Below, in pieces: positions 1 to 64,000 of a stretch of DNA of 64,000 nt. The first letter of the stretch is position 1; each line of letters opens with the position of its first letter. A program made the translations under genes and the position numbers. This stretch comes from Symbiodinium sp. CCMP2592. Its lineage: Eukaryota > Sar > Dinophyceae > Suessiales > Symbiodiniaceae. Under the pieces are notes generated by a model. That model was not told where the DNA came from, searched no databases, and saw only the letters and a list, made by a program, of their open reading frames with translations. The stretch lies in the NCBI GenBank assembly GCA_905221615.1, contig CAJNDT010000491.1, positions 706,569 to 770,568 on the forward strand. Direction: 5' to 3'.

Positions 1-3000
1 AAATCCGAAACCTGGCAAGCCTTTGCAATTCACCCTAACCCTGAAACACTTACGTCCTAAACTTGCTAAACTTGGAACCATATGAACTTATGAACCATAG
101 ACTAGACACCAAGCGATGCAAAACCCTTAAGCTGCAAAGCCTATGCCCCAAAACCATAATACTACACCCTGAGCCTTCAGCACCAACTGTTCGTCCGAGA
201 AGCAAGTTCTCACTCGGCCGCTCGACACGGTAGGCAATCCAGGGAGCTTTCCGTTCCGTCTCGAGCCGCTCGCAGAGCAGTTTCTGGGAGGCATCCCAGG
301 GCGAAGCAGGGTAGTTGGGTTTGAAGTATACGGGGTCAAAAGATCACAGGTTGGTGTTCATGTTGATTTCAGTTTTGCGCTGTAGGGGTTAATTAGGTGT
401 ACACACAGGAGCACACCATTAATAAACGGGTTTCCGGTTGGGGCCGACCCTGCAGGTAGCTGTGCTCCTTGGGTTGTGCTCAAGCAATGTGGGATTTGTC
501 GAATGGCGTTGAGGCGTCAGGCTTCACAAGCTAGGCTATAGGAATCACATGCTGTTCTATGTGCGAGTCTGATGTATTACACCGTCTCTCTGAAATCAAC
601 ACTTTGCTGTGAAAGCTGCTGAACATCGCAACGGTACTGTTTCGACAAAATATCCAATTGTCTTGCAGAGACAGTTGAGCTCTGAAAGGCCATGACCTTG
701 CTCTCTGCTTTCTAGATGAGGGACCCCGCTACGGTGGGATGGCAAATAGAGTTTGCCAACAGCAGCTGGTGAATGGATAGCAAGACCTGCCAGCATTAGC
801 AATCGCTGGTAAGCCTTTGTAGAGCCTGACAAGCCTTAGTAGTAGCCAGGTTTGTTCGTGAGGGTTGCACAGCCCTGCCAAGACCTAGTAAGGATGACAG
901 GGCACACCGAGGCAAGTCGTTGGTTGTGAGCGCTCGCGAGAACCAATACAGCTATTGCTGAGCGCGTGTGAGCCCTTCTAGGGACTGGTGAGATCTAATG
1001 AGCACTGAGTGCTGGCGAGGCCATGTCAATTTACGGCGGGGTAAACGGAGTTCCAAGGTTGGCTCCAAACCAAGCAGCTCGGTAGCAACTGTAGCAAACT
1101 CCATGTGCCATCCCCCCGTAGGGGGTCCCACTAAAAATTATTTTTCGCTAGCTAGAGGAACAAATTCAAAGTGCTTGAAAACAAGTTAACGTATTCAATT
1201 GCCTTGATTTTTTGAATTTACCCGGGCGTCCTTGAACATGTCTTAACATCTCTGGTGTTGTTCGACAACCGTTCCAATCGTCCCTTTCATTGTTTCTAGA
1301 CACTCACAACCGGCTAGTTCAAACGGAGCGCCCTCGGAGCTACATGTTTCCGGATATGAGGGATTTTACGCAATAAGCGACCCTATAATGTAGACAATGT
1401 AGACCTTAAATAGTAGCTTACTTCTACAGTACCTAGGACACCGAAACAGGGTTCCTCTCTTTTCTGAAACCCCAATACTCGTTTAGCTTGGGTCTTCTGA
1501 AGTGGATCCTTCAAGGTCTGGGTTTCCAGCTGTTAGCAGTTTCTTGTTGACGAAGGTGGACCCAAAGGAAAAAATGCATATCTGTATGTATGGGCTTGCA
1601 CTTTACGGCTGGAGAGCTTTTACGGTTGGGGCTTTCGGGCCCAACCGACATGCAGGGCCTGCTTTTCCGAAGATGGGGCGGGAGCGATCCAAAACAGTTG
1701 CGAAATGTTGCATGCCTTGGTTCTAAACCCGGGCGTCTCAAGCCCTGGGCCGCCAAGACGGTTTACGAGTTCTTGCAATTTGGATGCATTGAAAGAAATT
1801 ATCCTTCAATGCGAAATCAGATTCGACAAGATGTCTTGCAGGGCTTGGGATACTAAGATGTCACAATATTCAACCCTGATAAGATTAGCCAGGCCGAGTC
1901 TGACAAACCCGCGTGGTGTGTGCATTCCAAATCACACTGCTTCCAGGAAAGGTCATTTGGGGTTTTGAAAAGAACCGGGGATTTTGCCGCGGGTTTGTTG
2001 CACGCTTGCACAAGGCCTCTGGTTTCCTGAAAATCCAAGTTTTCTGGGAGGTTAAAGATGAAGTTTTCTGGCTTTCAGGGGTTACTGTTAGAGTCGAGCA
2101 CGACGTCTCTGCTGGGCGGCACATTAGTGGGAAGAAGCCTGCCCGGGACAACGGGGAAACAACCTTCTAGGAGGGGTCAAACCCGACTATACATACTTGC
2201 GCGCAAACAAAAAAAGGCCGACGAGCGCTGTCGCCTAGGGAAGGGCGCAGCAGGAGCTACTGGTTTAACGATTCGAGGTTTCAAGGGACCCGAGTCATTG
2301 AGTCCCAGTCGTCTGATGGTGGTGTTCTGTTTCGCGGCGAAGGACCCAGCTCACACAAATCCACGCGGACGCTGATCCCCAGACCTTACACACCCGAGAT
2401 TCCTGAAACTAAATCTGGGCCAGGTGCCACGATAGACTTGCCTTCGGCGTAGATCTCGGTCATGAGGGGAGTGAGGCTGTGGTAAGCATCTCGGATGGGA
2501 AATAATCTCGGGTCCTGAAATGCTAAGATCACGGATTGAAAGCTTTACTCTAGAAGCCGTCACGAACACATTAATGTTGTGGGGTTTGGGATTCGACGAT
2601 ATCGGAGGCGTGCTGGGTGGCATTTCCTGGTCATCCGACTGCGGTCATCCGTCCAGGCTAACGACTTCCGGAAACCTAAACTCAAAACCCGATGCGTTCG
2701 TGAGCCGGTGTGAGATTAACGTGTATATTGAGATCGAAGACCCTAAACCTTCACCCTAAACCGGATGCCTCGTGCCCCAAACCTCGTAGCCAGAAGGGCT
2801 ACTGTAGCGGATAACAGCCCGAAAAGACTTATGCCCGTGAAAGAATCTAGAGGGATCCTAAATCTTGCTTGGCACGCGCAAGGGTCAATCACAGTAACCG
2901 CATAAACCGCATGAAAGGTTGGCCTGTATCTCCTACTTATTCCTATCCCCCTTACATGACCTTGCAACAAGCGTACTATGATACAGACGCTTCAGGCGAA

Positions 3001-4440
3001 TTCTTGCCGCCCAATTGCCCGTGCAACTTACGGCTTATGGGCTATGGTCTGGGCTACGGGTTTCTAGTCTTAGGGGTTGAGGGTTATTGGGGCTTTTAGG
3101 CTGCAAGCTTGAATCTTAAGCGCCTACTGCCTTTCTCTTGCATTTTGGGCGGGAGTGCGTTTCGTCTTGCCGGCTTGCTCGCTACAAACGACTGGTCTGG
3201 GGCTCACTCATTTAGACAATCGAAAGATTTGGGTGAGGGTTCGCGAGGATACCAACATTGACAATCCAGAAGCTCCTGGCGTTTGCTGCCGCGACTATCC
3301 TGCTGACGGTCACTATGAATACGATGACCATATCTGAACCGAAACCGCAAGACTTATGACAATTAAGAATTACATAGAAACCGATGTTGTCGGTGCTACA
3401 AGTTTTATTCCGATTCCTCTTTGACTTCCCCATGTGGCACGGAATATCTGGCATTTTCGGGGGGTCGAATATCTTTATAGGCCAGGGATTGAAACACAGG
3501 GCTTCCCAGGGCCTTCCCGGTTGAAGCCCGGACCCCGTAAATGGTTGTAACTAATTACCCTAAATCTGTGTAGAACCGTCGGTGGACCCAGAAGGCGTAC
3601 TCGCCAAAGGATCCCACATATCTGCATAGTACACGGTAAAGCTCCCATTTTGGATAACATGACTATGGTTTTGTACGTATAAACCACGTCAAAACCCAGG
3701 ACCCTTTCGGAGGGTGAGCACTCGTACCGTCACGTATGTCAAAATGATCAGAGTCTAGTGCACGGGATGACCCGGGCGAGGTAAATCGTGAACTGTTTGC
3801 TTCAGAAACTCACCATTGAAATGCTGAGGCCGAAAAACCTGAACGGACGAAATGATCTCTGCAAGCTGGCTGTTACCAAATGCCAACCTCTGGCTAACTC
3901 TTGGAATCACACGAATCTAGAACGGAGCTGAGCCATAGACTTTGGTAGGGTTTACAAGCACCTGCAGACTACAGTCTGCATATGGCCCCGCGCAGCCGTA
4001 AGCTGTTCGAGTGGCTTGCGAAGTTCGCATCCAGCTGGCCTATTCCTCGATTGCTGTCAGAGAAATTGAGAGGTTGGGTTTGGGGTTTCCGGTGGCGACA
4101 AACTGTTTGTGGAATTGGTTCGTAAACGCTGGACCTGGTGCTGCCTTGAAAAAGCTACCCCTTTACCCCGGTCTATCGCACCCGTTGCTTGAACCACCGC
4201 AAGGGCTGCAGTGCAGTTATGTTCATGCAAGGGTGCAGAATAAGCTGAATCGGCAGTACATCCTGAGACCCTTCCATGGACCGATTCCTTTAAGGATTCC
4301 GTCCATATAAAAGGCAGGATGGATCTGCTCACCGAGCGTTGCTCAGACTCAAAGCTTCAACCGAACTTAACCTCCACAATTTCACAAGGCGTGTAGCTGG
4401 ATGCGATGGCTACGTGCCTGGGAACCCGTGTCATTCCCAA
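1..4440. other. Intergenic DNA without recognisable genes
   Basis: I find no convincing gene here on either strand: reading frames are under about 110 codons, overlap each other on both strands, and show no motif. Short words like CCCTAAACC occur near 30-60 and 2738-2762, resembling degenerate TTTAGGG-type telomere repeats. A loose repetition of 'ggtaag/gacaag/tagtaagg' words lies near 790-1030. Otherwise nothing is visible. Confidence 0.6.
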
Positions 4441-6160
4441 CAGCACATACTGTTGGGTTTCAGTCTCCAAAAAAAAAAAGGCCTGGATCAAAGTTGCTAC
4501 GACGACGGAGTAATCCGAAAATGATGGAATATGAAGGCGGGAGGCTGTATCAAAGTTGCTACGGACGGCACGACAACGGAGTAATCCGAAAATGATGGAA
4601 TGTAAAGGACGGGAGGTCTGGATCAAAGCTGCTACGGACGGCACGGCGACGGAATAATCCGGAAATGATGGAAATACGAAGGACGGGAGGCCTGGATCAA
4701 AGTTGCTACGGACGGCACGACGACAGAATAATCCGGAAATGATGGAATATGACTATAATATGACTTATGAGCTTATGAATGACGGAAATTTCCGTAACTG
4801 ACGGAACATACAAGATGGAACAACGACGGAGTAATCCGGAAATGATGAAATCATGATGAAACATGAATGACGGAAATTTCGGGACATGAAGGAAAATAAA
4901 AGAAGAAAGAAAATCAACGGAATAATTTGGAAATGATGAAGAAAGATGCATGATGAATGACGGAAATTTCCCAACAGCACATATTATTGGGTTTCAGTCT
5001 CTAAAGCAAAGAGACCTGGATCAAATTGGCTGCAGACCGCCAAACCGGGAAGACGACGGAACAATCCGGAAATTATGGAATATGAATGCAGAAATTCCCA
5101 ACAGCACATTGGGTTTCAACCTCTAAAGAAAACAGGCCTAGATCAAATTTGCTGCGCGAAAATGATGAAATATGAATCTGAATAACAGAAATTTCCGGAA
5201 ATGACAGAACATAAAAGACGGACAAACGACGGAATAATCCGGAAATGATGAAACATGAATGACCGAAGTTTCCGGAAATCACGGACCATAACAGCCGGGA
5301 AAACAACGGAATAATTCGGGAAGTGATGAAATAATGATGAAATATGAAGGACGGGAACTTCCGGAAATGGCGGAACAAAAAAACAGCAAAACGACAGAAT
5401 GATCCAGAAATGATGAAAATAATGATCAAACATGAATGACGGGAATTTCAGGAAGTGACGGAACATAAAAAAGGGAAAAACGACGAAATAATCAGGAAAC
5501 GTAGAAATAATGATCAAATATGAATGACGGAAATGGAACATACAAGACGGACAGACCACGGAACATGTAGAGCGGAAGTGGTGAAAAAATGGTGAAATAT
5601 GCATGACGAAAACTGCCGGCAATGAGAGAACATAACGGACGGAATAAGCCATAACATGATCCGGAAACAATGAGCATGTTGATGAAATATGAATGACGGA
5701 AACTGCAGGAAATGACGGAACATAAACCACGTAAAAAACGACCTATGAATGACGGAAATTTCCGGACATGATGGAAATCATGATCAAACTGAATATGAAT
5801 GACTGCAATTTCCGGAAATGACGGAACATAACACCCGGCAAAGACACGGTAATAATCAAGAAACGATGAAATAATGATGAAGCATGAATGATGGAAATTC
5901 CAGGAAATGAACATAAAAGACTGAAGAACGATGGAATAATCCGGGAAGGAACATACAAGATTGAAAAACGGCGGAATTATCCGGAAATGATGAACTAGTG
6001 ATGAAATATCAATGACGGAAATTTTCCGAAATGACGGAACATCAAAGACGGAAAAATCCGGGAATGACTAAATCATGAATGACAGAAGTTTTCGGAAAAA
6101 TGACGGTGCATAAAAGACAGAAAAGCGTCGGAATATTCCGGGATGATATATATATATATA
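4441..6160. repeat. Degenerate minisatellite array, left half
   Basis: The segment is built from drifted copies of units containing GACGGAAATTTCC, GGAATAATCCGGAAATGAT and GACGGAACATAAAAGACGG, recurring about every 70-100 bp. At 4480-4740 the unit is a roughly 70-bp block with 'ggcctggatcaaagttgctacgg'-like words (four copies). A roughly 65-bp block starting AACAGCACAT and containing TTGGGTTTCAGTCTC appears near 4440, 4973 and 5099. The long phenylalanine/serine-rich minus-strand frames here are produced by the repeat and are not genes. The same array resumes at 27905 after the DIRS-like element, so the element was inserted into it. Confidence 0.8.
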
Positions 6161-6165
6161 TATGT

Positions 6166-6390
6166 CAGTTACTACGATCGCAGACGTTCGATACCCTCAC
6201 TGAACAGACTATCGGCGATCGCACCTTTTTCCTGCGACCGCAACGTGGGAGTCGGCCACAGTCGGATCATCAAAATTTCACTTGATCTTCACAAGTCCGA
6301 TCGGACCCCCGATCGCCGAGGGGTGCGCCATGGCATTCGCCACAGACCGCAACATCATCCGATCGGACACATCAGACAAGCGATATTCCC
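6166..6390. repeat. Terminal repeat A, outer copy (DIRS-like element)
   Basis: A 225-bp segment starting CAGTTACTACGATCGC and ending CGATATTCCC. It is repeated without visible difference at 7398-7622. Its outer edge abuts the TA-rich flank, so it marks one end of the element. Confidence 0.9.
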
Positions 6391-7241
6391 CGCGAACAAA
6401 ATTAAAAGTCCGATCGGATCATCGGGCTCCGGTGACGGCTCCTCGATCGGATCGTCGTCGAGGGGGGCCGCGCCGAGCAAGTCGATCAACTGCCGCTCGA
6501 CAGCACGAAAAGCTGCATCAGGAGTAGCTTTGGCTTTCGTCCGAGCGGGAGTAGCGCGAGAAGCCTGGTACGCCGCGATCTGGGCGGGAGTCGGCGGCGC
6601 TTTGGGCGGCGGACTCGAGCTCCTCGTAGGCACCATGATCTCGGTGCCGGGAGGGAGCTGCGTACCGGGCGGGAGCTGATCCAGCCGCCGTGGGGGCTGC
6701 CCCGGAATGACATAGTGAGCCGGTCCGCTGATGTGAACGTCAGCGGGCACGGCGTCGAGCGATCTGGGGGGCTGCCCTGGAACTATGGGCGTGGAGGACC
6801 AGCCTTGGGATCCACATAGTAGACCGGCTGATCCATGCCTCTGTTGCGATGAGCTTTGGCCGGGGGCGCTTTGGGCACCGGCCGCTGAACAGAGGGCACG
6901 CCCATCACTTGATCCCAGTTGAGGGGAGGATCTGCCCCGTGATCGTAGCCGGCCGGCTGGTGACGATCGCGATCACGATGAGCCGGCGGCGTGACCCAGG
7001 GGGTCTTTCGGCAGAAATGACACATATCCAGGCGACGATCGCAAGCCGTGCACAAAGGAGTGCGCTGGTTGGGAGCCCACTCTTCGCGGGGGACCCGAAC
7101 GGCTGCGTAACATTCGTCTTGGCCGTCCCCGTCGCAGAAGCAGCCGGTGAACAGGCCGCAATCCACGCAGGGACGGCAGAGCTGATCTGTGTCGCCGAAA
7201 GCGAGCGCTTGAAGGCCAACGTCGTTGCGAGGATCCCGCAT
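6355..7241 (-). pseudogene. Cysteine-rich protein of the DIRS-like element (frameshifted)
   Basis: From an ATG at 7241 the frame encodes a cysteine-rich segment with CRPCVDCGLFTGCFCDG, then CTACDRRLDMCHFCRK, which look like paired zinc-binding knuckles. It stops at 6783. A second frame (about 6790-6355) continues with a proline-rich stretch in which V-P-G-Q-P-P-R is repeated, suggesting one protein of about 290 residues broken by a single indel near 6790. Proteins with this CxxC-rich signature are, as far as I recall, common in dinoflagellate gene sets with unknown function; that memory cannot be checked here. The gene lies between a B repeat and the outer A repeat, and its 3' end runs into repeat A. 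Confidence 0.5.
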
Positions 7242-7273
7242 ACCGAAAAGAACAGATAGGGTGGAGAGGGTGG

Positions 7274-7397
7274 GATTTTTCGGTATGGCCCGATCGGCTA
7301 TCGCCAAAATGGCCACGGAGAAAATAGATCAAGTCTGTTCCAACGATCGCGAAACTGATCTCCTAATTCCTACCCACCAGACCGATAATTAGGAGAC
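7274..7397. repeat. Terminal repeat B, inner copy
   Basis: A 124-bp segment identical by eye to 27734-27857. It abuts repeat A exactly at 7397/7398. On the minus strand it contains at 7318-7303 a 16-mer differing by one base from the core of the dinoflagellate spliced leader. Confidence 0.9.
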
Positions 7398-7622
7398 CAG
7401 TTACTACGATCGCAGACGTTCGATACCCTCACTGAACAGACTATCGGCGATCGCACCTTTTTCCTGCGACCGCAACGTGGGAGTCGGCCACAGTCGGATC
7501 ATCAAAATTTCACTTGATCTTCACAAGTCCGATCGGACCCCCGATCGCCGAGGGGTGCGCCATGGCATTCGCCACAGACCGCAACATCATCCGATCGGAC
7601 ACATCAGACAAGCGATATTCCC
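7398..7622. repeat. Terminal repeat A, inner copy
   Basis: Second copy of the 225-bp repeat A, immediately downstream (minus-strand sense) of the RNase H reading frame, which ends at 7629. It abuts repeat B, producing the A-B junction typical of split direct repeats. Confidence 0.9.
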
Positions 7623-7628
7623 AGGCCC

Positions 7629-9831
7629 TCAAACTCCTTTCGGAAAGTCCGAGAGGACAGTGATCCAACCACACATCAGACCTGTAGCGACATCACCACG
7701 AGAGGGATTATCCGCCGGGTTCGAATCGGTCGGTACCCGATCGATATAAACAGAGCACCTAAGCTCCAGAACAAGCTCCCAGAAAATTCCTACGAGCTCG
7801 CAGACGTCCTCTTTTGCAGAGTAGCCTTTGATCAAAGCTGCCTCTACAGGCTCGGAATCGATAAAGAGGAGGACCAGCTTTCCACGGATCTCTTCCCTGA
7901 AAGTCTGTATCGCAGCGACCGCGGCCAAAAGTTCGATCATGCAAATTTGGGTTTTCCGGGGGAACCACCTCGACATGATCTGCCGTGACACCCCCGAGGC
8001 GAATTGCCTAGGCTGATCGTCCCTAGTGAACATCACTCCTCCAATCATCTCAGAAGAGGGATCCTTGGGGTTCGAGCTCGGCGCCGATCCATCCGTGAAG
8101 ATCACCACGTCGGACTTCCGCGGCCCCGAACTGGGGATAGGCCTCGGAGGCCCATGCATCACGAGCGTCCGCCACTTGTAGAGGGAGTAGAGGAGAGCAG
8201 GCGATAGGCTCGTACTGACCGTCTTCCGGGAGTATTGCCTCTCCGACAGAGATCTCAGGAAGGCTCGGCCGATCTTCCCCCAGAGCTGCGAAGCGCCGAA
8301 CATCAGCTTTCCTCTGAGCTTCCCGGCTTGGCCGGGAGACATCTCTTCGTGTTCCAGGATCGACGAGATCTCATCGAAGAGCTCCTGCTTCCTGGACTTC
8401 TTGATCTTGAGCAAGTACTGATCGAGGTCATAGGTCACGCCCAGGATCGTGGGATCCGAGCAGAGCTGGAGCTTCTGCTGATCGAACCGGGCCCCGAGCC
8501 ACCAATGGACCTTTCTCGGCCAGCGCGAACGCACTATCTGCCGTGGCCTCCGGCTCGAAGCCGTACTTGTCGTCATAGAAGTTGAAGCCGGCCACGATGA
8601 ACACGCGCCTTAGAATGTCGGTAATCGCAGCCGAGCGGCGGTTGTAGTTATAGACGGCCGAGACCAAGCCGAAGGAGTGGCCGACCATCACGAAGAACGC
8701 CACCTTTCCCGTGGCCGGATCCTTCAGAGCGACCACACTCCACTTGCGATGGGCCGGAGAGATCGGCACCTGCCGATAGGCTCGCCGCTCGTCCAGGACC
8801 CAACCACGTAGCGGGGACTTCGGCAGCCGCGAGCGCAGCCACTTGATCACCGCCACGTTCGCGTCCGTCGAGGGGAGTTCGAGTTTCTCGGTGACGATCG
8901 TCGCCATGTTGATCCCATTTGAGGTAGCACTGTCAACTCCCCTGACTTTGTTCTTTTGAACCACTTCAAAGCGTTGAGTAGGGATCCAATGATCATCGCC
9001 GACGAACTCCGAGACTTCGGCCTCGTCGAAGAAGGGACCGATCGCCGACCCTTCTCGAACATCTTCCATGGTCCCTTCCCAGACCTTGGGAGAGTGCTCG
9101 GTGATCGGAGATTTCCGAATCGCGCCTAACACCTTCGATCGAAATTCCCAGGCCCTCGAGCGAAGGGCATCAACCGAGAGATGCTCCGCATGAGGTTTGC
9201 GATCGGGCTTCCATCGGTGGGAGGAGGCAATATCGCCGACGATCGGCATGCCCGCCATGATCTGATCTACCAGGTCAGTGTCACTGCATTTGGCCTCATT
9301 CATGAGCTCCCGCCAAAGGGCGACGTGGAAAAACTGACCCATTTCCAGTGGACGACCGTCTGGGCCGCCGCGAAGAAGACGGCGCAGATGCCGATCTGGT
9401 ATCTGCTTGAGCAAGGAGTCAGAGGACGGGAGCAAATCTTGAGCTCGCTGTTCCCAATGCTGCAGAAGAGAGGCTCGACGATCGCGCACTTGAGCAGGAT
9501 CACGAACAATTTGCTCCAGAACATCAAGGAGGTCTGGGTCGATATCCGCGTCCTTTGTTAACGGGTGCGTAGCTTCCAAGGCGAAAGCGATCGCTTCACC
9601 CGGGTGCATCTCCGTGCCGATCAGCGGAGCCACGACAGACTTCTTCATCTGGTAACCCGCGGCGACGGCCTTCTTGCCGGCCGATCGTTGGCGATGTTCC
9701 GCGGCTTTGACCGGGGCGCCATGGGGCCGCTTCCGATCGGAGTCCGGGGTCTCGAGCGCAAAAGTGAGAGTTTGCCAGGACCGATCCACGTGATCACCTG
9801 TGTTCACCGGCGCCGGCTGGAAGCCCAACTA
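7629..9831 (-). pseudogene. Reverse transcriptase-RNase H of the DIRS-like element (frameshifted)
   Basis: The first frame (9828-8428) carries an N-terminal region of about 280 residues, then an RT palm: G-W-V-L-D-E-R-R-A-Y-R-Q-V-P as the first catalytic-Asp region and F-Y-D-D-K as the YxDD-type box. The second frame (8576-7629) continues with the RT thumb and an RNase H domain: FTDGSAP, an internal glutamate in IELLAAVAA, IDSEP, and a late D..SRG. The two parts meet at an extra A around 8512-8514, so this was one protein. RT plus RNase H without a DDE integrase fits the YR retrotransposon class. A single in-frame TAG (9829-9831) separates it from the upstream 2OG-like domain in the same reading frame. 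It is probably inactive unless the breaks are sequencing errors. Confidence 0.8.
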
Positions 9832-10470
9832 AAGGAGTTGTTCGAACTCGTCGGCAGGGATCCGATCGACCCCCTGCACCGAGTACAAGGCGAGGACCAC
9901 CCGAGTGCCGATCCAGGGCAGGGTCGCGTGCAGAGCTTCCTTAGCATTGAAGAGGATCTTATTGTCGACGAAGTCGATGAGGAAACCGGGGATGGAGCGT
10001 CCCTCGATTTCTCTTACATCGGGCCCGAGCGGGTCTTCGATCCAGAGCCCGCCTCCTTCAAACGACCCGAGCTTGAAGACAATGTTCGGGATCGGCTCAT
10101 TGCCCGAGTCACGGTGAGGTTCGGCCTCCTGATCGTAGAGGACGGCGAACGACGTGAAGAGCGCCTCCGGAGCCTGTTGAGCGATGTACGTGGTGATCGC
10201 CTTGATCGACCACGGCCATGAGTGACAGGACGATCGCAGTCTTGTAATGCCTCCGTGGCGATAGGCTCCCGCGAAGAAAGCCCCGCCTCGTTCGTCGGCA
10301 GCCTTACGCTGACCCTGAACAGGGAGCTCTGTAGCCAAGTCGAGGATCTCCTCACGCAGAAGCGGAGCTCGCTTTCTCAGGAGATCTTGTGCGCGGGATT
10401 CCAGATCACAGCCCCCACGCGCGCCGGACAAGGTAAGGTGAGGAGCACTATCAGATTCGCTGGGAACCGA
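9832..10470 (-). pseudogene. 2OG-Fe(II) dioxygenase-like domain inside the DIRS-like polyprotein
   Basis: About 200 residues continue the same reading frame as the Gag-like protein upstream, after one TGA, and as the RT downstream, before one TAG. The pattern is EPHRDSGNE (HxD), then GGGLWIED, then HATLPWIGTRVVLALY, giving HxD, a distal His and an Arg placed as in the double-stranded beta-helix of Fe(II)/2-oxoglutarate dioxygenases. The same pattern is found in the unrelated Copia-like element at the right of the window. The function in the retroelement is unknown. A role in DNA base modification is only a hypothesis, prompted by the 5-hydroxymethyluracil known in dinoflagellate DNA. The alternative is a decayed fold used structurally. 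Confidence 0.55.
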
Positions 10471-11744
10471 TCAGTGGTTGCTGATCATGGCATGCGGCTC
10501 CCCACAGACCATGCACAGGTGCTTGAAACGACAGTTGTCGCCGGACACGCAACCGAGCGAGGAGTTGAAGTAGTGGCACCGGCGAGCGCCCTGCACCTTC
10601 TTGGCCGCATCGGCGATGAGCTTCCACTCCTTCTCTGGGATCCGATTGTCCCGCTTGAGCTTCTTGTTGGGATCTTCCTTAACGACCTTCTTCGGCGGAT
10701 CGTCCTTCGAAGGAGTCTGCAGTCGCTTTTTCTTCTTCCCTCCGCCCCGAGGCCTTTTGAACGGGGTGTGGGGAGGAGGAGGAACTTCATCCTCTTTGAC
10801 CTGATCAGGGTTATTCGCGAGCTGCTGGCGGTTCTGTTCCATCTTCGAGAGAGTCGCTGAAGTGCGAGCATCGTTCCACAAATATTTGTGGTTGGTGAGC
10901 ACCTCGACCAGGGCCTGCGAGAACGAGATGTACGTCGCTCTCTGTTCAGACAGCAGGCGAAAGATCTTCTTCCGGATAGCTCGGTCCGCCGCCATGAGGA
11001 ATGGCAAGCCGGGACATTCCGAGCGGAACTGCTCCAATTCCTGCAAGTACTTCAGCGGGCCCTCGGTGCGTGAGAACGCGCAAATGTTGAGGTATTCGAG
11101 CGCCATGAAGAAAGCATGCAGACGGTTGAACAGAGTCGTGACATCGGTGACCGGCTCGGGTTGATCAGCCTTAGAGATGGACAGGAGATCTTCGGCGTTC
11201 CGAGAAAGTCCAGACTTGACCACTATCACATCCGATCGGGTCCTGATCTCGGCCGGCTCGTAGAACGGAACGATCCCATGGATCAGGAAATCACGGGACA
11301 GCCGTTCGACGAACTTCTTATGCGGCTCTTTGGCGTCGATCAGGATGACGTCGGGGTGGACCCTCACGAAGCGATCGCGAAACTCCGCGTGGTCCTCCTG
11401 GGAGAGCTCCGGGATCTTGTTCGGGTCTTCCTCCATACGAGCTCGCCGAGAGGCGTATTGCGTTTGTAGCGCTTGAGCAGCTTGCCACACCGCCGCCAAG
11501 GACATCACGGAGAGCTCCTGTGCTGCCGCATGAGCGGGGTCAAGTCATCTTGCCACAGCCGACGGATTGTCGCCTTTGCCGAGGTGAGATCCTGCCCCAG
11601 CATTGCGAACATCTCGACTGTGAGGAGACCTTTGTCGGCCGAGAGCCTGCAGAGGGCTGGATCTAGCCCCTGTCTCCCGAAGATCTGGCGCAGGTTCAGC
11701 TTCGGGGTCGCCGCCTCATTCGCGTATGCGGTGCGATCGACCAT
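10471..11744 (-). pseudogene. Gag-like protein with CCCH zinc finger (DIRS-like element)
   Basis: Two overlapping frames make up the product. 11744-11505 gives an N-terminal helix-rich part (FAMLGQDLTSAKATIRRLW) and 11505-10471 gives the main part. The body has charged helical segments, then a lysine/proline-rich linker (KRPRGGGKKKKR), and ends with CHYFNSSLGCVSGDNCRFKH, a CCCH-type zinc finger, followed by CMVCGEPH. This arrangement suits a nucleic-acid-binding Gag. The frame is interrupted by TGA at 10471-10473 but stays open beyond it into the dioxygenase-like and RT domains, so the original product was probably one Gag-2OG-RT-RNase H polyprotein. Whether the overlap at 11505 is a frameshift or a real two-ORF arrangement is not clear. 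Confidence 0.65.
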
Positions 11745-11831
11745 GGCTGCCTAACGAGCTGTCTGAAAAGAAAAGCTACGGTCAGGGAGAGGCTCAGCTC
11801 GAGTGGCCATCGTGACTGCGAACAGCTGTGT

Positions 11832-13296
11832 TCACGGCTCCGTAAAGATCTTACCGGAACACAACGAGCACATCTGAGTACTCGGCGGAATCTCGCCGAG
11901 ATCCTCGCACTCGGTGATCGCGTACCGGCCGCAGAGCGTTCGCTCCGTGCCCGTACCATCTATATACATGGCATGATATTTAAGACTCAGATCCCTTGAG
12001 GACCCCGCGGCCGATCTAGCCTTGGTGACATAGGTCAGAGCGAGATCACCGAAGTCGACCAGATTGGTATCGTCGGCCTCGAACTCCGGTGGAGATTTCC
12101 AGTCGGATGCTATCCTCTTCGTGAGCCGCTTGACCATCTCGATCGAGATCTCTTTGCGGCTCCGAGCGTACTTCAGGACCAGCTGGCTTGGATCCTTCCA
12201 GTTCGCTTGGAGCCCGATCTCTTTATCGGGCTCCTGCGCCTGGACCGCCGCCGAGAGCAGCGTGACCCGGCAGGAGTGCCAGGTGATCTCCGGCACGATC
12301 TTCAGGAGCTCCTTGAGCCGCTCGGGCGAGATGTGCCCGCGCTTCAGATCGTCCGAAGCTGCAGTAGTGAGCACGTACCGCAGCCACAGGATGCTCCGTT
12401 GGTAGCTGGCAGGCCGATCGGCGAATCGCTCAGCCGATTCGAGCTCTTTCATGAAGTAGTCGCGATCGTCCATTTCGAACGCAGCTGCGTGCCATCCGTC
12501 TTCCATCCAGTCGGATCCGGAGACGGAGACTCTGGCCGCCGCGAACCGCGTTCCCTTCTTTTGTCGCTCGACCTTAGTCTGCCAAACCACCCCATAGAGA
12601 GCCTCGTCCTTCAGGGCGAGCGCCTCGGGCACGACGTGGAGCGCGTCGTCGAACCTGAGGGACGAGTAGATCATCACGAGAGCCCACCATGCGAAGAACG
12701 CCATGGGGAATTGGCTCGACTTAAAACGAGCGCACACGAACCGCTCGAGCGCCGCCACCAAGATCAGAGGGATGGGAACCGCTTCCCTCGTCTCTTTCCC
12801 GCGATCGCCATAGACCTTCTTCTGCAAGGCCATGATCCGGGGATCGAGGAGGTCGGGCAACGTCAAGCCGATCCGCTTGCAGATCCATTTGACCGCCCCA
12901 CGTACCGAAGGTATCACGGTGGGGCCGCAACCTCGATCGGAGAGATCTAAGAGGTACTTGACGAGCACGTCGGTAGTCAGCGGGATCACCGCTAGGTTCT
13001 GCGACCTCGCCCAAGTCTCAATCCTCTCCCAGTGACGAACGCACTGCTGGATAGTGCGGAAACCGCCACTCTCGAAGACGATCAGCCTCAATGCATTCAT
13101 CTCATCCTGGGACAGGGGCGATCCCGGCTTCGGGTTGCCCGCGATCGCGGCGTGCTCGCCGCACCTCTCCACGATCGCTTTCAGCCTCATGCCCCACTTT
13201 CGGGCGTCGCCGAGCTCACGGGTTTTGAGCGATGCCTGCGGATCTTCAGGCCTCGGCTCGATCGCCCGCGGCCTCTTGGCGAGCGGCAATGGCATA
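11832..13296 (-). pseudogene. Tyrosine recombinase, catalytic part (DIRS-like element)
   Basis: The 487-codon frame shows the tyrosine-recombinase signature: an Arg in SLRFDDALHV near residue 225, HxxR in TWHSCRVTLL near 355, and a tyrosine in LVLKYARSR near 388. This enzyme would integrate a circular cDNA intermediate instead of a DDE integrase. The C-terminal 90 residues hold a CGRY...C..C cysteine pattern. The true N-terminus lies 12 kb away at 25265-25860: removing the transposon at 13297-25262 together with one TA joins the two parts in frame. The split is therefore an insertion, not an original gene boundary. Confidence 0.8.
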
Positions 13297-13537
13297 CTTG
13301 AAGGGGCGGGGGTGTTAGTAATTGTATATGCAGGTTGTTAATTGTTTGGCACAGTTAGCAAATGACTTATATGAGATGTGTAAGTGTAGTTATTGAACTT
13401 AGCTATGTTGAAGTTAACTTGGTTAGCTAAGTGTATTTATATGAAAAAGATAAGTGAGCTAAGTGATCTAAGTTGCATGAAGCATGCTGCTCAGAGACGC
13501 AATGCAGGGCTTTAAAACTCGCATGCAGTTCTCTTTT

Positions 13538-15547
13538 TTACACCTGCGGGACTGCGACAATGGCAGCATTGCCCGAAATGCTGTAAGGGCATGTGGCCCG
13601 GATCAGTCGGGTTTGCACGAGGCCACAATCGTCGGAGACTTCATACATACAGCCATGGACATGTGTCCAGAAGGTAATGTGCGACCATACAACTTTCTCG
13701 CACATTACATGATAAGCCACTTTGCCTACGGCAGTGACCCCATCCAGATCCATCAAGGCCAAGTCGCCGACAGCCACGGTGAAGTTTCCTCCATGCACTG
13801 CCTGCCTGGCTGTGAAGACTTCACCCTGGACCCGGATCGTGTTGTGTATCTCTGTTTGCAATCTGGCAGGAGCTGGTCTCACAGGGTCGACCAAGCGAAC
13901 TCCTTGGCCTGGGAGGTATACACCCTCTGCCAGACTTTCCATGTGACCATGGAGTACATCTTGTAGGAAGCTCCTCTCAAAGGTTCTGCTTGTATCCAAA
14001 ATTTCATTCGAAATTTTTTTGATGATTTTATGTTTTCTTTCGTGCACAAAGCAGCTGAGGAGGACCTGATGCTTGGCCAGTTGCAGCGCCAAATGGCCTG
14101 CCAAGTGACACTTTGGCACCCACCACTCATCTCCATACCGACTTTTCGCCAGATCGAGATGCCTTTTGATGAGCTGCTGCAACTCCAGGGGGGTAAATGC
14201 TGAAGGTTTGGCATTGATCGCTTGCAAAGCATCAATCACCTTGCACAAAGCCAACCAAACCTCGCAAGAGTCCCGGATATCTCTGCTGCAATTTGGCAGC
14301 ACAAAGACTAGCACATAGAGTCGCAGCAGCTGCATAAAGTTCAGAGCCTCGCTGGCTCCACACTTCAAGGTTTCGCTTGGCTTTCGCTTCTGCAAGATAT
14401 CCTTTGCAGCAGCACCTCGCAAACGAGAAGGCCAGGTAAAACCATTTGCGAAGCGATCAATGTCATTGTGCTTCCAGCCATGGTTGTGAAGCTCTCCAAG
14501 AAAAAACCCCGTCAGAACATTGAAGATGCCATTGACCAAATAGATATGGAAGTAATCGAACATCACACACTCGATGACCGGAGGCCCGTATGCTGCATGT
14601 GCCAGCAATCCACCCTCTTTGAAATTGAACCCCATTGCTGTTTGGAGTTGCAGGAATCTGTCTTTGTTGAGGACCGTCTCTTGCCTTCGCAAGAAGTCCA
14701 TGGTGTCTCGTATAGACTCGGGTGTGTGCATCCGAAAGCAACTCATGTCGGTTTCCAGGCCGGACACCATATTGCCCCGACTCCTTTCAGCAATGCTGCT
14801 TTTGTGGTCCACGGCGTTTTGGCATTGAACACAGAATATGAGCCCACTGGCTCCTTTATTGAAAAGGGTAGCCTTAATTGCAGCTTCGTCGGATATGATG
14901 ATCTTCAAGTCGGCAAAGAGCATACGTGCTTGTCCAGGGCACTGCAACACAAGACCTTTTCTGAAGTCAGGTCTCTCAAAGAACAAGGCTGCTAGCTGCC
15001 TGAAGAGCACAGTCATGCCGCCGAGATCTGCGACCAGAGAGCTGCGAATGGCACAGAGAGTGAACCAGCAATTTTCGCAACCCATTGCATGCTGTCCCAA
15101 AGGGAGCAGGCTCCAATATACAGCCTGGACCTTTCTCCGGTTGGAGTGCTTGAGTTGGTTGCCCGGAGCCAGCTCGTCGGAATACCACACCAATCCCCAT
15201 GGTTGAAGAATGCTGGGGGGTGTGGCATCCATGGCCCTCTCCAGGAACTCGCCAAATGGTCGACATCGCTCTGTCGCCCAGGCAAGCATTGCAGCTGGGT
15301 TCAAGACAGGAAATTCAAACTCCACACCAGTTTCGGCAACACACTTGAAGTCGCATAGGATCTCGCCATAAGCAGTTTGGTAGCTCCGAGTCTTCTCATC
15401 CCGGGCCCGCTTCAGTGTTCGGCGACTCGTCCCAGATGGCAACTCGGGCAGCTCTTTGAGTTCCTGCAAGACCTGACTGAGACCTCGCTGGGATACATAT
15501 GATTTCCTTCCCAAGCAGGAGAGCGAGGAGCTCCCGGCGGAAGCCAT
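13538..15547 (-). CDS. DDE-type transposase-like protein
   Basis: A 669-residue intact frame is the largest gene near one end of the 12-kb element. Visible motifs are YSDELAPGNQL near residue 120 (candidate first Asp), ISDEAAIKATLFNKGASG near 218 (candidate second Asp) followed by CVQCQNAV (C-x2-C), then KCHLAGHLALQL and FVHERKHKIIKK near 490 with a glutamate as candidate third acid. An RNase H-fold DDE enzyme with an inserted zinc knuckle is the best reading. This family seems typical of dinoflagellates but I cannot name it with certainty. The start (ATG at 15547, MASAGSSSL) is the first in frame. AT-rich microsatellite lies upstream. No frame break is seen, so it may be functional. Confidence 0.6.
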   Translation of the reverse strand: MASAGSSSLSCLGRKSYVSQRGLSQVLQELKELPELPSGTSRRTLKRARDEKTRSYQTAYGEILCDFKCVAETGVEFEFPVLNPAAMLAWATERCRPFGEFLERAMDATPPSILQPWGLVWYSDELAPGNQLKHSNRRKVQAVYWSLLPLGQHAMGCENCWFTLCAIRSSLVADLGGMTVLFRQLAALFFERPDFRKGLVLQCPGQARMLFADLKIIISDEAAIKATLFNKGASGLIFCVQCQNAVDHKSSIAERSRGNMVSGLETDMSCFRMHTPESIRDTMDFLRRQETVLNKDRFLQLQTAMGFNFKEGGLLAHAAYGPPVIECVMFDYFHIYLVNGIFNVLTGFFLGELHNHGWKHNDIDRFANGFTWPSRLRGAAAKDILQKRKPSETLKCGASEALNFMQLLRLYVLVFVLPNCSRDIRDSCEVWLALCKVIDALQAINAKPSAFTPLELQQLIKRHLDLAKSRYGDEWWVPKCHLAGHLALQLAKHQVLLSCFVHERKHKIIKKISNEILDTSRTFERSFLQDVLHGHMESLAEGVYLPGQGVRLVDPVRPAPARLQTEIHNTIRVQGEVFTARQAVHGGNFTVAVGDLALMDLDGVTAVGKVAYHVMCEKVVWSHITFWTHVHGCMYEVSDDCGLVQTRLIRATCPYSISGNAAIVAVPQV

Positions 15548-15589
15548 GGGGTCTGCTGGCGAGCTCTTGGCCCTGCCGAGCGACCCACT

Positions 15590-16620
15590 ACTTTGACTGC
15601 AGATTCATACATATATATATATGTATATCTGTATAAAAGGTATACTATATATAGGAAAAGTGGATGGGAGCATGCAGGCACTGTGTACGTACCTTATATA
15701 TCTATATATATATATATATACAGAGATATGTTTTGTTTACATGTATATATGCATGCTCTTTGTTCCTGCAGGTTTCCAAGCATATTGCTGCAACGGTGCA
15801 ACCCCACTGCGAGCAGTCCGGGAAACTCCAGTGCAAGGCCAAGACAACCTTTAACCATAAACCCGAAACTAAATATTTGATATATATATATATATGTATA
15901 CACAGAAACCCGAAAGCTATAGATATATAGCATCCGAGTATTGATTTGTACACATATATATACATGTATATACAGTTATATATATATAGTATATACCACA
16001 CCAAACCTAACCTAACACCAAACGTGATCCTGAGACACATCTTAATAAATCGCAAAGCCATATATAATATATACATGTACAACTCGAAAGCTTCAACATA
16101 GCTCTCGAAGAAGGGTCCACATTCGCACCCTCCTAAAAGAACAAATGCAAATGCAAGCAATGCGAAAGCAGTGTAAGAGTGCAAACGCCAGCACTCGCAC
16201 CCAGAAAAAGGGAAGAGGTGGGTGGGACAAAAGTTTCTGCCCGCTATGCAGGCGAGTTGGCAGCTGCGAGCCTGCTTGCTGCAATGCACATGGAATGTCA
16301 TGAATGCAGCAAGCATGCAAAACATTACCAAACACTCGTGAGCAAGCACACATACCGGATCGCTTCGGTCTTTCCCTCCGTGGCAAGCGATGCTCCCAAC
16401 ATTATACCTCCCGAGGTACAATGCCTTTAATGTACACACAGCCTTTGTGAAAGATGAATAATAAGGTGCATGCTTCGTGGAGGCTCGCGAACAAAACTTT
16501 GCTGATGCTGGAAGACACCAAAACACGTCAACATGCATATAGACTTAAGATGTATACACTCTGCCTGTAGCCTCCAAACTCTCACCCTATATAGGACTCC
16601 AGCTGTGCATGCTTTCAGCA
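15590..16620. repeat. Microsatellite-rich spacer in the 12-kb transposon
   Basis: Runs of (TA)n lie at about 15608-15630, 15698-15730, 15878-15930 and 15950-15995. The remaining sequence holds no frame with a recognisable motif. TGCATGC words recur, as elsewhere in this element. Confidence 0.5.
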
Positions 16621-16633
16621 GCTGTTGATGCAA

Positions 16634-18064
16634 TCACGGGCCAAAGCACGACGGTGTGCAGCCGGGCTTTTCCCGGCACTTGGCACACCCATTGGGTCGC
16701 AGCTTGATGCGAGCCGACAAAGTCATGCATCGGACCTCTTCTCGAGTGAACTTCTGCAAAGCCTTCTGGACCTTCTTCGGCTGCGACTTCGCCTTCGCCT
16801 TGCAAGCAGCCTTGGCCTTCGCCTTGGGCTGCGACTTTGCTTTGGGCTGGGACTTCATGGCCGTGCACTTGGCCTTCGCCTTAGCCTTGGCCTTGGCTTT
16901 ACCCTTGGCCTTGGCTGCAGCCTTGGGCTTCTTATTTGCCTTGTGCTTCGCCTCGTTTTCCTTGGCCTCGGCCTCGACGGTGCTGTCGAACCCTTTGTTC
17001 TCGCCCTTCCAAGCTTGAAGCATTTCATCTGCATGTTGTGCAGCACTGACAGGATCCTTGCTGGCCAGCACTCCCTGTTGCTCGGCCTGCTTTGTTCCGC
17101 TGCCCTGTGCCGGTTCATTGGTAACTGCAGGAAGCTGCAAGGCCTGCTGTTGAGCAGGCGAGGAGGCCATCGTCCCAGACGAGGCGGCAGCAGCTGGGTC
17201 GCCGAAGATTTTCAACCCAGGCAATCCATCGTTCTTCTTCGCCAATTGCTGCTGCTGGTTGAACATGTTAGCTGCCATGCTGCCCCAGAACTGCATCATA
17301 CCCTGCATGGTGTGGGGCATGTGCATTGCCGGGCCTGCTGCTGGACCACCCAGCACCATGGCAGTGTTGCTCTTGTGGAAAGAGAGGCTTTTGTTACTGC
17401 CACGAAGAGCATCACGGGCCAGCACCATTGTTCCAGGCAGCTCACCTCCCAAGGCATCTGCGAAGCGATCTCGGGTGTGTGGTGGAAGATCCTCAGGCCG
17501 AGTGTACTTGGCGACGAACTCGCCACAGGAAGCATCTTTGAGCATGGTCTTCACCTTCTTCTTGAGGCACACGACAGCCGAATGGAACTCGTCGGGGCTC
17601 TGCAAGCCAGTATTGTTGCAACTCTGCAGGGTCTTGATGATGTGTCCCACAGACTGTTCTGATGGCCAGAACATCTCCAGTCGAGCCATTATCTGAGCAG
17701 TGTGAGTCAGCCTCATGACGAGAGTGTCGTCGCTGGACAAAACTCTCCGGTCCTCGGCGCCCAAGAAACCCCAGAAGTTGAGAATTTCCTGGTTCTTCTT
17801 CTTGGCCTTGGCATTTGCTGGAGTGCTGCCTGCCAAGGTCTGGGAGACGGCTGCACCCAGGGCCTGCTTCTGCTCGTGTGACCAAAGGCCCTGCTGCACC
17901 AAGCTGCAGATCTCTGCACCCTCCTCGACTGTGATGTGGCTTTGACGAATCGTTCTGATGGCGACCTCGCTCTGAGCAGCCAAGAGAGAAGTCCATTGAT
18001 CTCCCATGATGGGCTGCTGGGTCTGGAGGAGCTGGTTCAGCTGTCGAAGGAAAGCAGCTGCCAT
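16634..18064 (-). CDS. Basic accessory protein of the 12-kb transposon
   Basis: The frame is open from 18241, but the ATG at 18064 (MAAAFLRQLNQLLQ) gives a more protein-like N-terminus, about 476 residues. The middle is helical and Gln/Ala-rich. The C-terminal 120 residues are a lysine-alanine lattice of AKAKGKAKAKAKAK type, interrupted by SQPKAKSQPKAK, resembling nucleic-acid- or chromatin-binding tails. It ends with a compact cysteine motif, CAKCREKPGCTPSC. No known family is recognised. Its position beside the transposase suggests a DNA-binding helper, comparable in role only to TnpA-like proteins of CACTA elements. Confidence 0.5.
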   Translation of the reverse strand: MAAAFLRQLNQLLQTQQPIMGDQWTSLLAAQSEVAIRTIRQSHITVEEGAEICSLVQQGLWSHEQKQALGAAVSQTLAGSTPANAKAKKKNQEILNFWGFLGAEDRRVLSSDDTLVMRLTHTAQIMARLEMFWPSEQSVGHIIKTLQSCNNTGLQSPDEFHSAVVCLKKKVKTMLKDASCGEFVAKYTRPEDLPPHTRDRFADALGGELPGTMVLARDALRGSNKSLSFHKSNTAMVLGGPAAGPAMHMPHTMQGMMQFWGSMAANMFNQQQQLAKKNDGLPGLKIFGDPAAAASSGTMASSPAQQQALQLPAVTNEPAQGSGTKQAEQQGVLASKDPVSAAQHADEMLQAWKGENKGFDSTVEAEAKENEAKHKANKKPKAAAKAKGKAKAKAKAKAKCTAMKSQPKAKSQPKAKAKAACKAKAKSQPKKVQKALQKFTREEVRCMTLSARIKLRPNGCAKCREKPGCTPSCFGP

Positions 18065-18389
18065 GGCACGGCCGGATATAGCACAGATGCTCTGCACAAA
18101 GCGAGCTGCTGTAGCCCTGCTTGCGAACACCTGTCTATAGAGCAGCAGCGGGCAGCAGGCAGATGATGGAGTGCATGTGCTTTGCAACACACAAGCATGC
18201 AGCCTGCCACTGGAGACGTCTTTCACATTGCATGCAGTCACAGACCGGAAGACTTCTTCACCAAAGGGGTCTCGGTTTCGCAGGCAGGGCTCTGAGCTCG
18301 CCAGCAGAACCCGTAGACACCCTCAAGAGCACAGCCATGTTACTACAGTATACCGACACCTGCAGGCATGCAAGTGTGTAATATATGTG

Positions 18390-18539
18390 TATGTAAGTTC
18401 AGAGATTCAGTCCATTTCATATACACATAAATATATATACACATATATGTATGTATATATATATATATGTGTATATAAGAATATATGAACGATATGTTTT
18501 GGTATCTGTATATGTATATATATATATATATACATATCG

Positions 18540-18587
<48 letters not shown>

Positions 18588-18860
18588 GGGTAGATACACA
18601 TCTCACATGTAATAGGTATATATGCAGAGTGTGTAAAACTGTGTATGTATATGTACTTCAGTGAAATCCATGCAGCCACTTTGCTATGTAGCAGTCTCTT
18701 CCTTCACAGCCAACCCCCCCTCCCTCCAACCCCCTTGTACCTTCCCTCGCTCACTCGTTCTCTGTCTCTGTCTCTGTCTCCCTCTCTCCCTCTCCTCGTT
18801 TGTTGCTCTTTGTCGCAGACACAAACACACACACACACACACACACACATGTTGCCATGG
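18390..18860. repeat. (TA)n and (CA)n microsatellites
   Basis: TA/TG-rich tracts at 18420-18620 and a (CA)n tract at about 18823-18850, with a CT-rich run at 18755-18800. Reading frames in them are low-complexity artefacts. Confidence 0.8.
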
Positions 18861-21380
18861 GGGTCTGTGTGCCTCATGGGCCTGACCAAACGGTGCACAC
18901 TCGGAGGATGGGCGGTTTTTCTTCAAACTGGCCCATATGGTCTGTGGTCGTGAAACAGACACAGGACGAGGCCCCGGTAGCCCAAAGCCTCGGCTGTACA
19001 GGGGGATATAGCCCCCTCGCCGATTCGTCTTCTGCAGCCCAAAGCTATTTCTTACCTATATAGTTTCCCTACTTATTGCCTAGAGAGGCCAGAGGACAGG
19101 GAACCACGAGGGCACTGGGAAAGCAACCCTTTATGCATGCATAAGGGGCCTGACCCCAAAAACCCGAAACCTTTATGTATGCATAAAGGTTTGTGCCCTT
19201 GGCCCTGCCGAGGTTTATGCATGCATAAGCCCCGCCCTAGGAAACTGAACCCAGCCATATGCATGCATAAAGTTCCGGTCTATTTTGCTTAAGGGGCTTT
19301 ATGCATGCATAAACCCCGGCCATCGGGACTGGTAGCCCTGACCCTCTGTGCCCGAAGCGGCGAGCCGGAAAATGCCCCCAATTTCAGGTCCTTCGCTGCT
19401 CACAGCATGCAGGACCTTGGGATCCAAGCAAGCAGGCCAGGCCGTATATAGAGCAACACAGGCGGTCTGAGCTTCCAACTATTAGCGGCTCCCCTGGTCT
19501 CGAGGCCACAAACCAGGGGTGCCAGGCAGGAACTATGGGATCCTGCCAGGCATTATAAGTTTCAACACCATCAGGACAGAAAGGCTCCTCGGTCACAGCA
19601 CAGGCAACGGACTCGCTGGGCTTGCAGGTTTATCGTCTCGGCCATGACCCCCATGGTGTGGAGGGAGGCCCGCAAGTCCTGCATGTCGGGGCTCGCGGTG
19701 TCTTCAGCTTTGCTGTTCTCGTGGATTGGCAAGCAGCAAGGGTCCTCCATGTGGCTTCTCGATTCCTCGAGTGCCCCTTGGGCCTTTGTGGCCCGGACAC
19801 CTTGGCCACCACGTGTCCGGGCCCTCTTTCTCCCCATGCCCGCCGCCCACTCCTGCAACGGGGCCAGCAGCAAGCAGAGGCAAACCTGAAGCACCATCAC
19901 AAAGACCAAGGCAAGCCTGGCCGTGCTCGTCGATGAAAGCGACCTGCCCAAGAAGACTGCATCAGTATAGAGACAAGTGCAGTCGTGCATGCCAGACCCA
20001 AAGAAAAAGCCTTGGGCTTCACGTAGTGCCCTTTGCCCTTCGAGTCCGGCATCAGATCTCCTCAATCCAGACAACAAACACTTGCAAAGAAGCCTGGCTC
20101 CAGACAACCACAAGAAGTCCTTCGTCCCAGTTCGCGGGCAAAGCCTGCCACAGATGCAGCATGCATTATATACACAGTGAACAGCTATATGCTTGCTGTC
20201 CTTGGTCTTTGGCACGGGGTCCATGTACCTCTTCGGAGGCGGCTCCTGCAATCAAACAAGAAGTACATTATATCGCCTTACGAAGAAATTCCGCCTTCGG
20301 CTCCGCTGGGCGCTGCTTCTTGCTGTTCGCCGGCTTCAGCACAACTGGCGAGCAGGCACACTAGATATGTACGATGGAGCAGCATGCAAAAGCAGTTGCA
20401 ATGACATGTCGGGCATGCTGGGCTCGGCCGGTGGATCCTCGACGTCCACCTCCACGGTGTCCGAATCCTCGTGGCCTGCATGCTGCAACTACATGGATAT
20501 ATACATATGGACTCCTTGAGCTTCAAATACCCGGCCTGCCAGGCATATCACAGAAGCTTTAAAGTCTCCCACATCGTCGTTCCAGTAGAGCCACCCGCCT
20601 TAGGCGACAACGGTTTTCTTCTACCCAAATTAAGAAAACACCTAGGACCAGGGCTGGCAGGCACGTTCATGGCCTGCACGTCTGGGTGCTTGAAGTACAT
20701 GTCACCTGCACGAGTGCACGAGCCAATTCACTTGATTCCATGCAGACACTATATATAACTGCAGCCTCCAACAGACAGGATCTTCCACCCCATCTTGGCC
20801 GACCAGGAAATCGTGGTGCCTGCAAAACAATTGCAACCAAATGAAAGGCTATATATCCATATCACTTGCATGGGGGCACCGGCCTTCATCATTCTTGTAT
20901 TTCCCCCTCCCGGACTTCGAGAAGTCCATGTGGAGCTGCAGCCGCTCCACCACATCGGCCTGTTATTTTTGGGGCGGTGGCATGTGTGTGCATGTGGTTG
21001 TACAGGGGCCCCACCTCCACAGCGGAGGGAAGGCTTCGCGACAAGAAGCTAAAGGACATCATCACTCCCAAAAACCACGGCAGCTTCACAAGCCAAAAGA
21101 GCTGAAAAAGCAAGCATGGCGCAGACGTGGCACCCACTGCAACAAGGGCAAATGTGCATGCAGAAACACGACACCAATGTTCAGAGAGCTTCGGTCGATG
21201 TCGTCTGTCCAAAGACAGCATCGGGCAATCAAAGTGTGGAGCCGTTGTGAGTTTGCATCATTGACAGTAATATATACATATGTATATATATATATATATA
21301 TTTTTTTTCACGGTGTGTTGATACATACTATACATCAAGTATACACATTGCATGGATGCACGGAAGATACATGCGAGACT
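18861..21380. other. Transposon interior without a confident gene
   Basis: A minus-strand frame at 20251-19571 (226 codons, with GRKRARTRGG and one hydrophobic segment near residue 115) might hold an exon, but there is no recognisable motif and dinoflagellate-style introns cannot be excluded. A palindrome array lies at 19130-19315. The rest has short overlapping frames on both strands. Confidence 0.3.
19130..19315. repeat. Five copies of the palindrome TTTATGCATGCATAAA
   Basis: Near-perfect copies occur at about 19131, 19171, 19211, 19258 and 19300. Each is a self-complementary 12-16-mer separated by GC-rich spacers containing GGGGCCTG or CCCCGG words. Such spacing suits a protein-binding or hairpin array; the function is unknown. 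Confidence 0.75.
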
Positions 21381-21390
21381 GCATGCAGAA

Positions 21391-22090
21391 TCACTTCTTG
21401 GCCTTGGCCGGGGAGCCAACGATGCCCTTCGGGGCCGGGTTCTTGGCCGGGGAGCCATTCAGGATGCTCTTCAGGGCCGTGCTCTTAGCTTTTGCCTTGG
21501 CCTTGCCCTTGGCTTTCGCCGCTGGAACCTTGGCCTCCTTGTCGGAATCCTCGCTGGCATCGGTCTTGTCCCGGGAGCTGTGCCTTCTTTTCTTCCGATC
21601 GACAGGCATTTGTTGATTCGCCTGCTCCATGAGCCAATTGAAATTTTCGGAGAGCATCTCCACGAAGATGCTCCCGGTAGACAGGCCCTCGCTGAGGATC
21701 GACAGCTGAAAGCCATCGATCGTAATGTCGACGATCGCCGGCAACAGGTGCACGTGCTTGGCCAAAGCCTTCACCTTATCCTTCTTGCTTTTCTTCTTCT
21801 TGGGCTCGTCGTCGGCTTCATCGTCCCTCAGGGCCTCTTCCAGCAGCTTGTCGCAAGCAGCCTGCCTCTTCTCGATCAAATCGTCAAAGAGCTTTATGTT
21901 CAGCGACCCCGATGATTCCCCTTGGCCGGACCGCAAGTCCAGTCGTTTGCCTGTGATCATTTTCACAAGCTGCGGGGACCATTTCGAGACAGCACAGAAG
22001 ACCCGGTCGTCGACACTCTTTTGGGTTGGCATCCAGCTTCGGTCACCCAGCACGACAACCTGTTTCGTCACAATCTCGAAGCAAGCCATG
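21391..22090 (-). CDS. Accessory protein with basic tail, 12-kb transposon
   Basis: The frame stays open up to 22410, but the upstream 100 residues are cysteine-rich and look untranslated. The ATG at 22090 (MACFEIVTKQVVVLG) is preferred and gives about 233 residues. Features are a charged stretch EPKKKKSKKDKVKALAKH in the middle and a lysine/alanine-rich tail (AAKAKGKAKAKAKS) ending NGSPAKNPAPKG. The lysine-alanine tail parallels that of the 16634-18064 gene, suggesting both act on the same nucleic acid. The family is not recognised. Confidence 0.45.
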
Positions 22091-22540
22091 ATGATGCGAT
22101 GCACGGGGGAAATGGTTTGATGCGAGGCTGGAGCTGTTTTCTGCCGGCGAGCACACATGCCCTGCCTAGGCGAAAACAACACATCCATGCAAGCAGCAAC
22201 TTCAACAATGCACCTGCACTTCATCACGGGCGATGCATCCTGCACTTGCATACAGAAGCATATAAAGCTGCACTGCATTTCCATCCGCAAAGCACAAGCT
22301 CGCACACCTGAGGGATCCTCGCACCATGCAGCTGCACAGAACACTCTATGAATGGTCGCTCTATAAAAACCATGCCCCTCGGATGCTTGCAACCTGCAAC
22401 AATTGTACATATCCTTCTCCGCAATGCATTAGAAACAGACCTCACATATACATACAATGGAATCTTTCAGATACTGCAAGCTCAAGCAATGGCTGCTGCT
22501 GGTATAGCAGCACACTGGACTGCATACGGATGCCGAAACA

Positions 22541-24718
22541 TCACTTCTTCTGAGCCTTCTTGCTGGAGCCACCTGAGCTCGCCGATGCTCTTTTCTGCGC
22601 CGAAGTCTTGTGGTCGTCCTCCACTTCCTCCAAGGGAGCCACCTGCACCGTTTTAGATCTGAAAGCCACAATGGGGCTGCCTTCCGGGATCTTCTTGGTG
22701 TTCTTAAAAACCGGAATCTTGATGCTCTTCTCTGTTCCCGCAATCCAAACAAGCTTCACATTGCAATCCTCTTCCTGATGGCTGTGCTGCACCAACCAAA
22801 AGGGAACTACCACATGTTTGCAAGTGTCGTCGTCGTTATCTTTGGGTAGAATGTTGGCTCCGGAAAGCCAAAACTTGCGGTCGTCTCCTTGCCAGTCCGT
22901 CTGCACCTCAAACATGGTGTTGCCTTGGCCCTGGGATTTCTGCACGACCTTGTTGGTCATGGGCACCATGCAGAGTTTCTTGATGTCCGAGTTGGCAAGC
23001 AACATCCTCGAAGGCTTCAGCTGCAATTTCAGGTGCTCCGATCCACACTCCATGGACTGGTGAAGCTTGTAGAGCTCAAGCTGAATCTTCGATGCAAGAA
23101 TGCTGGCATCAAAATCCACATGGTGCTGGTACTGGTCCAAGCTGTCTAGCATTGTGGGCTGCACACGAGGAACAAACACGACCCAATCTCCAGCCAGGAT
23201 AACATTGAGATCCACCTTGGCCGTCTTTCCCGAAGCCATCTTCACAAAGACCATCTGACCTTTCACTTCTGAAAGAACTCCCTCGATTTTGTCAACCTTG
23301 CGACGGATGTGTGCACCCATAGCGAAACCCTTGGAGGCCAATATCTTCTCAGGTTCCTTGATACTGCCGTCTTCAGCAAGCTCAAGCATCACACCTGCAG
23401 CAGAAGGCTGGGAAGCAGTCGCTGCAGTTGCAGCTGGTTCACTTTGCTCAGACACCGACTCCCATGGCAAAGGAAGTGCAACACCGGTCAGGTTTCTTGC
23501 CACGAGCAAAAAATCGTGCCCAATCGCTTGTACTGTTTTGTACTTTTTCTCGTCCGGCACCTTGATGCCGAGGACGTGCGATGCTATCGTCATATCCATA
23601 GTGGCCAGAGCTTGCACGACCCGCGAATCCGTCATGAAATCGCGAGCTCCATCCCTTAAGATGCCCCTGACCGTGAGGATCATGTTGTCAGCTTCCTTGA
23701 CCTTGGGGAAGAGTTCTTTAGAAGTCATCTTCTTCACATCAGCAATGGTCACATTCTGCCTCAAGTATGCCTGCTTCATGAGTGCATGGCGAAATGCTGC
23801 AACGGGATCTGACTGGTGCCCTCGGCAATCTTGCCCGAAAGCCTCCCACAGGACAGGCCCCAATTGCCGAGAAGAAGGGCAGTAAGCCCGCACAAAGGAC
23901 TCCGTCTCCTGAAGGAAGCTCGCATCGGCACCCCCGGAAGCCTTCAGACAAAACGTAAACATGTGGGGTACGGAGGCATGGCAGCTTGGTTTGCTGGCCA
24001 ATATCAACTTCTTCAGAGATGCAAAAGCCGGTGCTTGGCCAGTCTGAGTCTGCAAGCGGTAGTACGTGGAATGGATGCGACGGAGTACTTGTAGCTCATG
24101 TTCTCCTCGTTGAAGCGATGTGTTGCCTGACCGGGATATCAAGCTGATCAGCTCTGGGAACTCTTCCGCCACGGAGGAGGAGATCACGTCCCACGTCAGG
24201 CCTTGATCAGCTGCTTCGTGGAACGAAGCATCCCGAGCACGAAGAAGCTCCATGCTGAGCTTTCCACCCACACTCACGACCTCGTTGCCGTGGCTTGCAC
24301 CTTGTTGAAAAAGTCGCAAAGCGCAATTGGTATGTGATCCGCAGATCGAAGTGATCTTGATCGCTTCCGGCTCAAGGCTTCCGAGAAGACCGTGGGCTGA
24401 CTCGAACAGCTTCTTGTTCCACTGCCGGACCCAGTCTCCTTCGACTTCGACACCGACCGCATGCACACGTGTGGGGACATAGCCCACATCGACAATCGAG
24501 TCCACAAGATCACGAACGTCTTGTGGATTCACTCCGTACCCATCCCGGTTGCAGGGATGGATCCCCACAAGGCTCGCGTCCAACTTCATGGAGGTCAAGA
24601 GATGCTTGGACTTCAAGTAGTTCAAGCAGTTCTCCACGATTCGGACAAGGCCGTCGCCATCCGAGGCTTCTCGAAGGAAAGCCTGCAGCCGCTCTCGCAC
24701 ATCCGACTGCAAAGGCAT
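22541..24718 (-). CDS. Large accessory protein of the 12-kb transposon
   Basis: The frame opens at 24835; the ATG at 24718 (MPLQSDVRERLQAFL) is the more likely start, giving about 725 residues. Around residues 45-85 is the segment VGIHPCNRDGYGVNPQDV followed by a short helix, a pattern I associate with abundant dinoflagellate proteins of unknown function. Residues about 470-550 form a small beta-rich stretch (GQMVFVKMASGKTAKVDL) like an SH3-type domain. The C-terminus is basic (SAQKRASASSGGSSKKAQKK). The frame is intact. It neighbours the other accessory gene by about 450 bp on the same strand. No enzymatic motif is seen. Confidence 0.45.
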   Translation of the reverse strand: MPLQSDVRERLQAFLREASDGDGLVRIVENCLNYLKSKHLLTSMKLDASLVGIHPCNRDGYGVNPQDVRDLVDSIVDVGYVPTRVHAVGVEVEGDWVRQWNKKLFESAHGLLGSLEPEAIKITSICGSHTNCALRLFQQGASHGNEVVSVGGKLSMELLRARDASFHEAADQGLTWDVISSSVAEEFPELISLISRSGNTSLQRGEHELQVLRRIHSTYYRLQTQTGQAPAFASLKKLILASKPSCHASVPHMFTFCLKASGGADASFLQETESFVRAYCPSSRQLGPVLWEAFGQDCRGHQSDPVAAFRHALMKQAYLRQNVTIADVKKMTSKELFPKVKEADNMILTVRGILRDGARDFMTDSRVVQALATMDMTIASHVLGIKVPDEKKYKTVQAIGHDFLLVARNLTGVALPLPWESVSEQSEPAATAATASQPSAAGVMLELAEDGSIKEPEKILASKGFAMGAHIRRKVDKIEGVLSEVKGQMVFVKMASGKTAKVDLNVILAGDWVVFVPRVQPTMLDSLDQYQHHVDFDASILASKIQLELYKLHQSMECGSEHLKLQLKPSRMLLANSDIKKLCMVPMTNKVVQKSQGQGNTMFEVQTDWQGDDRKFWLSGANILPKDNDDDTCKHVVVPFWLVQHSHQEEDCNVKLVWIAGTEKSIKIPVFKNTKKIPEGSPIVAFRSKTVQVAPLEEVEDDHKTSAQKRASASSGGSSKKAQKK

Positions 24719-25264
24719 GATGGGCAAGCGAGATGGAGGACGGAGCTGAAAATCTGCCTGCGAGCCAAGGGCCCTGCAATGGCGATAGATGGCTGCAATG
24801 CATGGAGTCATGCACAATACACAGAAGGCAAGCATGCGAGCATGTCCTCAACACATGCAATGCAGCAGCTTTCCATGCAATTTTCAATTGCATCCTGAAT
24901 ACATGCGGCAGGAGATCTCCATGCAAGCTTCCGTTTGAAGCTTTGCAAATGCCAGGAAAACAACTTCAAATAAACAACTTACACCACTTACCTAAATCAG
25001 TTACACAAAGTTATCTAAGTTTGGCAAGTTGCTTAAAAGACTTGTTCTATCTTACTTATAAGTTCCACCCTGCTTTTGGCTAAGTGACTCAACTGCTTGC
25101 TCCACTTCTTAATTCAAGCCTCGGACTTGCTAAGTTGTCCATACAACATAGTATATATACAGCACTTATAACTCATGTTAACGAACTTGTAACTCAACTT
25201 AACCTGATTGTCTAAATCTCCTAAACCATGTATTCGATTACTAAACACCCCGCCCCTTCAAGTA

Positions 25265-25860
25265 GGAGGCTCCTTGCCAGTCCCCTTCGACTTCAGTGGC
25301 GATCGCCCGAAGACGACCGGAGCTTCAGCCAAGCCGAATCCCAGATCAGTGGCCAGATCAGCCCAGCCCGCTGCTGCCGTGCTACGAACCAGCACAAACA
25401 ACAGCTCGATCGACGGAACCCACCTGCCGAGCTCCTCCTCGTTCTTCCGCCGATCTGGCGTGTGGAGTTCCTCGAGGGCAGGGACAAGATCAATGAATGC
25501 TTGCACACACTCAGCGATCGTCCCGTCCGAAACAGCCGTGAGCTTCTCGAACTGAGCCATCCGAAGATCCACCAACCATTGGCAAAATTCATCCCCGAAC
25601 AGGGGGAGGGATAGGATCTTCCGAACGGACCTATCCATGCTGGGCCTGAACAGCTGCACGAACGATCGCACGTGCCTGCTAATGGTAACCGAGCGCCGTG
25701 CCTGAGACAGGTATTGATCAATCTCACTTCCGGCAGAACATGCGCTGGGATCTAGCGCGCCGAGAGGATCGCTCGGCATGTTTGTTCCGCGGAAGAGCCC
25801 GGCTGATCCGCCAGGAGGCTTCGGTCGCGCGGCGCACCACTCTCTTAGGAGCGTGCACAA
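25265..25860 (-). pseudogene. Tyrosine recombinase, N-terminal part (DIRS-like element)
   Basis: About 198 residues from the start at 25860 run into the inverted repeat of the 12-kb transposon. The sequence is helical (SEIDQYLSQARRSVTISRHV) and ends ...KSKGTGKEPP directly at the insertion site. Continuing at 13296 in the same frame gives the catalytic part. Together they make a recombinase of about 685 residues. It is interrupted by insertion, so it is non-functional here. Confidence 0.7.
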
Positions 25861-25892
25861 AAACCGACCATCACCTAGGCTTCGATCGACAA

Positions 25893-26445
25893 CTAGTCTG
25901 TATTGTCCATCGTGTAGGGCCCCGTTGACGATCTGGCTGGCGGGTAGGCCGGGGCGAACGCCTTCGGCACCGTGGTCGTAGAGGAGGGGGAAGCCGTGAT
26001 CTCTTGGCCCGTCTCCTCCACCCTGACCGTGCTGATCCGCTCGTACTCCGCCTGCTCACGGTGCTGGAGCACGTCGGTGAAAACCTGAGGCGTGATCGCA
26101 GCCGACGTGCGCGAGAATCGCATGTCGGCCCTCATACAATCGCGGGCATCGGTGACGACCTCCTCGGCGACCTGCTCCTGGCCGAGCTGGCCCTCCTCTG
26201 GCACCGGAACAGTGCTCACCCTCTGGTCCACCTGCTGGGCCGTTGGTGAGCGCCGAAGTGACCGAGGAGCCCAGCTGCTGAACCGCCTGCCGAGCCGCCT
26301 CTTCCATAAGAGCCGGGGGGCCGTTCCGAGCTCGAACGGCGTTGTTCTCATCGTGTGATGGGTGGGCGAGCGCCTCCTGCCGGACGAACTCCAGTGGGCA
26401 GACCCTGAGCTTAGATCTAGCCCGCACGTGGAAGTCAGTTCCCAT
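25893..26445 (-). pseudogene. Hypothetical protein of the DIRS-like element (frameshifted)
   Basis: The frame from 26445 (MGTDFHVRARSKLRV) stays protein-like to about 26240, after which the neighbouring frame continues (QQVDQRVSTVPVPEEGQ...) to a stop at 25893. Together about 180 residues, with a Ser/Thr/Pro-rich tail. No family is recognised. It lies between the 418-residue protein and the recombinase and overlaps the end of the former by 11 bp. Confidence 0.4.
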
Positions 26446-27691
26446 GATCCATCGGGAACTCGTCTGTCGCAGTTCCCACTTGCACCTGTTCGTGGGCGAA
26501 CGCGCTGTGGTACCAGGGGGCGATCACCGCAGACAGCTGCGCGAACTGCTGGATGTGGTCTGGACCTTCCACGCGAGCACGCTGGGTCCGACAGGCCTGG
26601 ATCGTGCTGATCAGAGCGGGGCCCGAGATGTGGCTGACTGTGAGCCACGTGCCAGGCACCGAAGTCCTCCCGCACTTGAGATCGATCCGGTTGTTGGCGT
26701 CCCGGAACCGAAACTCAACACGATCGGCGTCGTTCCCATAGCCTTCTCGGGACGATCGTTCTGTCACCCTGAGCTCACAGGTGCTCATGGCATGGTCGCT
26801 CGCCATCACTGCTCCTCTCGGGCCGATCGTGTAGACTCGGGCTCCAACCTCGAACGAGGTCACGGAGACCTTCCATCCAACGAAGACCGAGATGACGATC
26901 GAGGGTCGGAACCATCCTTCGTTGGCTGACCGGATCAACACCTCGTCGCAGAACTGCTGCTGGACAGAAAGATCCGAGTCCGAGCGGTAGCCCCTGAAGA
27001 CCCAATGGAATAGGACCTCGTTTCCATTGAAGACCTTCACATCCACATAGGTGGCCGAGGTGTCGAACATCACCGGCCAAGTGAAGGGCTGGAAAGCCGG
27101 GTGCGATAGCGCCCGACTCGCGTAGGAGTCCCACTGAGCACATGGTCCCCCTGTTTTCGAAGACATCGAAAAGAGCAGAACGGCCTTGATGCCATCGAGC
27201 GTATAGTTCGCGAACAGCGAACAGTGGTAGCCCGAGTTCGGGGGCATGACCGAGTCCCGCTCCGTCAGCACATTGATCGAGCTGGCGGCATTCGAGATGA
27301 TCTCCTCGGCCAGCCAGTTCTGGAACGGGGAGATCACCCGGTCGTCGCGGTTGTCGATGACGAGGAGCGAGTTCTGGGTCTCGTCCTCTTCCTCGACCAC
27401 GACCTGGCGAACGAACTCGGGCCGCTGAACAGCGAAGGGGTTGTGGGCAGCAGGAGCCCCGCGGTCACGACGTCCACGACGATCGTCGCGACGCCAGCCT
27501 CCAGAGCCCCAATCGCCGGATGCGGCAGCTGGAGCCGCGGGATTCTCGGGAGCCTCTGCCTCGCCTGGAACGTAATGTCCCCAGTTGCCCGGATTCTCAG
27601 GCTGACCAAGCCGGCGGGGCAGCCCGAACTGCGGGGCCATCGGAGCCGCCATCTGCCGACCTTGATGGAAGCCAGCGGGAGGGAACGACAT
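26435..27691 (-). CDS. Hypothetical 418-residue protein of the DIRS-like element
   Basis: An intact frame starts at the ATG 27691 (MSFPPAGFHQGRQMAAP), 43 bp inside repeat B. The first 90 residues are proline/glycine-rich with an RRDDRRGRRDRG basic patch. The rest is mixed beta-rich sequence (HCSLFANYTLDGIKAVLLF, VFVGWKVSVTSFEVGARVY), which could be a beta-sandwich structural protein. It is the first gene of the element on the minus strand. Function is unknown; a particle or Gag role is a guess from position. Confidence 0.55.
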   Translation of the reverse strand: MSFPPAGFHQGRQMAAPMAPQFGLPRRLGQPENPGNWGHYVPGEAEAPENPAAPAAASGDWGSGGWRRDDRRGRRDRGAPAAHNPFAVQRPEFVRQVVVEEEDETQNSLLVIDNRDDRVISPFQNWLAEEIISNAASSINVLTERDSVMPPNSGYHCSLFANYTLDGIKAVLLFSMSSKTGGPCAQWDSYASRALSHPAFQPFTWPVMFDTSATYVDVKVFNGNEVLFHWVFRGYRSDSDLSVQQQFCDEVLIRSANEGWFRPSIVISVFVGWKVSVTSFEVGARVYTIGPRGAVMASDHAMSTCELRVTERSSREGYGNDADRVEFRFRDANNRIDLKCGRTSVPGTWLTVSHISGPALISTIQACRTQRARVEGPDHIQQFAQLSAVIAPWYHSAFAHEQVQVGTATDEFPMDHGN

Positions 27692-27733
27692 GGCTGCGAT
27701 CGAGCGAGCCTATTCACTTCCACCTCCCACGCC

Positions 27734-27857
27734 GATTTTTCGGTATGGCCCGATCGGCTATCGCCAAAATGGCCACGGAGAAAATAGATCAAGTCTGTTC
27801 CAACGATCGCGAAACTGATCTCCTAATTCCTACCCACCAGACCGATAATTAGGAGAC
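27734..27857. repeat. Terminal repeat B, outer copy
   Basis: Outer end of the DIRS-like element. The minus strand begins GTCTCCTAATTATCGG. It is followed on the plus strand by a (TA)n tract and then by the minisatellite also seen left of 6160. It contains the spliced-leader-like 16-mer at 27778-27763 (minus). Confidence 0.9.
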
Positions 27858-27858
27858 G

Positions 27859-27904
<46 letters not shown>

Positions 27905-27911
<7 letters not shown>

Positions 27912-28590
27912 CGGAAATGACAGAACATAAAGGACGGCAAATCAACAGAATAATCCGGAAATGAACACATACTCATCAAATATGAATGACGGATTTTTCC
28001 GGCAAGATAGAACACGTAAAAAACCGGACACGGTTTCGGAACTGATGGAATGTCCGGAACTGGTGGAATATCGGAAATTTCCGGAATTGAGGGAATGCAA
28101 AAGCCGGAAAATCCGAACATGCTTCCGGAGGTGATGGAACATCCGGACATGATGGGTTATGAAGCGAAATGGAAGCCACACGAAACTATTGGGAAATGAG
28201 CGCATATGAGGCGGCCCTTATCGCACAGGGGGCCGGGGGCAAAGACATTTAGCCACACGAGATGCAACATGCAAGTGTTTGCTTGCGTGAAGGAAGACCA
28301 TGTTTTGAGGCAGGCAATATCTCATTGAGCAGAGACTGTAGCTCCTAACAGCACATATTGTTGGGTCTCCGTCTCGAAAGTAAAGGGCCCTGGGTCAGAT
28401 TCGTTGCGGCCGGTCGAAACGGGAAGAAGACAGACAAATCAGAAGACGGACCACTCCAGGAAGCCCGAACATGAAAAACGGCGCATCCGAAAATGAAGGA
28501 ACGTGAAACGAATCGAAAACAAAACGGAATATCCGAGAATGTCAGGAAGACGGAAACATCCGGAAGTTTCCCAATATGATAGACGGAAAT
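27905..28590. repeat. Degenerate minisatellite array, right half
   Basis: Same GGAAATGACGGAACATAAA and GGAATAATCCGGAAATG words as 4441-6160, plus a fourth copy of the AACAGCACAT...TTGGGTCTCCGTCTC block near 28347. This shows both flanks of the DIRS-like element were once continuous. Confidence 0.75.
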
Positions 28591-28598
28591 AATCCCTT

Positions 28599-28676
28599 CC
28601 CCCTAATATTAAACGCCCCCCTCCCCCCTTGACTATACACACTGATTTCCGGGATTTCGTTTTAATATTAGGGGGG
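28599..28676. repeat. Inverted repeat (possible small foldback element)
   Basis: Arms CCCCCTAATATTAAAC (28599-28614) and GTTTTAATATTAGGGGG (28659-28675) are complementary except for one extra T, with a loop of about 44 bases holding a C-run. No coding content. Confidence 0.6.
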
Positions 28677-28689
28677 TTTCGGGGCATCC

Positions 28690-28850
28690 ACGTAGCCCGA
28701 AACCCCTAAGCCTTAAAGCCCTACGCCCTCAACCTCGAGCCCTAGACCCTAAAGTCGTCCTAAACTTCGAGCCCAAAAGCCCCAAGCCCGAAAGTTTTAG
28801 CCCTGAGCCTTCAACCCTAAAGCGCTGGTCTCTTCGGTTGGATTAATACA
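28690..28850. repeat. Degenerate telomere-like words
   Basis: Many spaced CCCTAA/CCCTAAA words (for example 28698, 28738, 28748, 28816) resemble decayed TTTAGGG-type telomere repeats on the complementary strand. No gene is seen. Confidence 0.45.
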
Positions 28851-28908
28851 GCTGTAATCTTTGGCTCTCACAGAGATGAAGTGCTACATCGAGTTGCAAC
28901 GAATTCAG

Positions 28909-28969
28909 TAGCTCAGTGGCTAAAGCCCCGCCCTTACTTACCGTCGTGATCGCTTCAAGGTTCGTGGAA
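28909..28969 (+). promoter_or_regulatory. tRNA-like A box and partial B box
   Basis: TAGCTCAGTGG at 28909-28919 matches the tRNA A-box consensus exactly, and GGTTCGTGGAA at 28959-28969 partly matches the B box 40 bp downstream. The flanks do not fold into a convincing tRNA, so a tRNA-derived SINE head or a relic is more likely. Confidence 0.3.
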
Positions 28970-29770
28970 GTGTACCCACCGTTTCGGCCATGGTCCTTGC
29001 AAGTGCACTTGCCGTCGTCTTGAAAGTCTTGCCTACGGTAGCGGCCGCCTAATTCTTGGAAGTCTATGTAGTGTCTGGATCTTGGAAGTGTACCTTACTG
29101 TACCGTGGCCTTCCTATGAAAGTGTATGCGGTGATCGGATGCCTGATTCTTGGAAGTGTACATGCTACCTGTCATGGTTTTTGGAAGTGTATAGTTACAA
29201 TACTATTGGGAATTTCATCTACCATCGTGGCCGCCTGGTCTTTGGAAATCTGGGAGGTGTATTGACCGGTCCTACCGTTGTGGTCACGGTTCTTGGAAGT
29301 GTACCTACCGTTGTCTTTGAAGTTGTACCTAACGTCATCATCGTCGTTGTGGCCGCCTTGTTCTTGGAAGTCTACGTAACGTCTGGCTTTTGGAAGTGTG
29401 CCTTCCGTTGCAGTCATAGTTGTTGGAAGTCTATGTACCTACGCTTGTCTTGGAAGTTCCACCTGCCGTCGTCGCGGCCGTCTGTTCGTGCAAGTGTATG
29501 TAGCGTCTGCCACCTGATTGTTGGCAGGGCGTGTGTCGCCTTTGTTCTTGGAAGTCAAACTACCCTTGGCCTGAACAGGTTTCCCGCCGTCGCGGCCGCC
29601 TGCTTGTTAAAAGTGTTGGAAAACTTTTGGCGGTGTGACTATTGTCGTCTTTGAAGTTTTGCCTATCGTTATGACCACCTGGTTCTTGGAAGTGTGTTTC
29701 GACTGTCTGGACCTTGGAAGCAAACCTGGTCGCCCGTGTCTTGGAAGTGTGCCTACCGTTGCGGTCACCG
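28970..29770. repeat. Minisatellite based on TTCTTGGAAGTGTAC units
   Basis: Repeated TCTTGGAAGT(GT/CT)A words every 35-60 bp, alternating with TACCGTTGT-, TACCGTCGT- and GTGGCCGCCTGG-type words. Long frames across it on both strands are repeat artefacts. Confidence 0.75.
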
Positions 29771-29779
29771 TTCTTGAGG

Positions 29780-31440
29780 AAATGCATGGATGACGGCAGC
29801 CGACGGGTTGTCAAATGCGCCTTCGATGACGCCCCCGTTGGCTTCCCGCATCGATTCCGCAAACATGACGAACTCGCGGTCCATGTCGCTTCGTTCGGCT
29901 GCAAGCGACGCCATGACCTTAATTGAAGAAAGAAGTGAGGACCAACAAGCAATGATCGCAAGCCCGCAAAAAAAGAACAGTTTAAACGCCGAGCCACCGT
30001 CCACACAGAGGCGTCTACCCTCATCTCCGTCAGGTGGCCGCGCAGCTCGAACATGTTCTCGGAAAGCGCTTGGCACCCTCGCAGCCAGAAGAAGATTTAA
30101 CGGACTACCATGTCGATGCGTGTGTCTGTACTAACTTGCAGGTCATTGCAGGTGAATCATGTTCATGAGCAGGGCCTGCACGGCCGACGTTTCCGAAGAC
30201 GAAGACGAAGCCGGTGCAGCTGCAGGTGGTGGGGGTGGAGGCTCCCGCGGCAACCACTGCTGCGACGGCGAAGCACCCGTGGGCGGCGGGCGGAGCCGAC
30301 GGAATCTGCAAGCCCATGTAGCGGCACTGCTCGGCGATCCTTTCCCGAGGCACGGAAACAGTCAAGAAGCAAAGAGAGTAGACAGTATATGAACAGTACA
30401 TAAGTAAGCCCAAAGATTTTTTTCGAAGAACCCTTTTTCCTAACTTGTGACAAATGGCTTGATCTCCGCGATCTTGCACAGCTCTTTGATCACCTCCACC
30501 ACCTCCTGCTGCGCTGGGTTCCTCCCGGAGAAAATCGGAATTTTCTCCGGGTCGTCATACTCCTTCTTCATCGAAGGCGCCCACAGCCCCATATTGAAGA
30601 CGAAGAAGGCGATGACCATGGCTGCACTGAGGGAGCGATGGCAGCCAGCCGAGCCTGAGTCTGCTGGGTCGTCTAATGCAGTCACAGTCTTAGGTAGCTC
30701 CAGAAAACATCAACTGAAATGCAGCCAAGAAACAAGAGATCGCCACACAGTGGTAGACGTCCGGCCCATGTCCGGCAGCGAGTCCGAACACGAGCACCAC
30801 GGCTGCAACTATCGCGTCCCATCCTTCTTCCACCATGCGAATGAAAAAATTCGGATTCGTCAAGGGGTTCGGCGGCCGTTCCGGGCCATAGTCGTCGCCC
30901 TTCCCCGTGTCACCTCAGGATGCCATGAATGCTGCACCCAATAAACAGGCGGCGCCGAATATTTACGCAGTATCAGTAAACAGAACTTATCTCAAACGAG
31001 CCAAGTCACGCGAAGGCGAAAGCGACCTGCCCTTGCCATCGACCACGGACGGGCCATTTGCCACGGATGTCCCACATCGTGTGGACGTATCCCTTGTAGA
31101 ACTCGTGGCAGTACCTTAGCTGGATTTTAAATTCGCAAAACTCTTCTGTTGACTGTTGTCTCTTGACAAAGCCAGGGCACCCAGCCATGACATCGCGGCC
31201 TTCTCCTTCACCTTGGCGCCGACCTGAGCTGACAGGGCGGTGACATGCAAAGCAGTGGATCATGACCCCTGCAATGCAAACATTCAATCTGCTTCCCAAG
31301 TTGCTGAGACTCGGGTACTTCCACTCGGCGCCGAAGGGGACCACCACGCCCGCCATGTCCAGCGTGGTGCAGGAGAACATGGCGAAGGCGAAGACGAAGG
31401 CCAGCCGCGAACGCGAAGGACGATGGCGGGCGTGGGGCTA
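29780..31440 (-). other. Probable intron-containing host membrane-protein gene or remnant
   Basis: Several minus-strand blocks look like exons separated by non-coding gaps: near 31400-31290 (AFAMFSCTTLDMAGVVVPF then AEWKYPSLSNLGSR), 30900-30720 (EEGWDAIVAAVVLVFGLAAG then HGPDVYHCVAISCFLAAF), 30640-30450 (AAMVIAFFVFNMGLWAPSMK then NPAQQEVVEVIKELCKIAEI), about 30350-30300 (ERIAEQCRYMGLQIPSAPP) and 30060-29780 (GSAFKLFFFCGLAIIACWSS then ASLAAERSDMDREFV). At least four hydrophobic segments suggest a multi-pass membrane protein. Exon borders cannot be fixed without transcripts. The 3' side runs into the minisatellite, so it may be truncated. No family is recognised. Confidence 0.35.
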
Positions 31441-31523
31441 CAAAATTTAGATTAGAAGCTGTGAAGGATGAGGTGATAAGTATTACTGGATTAGCATAGC
31501 ATTATTGACAGAGACTACCTCGC

Positions 31524-34500
31524 CTTAGTCACACCGGCGGCTGCAGCTGGAAACCAACAGCAGCCACAGCAGCAGCCAGAACCGGCAACCGAAGACCCCC
31601 AGCAGCAACACAGCCCACAGCCAGCACACACACCACAGATGTCACAGATTCCGGCGATTTCTGCAGACTCTCTTCAAGTTGAAGAAGAAACACTCTCTTC
31701 AAGTTGAAGAAGAAACCACCACAAACCAACAGCACACCCAACCACAGACTCCAGCCCGGCCCCTCACAGCCGCAAACAGTGGCAAAGCAGACATGACACA
31801 CGCCACCGCCAGCACACCAGAGCCCATTGGTTCAAGACCCACATTGCCCAGCCCAGCAAGAAGGGCAGAACCAAACACGACCTCCAAACCACCCCGCACC
31901 AGATTCTCCGAGGTGCCTTCTGGAACACCACAGGCCTCCTTGAAGCAGCCAAATTGCACAGGCTGATTGATATCATGTGAAAGCACCGCTTCAGCTGGCT
32001 GGTGCTCACAGAGACCCACATGAAGCAACCCGATCAATTTATGATCGACGGCCACACCATCACTCACAGCGCCACGGAGGAATACGACAACAAAGGCAAC
32101 CCCACGCAGACCTTCACAGGGGTATCGCTGATCATGGCCCCACACCTCACACCCACCATCACCGACCTCACCTGCATAGATGGCAGATTTCTCACCTTCA
32201 CCATTGACACAGTCGAGGCCCCCCTCACAATACTGGCAGTGTACGCCCCCCACAACCAACGGGAGCAGCAATGCAGAGACCAATTTTGGCAAGCACTCAA
32301 CAGCACAGGGAAAGATCACCGCTGCTGGTGGTTGGCGACTTCAATGCCCTTGCCCTCGACGAGATTGCTGCCCTCCCCCACGCCACCGGCCCCCACTTTA
32401 TTCCCGGCAAAACCGCCGAGGAAGACGAGCCAGCAGACGAAGAGGACGGAGACACCAACCAACGCCAGTTCCACGATCTCCTTGCCTCACAGGACTACTG
32501 CCTCCCACAGAGCTGGCTGCAAAAAGCACCACAGAACAGACACACCCACAAACGGCCCAACGGAGATCTGGTCCAGCTGGACCACGCCATCATCCACAAG
32601 GAGTGGCGCAACATTATCCACAACATCCACTCTCTCCCCGGCGCTGCCCTCAACAGCAACCACTATCTGGTCAAGGTAGAGCTACAGCTCCGCACCAAGG
32701 AGACCAAGCGCACACCACCCAAGCCAAGACACACCAGAACACCGACCACAGAACAAAAGCAACAGTACGACCAACACATCCAACAGAAGCTTCATCCCAC
32801 TCTCAGCGACGACAACACCTACTCACAGCCACCAGCGCAGCTCCCTCTTACAGCCCAGCCACACACGCTCTGACTGGTCCACCCTTAGCCAGGCGGCATC
32901 TGAAGCAAGCACGGAACACAGCATCCTTTCCCAAGCACCCTTGGATCACACAAGCCACCTGGCAGCTGATACAACAATGCTCGGCGGCGCGACTCTCACA
33001 GAGAGAAGACCTGGAGGCGCAGCTTCACAAAGACATCAGAAAACAAGCACGCAAAGACAAAACACAATGGCTTAAAGAACGTCTGGCCGAAAGCGGGGCC
33101 ACCTTAGATTGGCGCCAAAAGTGGCGATGGATCAAAAGGATACGTTCGGACTACAAGCCCAGGCCGTCAATACGGGACTCACAGGGCAAACCCACAAGCC
33201 TTTCAGAGCAAGCCCAAACCTTTGCAGCATACCTGCGAGACTCACATTGGGCACCACCACCCACACCATACACGGGTCCCACCGACCCCTTTCACCCACC
33301 TGCCACCGTGGACCAGCAGCCAATCACCACAGCCGAGCTCAACGAAGCACTCAAGGAGCTTGCGCACAACAAAGCCCCAGGCCCTGACCAGCTCCCCGCC
33401 GAGGCATGGCAGTGGCTAGATGAGCACAACAAAGAAGCACTCCTTAGAGTGCTCAACCGGTCCCTCCTCACAGCCACTGTTCCAGATGACTGGCACAAAG
33501 AAATAGTGGTCGAAATTTACAAGGGCAAAGGACCACTCACAGACCCTGCCAGCTACAGACCAATCTCCCTACTCAACACTTCATACAAGCTTTTCGCGAA
33601 GATCATCCACAACAGACTCCAAGCAGCACTGGATGACAGGCTTCGAGAAACCCAGTTTGGGTTCAGAGCAACACGCTCTACCTCACAGCCCATCCACATC
33701 ATCCGCAGACTCATAGAAAGAGCGGAGGCAACCGGACAATCACTCTACACTCTACACCATCCTTCTTGATTGGGAGAAGGCCTTCGACAAGATCCACCCA
33801 GACGCCCTCATCACTGCACTCACGCGCTACGGCGTCCCACAGCATTTCACAGCACTGATCAAGAACATCTACACCTCACCACAATTCAGGGTTGCGGCAG
33901 CAGGCAAACACAGCACGGAAGAAGAGGCGAGCTCGGGCACTCGGCAGGGATGTCCTTTGTCACCCTACCTCTTCCTCATAGTGCACGGCATGGTGATGCA
34001 CGACGTGGACCAAGAGCTCACAGCCAACGGGGAATTCCTTCCCTGGCTCTACAGCCAAAACCAGCCCTTCTACGACTTAGCGTACGCCGACGACACTGCG
34101 CTGATGGCGGGTACGGCGACCAGGGCACAACAGCTCCTCCACACGCTGCAGCGTGTTGCCGCTCACAGCAACCTTCACCTCAATCTCAAAAAGTGCGTTT
34201 AGTTACGCTCACTGTTCACCCACCTCACAGAACTTCACAGACGGCACCCCACTTAGCATCGAGCAACACGCCAAGTACCTCGGAGTCATGCTTAGCAGCA
34301 ACGGCTCCTCACACAAGGACGTCACCACACGGCTAGCCAAAGCCAGGAAGCATTTCCACTCTTGCACCAATTCTGGCGCAACACCGACCTCACACTGAAG
34401 TGGACACTCCGCATCTACAATGCGGTTTTCATTCCCCGGGTGACTTAGTCTGCAGCCCTCACAGCCGGCGACTACCACAGGCTAGAAGCCTTCCACTCAC

Positions 34501-34980
34501 AGTCACTCCGCAAGATCCTTCACTTTAAAAGCACTTACTACACCGAAGTTCTCAACCCCACAGCACGCACTTACACCAACCAGGAGGTGAGAGCACTTAC
34601 CTCACAGCCACCTCTCACCCACCACATCCACAAAGCAGAGCTGAAACTTTTCGGGCACATTCTTAGATCCCATCCGAACAGTATAGAACGGAACTGCTGT
34701 TTTACTAGGTCTTTTCAGTACAGAGGGGGAACGGTAGGAGCAGGCCTTAGGCCAGGTAGGCGAAGGGTCCACTGGACAGAACAGTGCACCAAGCTGCTTT
34801 GGCGCTGGCTTTTAAAGTCCTCAAGGCCCCCAGCCACTCACAGCCCTACCTTCCCGTACTCCTATCTACAAGCTCACAGAACAGCTGTAGACCGCCACTT
34901 TTGGAGTACGCTAGTGAGGTTGCCAACGTGCATGACACTCCTAAAAGCACACTCCTACGTAGTTCTCTCACAGACCTGAG
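31524..34980 (+). pseudogene. LINE retrotransposon ORF2 remnant (endonuclease and reverse transcriptase)
   Basis: The coding signal moves through at least four frames. An APE-type endonuclease starts near 31990 (VLTETHMKQPDQF, GVSLIMAP, TILAVYAPHN) and continues around 32330-32690 with VVGDFNA, QLDHAIIH and LNSNHY, where Asn replaces the usual Asp of SDH. RT follows at 33300-33770 (HNKAPGPDQLPAEAW, SYRPISLLNTSYKLFAKII, FGFRATRST) and, after a frame change near 33765, LDWEKAFDKI, GTRQGCPLSPYLF and YADDTALM at about 34080. A C-terminal part is visible to 34980. The catalytic YADD is kept but the frames are broken, so this is a dead copy. Upstream 31524-31720 is a Gln/Pro-rich leader. Confidence 0.8.
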
Positions 34981-35100
34981 TTCTTGCGGAGTCGTTGCTG
35001 AGCGAGTTGCATAGGGCCGCCCAAAAAACCTCCCCGTAGTCCTTTCAACACATGTCTCGCGCCGCAAAACTGGGCTATGTCCATGGCCCTGAATCACTGA

Positions 35101-35336
35101 ATCACTGATTAGGAATTTAAGATGGGTGTCTGACATGACACTGCCAAGGATCTGACTGAATCACTGATTAGGAGTTTAAGATGGGTCTCTGACATGACAC
35201 TGCCAAGGATCTGACTGAATCACTGATTAGGAATTTAAGCAGGGTGTCTGACGTGATATTGCCAAGGATCTGACTGAATCACTGAATAGGAATTTAAATA
35301 GGGTGTCTGACATGACCCTGCAAAGGATCTTCGGAA
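35101..35336. repeat. 59-bp tandem repeat, four copies
   Basis: Units start ATCACTGATTAGGAATTTAA at 35101, 35160, 35219 and 35278 and contain GGGTGTCTGACATGACACTG. Divergence between copies is low, a few substitutions each. Confidence 0.9.
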
Positions 35337-35339
35337 CTT

Positions 35340-37000
35340 CATGTCACGACGTGTGCACTTGAGCCCGGTCACCACAATCAAAGCAAGTCAGCTGGCGCAA
35401 TGGTGCAAGAGTGTGCATGCGTGCACCCTCTCGGCAACGAAAAGAAGCTGAAGGGACCTCTTCCGGCAGGCACCGTGAACCAAGACAGTGATGATGAAGA
35501 AGAAATGCGGGACCTGGCGTATGCACAACATGGTTCCACACCAAGTTTGAGCATGCTAAGCTAGGGCAGCCGCCTCGAAGCCATCCGAGTGGTTCTGTTA
35601 GCCAGCCTGTCATGCATTTCTCACGGACTTATACTAAAAAGCTATGCCTGTGGCACCTCCGTCGAAAGCGAAGACGAAATCGAAATGTCCAACTTGTGGA
35701 CCTGATGATCATCTAATCACTCTCAAGAATCTGAGAAACCAGAACGATAAGTTGCGGACCCAGCTGTGCACGGACTCCACCGAGATTGTGGACGGGATGA
35801 TCACTTCATTCACTGTTAAACTGTTAAGCATCTGAGAAACTAGCCCGGCTGTGAACATAGCTGAAATCGGCAATGAAATTCAGTCTCGGACCTTAATCAC
35901 CAAGAGGAAAAATCATTGAACTGAAAGCGTGTAAATCTCAGCTCCTGGCGCCAGCTTCAAAATAGAGGCCGAAGGATGCCACCTGGCCATGGAATGCTGC
36001 AAGGGGGCCCGATTTGGCGATGGCAGTCACCTGCCTCGAAGCCGAAATCGAAGACCTGCAAGAAATTCTTGGGAAAGACATTCGAAATCAAGAGCAAGAC
36101 TGCAACTGAACCGGCCTCCGAGACCATCCAGATCAGAAATCGTCCACCGCCATAGCCATAGACCTGGCAGGTTCAAGCACAATGGCGGATGTTAACCAGG
36201 GCCCCTTGAGCACGCCTGGTTGCTGGGGCCCACAATGGAGCTCACCCAGCAGGGTAGTTGCTGGGGCCCCGAATTGGGGCTCACCCAGCAAGGTTGACCA
36301 GGGCCCGATTGAGCTCACCTGGTTGCGGCCAATGAGTGCGCTGCCATCGCGCGATCCCAGTCTCGAAATACTGACGACCCTGGGTCTGCCGGAAGTTCCA
36401 AACATTCAGCAAAGCTACGTCATTGTCATAATCAACACCTGCAGCCCGGTATCTCTCTTGCAGACGAACAGCGCTCGGAGTCTCCTCAAAAGTAGCCTCA
36501 TAATCTTCCCACGGATCCAGGAGCTGCGGGGTCCGAGCATGAACAGAGCGAGGATCAGAAGAAGTCGAGGCGGAGCTACGATCCGGATGAAGCAGTTCAG
36601 AGCCAAGGACGACGCTAGACGAGGCAAGGAATGCATCATGATGGCCTGTCCTTCGTACGTGAAGGAAAGCTCTACCCAAGTACTGCCATTGAAGGTCACC
36701 CTCCGCGACAGCACACAACTCCTCAACGAGCAACCTCACACGCGTGAGATCGAGGACAGCAAGGATGGACAGCCGGACTGCCGCTCAGCGGAACGCACAC
36801 GAGTCACAGCTCCGTCCTGCAGCCGATTATTGCTGGTCACGGCAGGTCGAGCATTGTTGCTGTTGGTCATGGCGGCGCGAGCAGGTGGGCTCGGAGCCTC
36901 CCAGGAGTTCACGGCCCGTTGGAACCATGAGCATCCACGCAACCACCACCAGCTAACAACTACAACGCAAAAGCTGACAAAGATGGCCCAGTCTGGCCAC
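35340..37000. other. Gene-poor stretch with possible exon fragments
   Basis: A plus-strand frame at 35644-35835 begins MPVAPPSKAKTKSKCPTCGP and continues as a short coiled coil; another coiled-coil-like piece lies near 36015-36100. Neither connects to a recognisable gene. At 36198-36330 a roughly 50-bp unit with CAGGGCCC, TTGCTGGGGCCC and GAGCTCACC recurs about three times. A minus-strand frame at 36739-36281 (152 codons) has no known motif. Confidence 0.25.
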
Positions 37001-37039
37001 CAACCATCCTGCAGTTCACCAGTGTGCTCCTGGGGAAGT

Positions 37040-37790
37040 CAACGCCCAACCTGAGGAGGCCAATCCGGCCCTCGTTCGTGAGTGCCAGCAACTTGCTGGT
37101 GAACTTCTATGGCTTATGACTTACACGCGGCCAGACATCTGCTTTGCAGTTTCTGCCATGACACGTCTGTTAAGCAGCAGGCCCGAGGAGGCTAAAGCCA
37201 TTGGCCACCAGATTTTGCGGTACATCCGCAAATGCCCGAGCACCGGGCTCTCGTGCGGGCCGCCACCTGGGGATGAGGGGCCTGAAGGGGTTTATGTTCG
37301 TCGGGTTTTGGAGGTTGCGGAAGGTATCAGTGACGCTAGCTTCGCACCCCAGGGTGGACGTTCCCACCACTGCTCGATGACACTGCTTGGAGGCGCTTTG
37401 ATTACCTGGAGTTCTCAGCGCCAGGCCTTCATGACCCAATCCACGGCAGAATGTGAGTTGGTTGGGTTAGCGCATGTTTTGTCAGACCTAGAAGCCCAGA
37501 AGCTTTTGTTTGAAGCGCTGCTTGAGACGTCGGTTCAGTGTGTGTTGTATTACGATAACAAGGCCACTATTTCGATCTGCAGCGTGCCCTTCGGGGCATG
37601 GAGGTCTCGACACCTCCATGTGCGTGCAAACGTCGTCAAGGAGAAGTTGTCCTCCGGTTGGCTGCTCCGTCACCTGCGAGGTCGGTTCATGTTGGCCGAC
37701 ATCGGCGCTAAGGCTTTGCAACGTGAGGCTGCTCGAGCTGTTAGCATATCTAGGTCTGCATATACCCGAGTGTCCCATGACCCCGAGTAA
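37040..37790 (+). pseudogene. Copia-like RNase H end (plus-strand copy)
   Basis: The frame is open from at least 37040 and reads QQLAGELLWLMTYTRPDICF, then SDASFAPQGGRSHHCSMTLL, QSTAECELVGLAH and YDNKATISI, ending HLHVRANVVKEKL. These are the connection and RNase H motifs of Ty1/copia Pol (TRPD, first Asp in SDAS, STAE.E, DN, HI.(I/V)R). No matching RT lies upstream on this strand, so this is a 5'-truncated copy. Confidence 0.75.
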
Positions 37791-37859
37791 TGGTCTTGAT
37801 GAGGCCCGCGTGGAGTCGACTGCCGAATCTCACACTGTGCGTGCATCGCGACATCAAGA

Positions 37860-38519
37860 GATTCTGAAGGCTTTGCTGTTGCTAGAGGTTCTTGATAGGC
37901 TTCTTCCGGTGCATGGTAGTAAGACCAGTGGGCAAGTCAGACTTCTCCTGGCCTGGGTATCGCAACAAAAGTTCGGCAGTGAACGATTTTTGATGCAACA
38001 GAATGGCTTCACCACGACGTTCAAGCTCAAAGCCCCGATGCGAAAGAATGCCAACCTCATCAAGATACTCCGGTGCGGTAGTTTTCCACAGAGAGCACAC
38101 AAACTCCGTGAGTGGACGAATGAACGAGGGCTCGGCAGCGATCAATGCATCATCTACGTACAAACTACGAAACCGACGGTGGTTGCAGAGCCATCTGCAG
38201 CGGTAGCGATAACCCTTCAAATATTGGGGTCACACTCAAGCCTGCCGAAAGTGACATCGCAGTCCAACAGACAAGCCTTGGCAGTTGACATCGTGTGATC
38301 GCGCCCCTCACACCAACTACGCGGTGCAATTGTCAACCCATACAGAGCTCCCAGCACCAGCCAGAAGCGCTCAGAGCAGATGTGATGAATGCGCCACAGG
38401 GCCGGGGTTTTGACGACTGTGGGCACGTCATGTGCATCTATAAGCTTCAACTGCAAGAAGGCGGTCTTTACGTCGAAGCTTGAAATCTTCCAGCCCCATG
38501 CGGCACAGCACCTCAATAC
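37860..38519 (-). pseudogene. Copia-like reverse transcriptase, downstream half (interrupted by the provirus)
   Basis: Reading away from the provirus: LRCCAAWGWKISSFDVKTAF (first catalytic Asp), LVLGALYGLTIAPRSW, a frame change near 38217, then FRSLYVDDALIAAEPSF (YVDD box), and loss of homology near 37880. The upstream half of the same RT is at 60700-61000 beyond the provirus. Orientation is opposite to the RNase H piece at 37040-37790, so that piece belongs to another copy or an inversion. Confidence 0.8.
38515..38519. repeat. Target-site duplication AATAC, left copy
   Basis: AATAC directly precedes the left inverted repeat and recurs at 60700-60704 directly after the right one. Keeping one copy and removing the element gives an unbroken Copia RT frame. 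Confidence 0.85.
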
Positions 38520-38755
38520 AGTTAGGTGGGGGCATGCCCCATGTTTATCTCCGTACCGCAAACGCCTGATGCGTTATTTCCCTAGGGTATACCCTATGAT
38601 TTCAACATTTCAATAAATTTTTGCACATTTTTGACATCATACCCTCGCACATTTCGCCATTAAAATTTCAGAAATTTATGATAAAAAATTCATAAAATTT
38701 TACAATAATTTTATCATAAATTTTACAATAATTTTATGATAAAATTTTTGTGATA
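38520..38755. repeat. Left terminal inverted repeat of the provirus
   Basis: Starts AGTTAGGTGGGGGCATGCCCC, which includes the 12-bp palindrome GGGGCATGCCCC, and continues with ...CCTAGGGTATACCCTATG... into an AT-rich inner half. It matches the reverse complement of 60464-60699 with about two mismatches. The AG...CT ends agree with polinton termini. Confidence 0.95.
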
Positions 38756-38758
38756 TTT

Positions 38759-38986
38759 CTATACTGCTTGTTTTTTGTTTTTAAAATAACTCTTCAAATC
38801 ATTTAGTGAATCTTGTATATTTTTAATATATTCATCATCTATAAATGTTGTGTTGGAATTCTTTTTCATTGTTATCAGTATATCTTTTTGTCTTTCTAAT
38901 ATTAAATATTTTTTCATTGTATATTCATCACACAAGTTATCTAGCTCTTTTTCAAATACCTCTTTATATTTGTCTTTATCCATCAT
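38759..38986 (-). CDS. Small charged protein (75 aa), provirus
   Basis: The frame starts MMDKDKYKEVFEKELDNLCD and is helical and lysine/glutamate-rich throughout. It is the gene nearest the left end, on the minus strand, 3 bp from the inverted repeat. Upstream is an AT-rich promoter-like block with (TA)n (38987-39040), similar to those of the right-hand genes. Unknown function. AT-rich codon use matches the viral backbone. Confidence 0.5.
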   Translation of the reverse strand: MMDKDKYKEVFEKELDNLCDEYTMKKYLILERQKDILITMKKNSNTTFIDDEYIKNIQDSLNDLKSYFKNKKQAV

Positions 38987-39040
38987 ATATATATATATAT
39001 ATAATACTATATATTTTTCTTTTTAAAACTTTTAAAACTT
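38987..39040 (-). promoter_or_regulatory. AT-rich promoter-like block, left early gene
   Basis: On the minus strand it reads AAAAGTTTTAAAAAG, then AAAAATATATAGTATTATAT with (TA)n up to the ATG. The AAAGAAAAA...TATAGTATTATATATA core matches the blocks before 54598 and 59836. Confidence 0.5.
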
Positions 39041-39089
39041 TTATATAATTTTATCTTCATTTCTTTAAATATGTGTAATTTCACATAAT

Positions 39090-39326
39090 TTATGAAATAT
39101 TATTTTCATACAATTCTATCAGTTCTTTTTGTAGTTCAATTTGTTTTTCCAAAAACTTCATTTCCTTATCTAAATGTTCTTGTTCTTCTTTTTCTATAAC
39201 ACACTTTTGTTTTATTTCTACAATTTTACTTTCTCTACTTTCTTTGATAATTTCTAATTTTTCCAATTCATGTTTTGCTTGCTTGTATAATATTTCAAAT
39301 AATTCATCTTGAACCGATTTTTTCAT
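39090..39326 (-). CDS. Small coiled-coil protein (78 aa), provirus
   Basis: The sequence is almost entirely heptad-like charged helix (HELEKLEIIKESRESKIVEI, EFLEKQIELQ-type pattern). It probably forms an extended coiled coil. It follows the same promoter-like block as the neighbouring minus-strand gene. No family is recognised. Confidence 0.5.
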   Translation of the reverse strand: MKKSVQDELFEILYKQAKHELEKLEIIKESRESKIVEIKQKCVIEKEEQEHLDKEMKFLEKQIELQKELIELYENNIS

Positions 39327-39385
39327 ATATATATATATATATATAATAATATATATTTTTCTTTTTAAAACTTTTAAAACTTTTG
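39327..39385 (-). promoter_or_regulatory. AT-rich promoter-like block, second left gene
   Basis: On the minus strand: AAAACTTTTAAAAGTTTTAA (in part), AAAAAGAAAAATATATATTA, then (TA)n to the start codon. Nearly identical to the block at 38987-39040, so the two genes share upstream signals. Confidence 0.5.
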
Positions 39386-39389
39386 TTTT

Positions 39390-39519
39390 TACAACATGTC
39401 ATGTGCAGTTCGGCATGTGCAATCTGCCATGAGTGGTTGTGCAGTGCTTCAACACGTTTTTTCATGAGACATTTTGTCACTCAAATTTTTAGAGTGTTTC
39501 AATTCGTAGAGCTGTCGCC
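39390..39519 (+). promoter_or_regulatory. Upstream region shared by host-like cargo genes
   Basis: CATGTGCAGTTCGGCATGTG then CAATCTGCCATGAGTG here resembles CATGTGCAATTCGGCATATG then CATTCTGACATGAGTG at 50218-50255. A GAGTGTTTCAATTCG word at 39491 recurs in part near 40420-40450. The shared 5' region suggests related capture events or a common promoter. Confidence 0.45.
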
Positions 39520-40197
39520 ATGGCAGACGCAATGTTCGCAGATGGTAAGTTCGACATCGTGGCTCGTTCTCCTACTGATTTCTTGTATCTCTTCAAAGCC
39601 CTTTCGTGGGACGATGTGTCAACCAAGACAGTAAAGGAGGTCTTACATCCATATGGCGACTTTGTCATTGTTGACATCAGCCTCGACGGTGTGATTGCTA
39701 CCTTTGCCACCATTCAAGGACTCGATGGCATCTTTGCTACAGAACTTGCGTTGACACGTGGCAATGGTTGTGAAATTCATTTCCGCTTGAAGCCTCAACC
39801 ACTTGACCCAAGTTACCGCATCATGTGCAAGATCGAATACTTCTTATCTGTGGATGGCACGTTGATCAAAACTCTCGATGTCGAATATTTGTTTCTGCAC
39901 GTGATGGGCGTCGATTTAGTTCTTAGTCCTTTCGAACGCCATGATGTTGCAGAGATTTCCGTTGACGGAACGCATCTTGATGATATCGACGTGAAGGCGC
40001 CTCTTGCTCCTCAGTTCGGATTGTCTCCAGGAAGCTACCATGTCCGCATCGTCTTGAACGTTCATCCTACTGATGATTTAAGACTATTTGAATTTGTTCG
40101 TGAACCTGCTGATGAAGAATTTGATTCAGATGGTCTCGACTCCGCAGATGATAGCACCGCTTATGCGAGCACTGAAGAGGATCAAGAAGAAGATTAA
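39520..40197 (+). CDS. Host-like cargo protein with acidic tail (225 aa)
   Basis: Intact frame, start MADAMFADGKFDIVARSPTD, with clearly GC-richer codons than the viral genes around it. The body alternates hydrophobic strands and looks globular. The last 35 residues are acidic (EEFDSDGLDSADDSTAY, EEDQEED). No known family. Base use and a distinct upstream region suggest acquisition from the host or another virus, later than the backbone. Confidence 0.55.
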   Translation: MADAMFADGKFDIVARSPTDFLYLFKALSWDDVSTKTVKEVLHPYGDFVIVDISLDGVIATFATIQGLDGIFATELALTRGNGCEIHFRLKPQPLDPSYRIMCKIEYFLSVDGTLIKTLDVEYLFLHVMGVDLVLSPFERHDVAEISVDGTHLDDIDVKAPLAPQFGLSPGSYHVRIVLNVHPTDDLRLFEFVREPADEEFDSDGLDSADDSTAYASTEEDQEED

Positions 40198-40562
40198 GAA
40201 GCCAGCAACTAAAATTTTGTCTCTTATGAGGAGTTTGAAAAGGCCACATGTGCCTCATAACTCCACGGTATAGAACACACACTCGTTGCGTTGCCTAGCA
40301 GCAATAGCAAAAAGCGGTGAGTGGAAGCGTCTTGCACGAGCCTTGTCTTGAGTGATGTGAGCACGTTTGTCGAGCTACCTGTGTTTTTCGCGTTAGCATT
40401 TGTTGCTCCAGTTTTTTGAGTGTTTCAAGAAACTTTTTCAATTCGCTTTGACCCGTCGTTTCTCGGATTGTATTTTATAAACTTTTATATTTTTGTTTAT
40501 ATTGGTTTATATTGAATATATTTCTATATTTTATACACTTTTATATATTTTATACCAAGGCC

Positions 40563-40739
40563 ATGCAGATCTCCGTGAAGACCATGACGGGCGAGACCAT
40601 CACCATGGATGTTCAAGCCAGTGACACGATGGACAATGTCATGGCAAAGATCTACGACCTCTACGGCATCACTAAAGACGACCAAGTCTGGGACGCTACT
40701 TATTTTTTATTAAGTATATACAAAAATATTTTTTCATAA
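40563..40739 (+). CDS. Ubiquitin-like N-terminal half (possible cargo)
   Basis: From the ATG at 40563 the frame reads [20 protein letters not shown] then [15 protein letters not shown], aligning with the first 35 residues of ubiquitin (MQI.VKT.TG.TIT..V..SDT..NV.AKI.D..G). After about residue 45 the similarity ends in an AT-rich stretch and a stop. The next gene (40804) is in another frame and contains I-G-G-G-K-R, which might be the remains of a ubiquitin-type Gly-Gly end, so an intron or indels between them are possible. Codon use is GC-rich, host-like. Confidence 0.6.
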
Positions 40740-40803
40740 TAAAATTTTATATAAAATATACAGTAAGGTAAGCTCACATTCTGCCGAAGAGTTCAACAAT
40801 GTT

Positions 40804-41622
40804 ATGGGTATGCTATACTACAGCGACGAAGAAGACAGCAACGACGAAGACATCTACACTGGTGGACAGGAGATCTTGGATGATAAGGGCAATAAAGTTT
40901 TTTATCAAATAGGAGGGGGTAAAAGGGCACGTGCTTCTTCATCTAATGCTATGGGGTTTAAATGCACCAACAAATATACTTCTAAAAATCAACGTATCCG
41001 TTTTATCAATGAAGAAGCACGGAGCCTTGAAACACGGATCACTTCTTCGTCGGCGGTTTCAGCTGTTTTTACCGAACAAATAAAGCTTATTAAAGAAACC
41101 CTAGCTTGGGCAGAAACCGACCCGAAGAAGTGCATTACCACTATTTTATCGGTTGTTAATAGGAAGGTAAGGCTTAATTTAATTGAGGAACTAGCAAAAA
41201 GCAATAACGGGGAATTAAGGATTAAACAATTGGTTGATGTTTTGTTTCATTATGTAGATGATCAGTTGGGGGAGGTAGAGACTTTGGTTACTGCCCTTAA
41301 ATCTTATGCTTTACGTGCTATGGAAAAATTGGTCGTTAGTTTGTGGAGTTCTTCTAATGGTGATATTCAATGGCAAAAATTGTACGGGTCTTTAAGTAAA
41401 TGCCCTGTTCATGGCGATCGTCACCACGACGCGGAAAACCGCCACGACGACGACGATGACGACGACGATGACGATGACGACAGTGGCAAAAAAGATGACG
41501 ACGAAGAGATGCCGGATATCTCTTCCGTGTCTATATCTACGCCAAAAAACGAGGGCGTCCGCCAAAAATTACCACTTGATGAGGTGGGATGTTATAAAAA
41601 CATTTTTGAATATAGTAAATAA
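40804..41622 (+). CDS. Host-like cargo protein with poly-Asp run (272 aa)
   Basis: The start MGMLYYSDEEDSNDEDIYTG is acidic. Around residue 35 there is VFYQIGGGKRARAS. Residues 60-200 are helical (RIKQLVDVLFHYVDDQLGEV). Residues about 215-240 are a run of 12 aspartates encoded by GAC/GAT repeats. Open sequence in the same frame extends upstream to about 40714, so the start is uncertain and it could be the second exon of the ubiquitin-like gene. No family is recognised. Confidence 0.5.
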   Translation: MGMLYYSDEEDSNDEDIYTGGQEILDDKGNKVFYQIGGGKRARASSSNAMGFKCTNKYTSKNQRIRFINEEARSLETRITSSSAVSAVFTEQIKLIKETLAWAETDPKKCITTILSVVNRKVRLNLIEELAKSNNGELRIKQLVDVLFHYVDDQLGEVETLVTALKSYALRAMEKLVVSLWSSSNGDIQWQKLYGSLSKCPVHGDRHHDAENRHDDDDDDDDDDDDSGKKDDDEEMPDISSVSISTPKNEGVRQKLPLDEVGCYKNIFEYSK

Positions 41623-41794
41623 ATTTTACAATAGTTTGTTTATTCTTTTGTTTTCGCTGCAAGGTGGCTATATTCAGCGTGGGGCGCTCTATGGTCGCTG
41701 GTTTATCTGGTGGTTCTTCTTTTGTTTCGCCTACCATTTTAGAGGTGGGGAAAATATAAAATAATTATATAAAAAAAAACATAAATTTAATCCC

Positions 41795-42010
41795 TTGAAG
41801 GTGATCTGGATAACGGCACAGACCACTATGGGAGTGGAGGACAGATTTGTGAAAGGCAACATTTTATATTACTTTTTGGTTAGTAGTTCTGATAATATTA
41901 TAATGTTTTTTTATTCCAAATCCTCACAGGATCCTCGCGAGCGATGGCACAGAACAGCCTCGGGGATGAAGCATCGCCTCGCTGAGCAAAACGATGCTGG
42001 GAAGGGTTGA
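41795..42010 (+). CDS. Short uncertain frame, possible cargo fragment (71 aa)
   Basis: The sequence shows no motif. Its end (GCTGGGAAGGGTTGATT) resembles the 3' part of the other GC-rich cargo block near 51090. More likely a fragment or 3' untranslated region than a gene. Confidence 0.15.
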   Translation: MKVIWITAQTTMGVEDRFVKGNILYYFLVSSSDNIIMFFYSKSSQDPRERWHRTASGMKHRLAEQNDAGKG

Positions 42011-42065
42011 TTAAAGTAATAAATATTTCAATAAATTATATTTTTTATTGAAATATTTATATGTT

Positions 42066-43304
42066 TTATTTTGAGTAAATATTTTGTCTATATATGTCTT
42101 TTAATTCTTTAAGATACATTTTTTTCATTTCTTTATCTCCTGCTGATTTTATCCAATTGTTATATGCACTTCGGTATTTTCTGTATGTAGCGTTAGTTAT
42201 TGTTTTTCTATTGTTTGCTTCTTCAAATATCTCGCGTATTTTTTGTATTCCTATTTTACTTGGTTTGATTAAAGTTGTTCCGGTTGTTTCTTCTTCTTGA
42301 CTGTCTTTTAATAAGGTTCCATCTTTTTTAATTTTTCTTGATCCTTTTCTTACTGGTTCCTTTTCTTTTTTTGGTCTCTCTTCTCGTGGTGCAATTCCGC
42401 TTGAACTTGATGAACCGCCTTGTTGAACATTAGGTCGTGGTGGTGCAGATGATGTTTTGGGTGCCGGTCTAGGTCTAGGTGTTTCTGTGGTTGTGGGTTG
42501 ACTTGATGATGCAACTGGTAATGGTTGTTGTGTTGCTCCCACGTTGGGTTGATGTGGCTCTAATACCGTCGTCGGGTCGTATGTTGTATATTGTCCGTCT
42601 CTTGCCGTTCCTGAAAAATCTAATAGAGGTCTAGGTTGTGGCAACATTCTGTTCATTGCTATTTGTGCCATTTCTTGCGAAAGTCCAGTAACAAGTGAAG
42701 AACCTAAATCCATGCCTGACATCATGTTACCTGCAACATTGCTCCCCACTCTTAAAGCTCCACTGCCTACACTTAAAGCTCCCCTTCCTAGACTTCTTAA
42801 TATTCCCGATCCTCCTTCTTCTTCTCTTTCTAATTGTTGTTGATGTGCTTGAGTAATTCCCTGTTGGTTGCTCTGTTGTGCTGTTGCTATGTTTCCTAAT
42901 GTTTGATTAATTTGTGCTAATTGTTGTTCTTGTGGTGTTCCGAATTCTTCAATTATAGACTCTATGTTACCTCCTATGTTAAATTGTTCTGGTTGTCTGG
43001 GTTGCTCTGGTTCCGGTCTGTCATTTTGTGTAAATAATGATCTATGAGTTAAATCATTATCGTCAGCGTATTGTCGTTGCATGAGATCCCTAGCTATTCG
43101 TTCGGCGATTTGTTTTTCTTGAATTTTCAATTTGTCTAAATGATCCTTGCCATCAAAACGAGTTCCTTTGTTGCTTTGTTTATAAAACACAGCATCTCTA
43201 TTCGGAAATGGTTTTAACGCTTCTTCATTGTCATTAACCAACTCCAAAATATCTTCGTATCTAGATCTTCTGTGAAATTGTATTCCAGCATTTTTAACTA
43301 CCAT
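42066..43304 (-). CDS. Hypothetical structural-type protein (412 aa), provirus
   Basis: Start MVVKNAGIQFHRRSRYEDIL. Residues 110-180 are Gln-rich. Residues about 190-240 are glycine-rich and weakly hydrophobic (SLGRGALSVGSGALRVGSNV), reminiscent of membrane-active capsid-associated proteins. A proline/serine-rich linker follows, then a basic C-terminal helix (AYNNWIKSAGDKEMKKMYLK). It lies in a minus-strand run with the penton gene, which suggests late/structural expression. No named family. Confidence 0.55.
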   Translation of the reverse strand: MVVKNAGIQFHRRSRYEDILELVNDNEEALKPFPNRDAVFYKQSNKGTRFDGKDHLDKLKIQEKQIAERIARDLMQRQYADDNDLTHRSLFTQNDRPEPEQPRQPEQFNIGGNIESIIEEFGTPQEQQLAQINQTLGNIATAQQSNQQGITQAHQQQLEREEEGGSGILRSLGRGALSVGSGALRVGSNVAGNMMSGMDLGSSLVTGLSQEMAQIAMNRMLPQPRPLLDFSGTARDGQYTTYDPTTVLEPHQPNVGATQQPLPVASSSQPTTTETPRPRPAPKTSSAPPRPNVQQGGSSSSSGIAPREERPKKEKEPVRKGSRKIKKDGTLLKDSQEEETTGTTLIKPSKIGIQKIREIFEEANNRKTITNATYRKYRSAYNNWIKSAGDKEMKKMYLKELKDIYRQNIYSK

Positions 43305-43322
43305 TCTTTTTTATATATTGTT

Positions 43323-43592
43323 TTAGAAAATTGATTCACTTAATTGGGTTAATGTATCATACCGTTTTCTAAGATGTTCTAGTGAAGTCTCGGGTATTCG
43401 TGGATTATGCATTTCCCCTTTCAATCTCGCCAATTCGCTTTCGTAATTTGCTTTCATTTGACCTTCTAATAATCTTCTTTTAAACGCCATGTTTTTTTCT
43501 TTCGCCTCTCTCGCTTCTAATTGTTTTTTCAAGTTCAATAGATAGTCTAGATTTTGTTGACGATATACCATATCTTCCGATGAATTTACCAC
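43323..43592 (-). CDS. Small coiled-coil protein (89 aa), provirus
   Basis: Helical, charged sequence (NLKKQLEAREAKEKNMAFKR). It starts upstream of and 18 bp from the 412-aa gene on the same strand, so the two may be co-transcribed. No family is recognised. Confidence 0.5.
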   Translation of the reverse strand: MVNSSEDMVYRQQNLDYLLNLKKQLEAREAKEKNMAFKRRLLEGQMKANYESELARLKGEMHNPRIPETSLEHLRKRYDTLTQLSESIF

Positions 43593-43674
43593 AGGATTAT
43601 CTAATGATTTTTTTATGTAATTTTTTATTTTTTTGAAATTTAAACCTATTATATAATACCATTTGTATATATTA

Positions 43675-44247
43675 TTATTTAGATTTTTTACTTCTAGCCT
43701 GAAACATAGCTTTGCACATATTATCGGATTTTTCCTGTTTTCTTCTCATAATTTCGGCGTTCATTGATCTCATTTGCAATTGCAATAATTGCTGTTGTGT
43801 CAAATTTGCATAGGGATTTAGGGGTTGTTGTGGTTGTGGTTTAGGTGGTATAGGTGGTATTGTCTTTGATGCAGGCGGTTGTTTTTCTTGATATTGTGGT
43901 GGTTCTACAAAATTATTGTCTTCAGGTTCTGGTGCTAACGGTTCAACATTTATTTTAGTTTTTTTTCTAGGTGCATATTTTTTAACTGGTTTATCAATAA
44001 TATTACTCGGTTTCTTTTCACACACACTAGGGTGACTATATCGTAAAGTTTTTACAGACATAGGTTTTTTACAGTCTTTGCATTCAGTAGAATTTTTTAT
44101 AACTTCTGTAATTTTTACTCGTTTTTGTTCTTCTTCCACAGCTTCATTTTTTTCAACTTCTGTTTCTGGTGGTGCTTCTATTGCTTCGTTTTCAGGTTCA
44201 TCGTTAACTACAGCATTTTCTGAATTCTGTTCTATCATATATAACAT
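43675..44247 (-). CDS. Zinc-finger and proline-rich protein (190 aa), provirus
   Basis: Acidic N-terminus (PETEVEKNEAVEEEQKR). Then at about residues 55-76 CKDCKKPMSVKTLRYSHPSV followed by C, a C-x2-C...H...C finger of a kind recurring in algal large-DNA-virus and PLV proteins as I remember it. A basic stretch, a proline/glutamine-rich region (PPIPPKPQPQQPLNPYANL) and a C-terminal helix follow. It sits between the structural genes on the minus strand. Function unknown. Confidence 0.55.
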   Translation of the reverse strand: MLYMIEQNSENAVVNDEPENEAIEAPPETEVEKNEAVEEEQKRVKITEVIKNSTECKDCKKPMSVKTLRYSHPSVCEKKPSNIIDKPVKKYAPRKKTKINVEPLAPEPEDNNFVEPPQYQEKQPPASKTIPPIPPKPQPQQPLNPYANLTQQQLLQLQMRSMNAEIMRRKQEKSDNMCKAMFQARSKKSK

Positions 44248-44269
44248 TCTATATATTTTCTATTTAAAT

Positions 44270-45137
44270 TCACATTGCGTCTGTATTATGAAAGAGGAGG
44301 CTTAATGATAAATTAACACCATTAAAATTTATAAGGTTACCTACTTCATCAGTAATTCTAAATGTTAATTTTCTTATTGAACGACGCGAGACATTTACAT
44401 AATCATAATCCGTGACGCCATAAAGATCATTTATAATATTAGCGAATGAAGCATTTACAGGAATTTTTTTGACTATGGCATTTGAAAATGTTGATGGGCT
44501 GTGAAAATTATTATTTGATAATTCAGGACATGATATATAAATATCTTGATGTGCTAATAAATTTATAAATCCAGAAACCCATGGAACGGCAGAAGTTGAA
44601 AAATCTAGAGGTTGTGGTGTATTTAAAACACTGTTTATACTGTTTAAATTGTTTAGATCAACATTATTTGAAAAAGACCCTACGAAATTTGCAATCAAGT
44701 TATCAGGAAGAACAATAAAAATAATTTCTGAAAAGTTTGATGCGATTGTTATTTTGTTTGATGTTGTATTATATACAACCGTGTATGTATTCTGTCTGCC
44801 TGTAACATCAAAGAAAAAATTTATTTCTCTTTGTATTGTAGATGCCAATTCCGGCGGTGTGTAATTTCCTAGTGGTATTTCAATTCTTATATAAGTTGTT
44901 CCTGTTGGTGTTGCAGGTGCTAATACTCTGTGTTCAAAATATAAATTTCTATTATTTTCGTTTATAGAATACCATGTGTTAGGAATTGCTAACTCGTGAA
45001 CTTGCATAATAGTTCCGTCTGGAATTTCAAAAGGTTTCCCTTAATTCTATTTGAAAGTCGCTGATACTGCGACTGTTTGAAGTGCGATATTTTGAATTTA
45101 CATAAACTTTTTTATATGTTAATGGTCTGATACTCAT
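44270..45137 (-). pseudogene. Penton / minor capsid protein (frameshifted near the N-terminus)
   Basis: The main frame (from 45007) contains HELAIPNTWYSINENNRNLY, IRIEIPLGNYTPPELASTIQ and RKLTFRITDEVGNLINFNGV, the pattern of the single-jelly-roll penton of polintons, PLVs and virophages. The true N-terminus is upstream in another frame: ATG at 45137, reading MSIRPLTYKKVYVNSKYRTS then SISDFQIEL, typical of penton starts. The two frames meet near 45040 where one extra base breaks the gene. Full length would be about 288 residues. It is divergent from the lipase-MCP block. Either the copy is dead for penton or this is a sequencing error. Confidence 0.75.
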
Positions 45138-45188
45138 AATAGTATATATTATATTTGATAAAATTAATTTATAATCTTTTTATATATA

Positions 45189-45795
45189 TGACAAAGATTG
45201 AAGGACAATTAAATAAGATGTTGGAACAATCTCAAATACTCAAGGTATCAAATATGCATATGATCGGGATAATAAAGTTTTTGTTAGAGGAAATAAAATG
45301 TATGTGGCTGGCACATCTTCTGCTAGGGACTGGCAACAAAATTTCACCAATCTAAAAACAGGTGGAATTAGAGATATGGATCGCTACAAAGAAGCAAAAA
45401 AAGTATTAATGGCCAATCTAAAAACAGGTGGAATTAGAGATATGGATCGCTACAAAGAAGCAAAAAAAGTATTAATGGAAAATCCACAGGTGGATACTTT
45501 ATTAGGGCACAGTATGGGAGGCAGTGTTGTTTTAGAATTAAACAAAGAATTCAAGGATAAAAATTATAAAACGAGAACCTATAATGCTCCCGTGGTAAGT
45601 TTCTTTTCACCTATGATTGGCTTAGATAGACCGACGGAACAGCACAAGAGATTTAGAATGACAGGTGACCCCGTGAGTGCTTTTGATAACGCGGCTATAA
45701 GCTATGATGCTAAAACTTTCAATCCTATAGCAAGTCATGATATTGACCAGTTAGAAGGCATTGATGAAAGAATAAAAATATTAGGTATGTATTAA
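45189..45795 (+). pseudogene. Lipase-like alpha/beta hydrolase (frameshifted, with internal duplication)
   Basis: The frame from 45298 gives AGTSSARDWQQNF and then LLGHSMGGSVVLELN, the nucleophile elbow G-H-S-M-G-G of class 3 lipases. Asp in TGDPVSAFD and His in ASHDID may complete the triad. The coding sense extends upstream in that frame (YAYDRDNKVFVRG) and, after a one-base shift near 45244, to ATG 45189. A 66-bp exact-looking tandem duplication (45347-45412, 45413-45478) repeats NLKTGGIRDMDRYKEAKKVL, keeping the frame. Lipases of this type are known in PLVs and virophages, perhaps for membrane passage. The gene is just upstream of MCP. Confidence 0.7.
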
Positions 45796-45817
45796 TTATC
45801 TAAAACAATATAATATA

Positions 45818-46060
45818 ATGCTTAACAAGGTCAGAAAATCAAAAGAACAAACAAGAGTAGGAAAAATCCCCGAGAACATTCAGTTTAAAAATAAAATTAC
45901 AAAAAGTATAAATAATTCATCTTATGAAATGATCAGGGGAATTGTAGAAACTGATGTTTCAGCAGTAGCGCAACCACAACTAGAAAAACAAATTTCTAAA
46001 AATATGAATAATTTAAATTCACATAAAAAAAATAATATTAATAATAAAAAATCTAAATAA
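45818..46060 (+). CDS. Small basic protein (80 aa), provirus
   Basis: Start MLNKVRKSKEQTRVGKIPEN. Lysine/asparagine-rich, ending in a low-complexity NSHKKNNINNKKSK tail. It lies between the lipase and MCP genes with 10-22 bp spacing, suggesting a common late transcript. No family. Confidence 0.5.
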   Translation: MLNKVRKSKEQTRVGKIPENIQFKNKITKSINNSSYEMIRGIVETDVSAVAQPQLEKQISKNMNNLNSHKKNNINNKKSK

Positions 46061-46070
46061 TATATATAAA

Positions 46071-47537
46071 ATGGATTTAGTTATAGCAGAAACTCAGGAT
46101 AATATGATAAATTCCTTACAGTTCGGACTTCCAGAAAGCGCCGCGTATATTACAGATCGTAAACAGGTTCACTTTCCTAGTGTATCCGGAAATGTAATTA
46201 GTAGTAACAATGGTAATAAATATATTAAATTTGTTATCACAGGAGAAGACAACAATTATATTGATATGTCCAGTATTTGTTTATTTTTTGATGTTGTTAA
46301 CACATCACAGACAGCAGGACAATATTTAAGACCTCTAGGAGAAAGTCATACATTTTTTACCCGTTATAGATGCAACGCTGCAGGACAACAAATTAACGAC
46401 ATTGATAATTACAATTTAGTATGTGAAGAAATGAAATCTTTTAAATCTGAAGAAGTAAGAAATTTAGACGATATTCAGGAAGGTTGTTTAACACGATATG
46501 ACAGCAAAATTAATAGACTTTTTGCAACTTCTATTGAAGGTCATGACGCCACTGCAAATACTGGAACAAATATACGAGGAATTGTTTTACCTAAACTTAC
46601 GCGGGCAAATACTACAGGTATTGCACAAGGAAAATTCGTTAGGATGGGTCATAAGCCTTGTTGTGGGTTCGTTCAATCTGGGTATTATCCTCCTATTCGT
46701 TATTGTCCGTTGGAATTTATTTTTGAAATTTGTTCAGATCCACAGGAACCGGTAATTAATCCAGGAACACCAGTTGCTGCAAATCAAGCAGCAGACGATG
46801 TTAACGGTTTATACTTTACCACAAGAAACACCACTACATCATGGGCAATTCAGAACTGCATCCTAAGATGTGAATTAATAACAGTAGACAATTCCGTCAA
46901 TAACAACGTGGTTTCGCATTTATTGAAAGGAGGTCGTCTTAGAATGGTTTATCCCGCCTATCACAGTTTTTCACAAACTTTCTCCACGGGAAATACAGAA
47001 ATCAATATGAATATTGTTAAATCTTCAACTAGATTGTCGCAGATGTTCTTTACACTTAGTAATCCAGCCATACAAAATAGCAATACACCAGGGAATTTTT
47101 CACGAAAAAAATGGAATTGGTTTTATCATCCTATGGCAGTTACCGTTGACAATTTACAAGGTGTTATTGATAGTGATAGGCAGCTTTCATATTATGTTCA
47201 GATCGCTAATAAAAAGTTCCCAGAACAAGCAATTGAAAGTTTATCCGAAGCAATGTATTTCCTACGCCGTGCTGTTAATGTTATGTCTCCGTTTTATGAT
47301 GGTTTTTCAATTGACATTTATAGATACGCTAACGACAAGTTTATAGGAGGAATAAATTTTGATAAACAACCTGATATGAATTTTACCGGTTCTAACACTA
47401 AAATGGGCTCATTATTGACTTTTAAATTGAAAGGGGCTAACCAAACTTTCGCGTTAGGAATTGAACAGGTATATGTTACATTAGTGAGTGAACATGTTTT
47501 TGAACTTTCTGAAAGCGCCTCCACTGTTTTAGACTAA
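46071..47537 (+). CDS. Major capsid protein, double jelly-roll type
   Basis: Intact 488-residue frame of PLV-type length. Signs: N-terminal PSVSGNVISSNNGNKYIKFV as the first strand region of an upstream jelly roll, a central second-barrel region (NCILRCELITVDNSVNNNVV), and the conserved C-terminal ending GIEQVYVTLVSEHVFELSES, matching the typical MCP tail of PLVs and virophages. It would form the pseudo-hexameric capsomers of an icosahedral shell with the penton encoded at 44270-45137. The ATG at 46071 follows an AT-rich TATATA block and the small basic gene by 10 bp. AT-rich codons match the backbone. Confidence 0.85.
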   Translation: MDLVIAETQDNMINSLQFGLPESAAYITDRKQVHFPSVSGNVISSNNGNKYIKFVITGEDNNYIDMSSICLFFDVVNTSQTAGQYLRPLGESHTFFTRYRCNAAGQQINDIDNYNLVCEEMKSFKSEEVRNLDDIQEGCLTRYDSKINRLFATSIEGHDATANTGTNIRGIVLPKLTRANTTGIAQGKFVRMGHKPCCGFVQSGYYPPIRYCPLEFIFEICSDPQEPVINPGTPVAANQAADDVNGLYFTTRNTTTSWAIQNCILRCELITVDNSVNNNVVSHLLKGGRLRMVYPAYHSFSQTFSTGNTEINMNIVKSSTRLSQMFFTLSNPAIQNSNTPGNFSRKKWNWFYHPMAVTVDNLQGVIDSDRQLSYYVQIANKKFPEQAIESLSEAMYFLRRAVNVMSPFYDGFSIDIYRYANDKFIGGINFDKQPDMNFTGSNTKMGSLLTFKLKGANQTFALGIEQVYVTLVSEHVFELSESASTVLD

Positions 47538-47585
47538 GTGAAATAAAAACATTATTATATTAAATATAATCTACTTAATATAATA

Positions 47586-49832
47586 ATGGCATCTATAAAT
47601 AATCTCAACACAGTTTATGCGAATGAAATATATAAAATATTTTCCACAGGAGTTAGTGAAATAGGCGACACATACGCTACGAAAGACGATCTTAACAACC
47701 TTAATTTTTCAACGGAAATAACAGCAAACGCTGACGCAATAGCAGTTTTAAGCACAAAACAATTACAAAATTTCAATAATATTAATTCAATTAATACTGA
47801 TTTAACTAATAATTACCAAACTAACACAGTTCTAGCTACCAATTTTTACAATAAAACAGAAATAGATACTACATTTACTAATTATTACACATCCACACAA
47901 ATAGACACAAATTTATCTACTAATTACCAAAACAACACATTGTTAGCTACAAATTTTTATAATAAGGGAGAGGTAGATACATTAGTAGCAGGTGCAGGAG
48001 GTGGTGGTGGATACACTGATACACAGATTGATGACAAACTAAATTTAAAAGCGGATTTATCATTGTTTACCGATAATGCTAGTTTCTTTCCAGTAATAGA
48101 TTTATCAAGACCGACTATTATACATTTAGGAATGACTTTAAAAAACTCAACAATCAATGTAGAACCATTAGAGGGCTTACTTTTCAGTAATCAGTTCGGA
48201 GCAGAACCAGACAGAAATGTAGCAGTATTCAGAAATCAAACAAATTATATAACTTTAAAAGGAAATAAAATTATATCAAATGCCACAAGTGACGACAGCG
48301 TTGTAGACTTAAATTTAAATCCATCGGGAAATGTTAATATAACTAATGATTTATCTGTTGGAAATATCAACTTAACAAGTAATTTAACAGTTGGCGGTGA
48401 TATTAATTTAACAACTAATTTAATAGTAGATGGTGATATTCAATTTACTAATGCTAATACAAGTATTGAAAGATATACAAATGCTACAAAATCTAATATA
48501 TCAATGGATTTATCAATAAATGAAACAACGAGTGCTATAAGATTAATTAACGGAACTAATGACGATACTGATACAAATACATATATAGAATGTAATAATA
48601 CAACAGGAGGAACAACACTATTCAAACCTACATATTTTAAAGATAATATATTTTATGAAACTGATAATTTTAATGTTTCTAATAATTCAGGACTAACGAT
48701 TTACAAGCCAACAACAGACGCAAGTAATGTTGTAGCGATTGCTAACAACAGCGGGAAAATAAGATTTAGAGGTTTTAGTATTGATGCATATAATACCAAT
48801 GACTCATCACAACAATTGTTTTTAAATATGAATAATAGTAACGCCGTAAGATGTAATAAGTTAGGTATAGGAGCTAATGCAGTTGTAGATGTTCTTAATG
48901 TGAATGGTGGCAATTCTAATTTTACTTCTACCGTAAGGTTTAACGGAGCTACTACTTTTAACAATGAAATATTAATATGGAATAATAGCAAAATGTATAG
49001 AAGAGCCGACGCCAATAATTCATTAAATTTAATAACAAACGATGAAATAAATTTTTCATTTCAAGCTAACAGAGCAACTGACCCGACAACAGCAACAATA
49101 GCATTACAACTAACTGATACTAACGGAATAACATTAAACAGAGCGGTCACAAATAATTTAACTTTTAATAGCATTGGTGATATAACAGCAGAAGCAAGTT
49201 TAAGAGTATGGGGTGATATATTATTTCAACACTCATCAGGCATTAAGGAAACATTAAATGGAAGCGATTATGATTTAGATATAAGAAATGGAGATACAGA
49301 TAGAGCGATTAATTTTGTCATAGGAACTATAGGAAGCACACCAGAAATTCAATTAACAGAAGGAAAAGTAAATTTATTAGGTAATTTGGAAATAACACAT
49401 ACTGATGTATCAGGATCACAAAGAGTATTAATAAATAATCCCGATACAGATGGATTTATCAGATTAAGTAATAATAATTTATCTAGATTGGATGCAACAA
49501 ATACAGGCGTTGATGTTTATGGTGACCTTTCATACACAGGGTCATTAATTCCTTCATCTGATAAAAGATTAAAGAAAGATATAAAAGAAATAAATAGTAA
49601 AAAAGCTGTAGAATTAATAAAACATATTAAACCTAAAACTTATCATTTTGTTGATGATAGATTAGAAGGTAAATCATGCTGTGGATTTATTGCTAATGAT
49701 TTTATGGAATATAAGAAGATGCCGGATGAATGGCAAAATTTAGTAAAAGAAGGAAGAGATGGATATTTAAAATTTGACTATACGATTACTACTCCGATTT
49801 TATGGAGTGCTTTACAAGCAACAATAAATTAA
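47586..49832 (+). CDS. Fibre protein with C-terminal peptidase S74 chaperone domain
   Basis: 748 residues. Residues 60-140 hold repeats of the type NYQNNTLLATNFYNKGEVDT and YYTSTQIDTN, then a GAGGGGG hinge. The middle is Asn/Thr-rich beta-repeat sequence (DINLTTNLIVDGDIQFTNAN) suited to a trimeric beta-helix shaft. From about residue 655: SSDKRLKKDIKEI and CCGFIANDFMEY, the signature of the S74 intramolecular chaperone that trimerises fibres and then cuts itself off. It is the gene after MCP on the same strand and probably mediates attachment. The frame is intact. Confidence 0.8.
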   Translation: MASINNLNTVYANEIYKIFSTGVSEIGDTYATKDDLNNLNFSTEITANADAIAVLSTKQLQNFNNINSINTDLTNNYQTNTVLATNFYNKTEIDTTFTNYYTSTQIDTNLSTNYQNNTLLATNFYNKGEVDTLVAGAGGGGGYTDTQIDDKLNLKADLSLFTDNASFFPVIDLSRPTIIHLGMTLKNSTINVEPLEGLLFSNQFGAEPDRNVAVFRNQTNYITLKGNKIISNATSDDSVVDLNLNPSGNVNITNDLSVGNINLTSNLTVGGDINLTTNLIVDGDIQFTNANTSIERYTNATKSNISMDLSINETTSAIRLINGTNDDTDTNTYIECNNTTGGTTLFKPTYFKDNIFYETDNFNVSNNSGLTIYKPTTDASNVVAIANNSGKIRFRGFSIDAYNTNDSSQQLFLNMNNSNAVRCNKLGIGANAVVDVLNVNGGNSNFTSTVRFNGATTFNNEILIWNNSKMYRRADANNSLNLITNDEINFSFQANRATDPTTATIALQLTDTNGITLNRAVTNNLTFNSIGDITAEASLRVWGDILFQHSSGIKETLNGSDYDLDIRNGDTDRAINFVIGTIGSTPEIQLTEGKVNLLGNLEITHTDVSGSQRVLINNPDTDGFIRLSNNNLSRLDATNTGVDVYGDLSYTGSLIPSSDKRLKKDIKEINSKKAVELIKHIKPKTYHFVDDRLEGKSCCGFIANDFMEYKKMPDEWQNLVKEGRDGYLKFDYTITTPILWSALQATIN

Positions 49833-49921
49833 GTAGAAAAGTTGAAGAAGGAAGTAAATAAGTTAAAGAAGAAGAATAGAAGCGATAGTGATTAAAAAAA
49901 TATATAAATTAATATATATAC

Positions 49922-50131
49922 ATGGGTTCTAGATCGTCCAAATCTATGGCTAGTGAAAATATTAAAAAGATAAAAGAATTAGATATAAATGAAAAGACCA
50001 AAGCGGATATCTTATTATTTGATACCTTGAAGGATTGTATAGAAAGGATTGAAAAATTAGAAGAAACGAAGAGTGATAAAATATATTATAAATTACCAGC
50101 TGTGAATTTATGTAGTTATTCATTGATTTGA
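49922..50131 (+). CDS. Small possibly myristoylated protein (69 aa)
   Basis: Starts MGSRSSKSMASENIKKIKEL; Gly2 followed by Ser/Lys residues fits an N-myristoylation signal. A short charged helix follows (KDCIERIEKLEETKSDKI). It comes 90 bp after the fibre gene with TATATA upstream. Function unknown. Confidence 0.4.
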   Translation: MGSRSSKSMASENIKKIKELDINEKTKADILLFDTLKDCIERIEKLEETKSDKIYYKLPAVNLCSYSLI

Positions 50132-50172
50132 TGATATAATATTATTTTTTTAATAAAATAATATTATATATC

Positions 50173-50188
50173 GGGTTTAGGGTTTAGG
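50173..50188 (+). repeat. Short telomere-like repeat inside the provirus
   Basis: GGGTTTAGGGTTTAGG, a little over two TTTAGGG units, lies exactly at the border between AT-rich viral sequence and a GC-richer host-like block (50200-51100). Confidence 0.6.
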
Positions 50189-50199
50189 ATATATATTGA

Positions 50200-50524
50200 A
50201 TTTTTATACTGCTTTTGCACATGTGCAATTCGGCATATGCATTCTGACATGAGTGTGGTTGCAGTGGCTGAACTTGTTGTTTTTCCCGCAGTCATTTTCG
50301 CTACCGAACCGTCCATATATCTCCTCTATTCCTTTCTTTTCTTGTGAGCCATGTCTTTCGTTCATCTCATGCCGGCGAGCGACGAAGACATGGTGATCCT
50401 TGCTATTTGACTCAATAACAACATTATTATAGATTCATGTGTTTTGTTGGTATAACTGAGGCAACGTCCAAGACGACGTTTCGAGCACCTTGACAGAATT
50501 TGTTTGTATTTTTTTTGTTAAATC
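50200..50524 (+). other. Host-like non-coding stretch before a cargo gene
   Basis: Base composition rises here. 50218-50255 resembles the region upstream of the other cargo gene (39390-39430). A 19-codon frame at 50350 (MSFVHLMPASDEDMVILAI) may be an exon fragment. No gene is certain. Confidence 0.3.
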
Positions 50525-50968
50525 ATGTTGTGTTTTACAACCAAGGACTGGCAATTGGGCTACGAGTTCTTTTTGAAGTGGGAGAAGGAGTGCCAGGTTT
50601 GGGAGGGCGAATGGATGAAAGAGGAGGATGACAATATGAGAAAGGTTATGGAGTATGAGAAGAAGAGGAGGTTGGAAAAAGAGGAGAAAGAAAAAGAGGA
50701 GAAAGAAAAAGAGGAGAAAGAACAAGAGGAGAAAGAAAAAGAGGAGAGGAGAAGCAAGGCAGTGTCTTGGTTGCAACTATTTGGTTGTTTTATGCTTTTT
50801 TATTTGTATATGCAGGTTGTTGAAATGTTTTACATAACTGAGGTTGCCAACACGAACCTGCCGATGGCATTCCAAAAGCCAAGAGCGAAAGCAAGGCCAA
50901 CAACAACATCAAAATCAATGCCTCATCCAAGAGTCATTCCACCTCCTGTGAAAAAACAGATGAAGTGA
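50525..50968 (+). CDS. Host-like coiled-coil membrane protein (147 aa), cargo
   Basis: Start MLCFTTKDWQLGYEFFLKWE. Residues 45-80 are a KEEKEKEEKEK-type charged run likely to be a single helix. A hydrophobic segment SWLQLFGCFMLFYLYMQVVE (about 87-107) predicts one membrane span. The tail is proline- and lysine-rich. Codon use differs from the viral backbone. It is isolated between the fibre block and the ATPase. No family. Confidence 0.45.
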   Translation: MLCFTTKDWQLGYEFFLKWEKECQVWEGEWMKEEDDNMRKVMEYEKKRRLEKEEKEKEEKEKEEKEQEEKEKEERRSKAVSWLQLFGCFMLFYLYMQVVEMFYITEVANTNLPMAFQKPRAKARPTTTSKSMPHPRVIPPPVKKQMK

Positions 50969-51173
50969 CTTGAATGAATTATACTGATAAAAAAAAATCA
51001 CCAAATACCACAAAACCCATCCAAGGTGATCCACTGGACGATGGGCGCTGTGATCTTCGCTCGGGGGTGCCAAAATGAAGGAGACCGCTGGGAAGGGTTA
51101 TATACAAATAAAATAATATATTTATGATTGAAATAAATAATATTTTGAAATACATAATATATATATATATATA

Positions 51174-51944
51174 TTATTGAATTTCTGAAGATATAGTCAT
51201 AGCGTTTTCAAAGCGAATAAAGAACATACGATTTATATCTTTTGCATTTGTATTTATATATAAGAATGAATAGGGAGCATCGTTTATAGCTATTCTATAC
51301 ATTTCATATAATTCTTCTTTATTTACCAATGCGGAATTTTCTTCTAGAAATGAATTTACTTCATTCATATTTTTCAATCGGAATATAAATAAAGCCGAAG
51401 CGTTTAACCTTACAATAGGAGCTAGGACATTATATTTCTGAGTAGATAACAATACAGATATAGCATTATGGCGACCACGGGTAAATAATGAATGTAATAT
51501 ATTTGAATACCTTACGAATTTTGGGTCGTCCGCGAAATCATCAATGACGATTAATATTGAATGTAAATTCTTTTGTTTATTCTTTTTTTGGTAATCTATA
51601 ACTTTATGTTGAGTTTTTATAATTTGATTTAATGCTTCAGGGTTATATTCTTCAAAATATGTTTTTTCTTTTTCGGTATCTACATTCATATGATCAGATA
51701 TATGTTTTTTTACACTATTCCATGTGTCATCAACATGAACACTAGGACTGAATATAAATATTCTTTCAAAGGAACCTTTATAAATATTCAATATGAGATT
51801 TTGGATCAATACAGTTTTACCACCAGTTGATGAAGCAACTAATATACCACGGAATGGAAGCGACGGCATCATATCATATTTTGAGTGTTTGTATGTATAT
51901 TCTGGAATATCTATTGGTTTGACGATGGGAATGGTATTATTCAT
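51174..51944 (-). CDS. FtsK/HerA-type DNA-packaging ATPase (A32-like)
   Basis: The ATG at 51944 (MNNTIPIVKPIDIPEYTYKH) is preferred to the upstream one at 51977, giving about 256 residues. FRGILVASSTGGKTVLIQNL near residue 35 is the Walker A region, SILIVIDDFADD near 130 the Walker B, and LLSTQKYN near 165 the sensor-type motif. This size and order are those of the genome-packaging ATPase of polintons, PLVs, virophages and nucleocytoplasmic large DNA viruses. It would pump DNA into the capsid made by MCP and penton. The frame is intact. It is the only minus-strand gene in this part and faces the replication module across 52000-52250. Confidence 0.85.
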   Translation of the reverse strand: MNNTIPIVKPIDIPEYTYKHSKYDMMPSLPFRGILVASSTGGKTVLIQNLILNIYKGSFERIFIFSPSVHVDDTWNSVKKHISDHMNVDTEKEKTYFEEYNPEALNQIIKTQHKVIDYQKKNKQKNLHSILIVIDDFADDPKFVRYSNILHSLFTRGRHNAISVLLSTQKYNVLAPIVRLNASALFIFRLKNMNEVNSFLEENSALVNKEELYEMYRIAINDAPYSFLYINTNAKDINRMFFIRFENAMTISSEIQ

Positions 51945-51977
51945 TATTTTTACATAGATTTTTTTTATAAATATCAT

Positions 51978-52254
51978 AGTTTAAATATTATGGATTAATA
52001 TGTTTAAAAATTAATTTGTAGTATATATTGACAGGGCAGTGTGCCATTTGAAATAAAGGAGAAGGAAAAGCCCCCAATGGCAAGTGTTGCACTACATAAG
52101 ATAGAGACTAATTAGTTTGATATGAATTCATAATTTTATATCTTACACATTCCCCGATGTAAAATATAAAATTATAAATATATTTTTTTAAAAAAAATAT
52201 ATAGAAATTTTTATAATAAAAATATTTTAAAGAAAAAATTCTATTATAATATAT
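51978..52254. other. Divergent intergenic region between ATPase and the right module
   Basis: AT-rich. It contains GGAGAAGGAAAAGCCCCCAA near 52060. At 52220-52254 a block TTTTAAAGAAAAAATTC then TATATATG is a weaker version of the promoter-like block of the downstream genes. Confidence 0.4.
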
Positions 52255-52625
52255 ATGGAAAATAATACTTTGGAAAAAATGTTAAACGAATTGACGATGG
52301 ACGATATTAAGGAACAACTGGCACTATATCAAAAACTTTATTATCATAAAAAAAGTCAGAACAAACATACTACGAAGTTAAAAAAGAAAGTGCTAGACAA
52401 TACCATAAACGAAAAGCTTTAGATAAAATATTAAATGATAAAAATATTGATATAATGGATAAATTAGAACTCACCGAAACTAAAGCAGGTATCAAGGTTA
52501 AAAAAAATCAAAAATACACACTTGACAATGTTGTTATGTTAAAGCCTTCAAAAAAGAAAACAGAAAAGAAAAAAGACACAGAAACTACAGAAACCTCAAC
52601 TGAAAATGAGAATAAAAATGCATAA
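52255..52625 (+). pseudogene. Small lysine-rich protein (about 122 aa), frameshifted
   Basis: The frame from ATG 52255 reads MENNTLEKMLNELTMDDIKE and then LALYQKLYYHKK. At the A-run 52348-52354 the sense passes to the next frame: SEQTYYEVKKESARQYHKRK and DKLELTETKAGIKVKKNQKY, ending at TAA 52623-52625. One missing A explains the break. The continuous product is helical and basic. It is too split to appear as one frame. Function unknown. Confidence 0.5.
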
Positions 52626-52642
52626 GGTGAACAAGGAAAAGC

Positions 52643-52732
52643 TTCCAATTTTGAGCTGGATGAGGTTCCAATTTTGAGCTGGATGAGGTTCCAATTTTGA
52701 GCTGGATGAGGTTCCAATTTTGAGCTGGAACC
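52643..52732. repeat. 23-bp tandem repeat, about four copies
   Basis: Units TTCCAATTTTGAGCTGGATG plus AGG are virtually identical. Related GGAACC/TTCCAG words continue to about 52805. It lies in the gap between two genes. Confidence 0.9.
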
Positions 52733-52960
52733 TTTTAAATAAAGGGGGAAATGAGGTTCCAGTTGATAATTGGAAGGGGTTCCAGGTTGGAGCTGGAACC
52801 TGTTCCCTGTTCTAATTGGTAGGTGAAATTTTGGGAATAAAATTCTTAAAAAATATACAGAAATTTTTATTATAAAAATTTTTGTTAAAAAAAATATAGA
52901 AATTTTTATTATATTTTTTTATTAAAAAAATATATAGAAATTTTTATTATAAATTTTTTT

Positions 52961-53001
52961 CTTAAAAAAATGTTCTAAAGAAAAAATCTATACTAATATA
53001 T
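52961..53001 (+). promoter_or_regulatory. Conserved upstream block, copy 1
   Basis: CTTAAAAAAATGTTCTAAAG followed by AAAAAATCTATACTAATATA directly precedes the ATG at 53002. The same block precedes 54598, 55319 and 59836, so it is a good candidate viral promoter. Confidence 0.6.
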
Positions 53002-53511
53002 ATGACAGTTCTCTGTCCAGGATGTGCTGACCAAAAGGTCACAGGAAAACTATTATGTAAACAGGTTTTACAAGAAGATGCATTTAATTTAATAAATTCC
53101 TTTAATAGGTGCGAAAGGTGCGACGACATAGTTAATACCAGATTGTTCATAGAGACATATAACTCTGAAACATGGCTTATACTTCACCATGCGCGAGTTT
53201 TACAAAGCATAAAGACAGAAGTTAATGACAAGAATATAAACAAACATATTAATAAACATTCAATGTGTTATTTAAGATATGTCGGACATTGTTTAAGTTA
53301 TGGACATACACCGTCAGATAGACAAACATGTGAGAGTGAGAGAGATATATTAAACATGATACAGAAGAGGAAAAATAGAAAAAAAGGAGATGAAGATATA
53401 AATCTAAAAAAATTATCATTTGATTTTTTTAGAAACATGATTCTAAAAAAGTTTGATCATAAAAATGCCCAGTTTATGATAAGAATGCTTTATAAAATAC
53501 TATACTATTGA
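53002..53511 (+). CDS. Zinc-ribbon protein, family member 1 (169 aa)
   Basis: CPGC at residues 5-8 and CERC near 37-40 form a C-x2-C...C-x2-C pair with about 30 residues between, followed by a helical basic body (KRKNRKKGDEDINLKK). Two other genes (54598, 59836) share this layout, though this one is distant in sequence. It is preceded by the conserved promoter block. Possibly a regulator or replication helper; function unknown. Confidence 0.55.
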   Translation: MTVLCPGCADQKVTGKLLCKQVLQEDAFNLINSFNRCERCDDIVNTRLFIETYNSETWLILHHARVLQSIKTEVNDKNINKHINKHSMCYLRYVGHCLSYGHTPSDRQTCESERDILNMIQKRKNRKKGDEDINLKKLSFDFFRNMILKKFDHKNAQFMIRMLYKILYY

Positions 53512-53533
53512 ATATAATCTAATTCTTTTTATT

Positions 53534-54471
53534 ATGAGCGACGGCGAGGATAATAAAAAGAATTCAATAATAAATGATATCTATTTTGATAGAGCAGGCT
53601 TTGGAAGCAAAAAGCAAACATTAAAATATGCAAGAGAAAAAGATAAAACCATTACAATGGCTGATGTTGATAAATTTTTAGGGAAAATGTGGAACAGAAG
53701 AAGCAGATAAGAGGCAAAAATTCATTTATAGCCCCGGAACCATTTTATGAATTTCAATTTGATTTATTTTTTATAACTGACCTTGAAAATCAAAAATTTA
53801 AGGTCGGAGCAATAATGATAGATGTTTTTAGTCGGTTTATGGTGGTAGTCCCGATTAAAAGCAAAGACGAAGGCAATGTAGCATCGGCAATGATTGAAGG
53901 ATTTAATAAAATGGGAGGAAAACCAAAAATATTATATACCGACGACGAGGGAGCATTACAAAATGCAAGCATTCAAGAATATTTAAACAAGGAAGGAATA
54001 CAACACCACAGAACGAGAGCACAGAACGAGAGCACATGCAAATTTTAGCGAGAGAGCAATTAGAACTTTTAAGGACATGCTTTACAAAAGAGTTGAAGCG
54101 GATGAAAAAAAGGTAAAACGAATATTCAATGGACAGACTATATTTTTGAAGTTTTATTAACATATAATAATAAAATGGAACATTCAACTATTAAAATGAC
54201 ACCGAAGGAAGCAATGAAGGAGAAGAACGAACTTAAGGCAAAACAGAACATGACAAACCAAGCAACCAGAACTAGAAAATATCCTAATATATCTGTAGGT
54301 GACAAGGTGAGAATTTACAGAAAAAAGAAACCGGGAGAAAAGGAAAGAGTCGGAATATGGGGAAAAGAAACACACGAAATAGAAAAAATAGAACAGAGAA
54401 ATAACCAAAGCAATTTTTATGTGAAAGGGAGCAACCGACCATATTTACGATTTGAACTTTTAAAACTTTAA
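53534..54471 (+). pseudogene. Retroviral-type (rve) integrase, broken in three places
   Basis: The N-terminal part begins at ATG 53534 (MSDGEDNKKNSIINDIYFDR) and includes ADVDKFLGK. A missing A at 53684-53687 shifts to the frame with NSFIAPEPFYEFQFDLFFIT (first catalytic Asp) and ILYTDDEGALQNAS (second). A 13-bp tandem duplication (54007-54019, 54020-54032) shifts the frame again before FSERAIRTFKDML (candidate Glu). A third shift in the A-run 54105-54111 leads to IQWTDYIFEVLLTYNNK and a C-terminal SH3/chromo-like domain (ISVGDKVRIYRKKK). This is the polinton integrase type that uses the inverted repeats and makes short target duplications. It is inactive unless the indels are errors. Confidence 0.85.
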
Positions 54472-54540
54472 AAAAATATATAGAAATTTTTATTATAGAA
54501 ATTTTTATTATAAAAAAATATATAGAAATTTTTATTATAA

Positions 54541-54597
54541 ATTTTTTTCTTAAAAAAATGTTCTAAAGAAAAAAATCTATAGTATTATATATACAGG
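54541..54597 (+). promoter_or_regulatory. Conserved upstream block, copy 2
   Basis: TTCTTAAAAAAATGTTCTAA then AGAAAAAAATCTATAGTATT and ATATATACAGG before the ATG 54598. Practically identical to the copy at 59780-59835. Confidence 0.65.
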
Positions 54598-55164
54598 ATG
54601 TTCAAGTTAACATATTGCTGGAAGTGTGAGGAAATCAAAGAACAACATAAAACATTAAATAAAATGTTACCAGATGATTTTTGTAACATGTTAGGGGATT
54701 ATGAGAAGTGTAGTAATTGCCACGGTTGTATCTACTTTAACGACCATTACAAAGAACCATATGAGGAAAATAAAGACCACTTTAAGGCAAGAATAACAAT
54801 TCATTTTTTATTGATGAAAGTATTTGATAATAACACCATGAAGCCAAAGCTAACAATGCACGATTACAAATATATAATACATAACTCACAACATCCATTG
54901 AAAAAACAGATGTTGAATTTTTTAGTTTCATGTCGTAGAGGGCGTGTTAAAAGTTCAACACAGTTCCTAAATAACTTACTACATTGGAATTTTCTATATA
55001 GAGATTTTGATAAACTATCTGAAATTTCAACAGACGAAAACAGAGAGATTGTAAAAGAAATAATTTTATCAATGTTTGAATTCTTTAGGACATGTTGTTC
55101 TAAAAAGAAGTATAGCGTAAGTGAAAAAGAAATGAGGGACTATATAGAGGAGCGAATGAAATAA
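54598..55164 (+). CDS. Zinc-ribbon protein, family member 2 (188 aa)
   Basis: Start MFKLTYCWKCEEIKEQHKTL. CWKC (7-10) and CSNC (near 40) form a zinc-ribbon-like pair; the remainder is helical and ends SEKEMRDYIEERMK. The first 30 residues and the promoter are almost identical to the 59836 gene, showing duplication; the middle has diverged. Placed between integrase and polymerase. Function unknown. Confidence 0.6.
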   Translation: MFKLTYCWKCEEIKEQHKTLNKMLPDDFCNMLGDYEKCSNCHGCIYFNDHYKEPYEENKDHFKARITIHFLLMKVFDNNTMKPKLTMHDYKYIIHNSQHPLKKQMLNFLVSCRRGRVKSSTQFLNNLLHWNFLYRDFDKLSEISTDENREIVKEIILSMFEFFRTCCSKKKYSVSEKEMRDYIEERMK

Positions 55165-55260
55165 ACATTTTAATAAATCATCTTTTATTAAATAGTTTAT
55201 CCAACTTTTTTAGACCAAAAACTTTAAAAAAAAATAAAGAATTTTTTATTATAAATTTTT

Positions 55261-55318
55261 TTCTTAAAAAATGTTCTAAAGAAAAAAATAATATAATATA
55301 TTATATATAGGATATTAT
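55261..55318 (+). promoter_or_regulatory. Conserved upstream block, copy 3 (before the polymerase)
   Basis: TTCTTAAAAAATGTTCTAAA then GAAAAAAATAATATAATATA. It has the same AATGTTCTAAAGAAAAA core and ends at ATG 55319. Confidence 0.6.
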
Positions 55319-58300
55319 ATGTCCAAGTTTATAGTGAGCAATGTTAGAAAACTTAATAAACTGAAGCAGGATAGAATAAATGCTTCGGTTAAAATCACAC
55401 AAGCAACCATAAAAAGGATAAATAAAGTCATATCACTTTACAAGGACAGGATAATGTTAAATGTAGCAACTGCTGAAAATTTCATTAAAAACCTTACCAG
55501 TCCTAATAAGAGAACAGCAGAAAAAGCAAGGGACAAATACAACAAAATGATAGAAGACCTAAATAAGAAACCACCACCACCAGAACAAAAACGACTTATG
55601 GATACATATTTAGTAAACTTTCAACTTTATGTTATTAAAGACCCTGAAAAAACAAAAATGAAACCAGCATTTAAACGATATGGGAAAAGTTTTTATATTG
55701 AAAAATTTGATATAAGACAAGCAACTGTAAAGGCGAAAAGCTTTAATATTGAATGGATAAAGAAGATTATTTTTAGAAATAATTATGAAGATAAAAACGA
55801 TTTAGTATTTTATGATTTAGGAGATAAGAATTATAAGTTGGTAAGTCTTGAATATAAGAAAATCCTAGATATACTAAGATCAGATAAAGATTTTAATAAT
55901 TTTATAACAAGTTTTCGTATAAGTTATGATGACCTCCCTGACGCTATCAAAATTCAACAAGTGGAAAAAATAAGCAAAAGTGGTGAGAAATTTGACATAA
56001 TGAAAGAAAACTTAACTGACGGAATACTGCACTCATCAATGTATCATCGTTACATATATACACACATTAACAGCAATTTGACAAACCTAAAACAAGCAAT
56101 AGAAAATAGCACATATGTAGATAATCAGTGTTGGTTTAATGCACTGATAGACTTTTACCACGATACCCTGATGGACAGCAACAAGACAAAACAGTTAACA
56201 CGAGAAAAAATTATAGAGATTACAGGGAAGGAGGATTTTTATAGCAAAGGTGCTAGCATTGAAGACATGGATAAGGTATTTAAGGAGTTTAAAATACCAG
56301 CTAGAATTTTTGATAGCTTTAATAATCTGATATATAAACACGAACCGGAACACAACAAAAGAAGAATTAAGCCGTTTTATGCCATTGTCAAAAACAGCCA
56401 CATTTACACAATGAATAACGACTTAAAAAGCATTGAACAGAAGCAAAATTTAGAAGAACAAAAATACATAGTTAAAGCATCTACCGAATACCATTTGAAC
56501 GAAAAGGAAGAACCGCCTAAATATAAAATGTTCAATGATACATATGAACTTTTAAAAATGGTAAGTAAAGAAAAAGAGCCAATAACATATCATTTAGTAC
56601 CTGAACATAACAGTTTGACCAGAATATTTTTTGAACTCTTGAACTCAAGATATGAACCGCAAATAAAATTTCAAGCGGGAATTATTACAGAAGTGAAGCT
56701 TAAACTTAAGAAAACCACATTTATAATTAAAACTCAAAGTTTGATTAAGGGGTCGTCAGATGGATGCATAGCAGTAGACGACGAAAAAACATATAACAAC
56801 ATGAACGAAGCAATGTTTAATTTCAATAAAGCTTTGTTTAATCCATTACATAAGTCATTTTATAATCAAATTGACCTGAAGATTTACAAAGAAGCAAAAA
56901 CCATACCACCAACAGGACTTTTAAAACCTAGGGAATACATACCGAAAGAAGTTACAGAAATAGACATAACGAAAGCATATACAAGTAGATTAATTAACAT
57001 TGATAAAATACCAGTATTCAATCAATTTGACATCTGGAGACCTTACACTAATGACATGGATTATAATAAATTGTCAGATTATGTGTTATACTTTGTTGAA
57101 GATTGTAAAAGAACTAGGCCTAATTTTACAGTGTTCCTCAACTTAATTAATCAAAAATACAACTTAATATATGGAAAATATTTGAAACAGATTGATGCAA
57201 ACGATCTAAAAATATTGTATTATAAAAAGCCTTCCTTCATACACGATGTTAACTATAACGAGTTAGTTAAGGAATTATGGAAAAAATCCATGATGAACTG
57301 GACAAACTGATTAAAAAACTTATTGTAAATGTTAATATCGGGCTTTTAGAAAAAACCGAGAACACCTCGCAAAAAAGCACAGTTTTCAAAAACTTGAAGG
57401 AGGCATCAAATTTTCAATTAAAACATGGAGGCAAAATACATAAGATAGAAGAAGTAGAATGTCACCACGATATAATGTTTAGGGGAGATAAAGATGACGA
57501 AAACATATATTCAAAAATGTATGATGAACCAAGTGGAACGGATTATTATTTAGTGAATTTGTCGGACAGTGCAACATTAAATAATGGATTTATTTATATT
57601 AAAGAGCTGTTACTTCAAGACCATAATTTTAAAATGCTTCAAGATTATAATAAACTAGTGAAAAATTTTGTATCAGTTATTAGTGTTAAAACAGACGCAT
57701 TTGTAATAAGAACACAGGATATTGACAAAGCACGAGAGATTTTAGAAATGAAAACCGGCATAGGAGAATGGAGAGCAAACAAGAAAGGAGAAGAAATAAT
57801 TTTATCACCAGAGGAATACAAGAAAAAACCAAATGAATTAAATAAAATACCTATTTACAAAAATGTAGCAATAGAAATCAAAGACGAGTATGACACCAAA
57901 AATATAATAGCAAATGTTATAAGTGCTAAACATGTTATGATCAGGGCAAAATATGCAGGTTCAGGAAAGAGTTATATATGTGAAAGAATGGCAGATATGG
58001 GTATGAATGTTTTATTTGTATGTCCTACTAATAAACTTGTTCAAAAATACGGAACAGACGCAATCACAGTAAATAAATTCTTTTCTATAGCTGTGGGAGA
58101 CGAGAAGCTAGAAAAATTTGATTATTCAGGTTATGATGTCATAGTGTTTGACGAGATTTATTTTAACGGTTTAAGGGTGTTAAACAGAATTAGGGAGTTT
58201 GTTGAACAAAATCAAGATAAAATAATAGTAGCTACCGGCGACGGTAAGCAATTAAAACCAGTATCAGAACTAACCAATTTACAGGAGCACGAAGAATATG

Positions 58301-59220
58301 CCGATAATTGTGTGGATAAAATTTTCAAATATAATATTTATCTGAAAGTCTGTAAACGGTTAAGGAAAGAGGAAGACAGGAAAAAACTAGAAAATATTTA
58401 TATTGACATTTTTGAAAATAATATTAAAGCTAGAGATTTAGTGAAAAAATATTTTAAATACACATCTGACATAAATTTAAACAGTAATAATGTAGCATAT
58501 TTAAATGATACATGTAGGGAAGTTGCAAATGAAATTAGAAAAATGCAAAATAGAAAAGGTGAATATGAAGTGGGAGAAATAATGATATGCAGAGAGTATT
58601 TAAAATCAAAAACTTATAAATTTCAAGTTAATTTTAAATACAAGATTTTAAACATAGTTGAAAATGTGGTGGTCTTAGAAGACGAGCACACTAAAGCAAT
58701 TCAACAGTTACCGGTGGATATGTTGAGGAAGCATTTTATATTCAATTATTGTTTTACCTGCCACAGTGTCCAAGGTTCAAGCATTGAGGGAGGTATAACA
58801 ATATTTGATTATAACCACTGTTTAGTTAATAAAAACTGGTTATGGACGGCGATTACAAGAGCGACAGATTTAAATAATGTAACATTCTTCAAATATAATA
58901 ATGAACATGACAATGAATTTAATAAAAGATGTATATACAATTATTTAGGTAGAAAGGTTGAAGGATATAAAGAACAAGATAGAAAAGCAAAGAGAAAAAT
59001 AGATCATAAGAACTATATTACACCTGAATGGTTATTAGAAAGGTTGAATGGGAGTTGTGAAAAATGTAGTGTAGAATTTTATGTTAAATCAATAGGTGGA
59101 AATATAAGGACGAATTTAACAGCACAAAGAAAATTTAACGATCAGACACATACAATAAGCAATTGCATAGCATATTGCAAGAGGTGCAACTGCAACGCCA
59201 GTGATAAAGAAAAGTTTTAA
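55319..59220 (+). CDS. DNA polymerase B - SF1 helicase fusion with protease-like and HNH-like parts (one frame break)
   Basis: Two overlapping frames (55319-57310 and 57277-59220) form one product of about 1,300 residues. Part 1: residues about 267-360 show DNQCWFNAL and NSHIYTM, resembling Cys and His boxes of OTU/papain-like proteases (inference). Near 546 EIDITKAYTS is the polymerase motif A. Part 2: KKLIVNVNIG at its start is motif B and SVKTDAFVIR (about 135) motif C, so the break falls inside the palm. An SF1 helicase follows: AKYAGSGKSY (Walker A), DVIVFDE, VATGDGKQLKP, HSVQGSSIEGG and WTAITRATD. The tail CEKCSVEF...CKRCNCN resembles an HNH-type zinc region. The break is in an A6 run (57281-57286): one lost A or a -1 frameshift. 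Confidence 0.75.
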
Positions 59221-59272
59221 AAAGTTTAAAAAAAATATAGTTTTAAAAAAACTTTTATATAATATTGTATAT

Positions 59273-59578
59273 ATGCCAGTTGGTAAAAGCAAGGTTGAAG
59301 CAGTAGCAGAAGAGACACAAAATGAACAATTTGAAGAATTTAGCGAAAAAATTTACAATATGATTTTAGAACTAACTCGTGATATGGAAACGGTTTTAGA
59401 AAAACTTGAAGTATTAACTGAAAAGCCTAAATATAAATCAAATACAAATCCTGAAGCATCATACACAAACAAAAGAAACGCCTATATTAAGAAATTAAAT
59501 GACGGAGCAATTTTACAACCTAAACCGGAAACTATGGAATATTATAAGGTTACAAAGGAAGGAGATAAGTATGTTTAA
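59273..59578 (+). CDS. Small acidic protein (about 101 aa), provirus
   Basis: The ATG at 59273 (MPVGKSKVEAVAEETQNEQF) is the first likely start; open sequence before it is AT-rich promoter. Helical and charged, with a lysine-rich C-terminal half. It follows the polymerase-helicase by 52 bp. Unknown function. Confidence 0.45.
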   Translation: MPVGKSKVEAVAEETQNEQFEEFSEKIYNMILELTRDMETVLEKLEVLTEKPKYKSNTNPEASYTNKRNAYIKKLNDGAILQPKPETMEYYKVTKEGDKYV

Positions 59579-59607
59579 CAAAAAATTGTAAACATATTTT
59601 TAAAAAT

Positions 59608-59780
59608 TTGAAAAAATATATAGAATTTTTTATTATAAAATTTTTTATTATAAAAAAAATATATAGAAATTTTATTATAAAAAAATATATAGAAATTTTT
59701 ATTATAAAATTTTTTATTATAAAAAAAATATATAGAAATTTTTATTATAAAAAAATATATAGAAATTTTTATTATAAATT
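59608..59780. repeat. AT-rich tandem repeat upstream of the last gene
   Basis: Units AAAAATATATAGAAATTTTT plus ATTATA recur about six times. Similar single or double copies lie at 52190, 52850-52950, 54475-54540 and 55228. The frame across it is an artefact. Confidence 0.8.
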
Positions 59781-59835
59781 TTTTTCTTAAAAAAATGTTC
59801 TAAAGAAAAAAAATCTATAGTATTATATATACAGG
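59780..59835 (+). promoter_or_regulatory. Conserved upstream block, copy 4
   Basis: TTTTTTTCTTAAAAAAATGT then TCTAAAGAAAAAAAATCTAT and AGTATTATATATACAGG, almost identical to copy 2. Confidence 0.65.
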
Positions 59836-60432
59836 ATGTTCAAGTTAACATATTGCTGGAAGTGTGAGGAAATCAAAGAACAACATAAAACATTAAATAA
59901 GATATTACCTGAAAATATTTGTAACATGTTAGGGGATTATGAAACATGTAAAACATGTTCAAGAATGATATACTTAAATAAAGAATTTGAATTACATAAA
60001 TCAAAACATGAAAACAAAGACAATAAATATTTTAAACATGAAGTTATATTTAACAGAATTACAAATAAAAAACCTATTAACGAATTACTATATACAGTTC
60101 AAGATTTTAAAATTATAATAAAACGATCAGATATTAACAAAAGTAAAAAACAAAATATGTTAGATTTTGTAAGACACTATGACCCTAATAATTTAAATGA
60201 AAATTATCAAAGTAATATTGAAGTAATACAATGCATATCAAATCAAATACAATATCCTAATATATTTAAAAACAGCATAGAAGCAGTAGATCGTATGTAT
60301 GGAGATGTAACAGGAAATGTAATAAAAGAATTAATTATACTTTTATGGCAGGATATTATATCAATCATTCCAATGAAATATAATTTAACAGATGACGAAA
60401 TACGAGACTATGTAGAATTTGTAATAACATAA
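59836..60432 (+). CDS. Zinc-ribbon protein, family member 3 (198 aa)
   Basis: Start MFKLTYCWKCEEIKEQHKTL, identical to member 2 over the first 20 residues. CWKC and CKTC make the zinc-ribbon pair; the C-terminus DDEIRDYVEFVIT resembles the SEKEMRDYIEERMK end of member 2. The central part has diverged strongly. It is the last gene before the right inverted repeat. Duplication included the promoter. Confidence 0.6.
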   Translation: MFKLTYCWKCEEIKEQHKTLNKILPENICNMLGDYETCKTCSRMIYLNKEFELHKSKHENKDNKYFKHEVIFNRITNKKPINELLYTVQDFKIIIKRSDINKSKKQNMLDFVRHYDPNNLNENYQSNIEVIQCISNQIQYPNIFKNSIEAVDRMYGDVTGNVIKELIILLWQDIISIIPMKYNLTDDEIRDYVEFVIT

Positions 60433-60463
60433 AAAAATATCACAAACAATTATCACCAAAAAT

Positions 60464-60699
60464 TATCACAAAAATTTTATCATAAATTTATTGTAAAATT
60501 TATGATAAAATTATTGTAAAATTTTATGATTTTTTTATCATAAATTTCTGAAATTTTAATGGCGAAATGTGCGAGGGTATGATGTCAAAAATGTGCAAAA
60601 ATTTATTGAAATGTTGAAATCATAGGGTATACCCTAGGGAAATAACGCATCAGGCGTTTGCGGTACGGAGATAAACATGGGGCATGCCCCCACCTAACT
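60464..60699. repeat. Right terminal inverted repeat of the provirus
   Basis: Reverse complement of 38520-38755 with about two mismatches, ending GGGGCATGCCCCCACCTAAC plus T. The inner edge is AT-rich with repeated TTATCAC words. Confidence 0.95.
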
Positions 60700-60704
60700 A
60701 ATAC
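60700..60704. repeat. Target-site duplication AATAC, right copy
   Basis: Directly follows the right inverted repeat; see the left copy at 38515-38519. Confidence 0.85.
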
Positions 60705-62736
60705 TGCACGCAACGAGGTTGCACAGATTCCTCCAGCATATGTCTCCCCTTTTCCGAAATGGATCCCCGTCGCAAAATTGCCGCAACAGACAGCACGAGC
60801 CTTGCGGCGCCCACTTCGCGCTTTAATGGTATGCACCAACTTTGAGGGGATGATCTGGAATTTACGACCCGCACTACGCCACTCATCCAGAATGCTAGGT
60901 TCTATGGGCTTCACCGCCCTGTGGATGGAAACCAAAGTAACCAAAGACTCATACTCTTCGCGCCACGACGGTATCCAAAACGCAACACCTCGGCCAGATC
61001 AACAGTCCGGGTCTGAAGAGGGATTTCCGGACCCCCAGCTTCAGCATCCTTCCCAGACTCCTCCTGTGTGATGGCTCGAACAAACACTGACGATGATTGA
61101 CCTTGGTCTTGAAAGCTGCATTCAACCACGTGTCCCTCCTCTGTAACATCAGTGGCTGGACGGATGGGACCAAGTACCTTTAAGGAAGCCTCTGCGGGTT
61201 CACAGTCTCGAGGTGGGGCTTCCTTTCTTGCGTGTCCAAGCAAACCTTCGAAAGCCTCTATCTCCCGCTCAGCATGCCTAAGAACACAAGCAAGCTCCGA
61301 CCCCAGACCAAGAGGATTCAGCACATCCCATGTGTGCTTCAGCTCCCAAGTGAAGGATTTCAAGTTGGCCTGTATGGCATCGATTGTGTGCACGATCCTT
61401 TGGTCCTCACCCCACGACCTCACCGGACTAGAGCAATGAACCAGCTCACTCTGAACTCCTTCCTCTCGCGAGCCTGGCTCAGGAAACCCAACCCCAACCA
61501 GAGATGGTTCACCTTTCAGACCTCGCAGCTCGGGATCAACAGACGGCTCGGTCACAGCTGACAAACGAAATCCGCGCTCACGCAGCCAGCAAAGCTCAGC
61601 ATCGTTTAAGCAAGATGTACCTGATGGTGTGTACCCAATGGCAACTAACCTATCACCCTGAAAATCTTGCACCTCGTGATAGCGGCGCGGATCAAATCGA
61701 AGGCACGGGAAAACACTGTGAGTAGAGCCAGACTTGAGCACCTGCGATCCTGGCACCCGTCTGTCCGAAGATCCTCCGAGATCACCCGGCCCTTCTACCC
61801 ACAGCCCTCCGCCCCGGAAAGATGTGATGGGGACGATTGTGTTCAAAGACCCTCGAAGGTTGCAGATATCCCGATGGCAAGCTTGACGACGATTACGACA
61901 CAACGCAATGGCACTGAACTGAGCCTCTGGGCATTGCTCCGTCAAGAAACGACACATGACCTCCGTGAGTGCTGGTCGATCATACGAAGCCCGTGTTTCC
62001 ACACTGGGCCACACATACCCCCAAAACCATAGCAACCCAGAACCAAGAACAAATCCTTTCCTGCATCGTCTGCTAAGCCAACACGACTCATCTTCGAAGA
62101 CCGGGTTGACTGTGATGAGCGCAGAGCTGAGGCGTCAAGGAGATGCAAGATTTGATCTCTGCTAAGGGCCTCCTCCTGTGTCAACAACCGTTTTGCCTCC
62201 GCCTCGCTTTGATCTACGGACCAAGCTTGCTGAACACCTAGGCAGGATTCCCCTGGACCAGATCCGTCTGGCACATCGAAGCGCACGCGTTTCTGATCCC
62301 TAGCTTCCACAGACCCACCACCAAGGTCAGAACATCTCAGAATCCCAGCCGGAGGACTCTTGCTAGTATACCGTCTACGACTTACAGGTCGAGCGGCTTC
62401 CGCTTCAGCGACAGAGACAAGAGGATGCAGCTCAGGAGCCTTCGAAATGCTTGTATCATCGACTTGTGATCGCTCCTCCGCCGGCTTTTTCCATCGCCAA
62501 GCTCTGCACAAAAGGAATTCACATTCGAAGACAGCTGAGAGCGCATAATTATGCACCCGTCGCGGTGTCGGGGAGGTGGCGGCTGAGGCAAAAAGGCTTA
62601 GGAGCATACTGCTTCTCTTCAAAAAGCATGGCTGACATGCTTGTATCATCGACTTGTGATCGCTCCTCCGCCGGCTTTTTCCATCGCCAAGCTCTGCACA
62701 AAAGGCATTCACATTCGAAGACAGCTGAGAGCGCAT
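60700..62736 (-). pseudogene. Copia-like polyprotein, upstream half (2OG-like domain and RT start)
   Basis: Reading toward the provirus: a frame from 62736 with KDLFLVLGCYGFGG, a frame change near 62035, then SVETRASYDRPALTEVMCRF, CHRDICNLRGSLN (HxD), RGGGLWVEG, RYHEVQDFQGDRLVAIGYTP (distal His and Arg), a linker, another frame change near 60920, and FQIIPSKLVHTIKARSGRRK then YAGGICATSLRAV at the insertion point. The RT continues at 38514 beyond the provirus. The 2OG-dioxygenase-like pattern matches that in the DIRS-like element. No DDE integrase or protease part is left. Confidence 0.7.
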
Positions 62737-62756
62737 AATTATACACCCGTCTTCCC
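62447..62756. repeat. Direct duplication of about 120 bp at 190-bp spacing
   Basis: Copies at 62447-62566 and 62637-62756 start ATGCTTGTATCATCGACTTG and end near GCGCATAATTAT; only a few bases differ (for example GGAATTC versus GGCATTC). The duplication lies in the 5' part of the Copia-like remnant. Confidence 0.85.
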
Positions 62757-62759
62757 AAA

Positions 62760-62999
62760 CACACTACTCGGGCGGGAGGGGCGGGACTGCTGAGTAGGGA
62801 AAAGGTCTCAACCGCGTCGATTATGCTTTCCCACTGTGCTGAGCTGCGGAAACATGCGATGGCACTTGACCATCAGCACTTGGGCCTGTGTAAGTAGATC
62901 CACCTCCGGCACCAGTTGCTGGCAAGCTGGTTCACACAATTCGGCTAGACGCTGCACTTTGAGCTTATATCGCGCGGGGATAGACTGCAAAACGTTGAC
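62760..62999. other. Short gap between Copia remnant and recombinase remnant
   Basis: A 60-codon minus-strand frame (62990-62808) has no motif. I see nothing else. Confidence 0.4.
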
Positions 63000-63996
63000 T
63001 CAACCTAACTCCTGAATGTAGTGTGCGAGGGTTTTGAAATGGAGCCATCGCCCGCGCCACTGCAAACGCGGCAGGTCTTCGCCCCACTCACGAAACCAAT
63101 GCGTGGCTCCACCCGGCCGTAGTGAACTAGGCACGCAAATGTGTGGATCCCCGGCTACCTCCTTGAGCAGCTGTTGGAGTCTCACACGAAAAAGGTTTGA
63201 AGAGTGAGGCCATATCTTCTCTGAGGGCTCCATCGTCTTGAAACATGTGTGCATAAAATTGATGACATAGGGCACGTCGAGCCTGACGCTTTGCATCCGG
63301 GCTCCTCGAGTCCTGGAGTCCTGGACTTCACCAGTGTCAGGCGCAGGAAAGCGACGTCTTTGCATCCCGTCTCTGAGCTCATGAGACAGTCGCTGACTTT
63401 CAGTGCAATGAGTTCGCAGCACCGAAGTAAGGCGTAAAAGCCTAGCAATAGGCCAATAGGCTCAGCCCCATTCGCTTCCAACCCCATGCCAGAGCAGTGG
63501 TCACGCACGCCTTCAGAAGGACAAGCGGCATGGGAGGATGAACCTTCCCTGGCCACAAGGTTTCCCAAGTGGTTAAGAGCTTCCAGGGGCCGGCCAAGAA
63601 GCTCTTCGTGAAAGGGAATCTTTGCACCAGGATGTTGATGGTCTCCGCATAGTCCCTCCGAGTCGCGCCCTGTTCGTACAGGGTGCGACCGTACTCCTCC
63701 AGAAGAAGTGCCAGCTGGATGGGCTCCCGCTGGGCAATTTCCGCGAGTGGCAGGGCTTCCGGATCCTCTTCTATCACCCACTCTTCAAATGCCGCAAAAA
63801 GCTGGGCCCTTAAGCTGGCCGTCACTGCTGTCACGCGTCCTCGTTCGAGATCCCTGCGATCCCGAGGTTGGGTGGGCGGACGTGGCCCAATCACTAAAGC
63901 TGCAGAAGTCGCCGCCAGCAGCCAAAAGAGCCACACCTGCGAACAGCGCCCACCTGTTCCAGGACCGAGGTGCTCCCGAAATGTTGTCAAGCTCAT
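63000..63996 (-). pseudogene. Tyrosine recombinase remnant at the window edge
   Basis: Three minus-strand frames follow one another: 63996-63442 (ALPLAEIAQREPIQLALLLE, helical core-binding part), about 63480-63182 (LLLGFYALLRCCELIALKVS, with the first catalytic Arg), and 63420-63000 (SLRPGGATHWFREW, LQWRGRW, LAHYIQELG, with the late Arg, Trp and candidate Tyr). This is a decayed YR enzyme of a Crypton/DIRS-like type, different from the one at 11832-13296. It may continue beyond position 64000. Confidence 0.6.
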
Positions 63997-64000
63997 CCTG

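Follow-up and report, generated by a model that had tools for sequence, protein, structure and literature searches.

A very probable decaying endogenous Polinton-like virus within a Ty1/copia retrotransposon, with TCTA-type candidate promoters

Described relatives and the present element

Thousands of major capsid proteins (MCPs) of Polinton-like viruses (PLVs) have been published from dinoflagellate genomes, so that the initial annotation's view of such endogenous PLVs as little described is outdated. Passages of Bellas 2023 (PMC10120064) report 2,535 MCPs in Polarella and define a 'Dino' MCP cluster, passages of Haro 2025 (PMC12721341) describe PLVs of Oxyrrhis with a Symbiodinium kawagutii polinton as reference, and Symbiodinium PLVs are mentioned in a 2025 cryptophyte paper (PMC12220804). 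According to parts of the first and last of these sources, the PLVs of Symbiodinium and Polarella resemble the element analysed here in being integrated, generally 15-30 kb long and commonly bounded by inverted repeats, in a GC content sometimes unlike that of the host, in the frequent proximity of retrotransposons and in the presence of S74 in fibres. The likeness to the 'Dino' PLVs is drawn from such published descriptions. An HNH domain is fused to the helicase in 12 Symbiodinium PLVs, N-terminally in the passages concerned, whereas the HNH-like part of the present element is C-terminal.

OmPLV from Oxyrrhis marina, as portrayed in sections of PMC12721341, is likewise endogenous, low in GC and provided with repeats, an A32 ATPase, a linked SF1 helicase and polymerase, fragmented genes and nearby copia elements. 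Its helicase, however, precedes a full pPolB, and in those sections its recombinase is of the tyrosine type and its insertion lacks a target duplication. The present element has its polymerase-like part before the helicase, an rve integrase and the 5-bp duplication AATAC; these three features speak against membership of the OmPLV lineage. Tlr1, in the partial account considered, shares the order polymerase-like part, SF1 helicase, nuclease, but ends in GIY-YIG rather than an HNH-like domain, and here the polymerase-like part and the helicase fall in separate ORFs that overlap. Mavirus and EMALE type 4, as described in excerpts, share TCTA in A/T-rich surroundings before genes, an rve integrase and an endogenous state in a protist. 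The element differs from them in that no virophage protease was matched in Pfam, in a second box that precedes non-capsid ORFs only, and in an MCP candidate devoid of a profile match.

The element spans 22,180 bp of the window (the whole stretch of 64,000 nucleotides analysed), with a sharp change in composition: GC is 0.309 inside and 0.535 in the remaining window, consistent with the AT-rich 22.2-kb island first proposed (about 31% against 53.5% GC). Its boundaries are as follows.

38515..38519, no strand: target-site duplication AATAC, left copy
38520..38758, plus strand: left terminal inverted repeat, 239 nt
60461..60699, minus strand: right terminal inverted repeat
60700..60704, no strand: target-site duplication AATAC, right copy

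The inverted repeats, originally given as 236 bp, stand at that length with 2 mismatches, and the full 239-nt arms are 99% identical with 3 mismatches (positions 170, 213 and 237). The claimed 5-bp target duplication was recovered at both ends. PLVs were defined as integrated dsDNA of 14-40 kb with terminal inverted repeats, a 5-6 bp duplication accompanying an rve integrase, and an A32/FtsK-like ATPase; the length, the repeats, AATAC and a Pox_A32 ATPase were all found. Together with a helicase and a penton candidate, they uphold the earlier identification of an integrated Polinton-like element. We consider it very probable that the element is a decaying endogenous PLV lodged in a retrotransposon, with candidate TCTA-type promoters and intact relatives that would behave as virophages do. 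A dinoflagellate host is plausible; RVT_1 and copia RVT_2 frames are present, and a search for spliced-leader relics returned 0 matches to the spliced-leader pattern.

Gene content and promoter-like boxes

The following ORFs and repeats were delineated within the element.

38759..38986, minus strand: small ORF g1 (75 aa), preceded by a AAAGAAAAA box; no family passes the cut-off
39090..39326, minus strand: small ORF g2 (78 aa), preceded by a AAAGAAAAA box; no family passes the cut-off
39520..40197, plus strand: ORF g3, 225 aa, GC 0.46; no family
40804..41622, plus strand: 272-aa ORF g4, GC 0.41; no family passes the cut-off
42066..43304, minus strand: ORF g5, 412 aa, no assigned family; TCTA 23 nt before the ATG
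43323..43571, minus strand: ORF g6, 82 aa, no assigned family
43675..44247, minus strand: ORF g7, 190 aa, no assigned family
44270..45007, minus strand: 245-aa candidate for the penton (minor capsid) protein; passes the Pfam cut-off for DUF5901 (E 4.6e-7), strongest over residues 3-95
45298..45795, plus strand: fragment resembling a lipase (Lipase_3, E 1.9e-4, narrowly missing the cut-off) and containing an exact 66-bp tandem repeat
45818..46060, plus strand: small ORF g10, 80 aa; TCTA 19 nt before the ATG
46071..47537, plus strand: 488-aa MCP candidate in an open frame, matched by no profile; TCTA 19 nt upstream of the ATG
47586..49832, plus strand: 748-aa fibre-like protein with Peptidase_S74 at its C terminus (E 1.1e-9) and a match to a PHROG tail fibre (E 5e-12); TCTA 16 nt upstream of the ATG
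50525..50968, plus strand: low-complexity ORF g13 (147 aa), where GC is locally higher
51174..51977, minus strand: 267-aa DNA-packaging ATPase of the A32/HerA type (Pox_A32, E 7e-13)
52255..52454 (end approximate), plus strand: small ORF g14b, apparently frame-broken; AAAGAAAAA box and TCTA
52643..52729, plus strand: 23-bp tandem repeat, 3.8 exact copies
53002..53511, plus strand: 169-aa ORF g15, rich in cysteine at its start and preceded by a AAAGAAAAA box and TCTA
53534..54471, plus strand: rve (DDE) integrase gene, pieces in two alternating frames; core 53689-54048, rve E 1e-10; TCTA 16 nt upstream of the first ATG
54598..55164, plus strand: 188-aa ORF g18, a paralogue of g22 with the same promoter cassette
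55319..57310, plus strand: 663-aa ORF that may encode the N-terminal half of a PolB-like/helicase protein; matches no family and overlaps the following ORF, which is in a different frame
57277..59220, plus strand: 647-aa SF1 helicase ORF; AAA_30 passes its cut-off (E 3e-7), UvrD_C_2 does not; HNH-like C terminus
59273..59578, plus strand: ORF g21, 101 aa, no assigned family
59836..60432, plus strand: ORF g22, 198 aa, paralogue of g18

Of the full morphogenesis set initially proposed, the packaging ATPase held, its top PDB match being the genome packaging NTPase B204 (E 0.011). The penton is now a candidate, its role presumed from an ORF of DUF5901, a family of unknown function not named in the literature searched. 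The MCP, expected in a PLV to be a double jelly roll, could not be retained as stated: Pfam, PHROGs and NCBIfam gave no family, the PDB sequence search ranked a spike protein first (E 0.0077), a match that we do not take as meaningful, and a single-sequence structure model was unusable (mean pLDDT 32). Position, length and motif shapes make this ORF an MCP candidate. Scans of IMG/VR, GTDB contigs and phages revealed no relative of any element gene.

TCTA in A/T-rich DNA lies 15-23 nt upstream of 9 of the 21 ORFs, including the MCP candidate, the fibre and the integrase, against 27/795 other ATGs of the element and 3/129 A/T-rich ones (Fisher 6e-7 versus the latter); two of the positive starts were late additions to the start list. 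The other 12 starts, among them those of the penton candidate, ATPase, polymerase and lipase, have no TCTA at that position. In a position scan this 4-nt word ranked first among all 256 4-mers (family-wise p 0.004). Both the -23..-12 window and the width of the scan, 9 nt, were chosen after inspection. The second box, AAAGAAAAA, precedes non-capsid ORFs only.

Both boxes could instead be by-products of duplicated A/T-rich spacers and base composition, a reading that we regard as a real possibility, if a somewhat doubtful one. Several plus-strand genes have one repeated cassette in common, as in g18 and g22, where a direct repeat of 187 nt (86%) spans promoter and gene start. Once the five-gene plus-strand cassette family is removed, TCTA precedes 5 of 16 genes, with its own p at 0.007 and the family-wise value at 0.49, no longer significant. 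Moreover, 8 of the 15 AAAGAAAAA words fall outside the seven upstream boxes, and the AAAGAAAAA profile also scores p < 0.02 upstream of g6 and g10. However, TCTA also stands before g5, g10, the MCP candidate, the fibre and the integrase, all outside the cassette set, and its scarcity at other A/T-rich ATGs likewise argues for promoters.

TCTA in A/T-rich sequence is the late-promoter motif given for CroV, ChlorV, mavirus and EMALE04 in excerpts of published work, and among eight EMALE types of Cafeteria only type 4, which bears the CroV late motif, responded to CroV according to passages of PMC10945749. The resemblance suggests, by analogy, a virophage-like dependence on a mimivirid helper. 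A bolder extension, which we hold to be speculative and distinctly unlikely, is that such endogenous PLVs in effect live as virophages, the TCTA late promoter before capsid, fibre and integrase genes and the second, non-capsid-only box forming a two-class system tuned to a mimivirid giant virus of the host, with the helper predictable from the promoter.

Frame breaks and replication genes

Frame breaks were judged by eye. The integrase is frame-broken, with three frame changes in about 0.9 kb, one close to a 13-bp tandem duplication; the integrase call stood for its rve core, but not for an intact gene. The polymerase-helicase is probably broken as well, its two ORFs overlapping in different frames, although they could alternatively be two separate genes. 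The start of the lipase gene apparently lies in another frame, and the small ORF at 52255 also appears broken. The description 'complete-looking' is unsupported because of these breaks, and the copy is probably not autonomous.

A complete, functional provirus whose apparent breaks are assembly errors in A/T runs is somewhat unlikely. Such runs are prone to error in long reads, the capsid-side frames are open (MCP candidate, fibre, g5, g7, penton candidate and ATPase) and the inverted repeats differ so little. Nevertheless, those six frames cover about 7 kb of similarly A/T-rich DNA (GC 0.28-0.37) and stay open, whereas the integrase shifts frame three times within its short length, once near a tandem duplication, and the lipase contains its exact 66-bp duplication.

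The claimed polymerase-helicase was sustained on the helicase side, while profile searches of the polymerase-like half gave nothing better than E 0.08. Its putative PolB-like nature is proposed from position, length and motif shapes: DITKAYTS at 56963, which we take to be motif A-like (PolB), and VKTDAF, presumably motif C-like with its first aspartate missing, which stands in the helicase ORF upstream of a Walker A-like AGSGKS. Krupovic reportedly described in 2016 an SF1 helicase fused to a degenerate PolB.

A classical self-synthesising Maverick/Polinton transposon would share the rve core, inverted repeats and 5-bp target duplication, but is improbable here. Neither replication ORF matches canonical protein-primed PolB (PF03175, Pfam, E up to 1), the polymerase-like part is placed ahead of the SF1 helicase, and no adenain-like cysteine protease was found by Pfam in 23 element ORFs or pieces. 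Its absence agrees with the initial annotation, but is not distinctive, OmPLV also having no recognisable one in its partial description. Across the same 23, the self-cleaving S74 chaperone of the fibre was the only protease-related Pfam family above cut-off; below it appeared DUF4344 'putative metallopeptidase' (E 0.035, g15) and Hydrolase_4 (E 0.069, lipase).

Insertion site and proposed history

The flanks of the element contain two parts of a host retrotransposon frame.

38220..38519, minus strand: interrupted copia reverse-transcriptase frame, downstream part
60705..60998, minus strand: interrupted copia reverse-transcriptase frame, upstream part

When one AATAC was deleted in silico, the flanks formed a single Ty1/copia reverse-transcriptase frame spanning the junction (RVT_2 E 7.7e-10, profile 13-137), whereas the separate halves gave 1.9e-4 and no match. 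This empty-site reading of the copia frame is a new observation and shows that the element truly inserted into a retrotransposon. A viral contig present through misassembly or contamination, the refuting case named at the outset, is extremely improbable despite the abrupt composition shift, since the two halves of one frame meet exactly at AATAC and matching inverted repeats close both termini.

We propose that a PLV became part of the nuclear DNA of a eukaryote, probably an alga, and that an rve-type integrase presumably inserted its linear genome, inverted repeats included, into the resident copia gene, where 5 bp are duplicated. Later breakage would have struck the integrase, probably the polymerase-helicase and apparently the lipase and one small gene, leaving a probably non-autonomous copy in which the fibre, ATPase, capsid and penton candidate frames are still open. 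Transcription of its genes seems to start from A/T-rich promoters that belong to the element. Because TCTA before many starts resembles the CroV/mavirus late promoter, intact relatives would most likely have a virophage-like cycle, lying silent in their host as long as no giant virus provides late transcription.

In summary, the element is an example, clean and bounded at both ends, of a PLV that landed in a retrotransposon gene whose empty site can still be read, and it pairs broken integrase and replication genes with open capsid-side frames. If the promoter reading is true, sequence alone would indicate which class of giant virus wakes the integrated PLVs of a host, an idea that could be examined across the PLV MCP loci published in their thousands from dinoflagellate genomes.

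Boundaries and insertion site of the element

The A/T-rich island at 38520-60699, a candidate Polinton-like virus (PLV), spans 22,180 bp and has a GC content of 0.309, compared with 0.535 in the remainder of the window. Its terminal inverted repeats are 239 nt long and carry three mismatches (positions 170, 213 and 237), the outermost 169 nt of both being identical, and the sequence AATAC lies immediately outside each end as a target duplication. The paired inverted repeats and 5-bp duplication proposed in the initial annotation were thus confirmed. When the terminal 20 nt of this repeat were searched for with up to 3 mismatches, two occurrences were found in the window, both at the island ends; two occurrences were obtained in 0 of 100 shuffles (mean 0.00).

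The element is located inside a copia polymerase gene. The empty site was reconstructed by deleting the island and one AATAC copy, and the rejoined flanks generated a 198-aa minus-strand frame, to which the two flanks contribute 98 and 100 residues. The remaining frames of the rejoined flanks measured 67 and 69 (minus strand) and 58, 165 and 65 (plus strand), so that length by itself is not the argument. Rather, the rejoined frame matched the Pfam family RVT_2 (Ty1/copia reverse transcriptase; E 7.7e-10) over profile positions 13-137, spanning the junction, whereas the separate flanks gave E 1.9e-4 (left part) and no match (right part). The continuity of this match across the junction indicates that the element was inserted within the copia polymerase gene, and it counters, on the basis of the assembled sequence rather than of read data, the possibility that the island is a misassembled contaminant.

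Two overlapping frames at 32180-34202 (+) correspond to a LINE-type reverse transcriptase (RVT_1, E 2e-8 and 2e-21), which, together with the copia sequence in the flanks, points to a eukaryotic host. A dinoflagellate host is plausible, but the spliced-leader pattern was absent from the window. Additional frames were observed outside the element. On visual inspection, DIRS-like open frames at 8429-13337 (-) contained stretches reminiscent of an RNase H, a tyrosine recombinase and a 2OG-oxygenase; these frames had no Pfam match at E 0.01. A 407-aa open frame at 60911-62134 (-), by eye similar to the frame at 9830-10470, likewise had no Pfam match at E 0.01, and a 374-aa part of it gave a weak Tet_JBP match (E 0.009, below cut-off). 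A 270-aa frame at 36978-37790 (+), on the strand opposite to the interrupted copia frame, resembled a copia RNase H by eye, and Pfam gave nothing meaningful.

Within the A/T-rich element, two GC-richer stretches (39400-41700 and 50200-51100) contain the orphan ORFs g3, g4 and g13 (element ORFs are numbered g1 to g22 in order) and are perhaps captured host DNA; no convincing repeats marking a nested insertion were detected at 39.4-41.7 or 50.2-51.1 kb. A 23-bp repeat in 3.8 exact copies lies at 52643-52729, between the ATPase gene and g15.

Gene content and state of the genes

Selected features of the element
42066-43304 (-), ORF g5
44270-45007 (-), penton candidate
45298-45795 (+), lipase-like fragment
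46071-47537 (+), major capsid protein (MCP) candidate, 488 aa
47586-49832 (+), fibre
51174-51977, ATPase
52255 (+), small ORF g14b
53002-53511 (+), ORF g15
53534-54471 (+), integrase
54598-55164 (+), ORF g18
55319-57310 (+), polymerase-like ORF, 663 aa
57277-59220 (+), helicase ORF
59836-60432 (+), ORF g22

Part of the gene set listed in the initial annotation was recovered by profile searches, namely the ATPase (Pox_A32, E 7e-13 in Pfam; closest among PDB sequences was the genome packaging NTPase B204, E 0.011), the integrase core (rve, E 1e-10 in Pfam) and the helicase (AAA_30, E 3e-7, over cut-off; UvrD_C_2, E 1.4e-4, under cut-off), while the MCP candidate matched no family in Pfam, PHROGs or NCBIfam. 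The fibre matched Peptidase_S74 (E 1e-9, Pfam) and a tail fibre (E 5e-12, PHROG). The penton candidate matched DUF5901, a family of unknown function, over its curated cut-off (E 4.6e-7), and the lipase-like fragment matched Lipase_3 just under cut-off (E 1.9e-4). No Pfam family over cut-off was found for five small ORFs.

The ORF at 46071-47537 is a putative MCP, as judged from its size, its position in the capsid-side block ahead of the fibre, and a motif whose shape we take to be that of PLV capsids. A tblastn search of this candidate against phage records gave no match, and its model, predicted alone, was discarded (mean pLDDT 32). Its identification as a spike protein, from the top PDB sequence match (E 0.0077), was set aside.

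The C terminus of the helicase ORF is HNH-nuclease-like (tblastn E 7e-4 against an HNH-like ORF on a phage contig; only 0.074 for Pfam HNH). The 663-aa ORF ahead of the helicase gave nothing better than E 0.08 in the searches made. The two ORFs lie in different frames and overlap at 57277-57310, and strings resembling PolB motif A and motif C, according to what we take to be the motif rule, are present one on each side of this overlap. These strings suggest a degenerate, Tlr1-like polymerase, and their location on opposite sides leads us to read the ORFs as one probable split gene; two separate genes are a conceivable alternative. Polymerases of this degenerate kind have already been described. 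An OTU-like protease domain was also suspected in the 663-aa ORF, on account of strings at 56123 and 56393 that follow a pattern we presumed to be diagnostic. Pfam gave only DUF7003 (E 0.16), the model was all-helical with a mean pLDDT of 57, and none of the 115 Foldseek matches in the PDB reached E 0.001 (best, 1.1); the idea was not supported and was dropped.

Frame breaks were judged by eye on three-frame translations, the element frames being kept as assembled with nothing mended or joined. Six frames are open, those of the MCP candidate, the fibre, the ATPase, the penton candidate, g5 and g7. The integrase reading is divided into pieces that switch back and forth between two frames, changing three times. 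The beginning of the lipase seems to be out of frame with the lipase body, and g14b seems to be broken within 200 nt. Tandem duplications of 13 bp and 66 bp are present in the integrase and the lipase, respectively. Gene decay is the simplest reading of these breaks, and assembly error a possible one.

Relatives and classification

Scans of viral contigs with the MCP, ATPase, helicase and penton candidates yielded no confirmed relative, and nothing was retrieved when sequence collections were scanned with an ATPase pattern or with the terminal 20 nt of the inverted repeat. An HNH pattern scan retrieved 76 loci, against which tblastn with the 22 ORFs (E 1e-3) produced a sole match, that of the helicase C terminus in 1 of the 76. 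At E ≤0.05 against all 92 loci, the helicase C terminus was matched in six loci in the same register, and one additional locus weakly matched the C-terminal piece of the integrase. In the only one of the helicase-matching loci inspected (L006), the 186-aa matching ORF looks like a phage-contig HNH protein. The MCP-motif pattern retrieved 2 viral and 14 genome loci, and tblastn of the 22 ORFs against these 16 found no MCP relative; the ORFs inspected in five of them (one in part) appeared unrelated.

Endogenous dinoflagellate PLVs, initially regarded as little described, are the subject of several reports. PLVs or Mavericks of dinoflagellates were published by Bellas 2023 (PMC10120064) and Haro 2025 (PMC12721341), six Symbiodinium MCPs by Bellas and Sommaruga 2021, Maverick elements in the Breviolum genome paper, and PLV contigs from Karenia metagenomes; a cryptophyte paper (PMC12220804) covers Symbiodinium PLVs, S74 fibres, rve integrases and typically 6-bp duplications. 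The kind of element is therefore already known. Tested for membership, the element fell outside both Maverick/Polinton proper and the lineage of OmPLV from Oxyrrhis marina. What is new in this case is the insertion into copia, where the empty site can still be read, along with the element's set of genes and the promoter lead. We conclude that this is a new, partly decayed endogenous PLV, its double jelly-roll MCP being a candidate only.

Promoter-like motifs and their possible meaning

TCTA ranked first among the 41 4-mers preceding at least 4 of the 21 ORF starts (9/21, p 0.006 uncorrected). In a scan of all 256 4-mers at 9-nt positions, TCTA at -23 to -12 was the strongest, with a family-wise p of 0.004 (1000 simulations); the mavirus motif was already known at the outset, and both the position window and the width of the scan were set after seeing the data. 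The family-wise p was 0.010 without the paralogous g22; without the five-gene cassette family, TCTA preceded 5 of 16 genes (own p 0.007, family-wise 0.49). ATAT at -14 to -3 ranked second (14/21 starts, family-wise 0.011), and AGAAAA was the top 6-mer (8/21). TCTA occupied this position at 9 of the 21 starts versus 27 of 795 other ATGs of the element (Fisher 5e-8), and versus 3 of 129 other ATGs in A/T-rich surroundings (Fisher 6e-7). The positive starts are those of g5, g10, the MCP candidate, the fibre, g14b, g15, the integrase, g18 and g22, the remaining 12 lacking TCTA there; the g14b and integrase starts were listed only once the frames and boxes had been looked at, and subtracting both leaves 7/19. 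A direct repeat of 187 nt (86%; 54526-54712 and 59764-59950) duplicates the promoter and start of g18 and g22, and g15 has a cysteine-rich start similar by eye to those of g18 and g22.

The mimivirid early motif AAAAATTGA was absent, and its shorter form AAAATTGA occurred once. A second box, AAAGAAAAA, lies within 60 nt of 7 of the 21 starts. It precedes 7/9 end- and replication-side ORFs versus 0/9 capsid-side ORFs (Fisher 0.002), in a grouping defined post hoc after seeing the boxes and excluding g3, g4 and g13. Eight of the 15 AAAGAAAAA words of the element are located away from the upstream boxes, and with a leave-one-out profile g15 scored weakly (p 0.07), while g6 and g10, which are not in the family, gave p <0.02. 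A loose fuzzy scan for long boxes also matched A/T repeats beyond the element and was discarded as evidence.

TCTA with A/T on both sides has been published as the late motif of CroV (PMC5294985) and of ChlorV (PMC13196603); it is also the motif described for mavirus and for type 4 EMALEs (PMC8547959). In the portions consulted of the literature on PLV promoter precedents, no report of a TCTA promoter in a dinoflagellate PLV was found, and in PMC12945077, seen in part, TCTA occurs in a primer table only. Among eight EMALE types, only type 4, which bears the TCTA motif, responded to CroV (PMC10945749). By analogy with type 4 EMALEs and CroV, and from a motif of only 4 nt in this one element, we propose that the kin of the element would be activated by a mimivirid whose late promoters carry TCTA.
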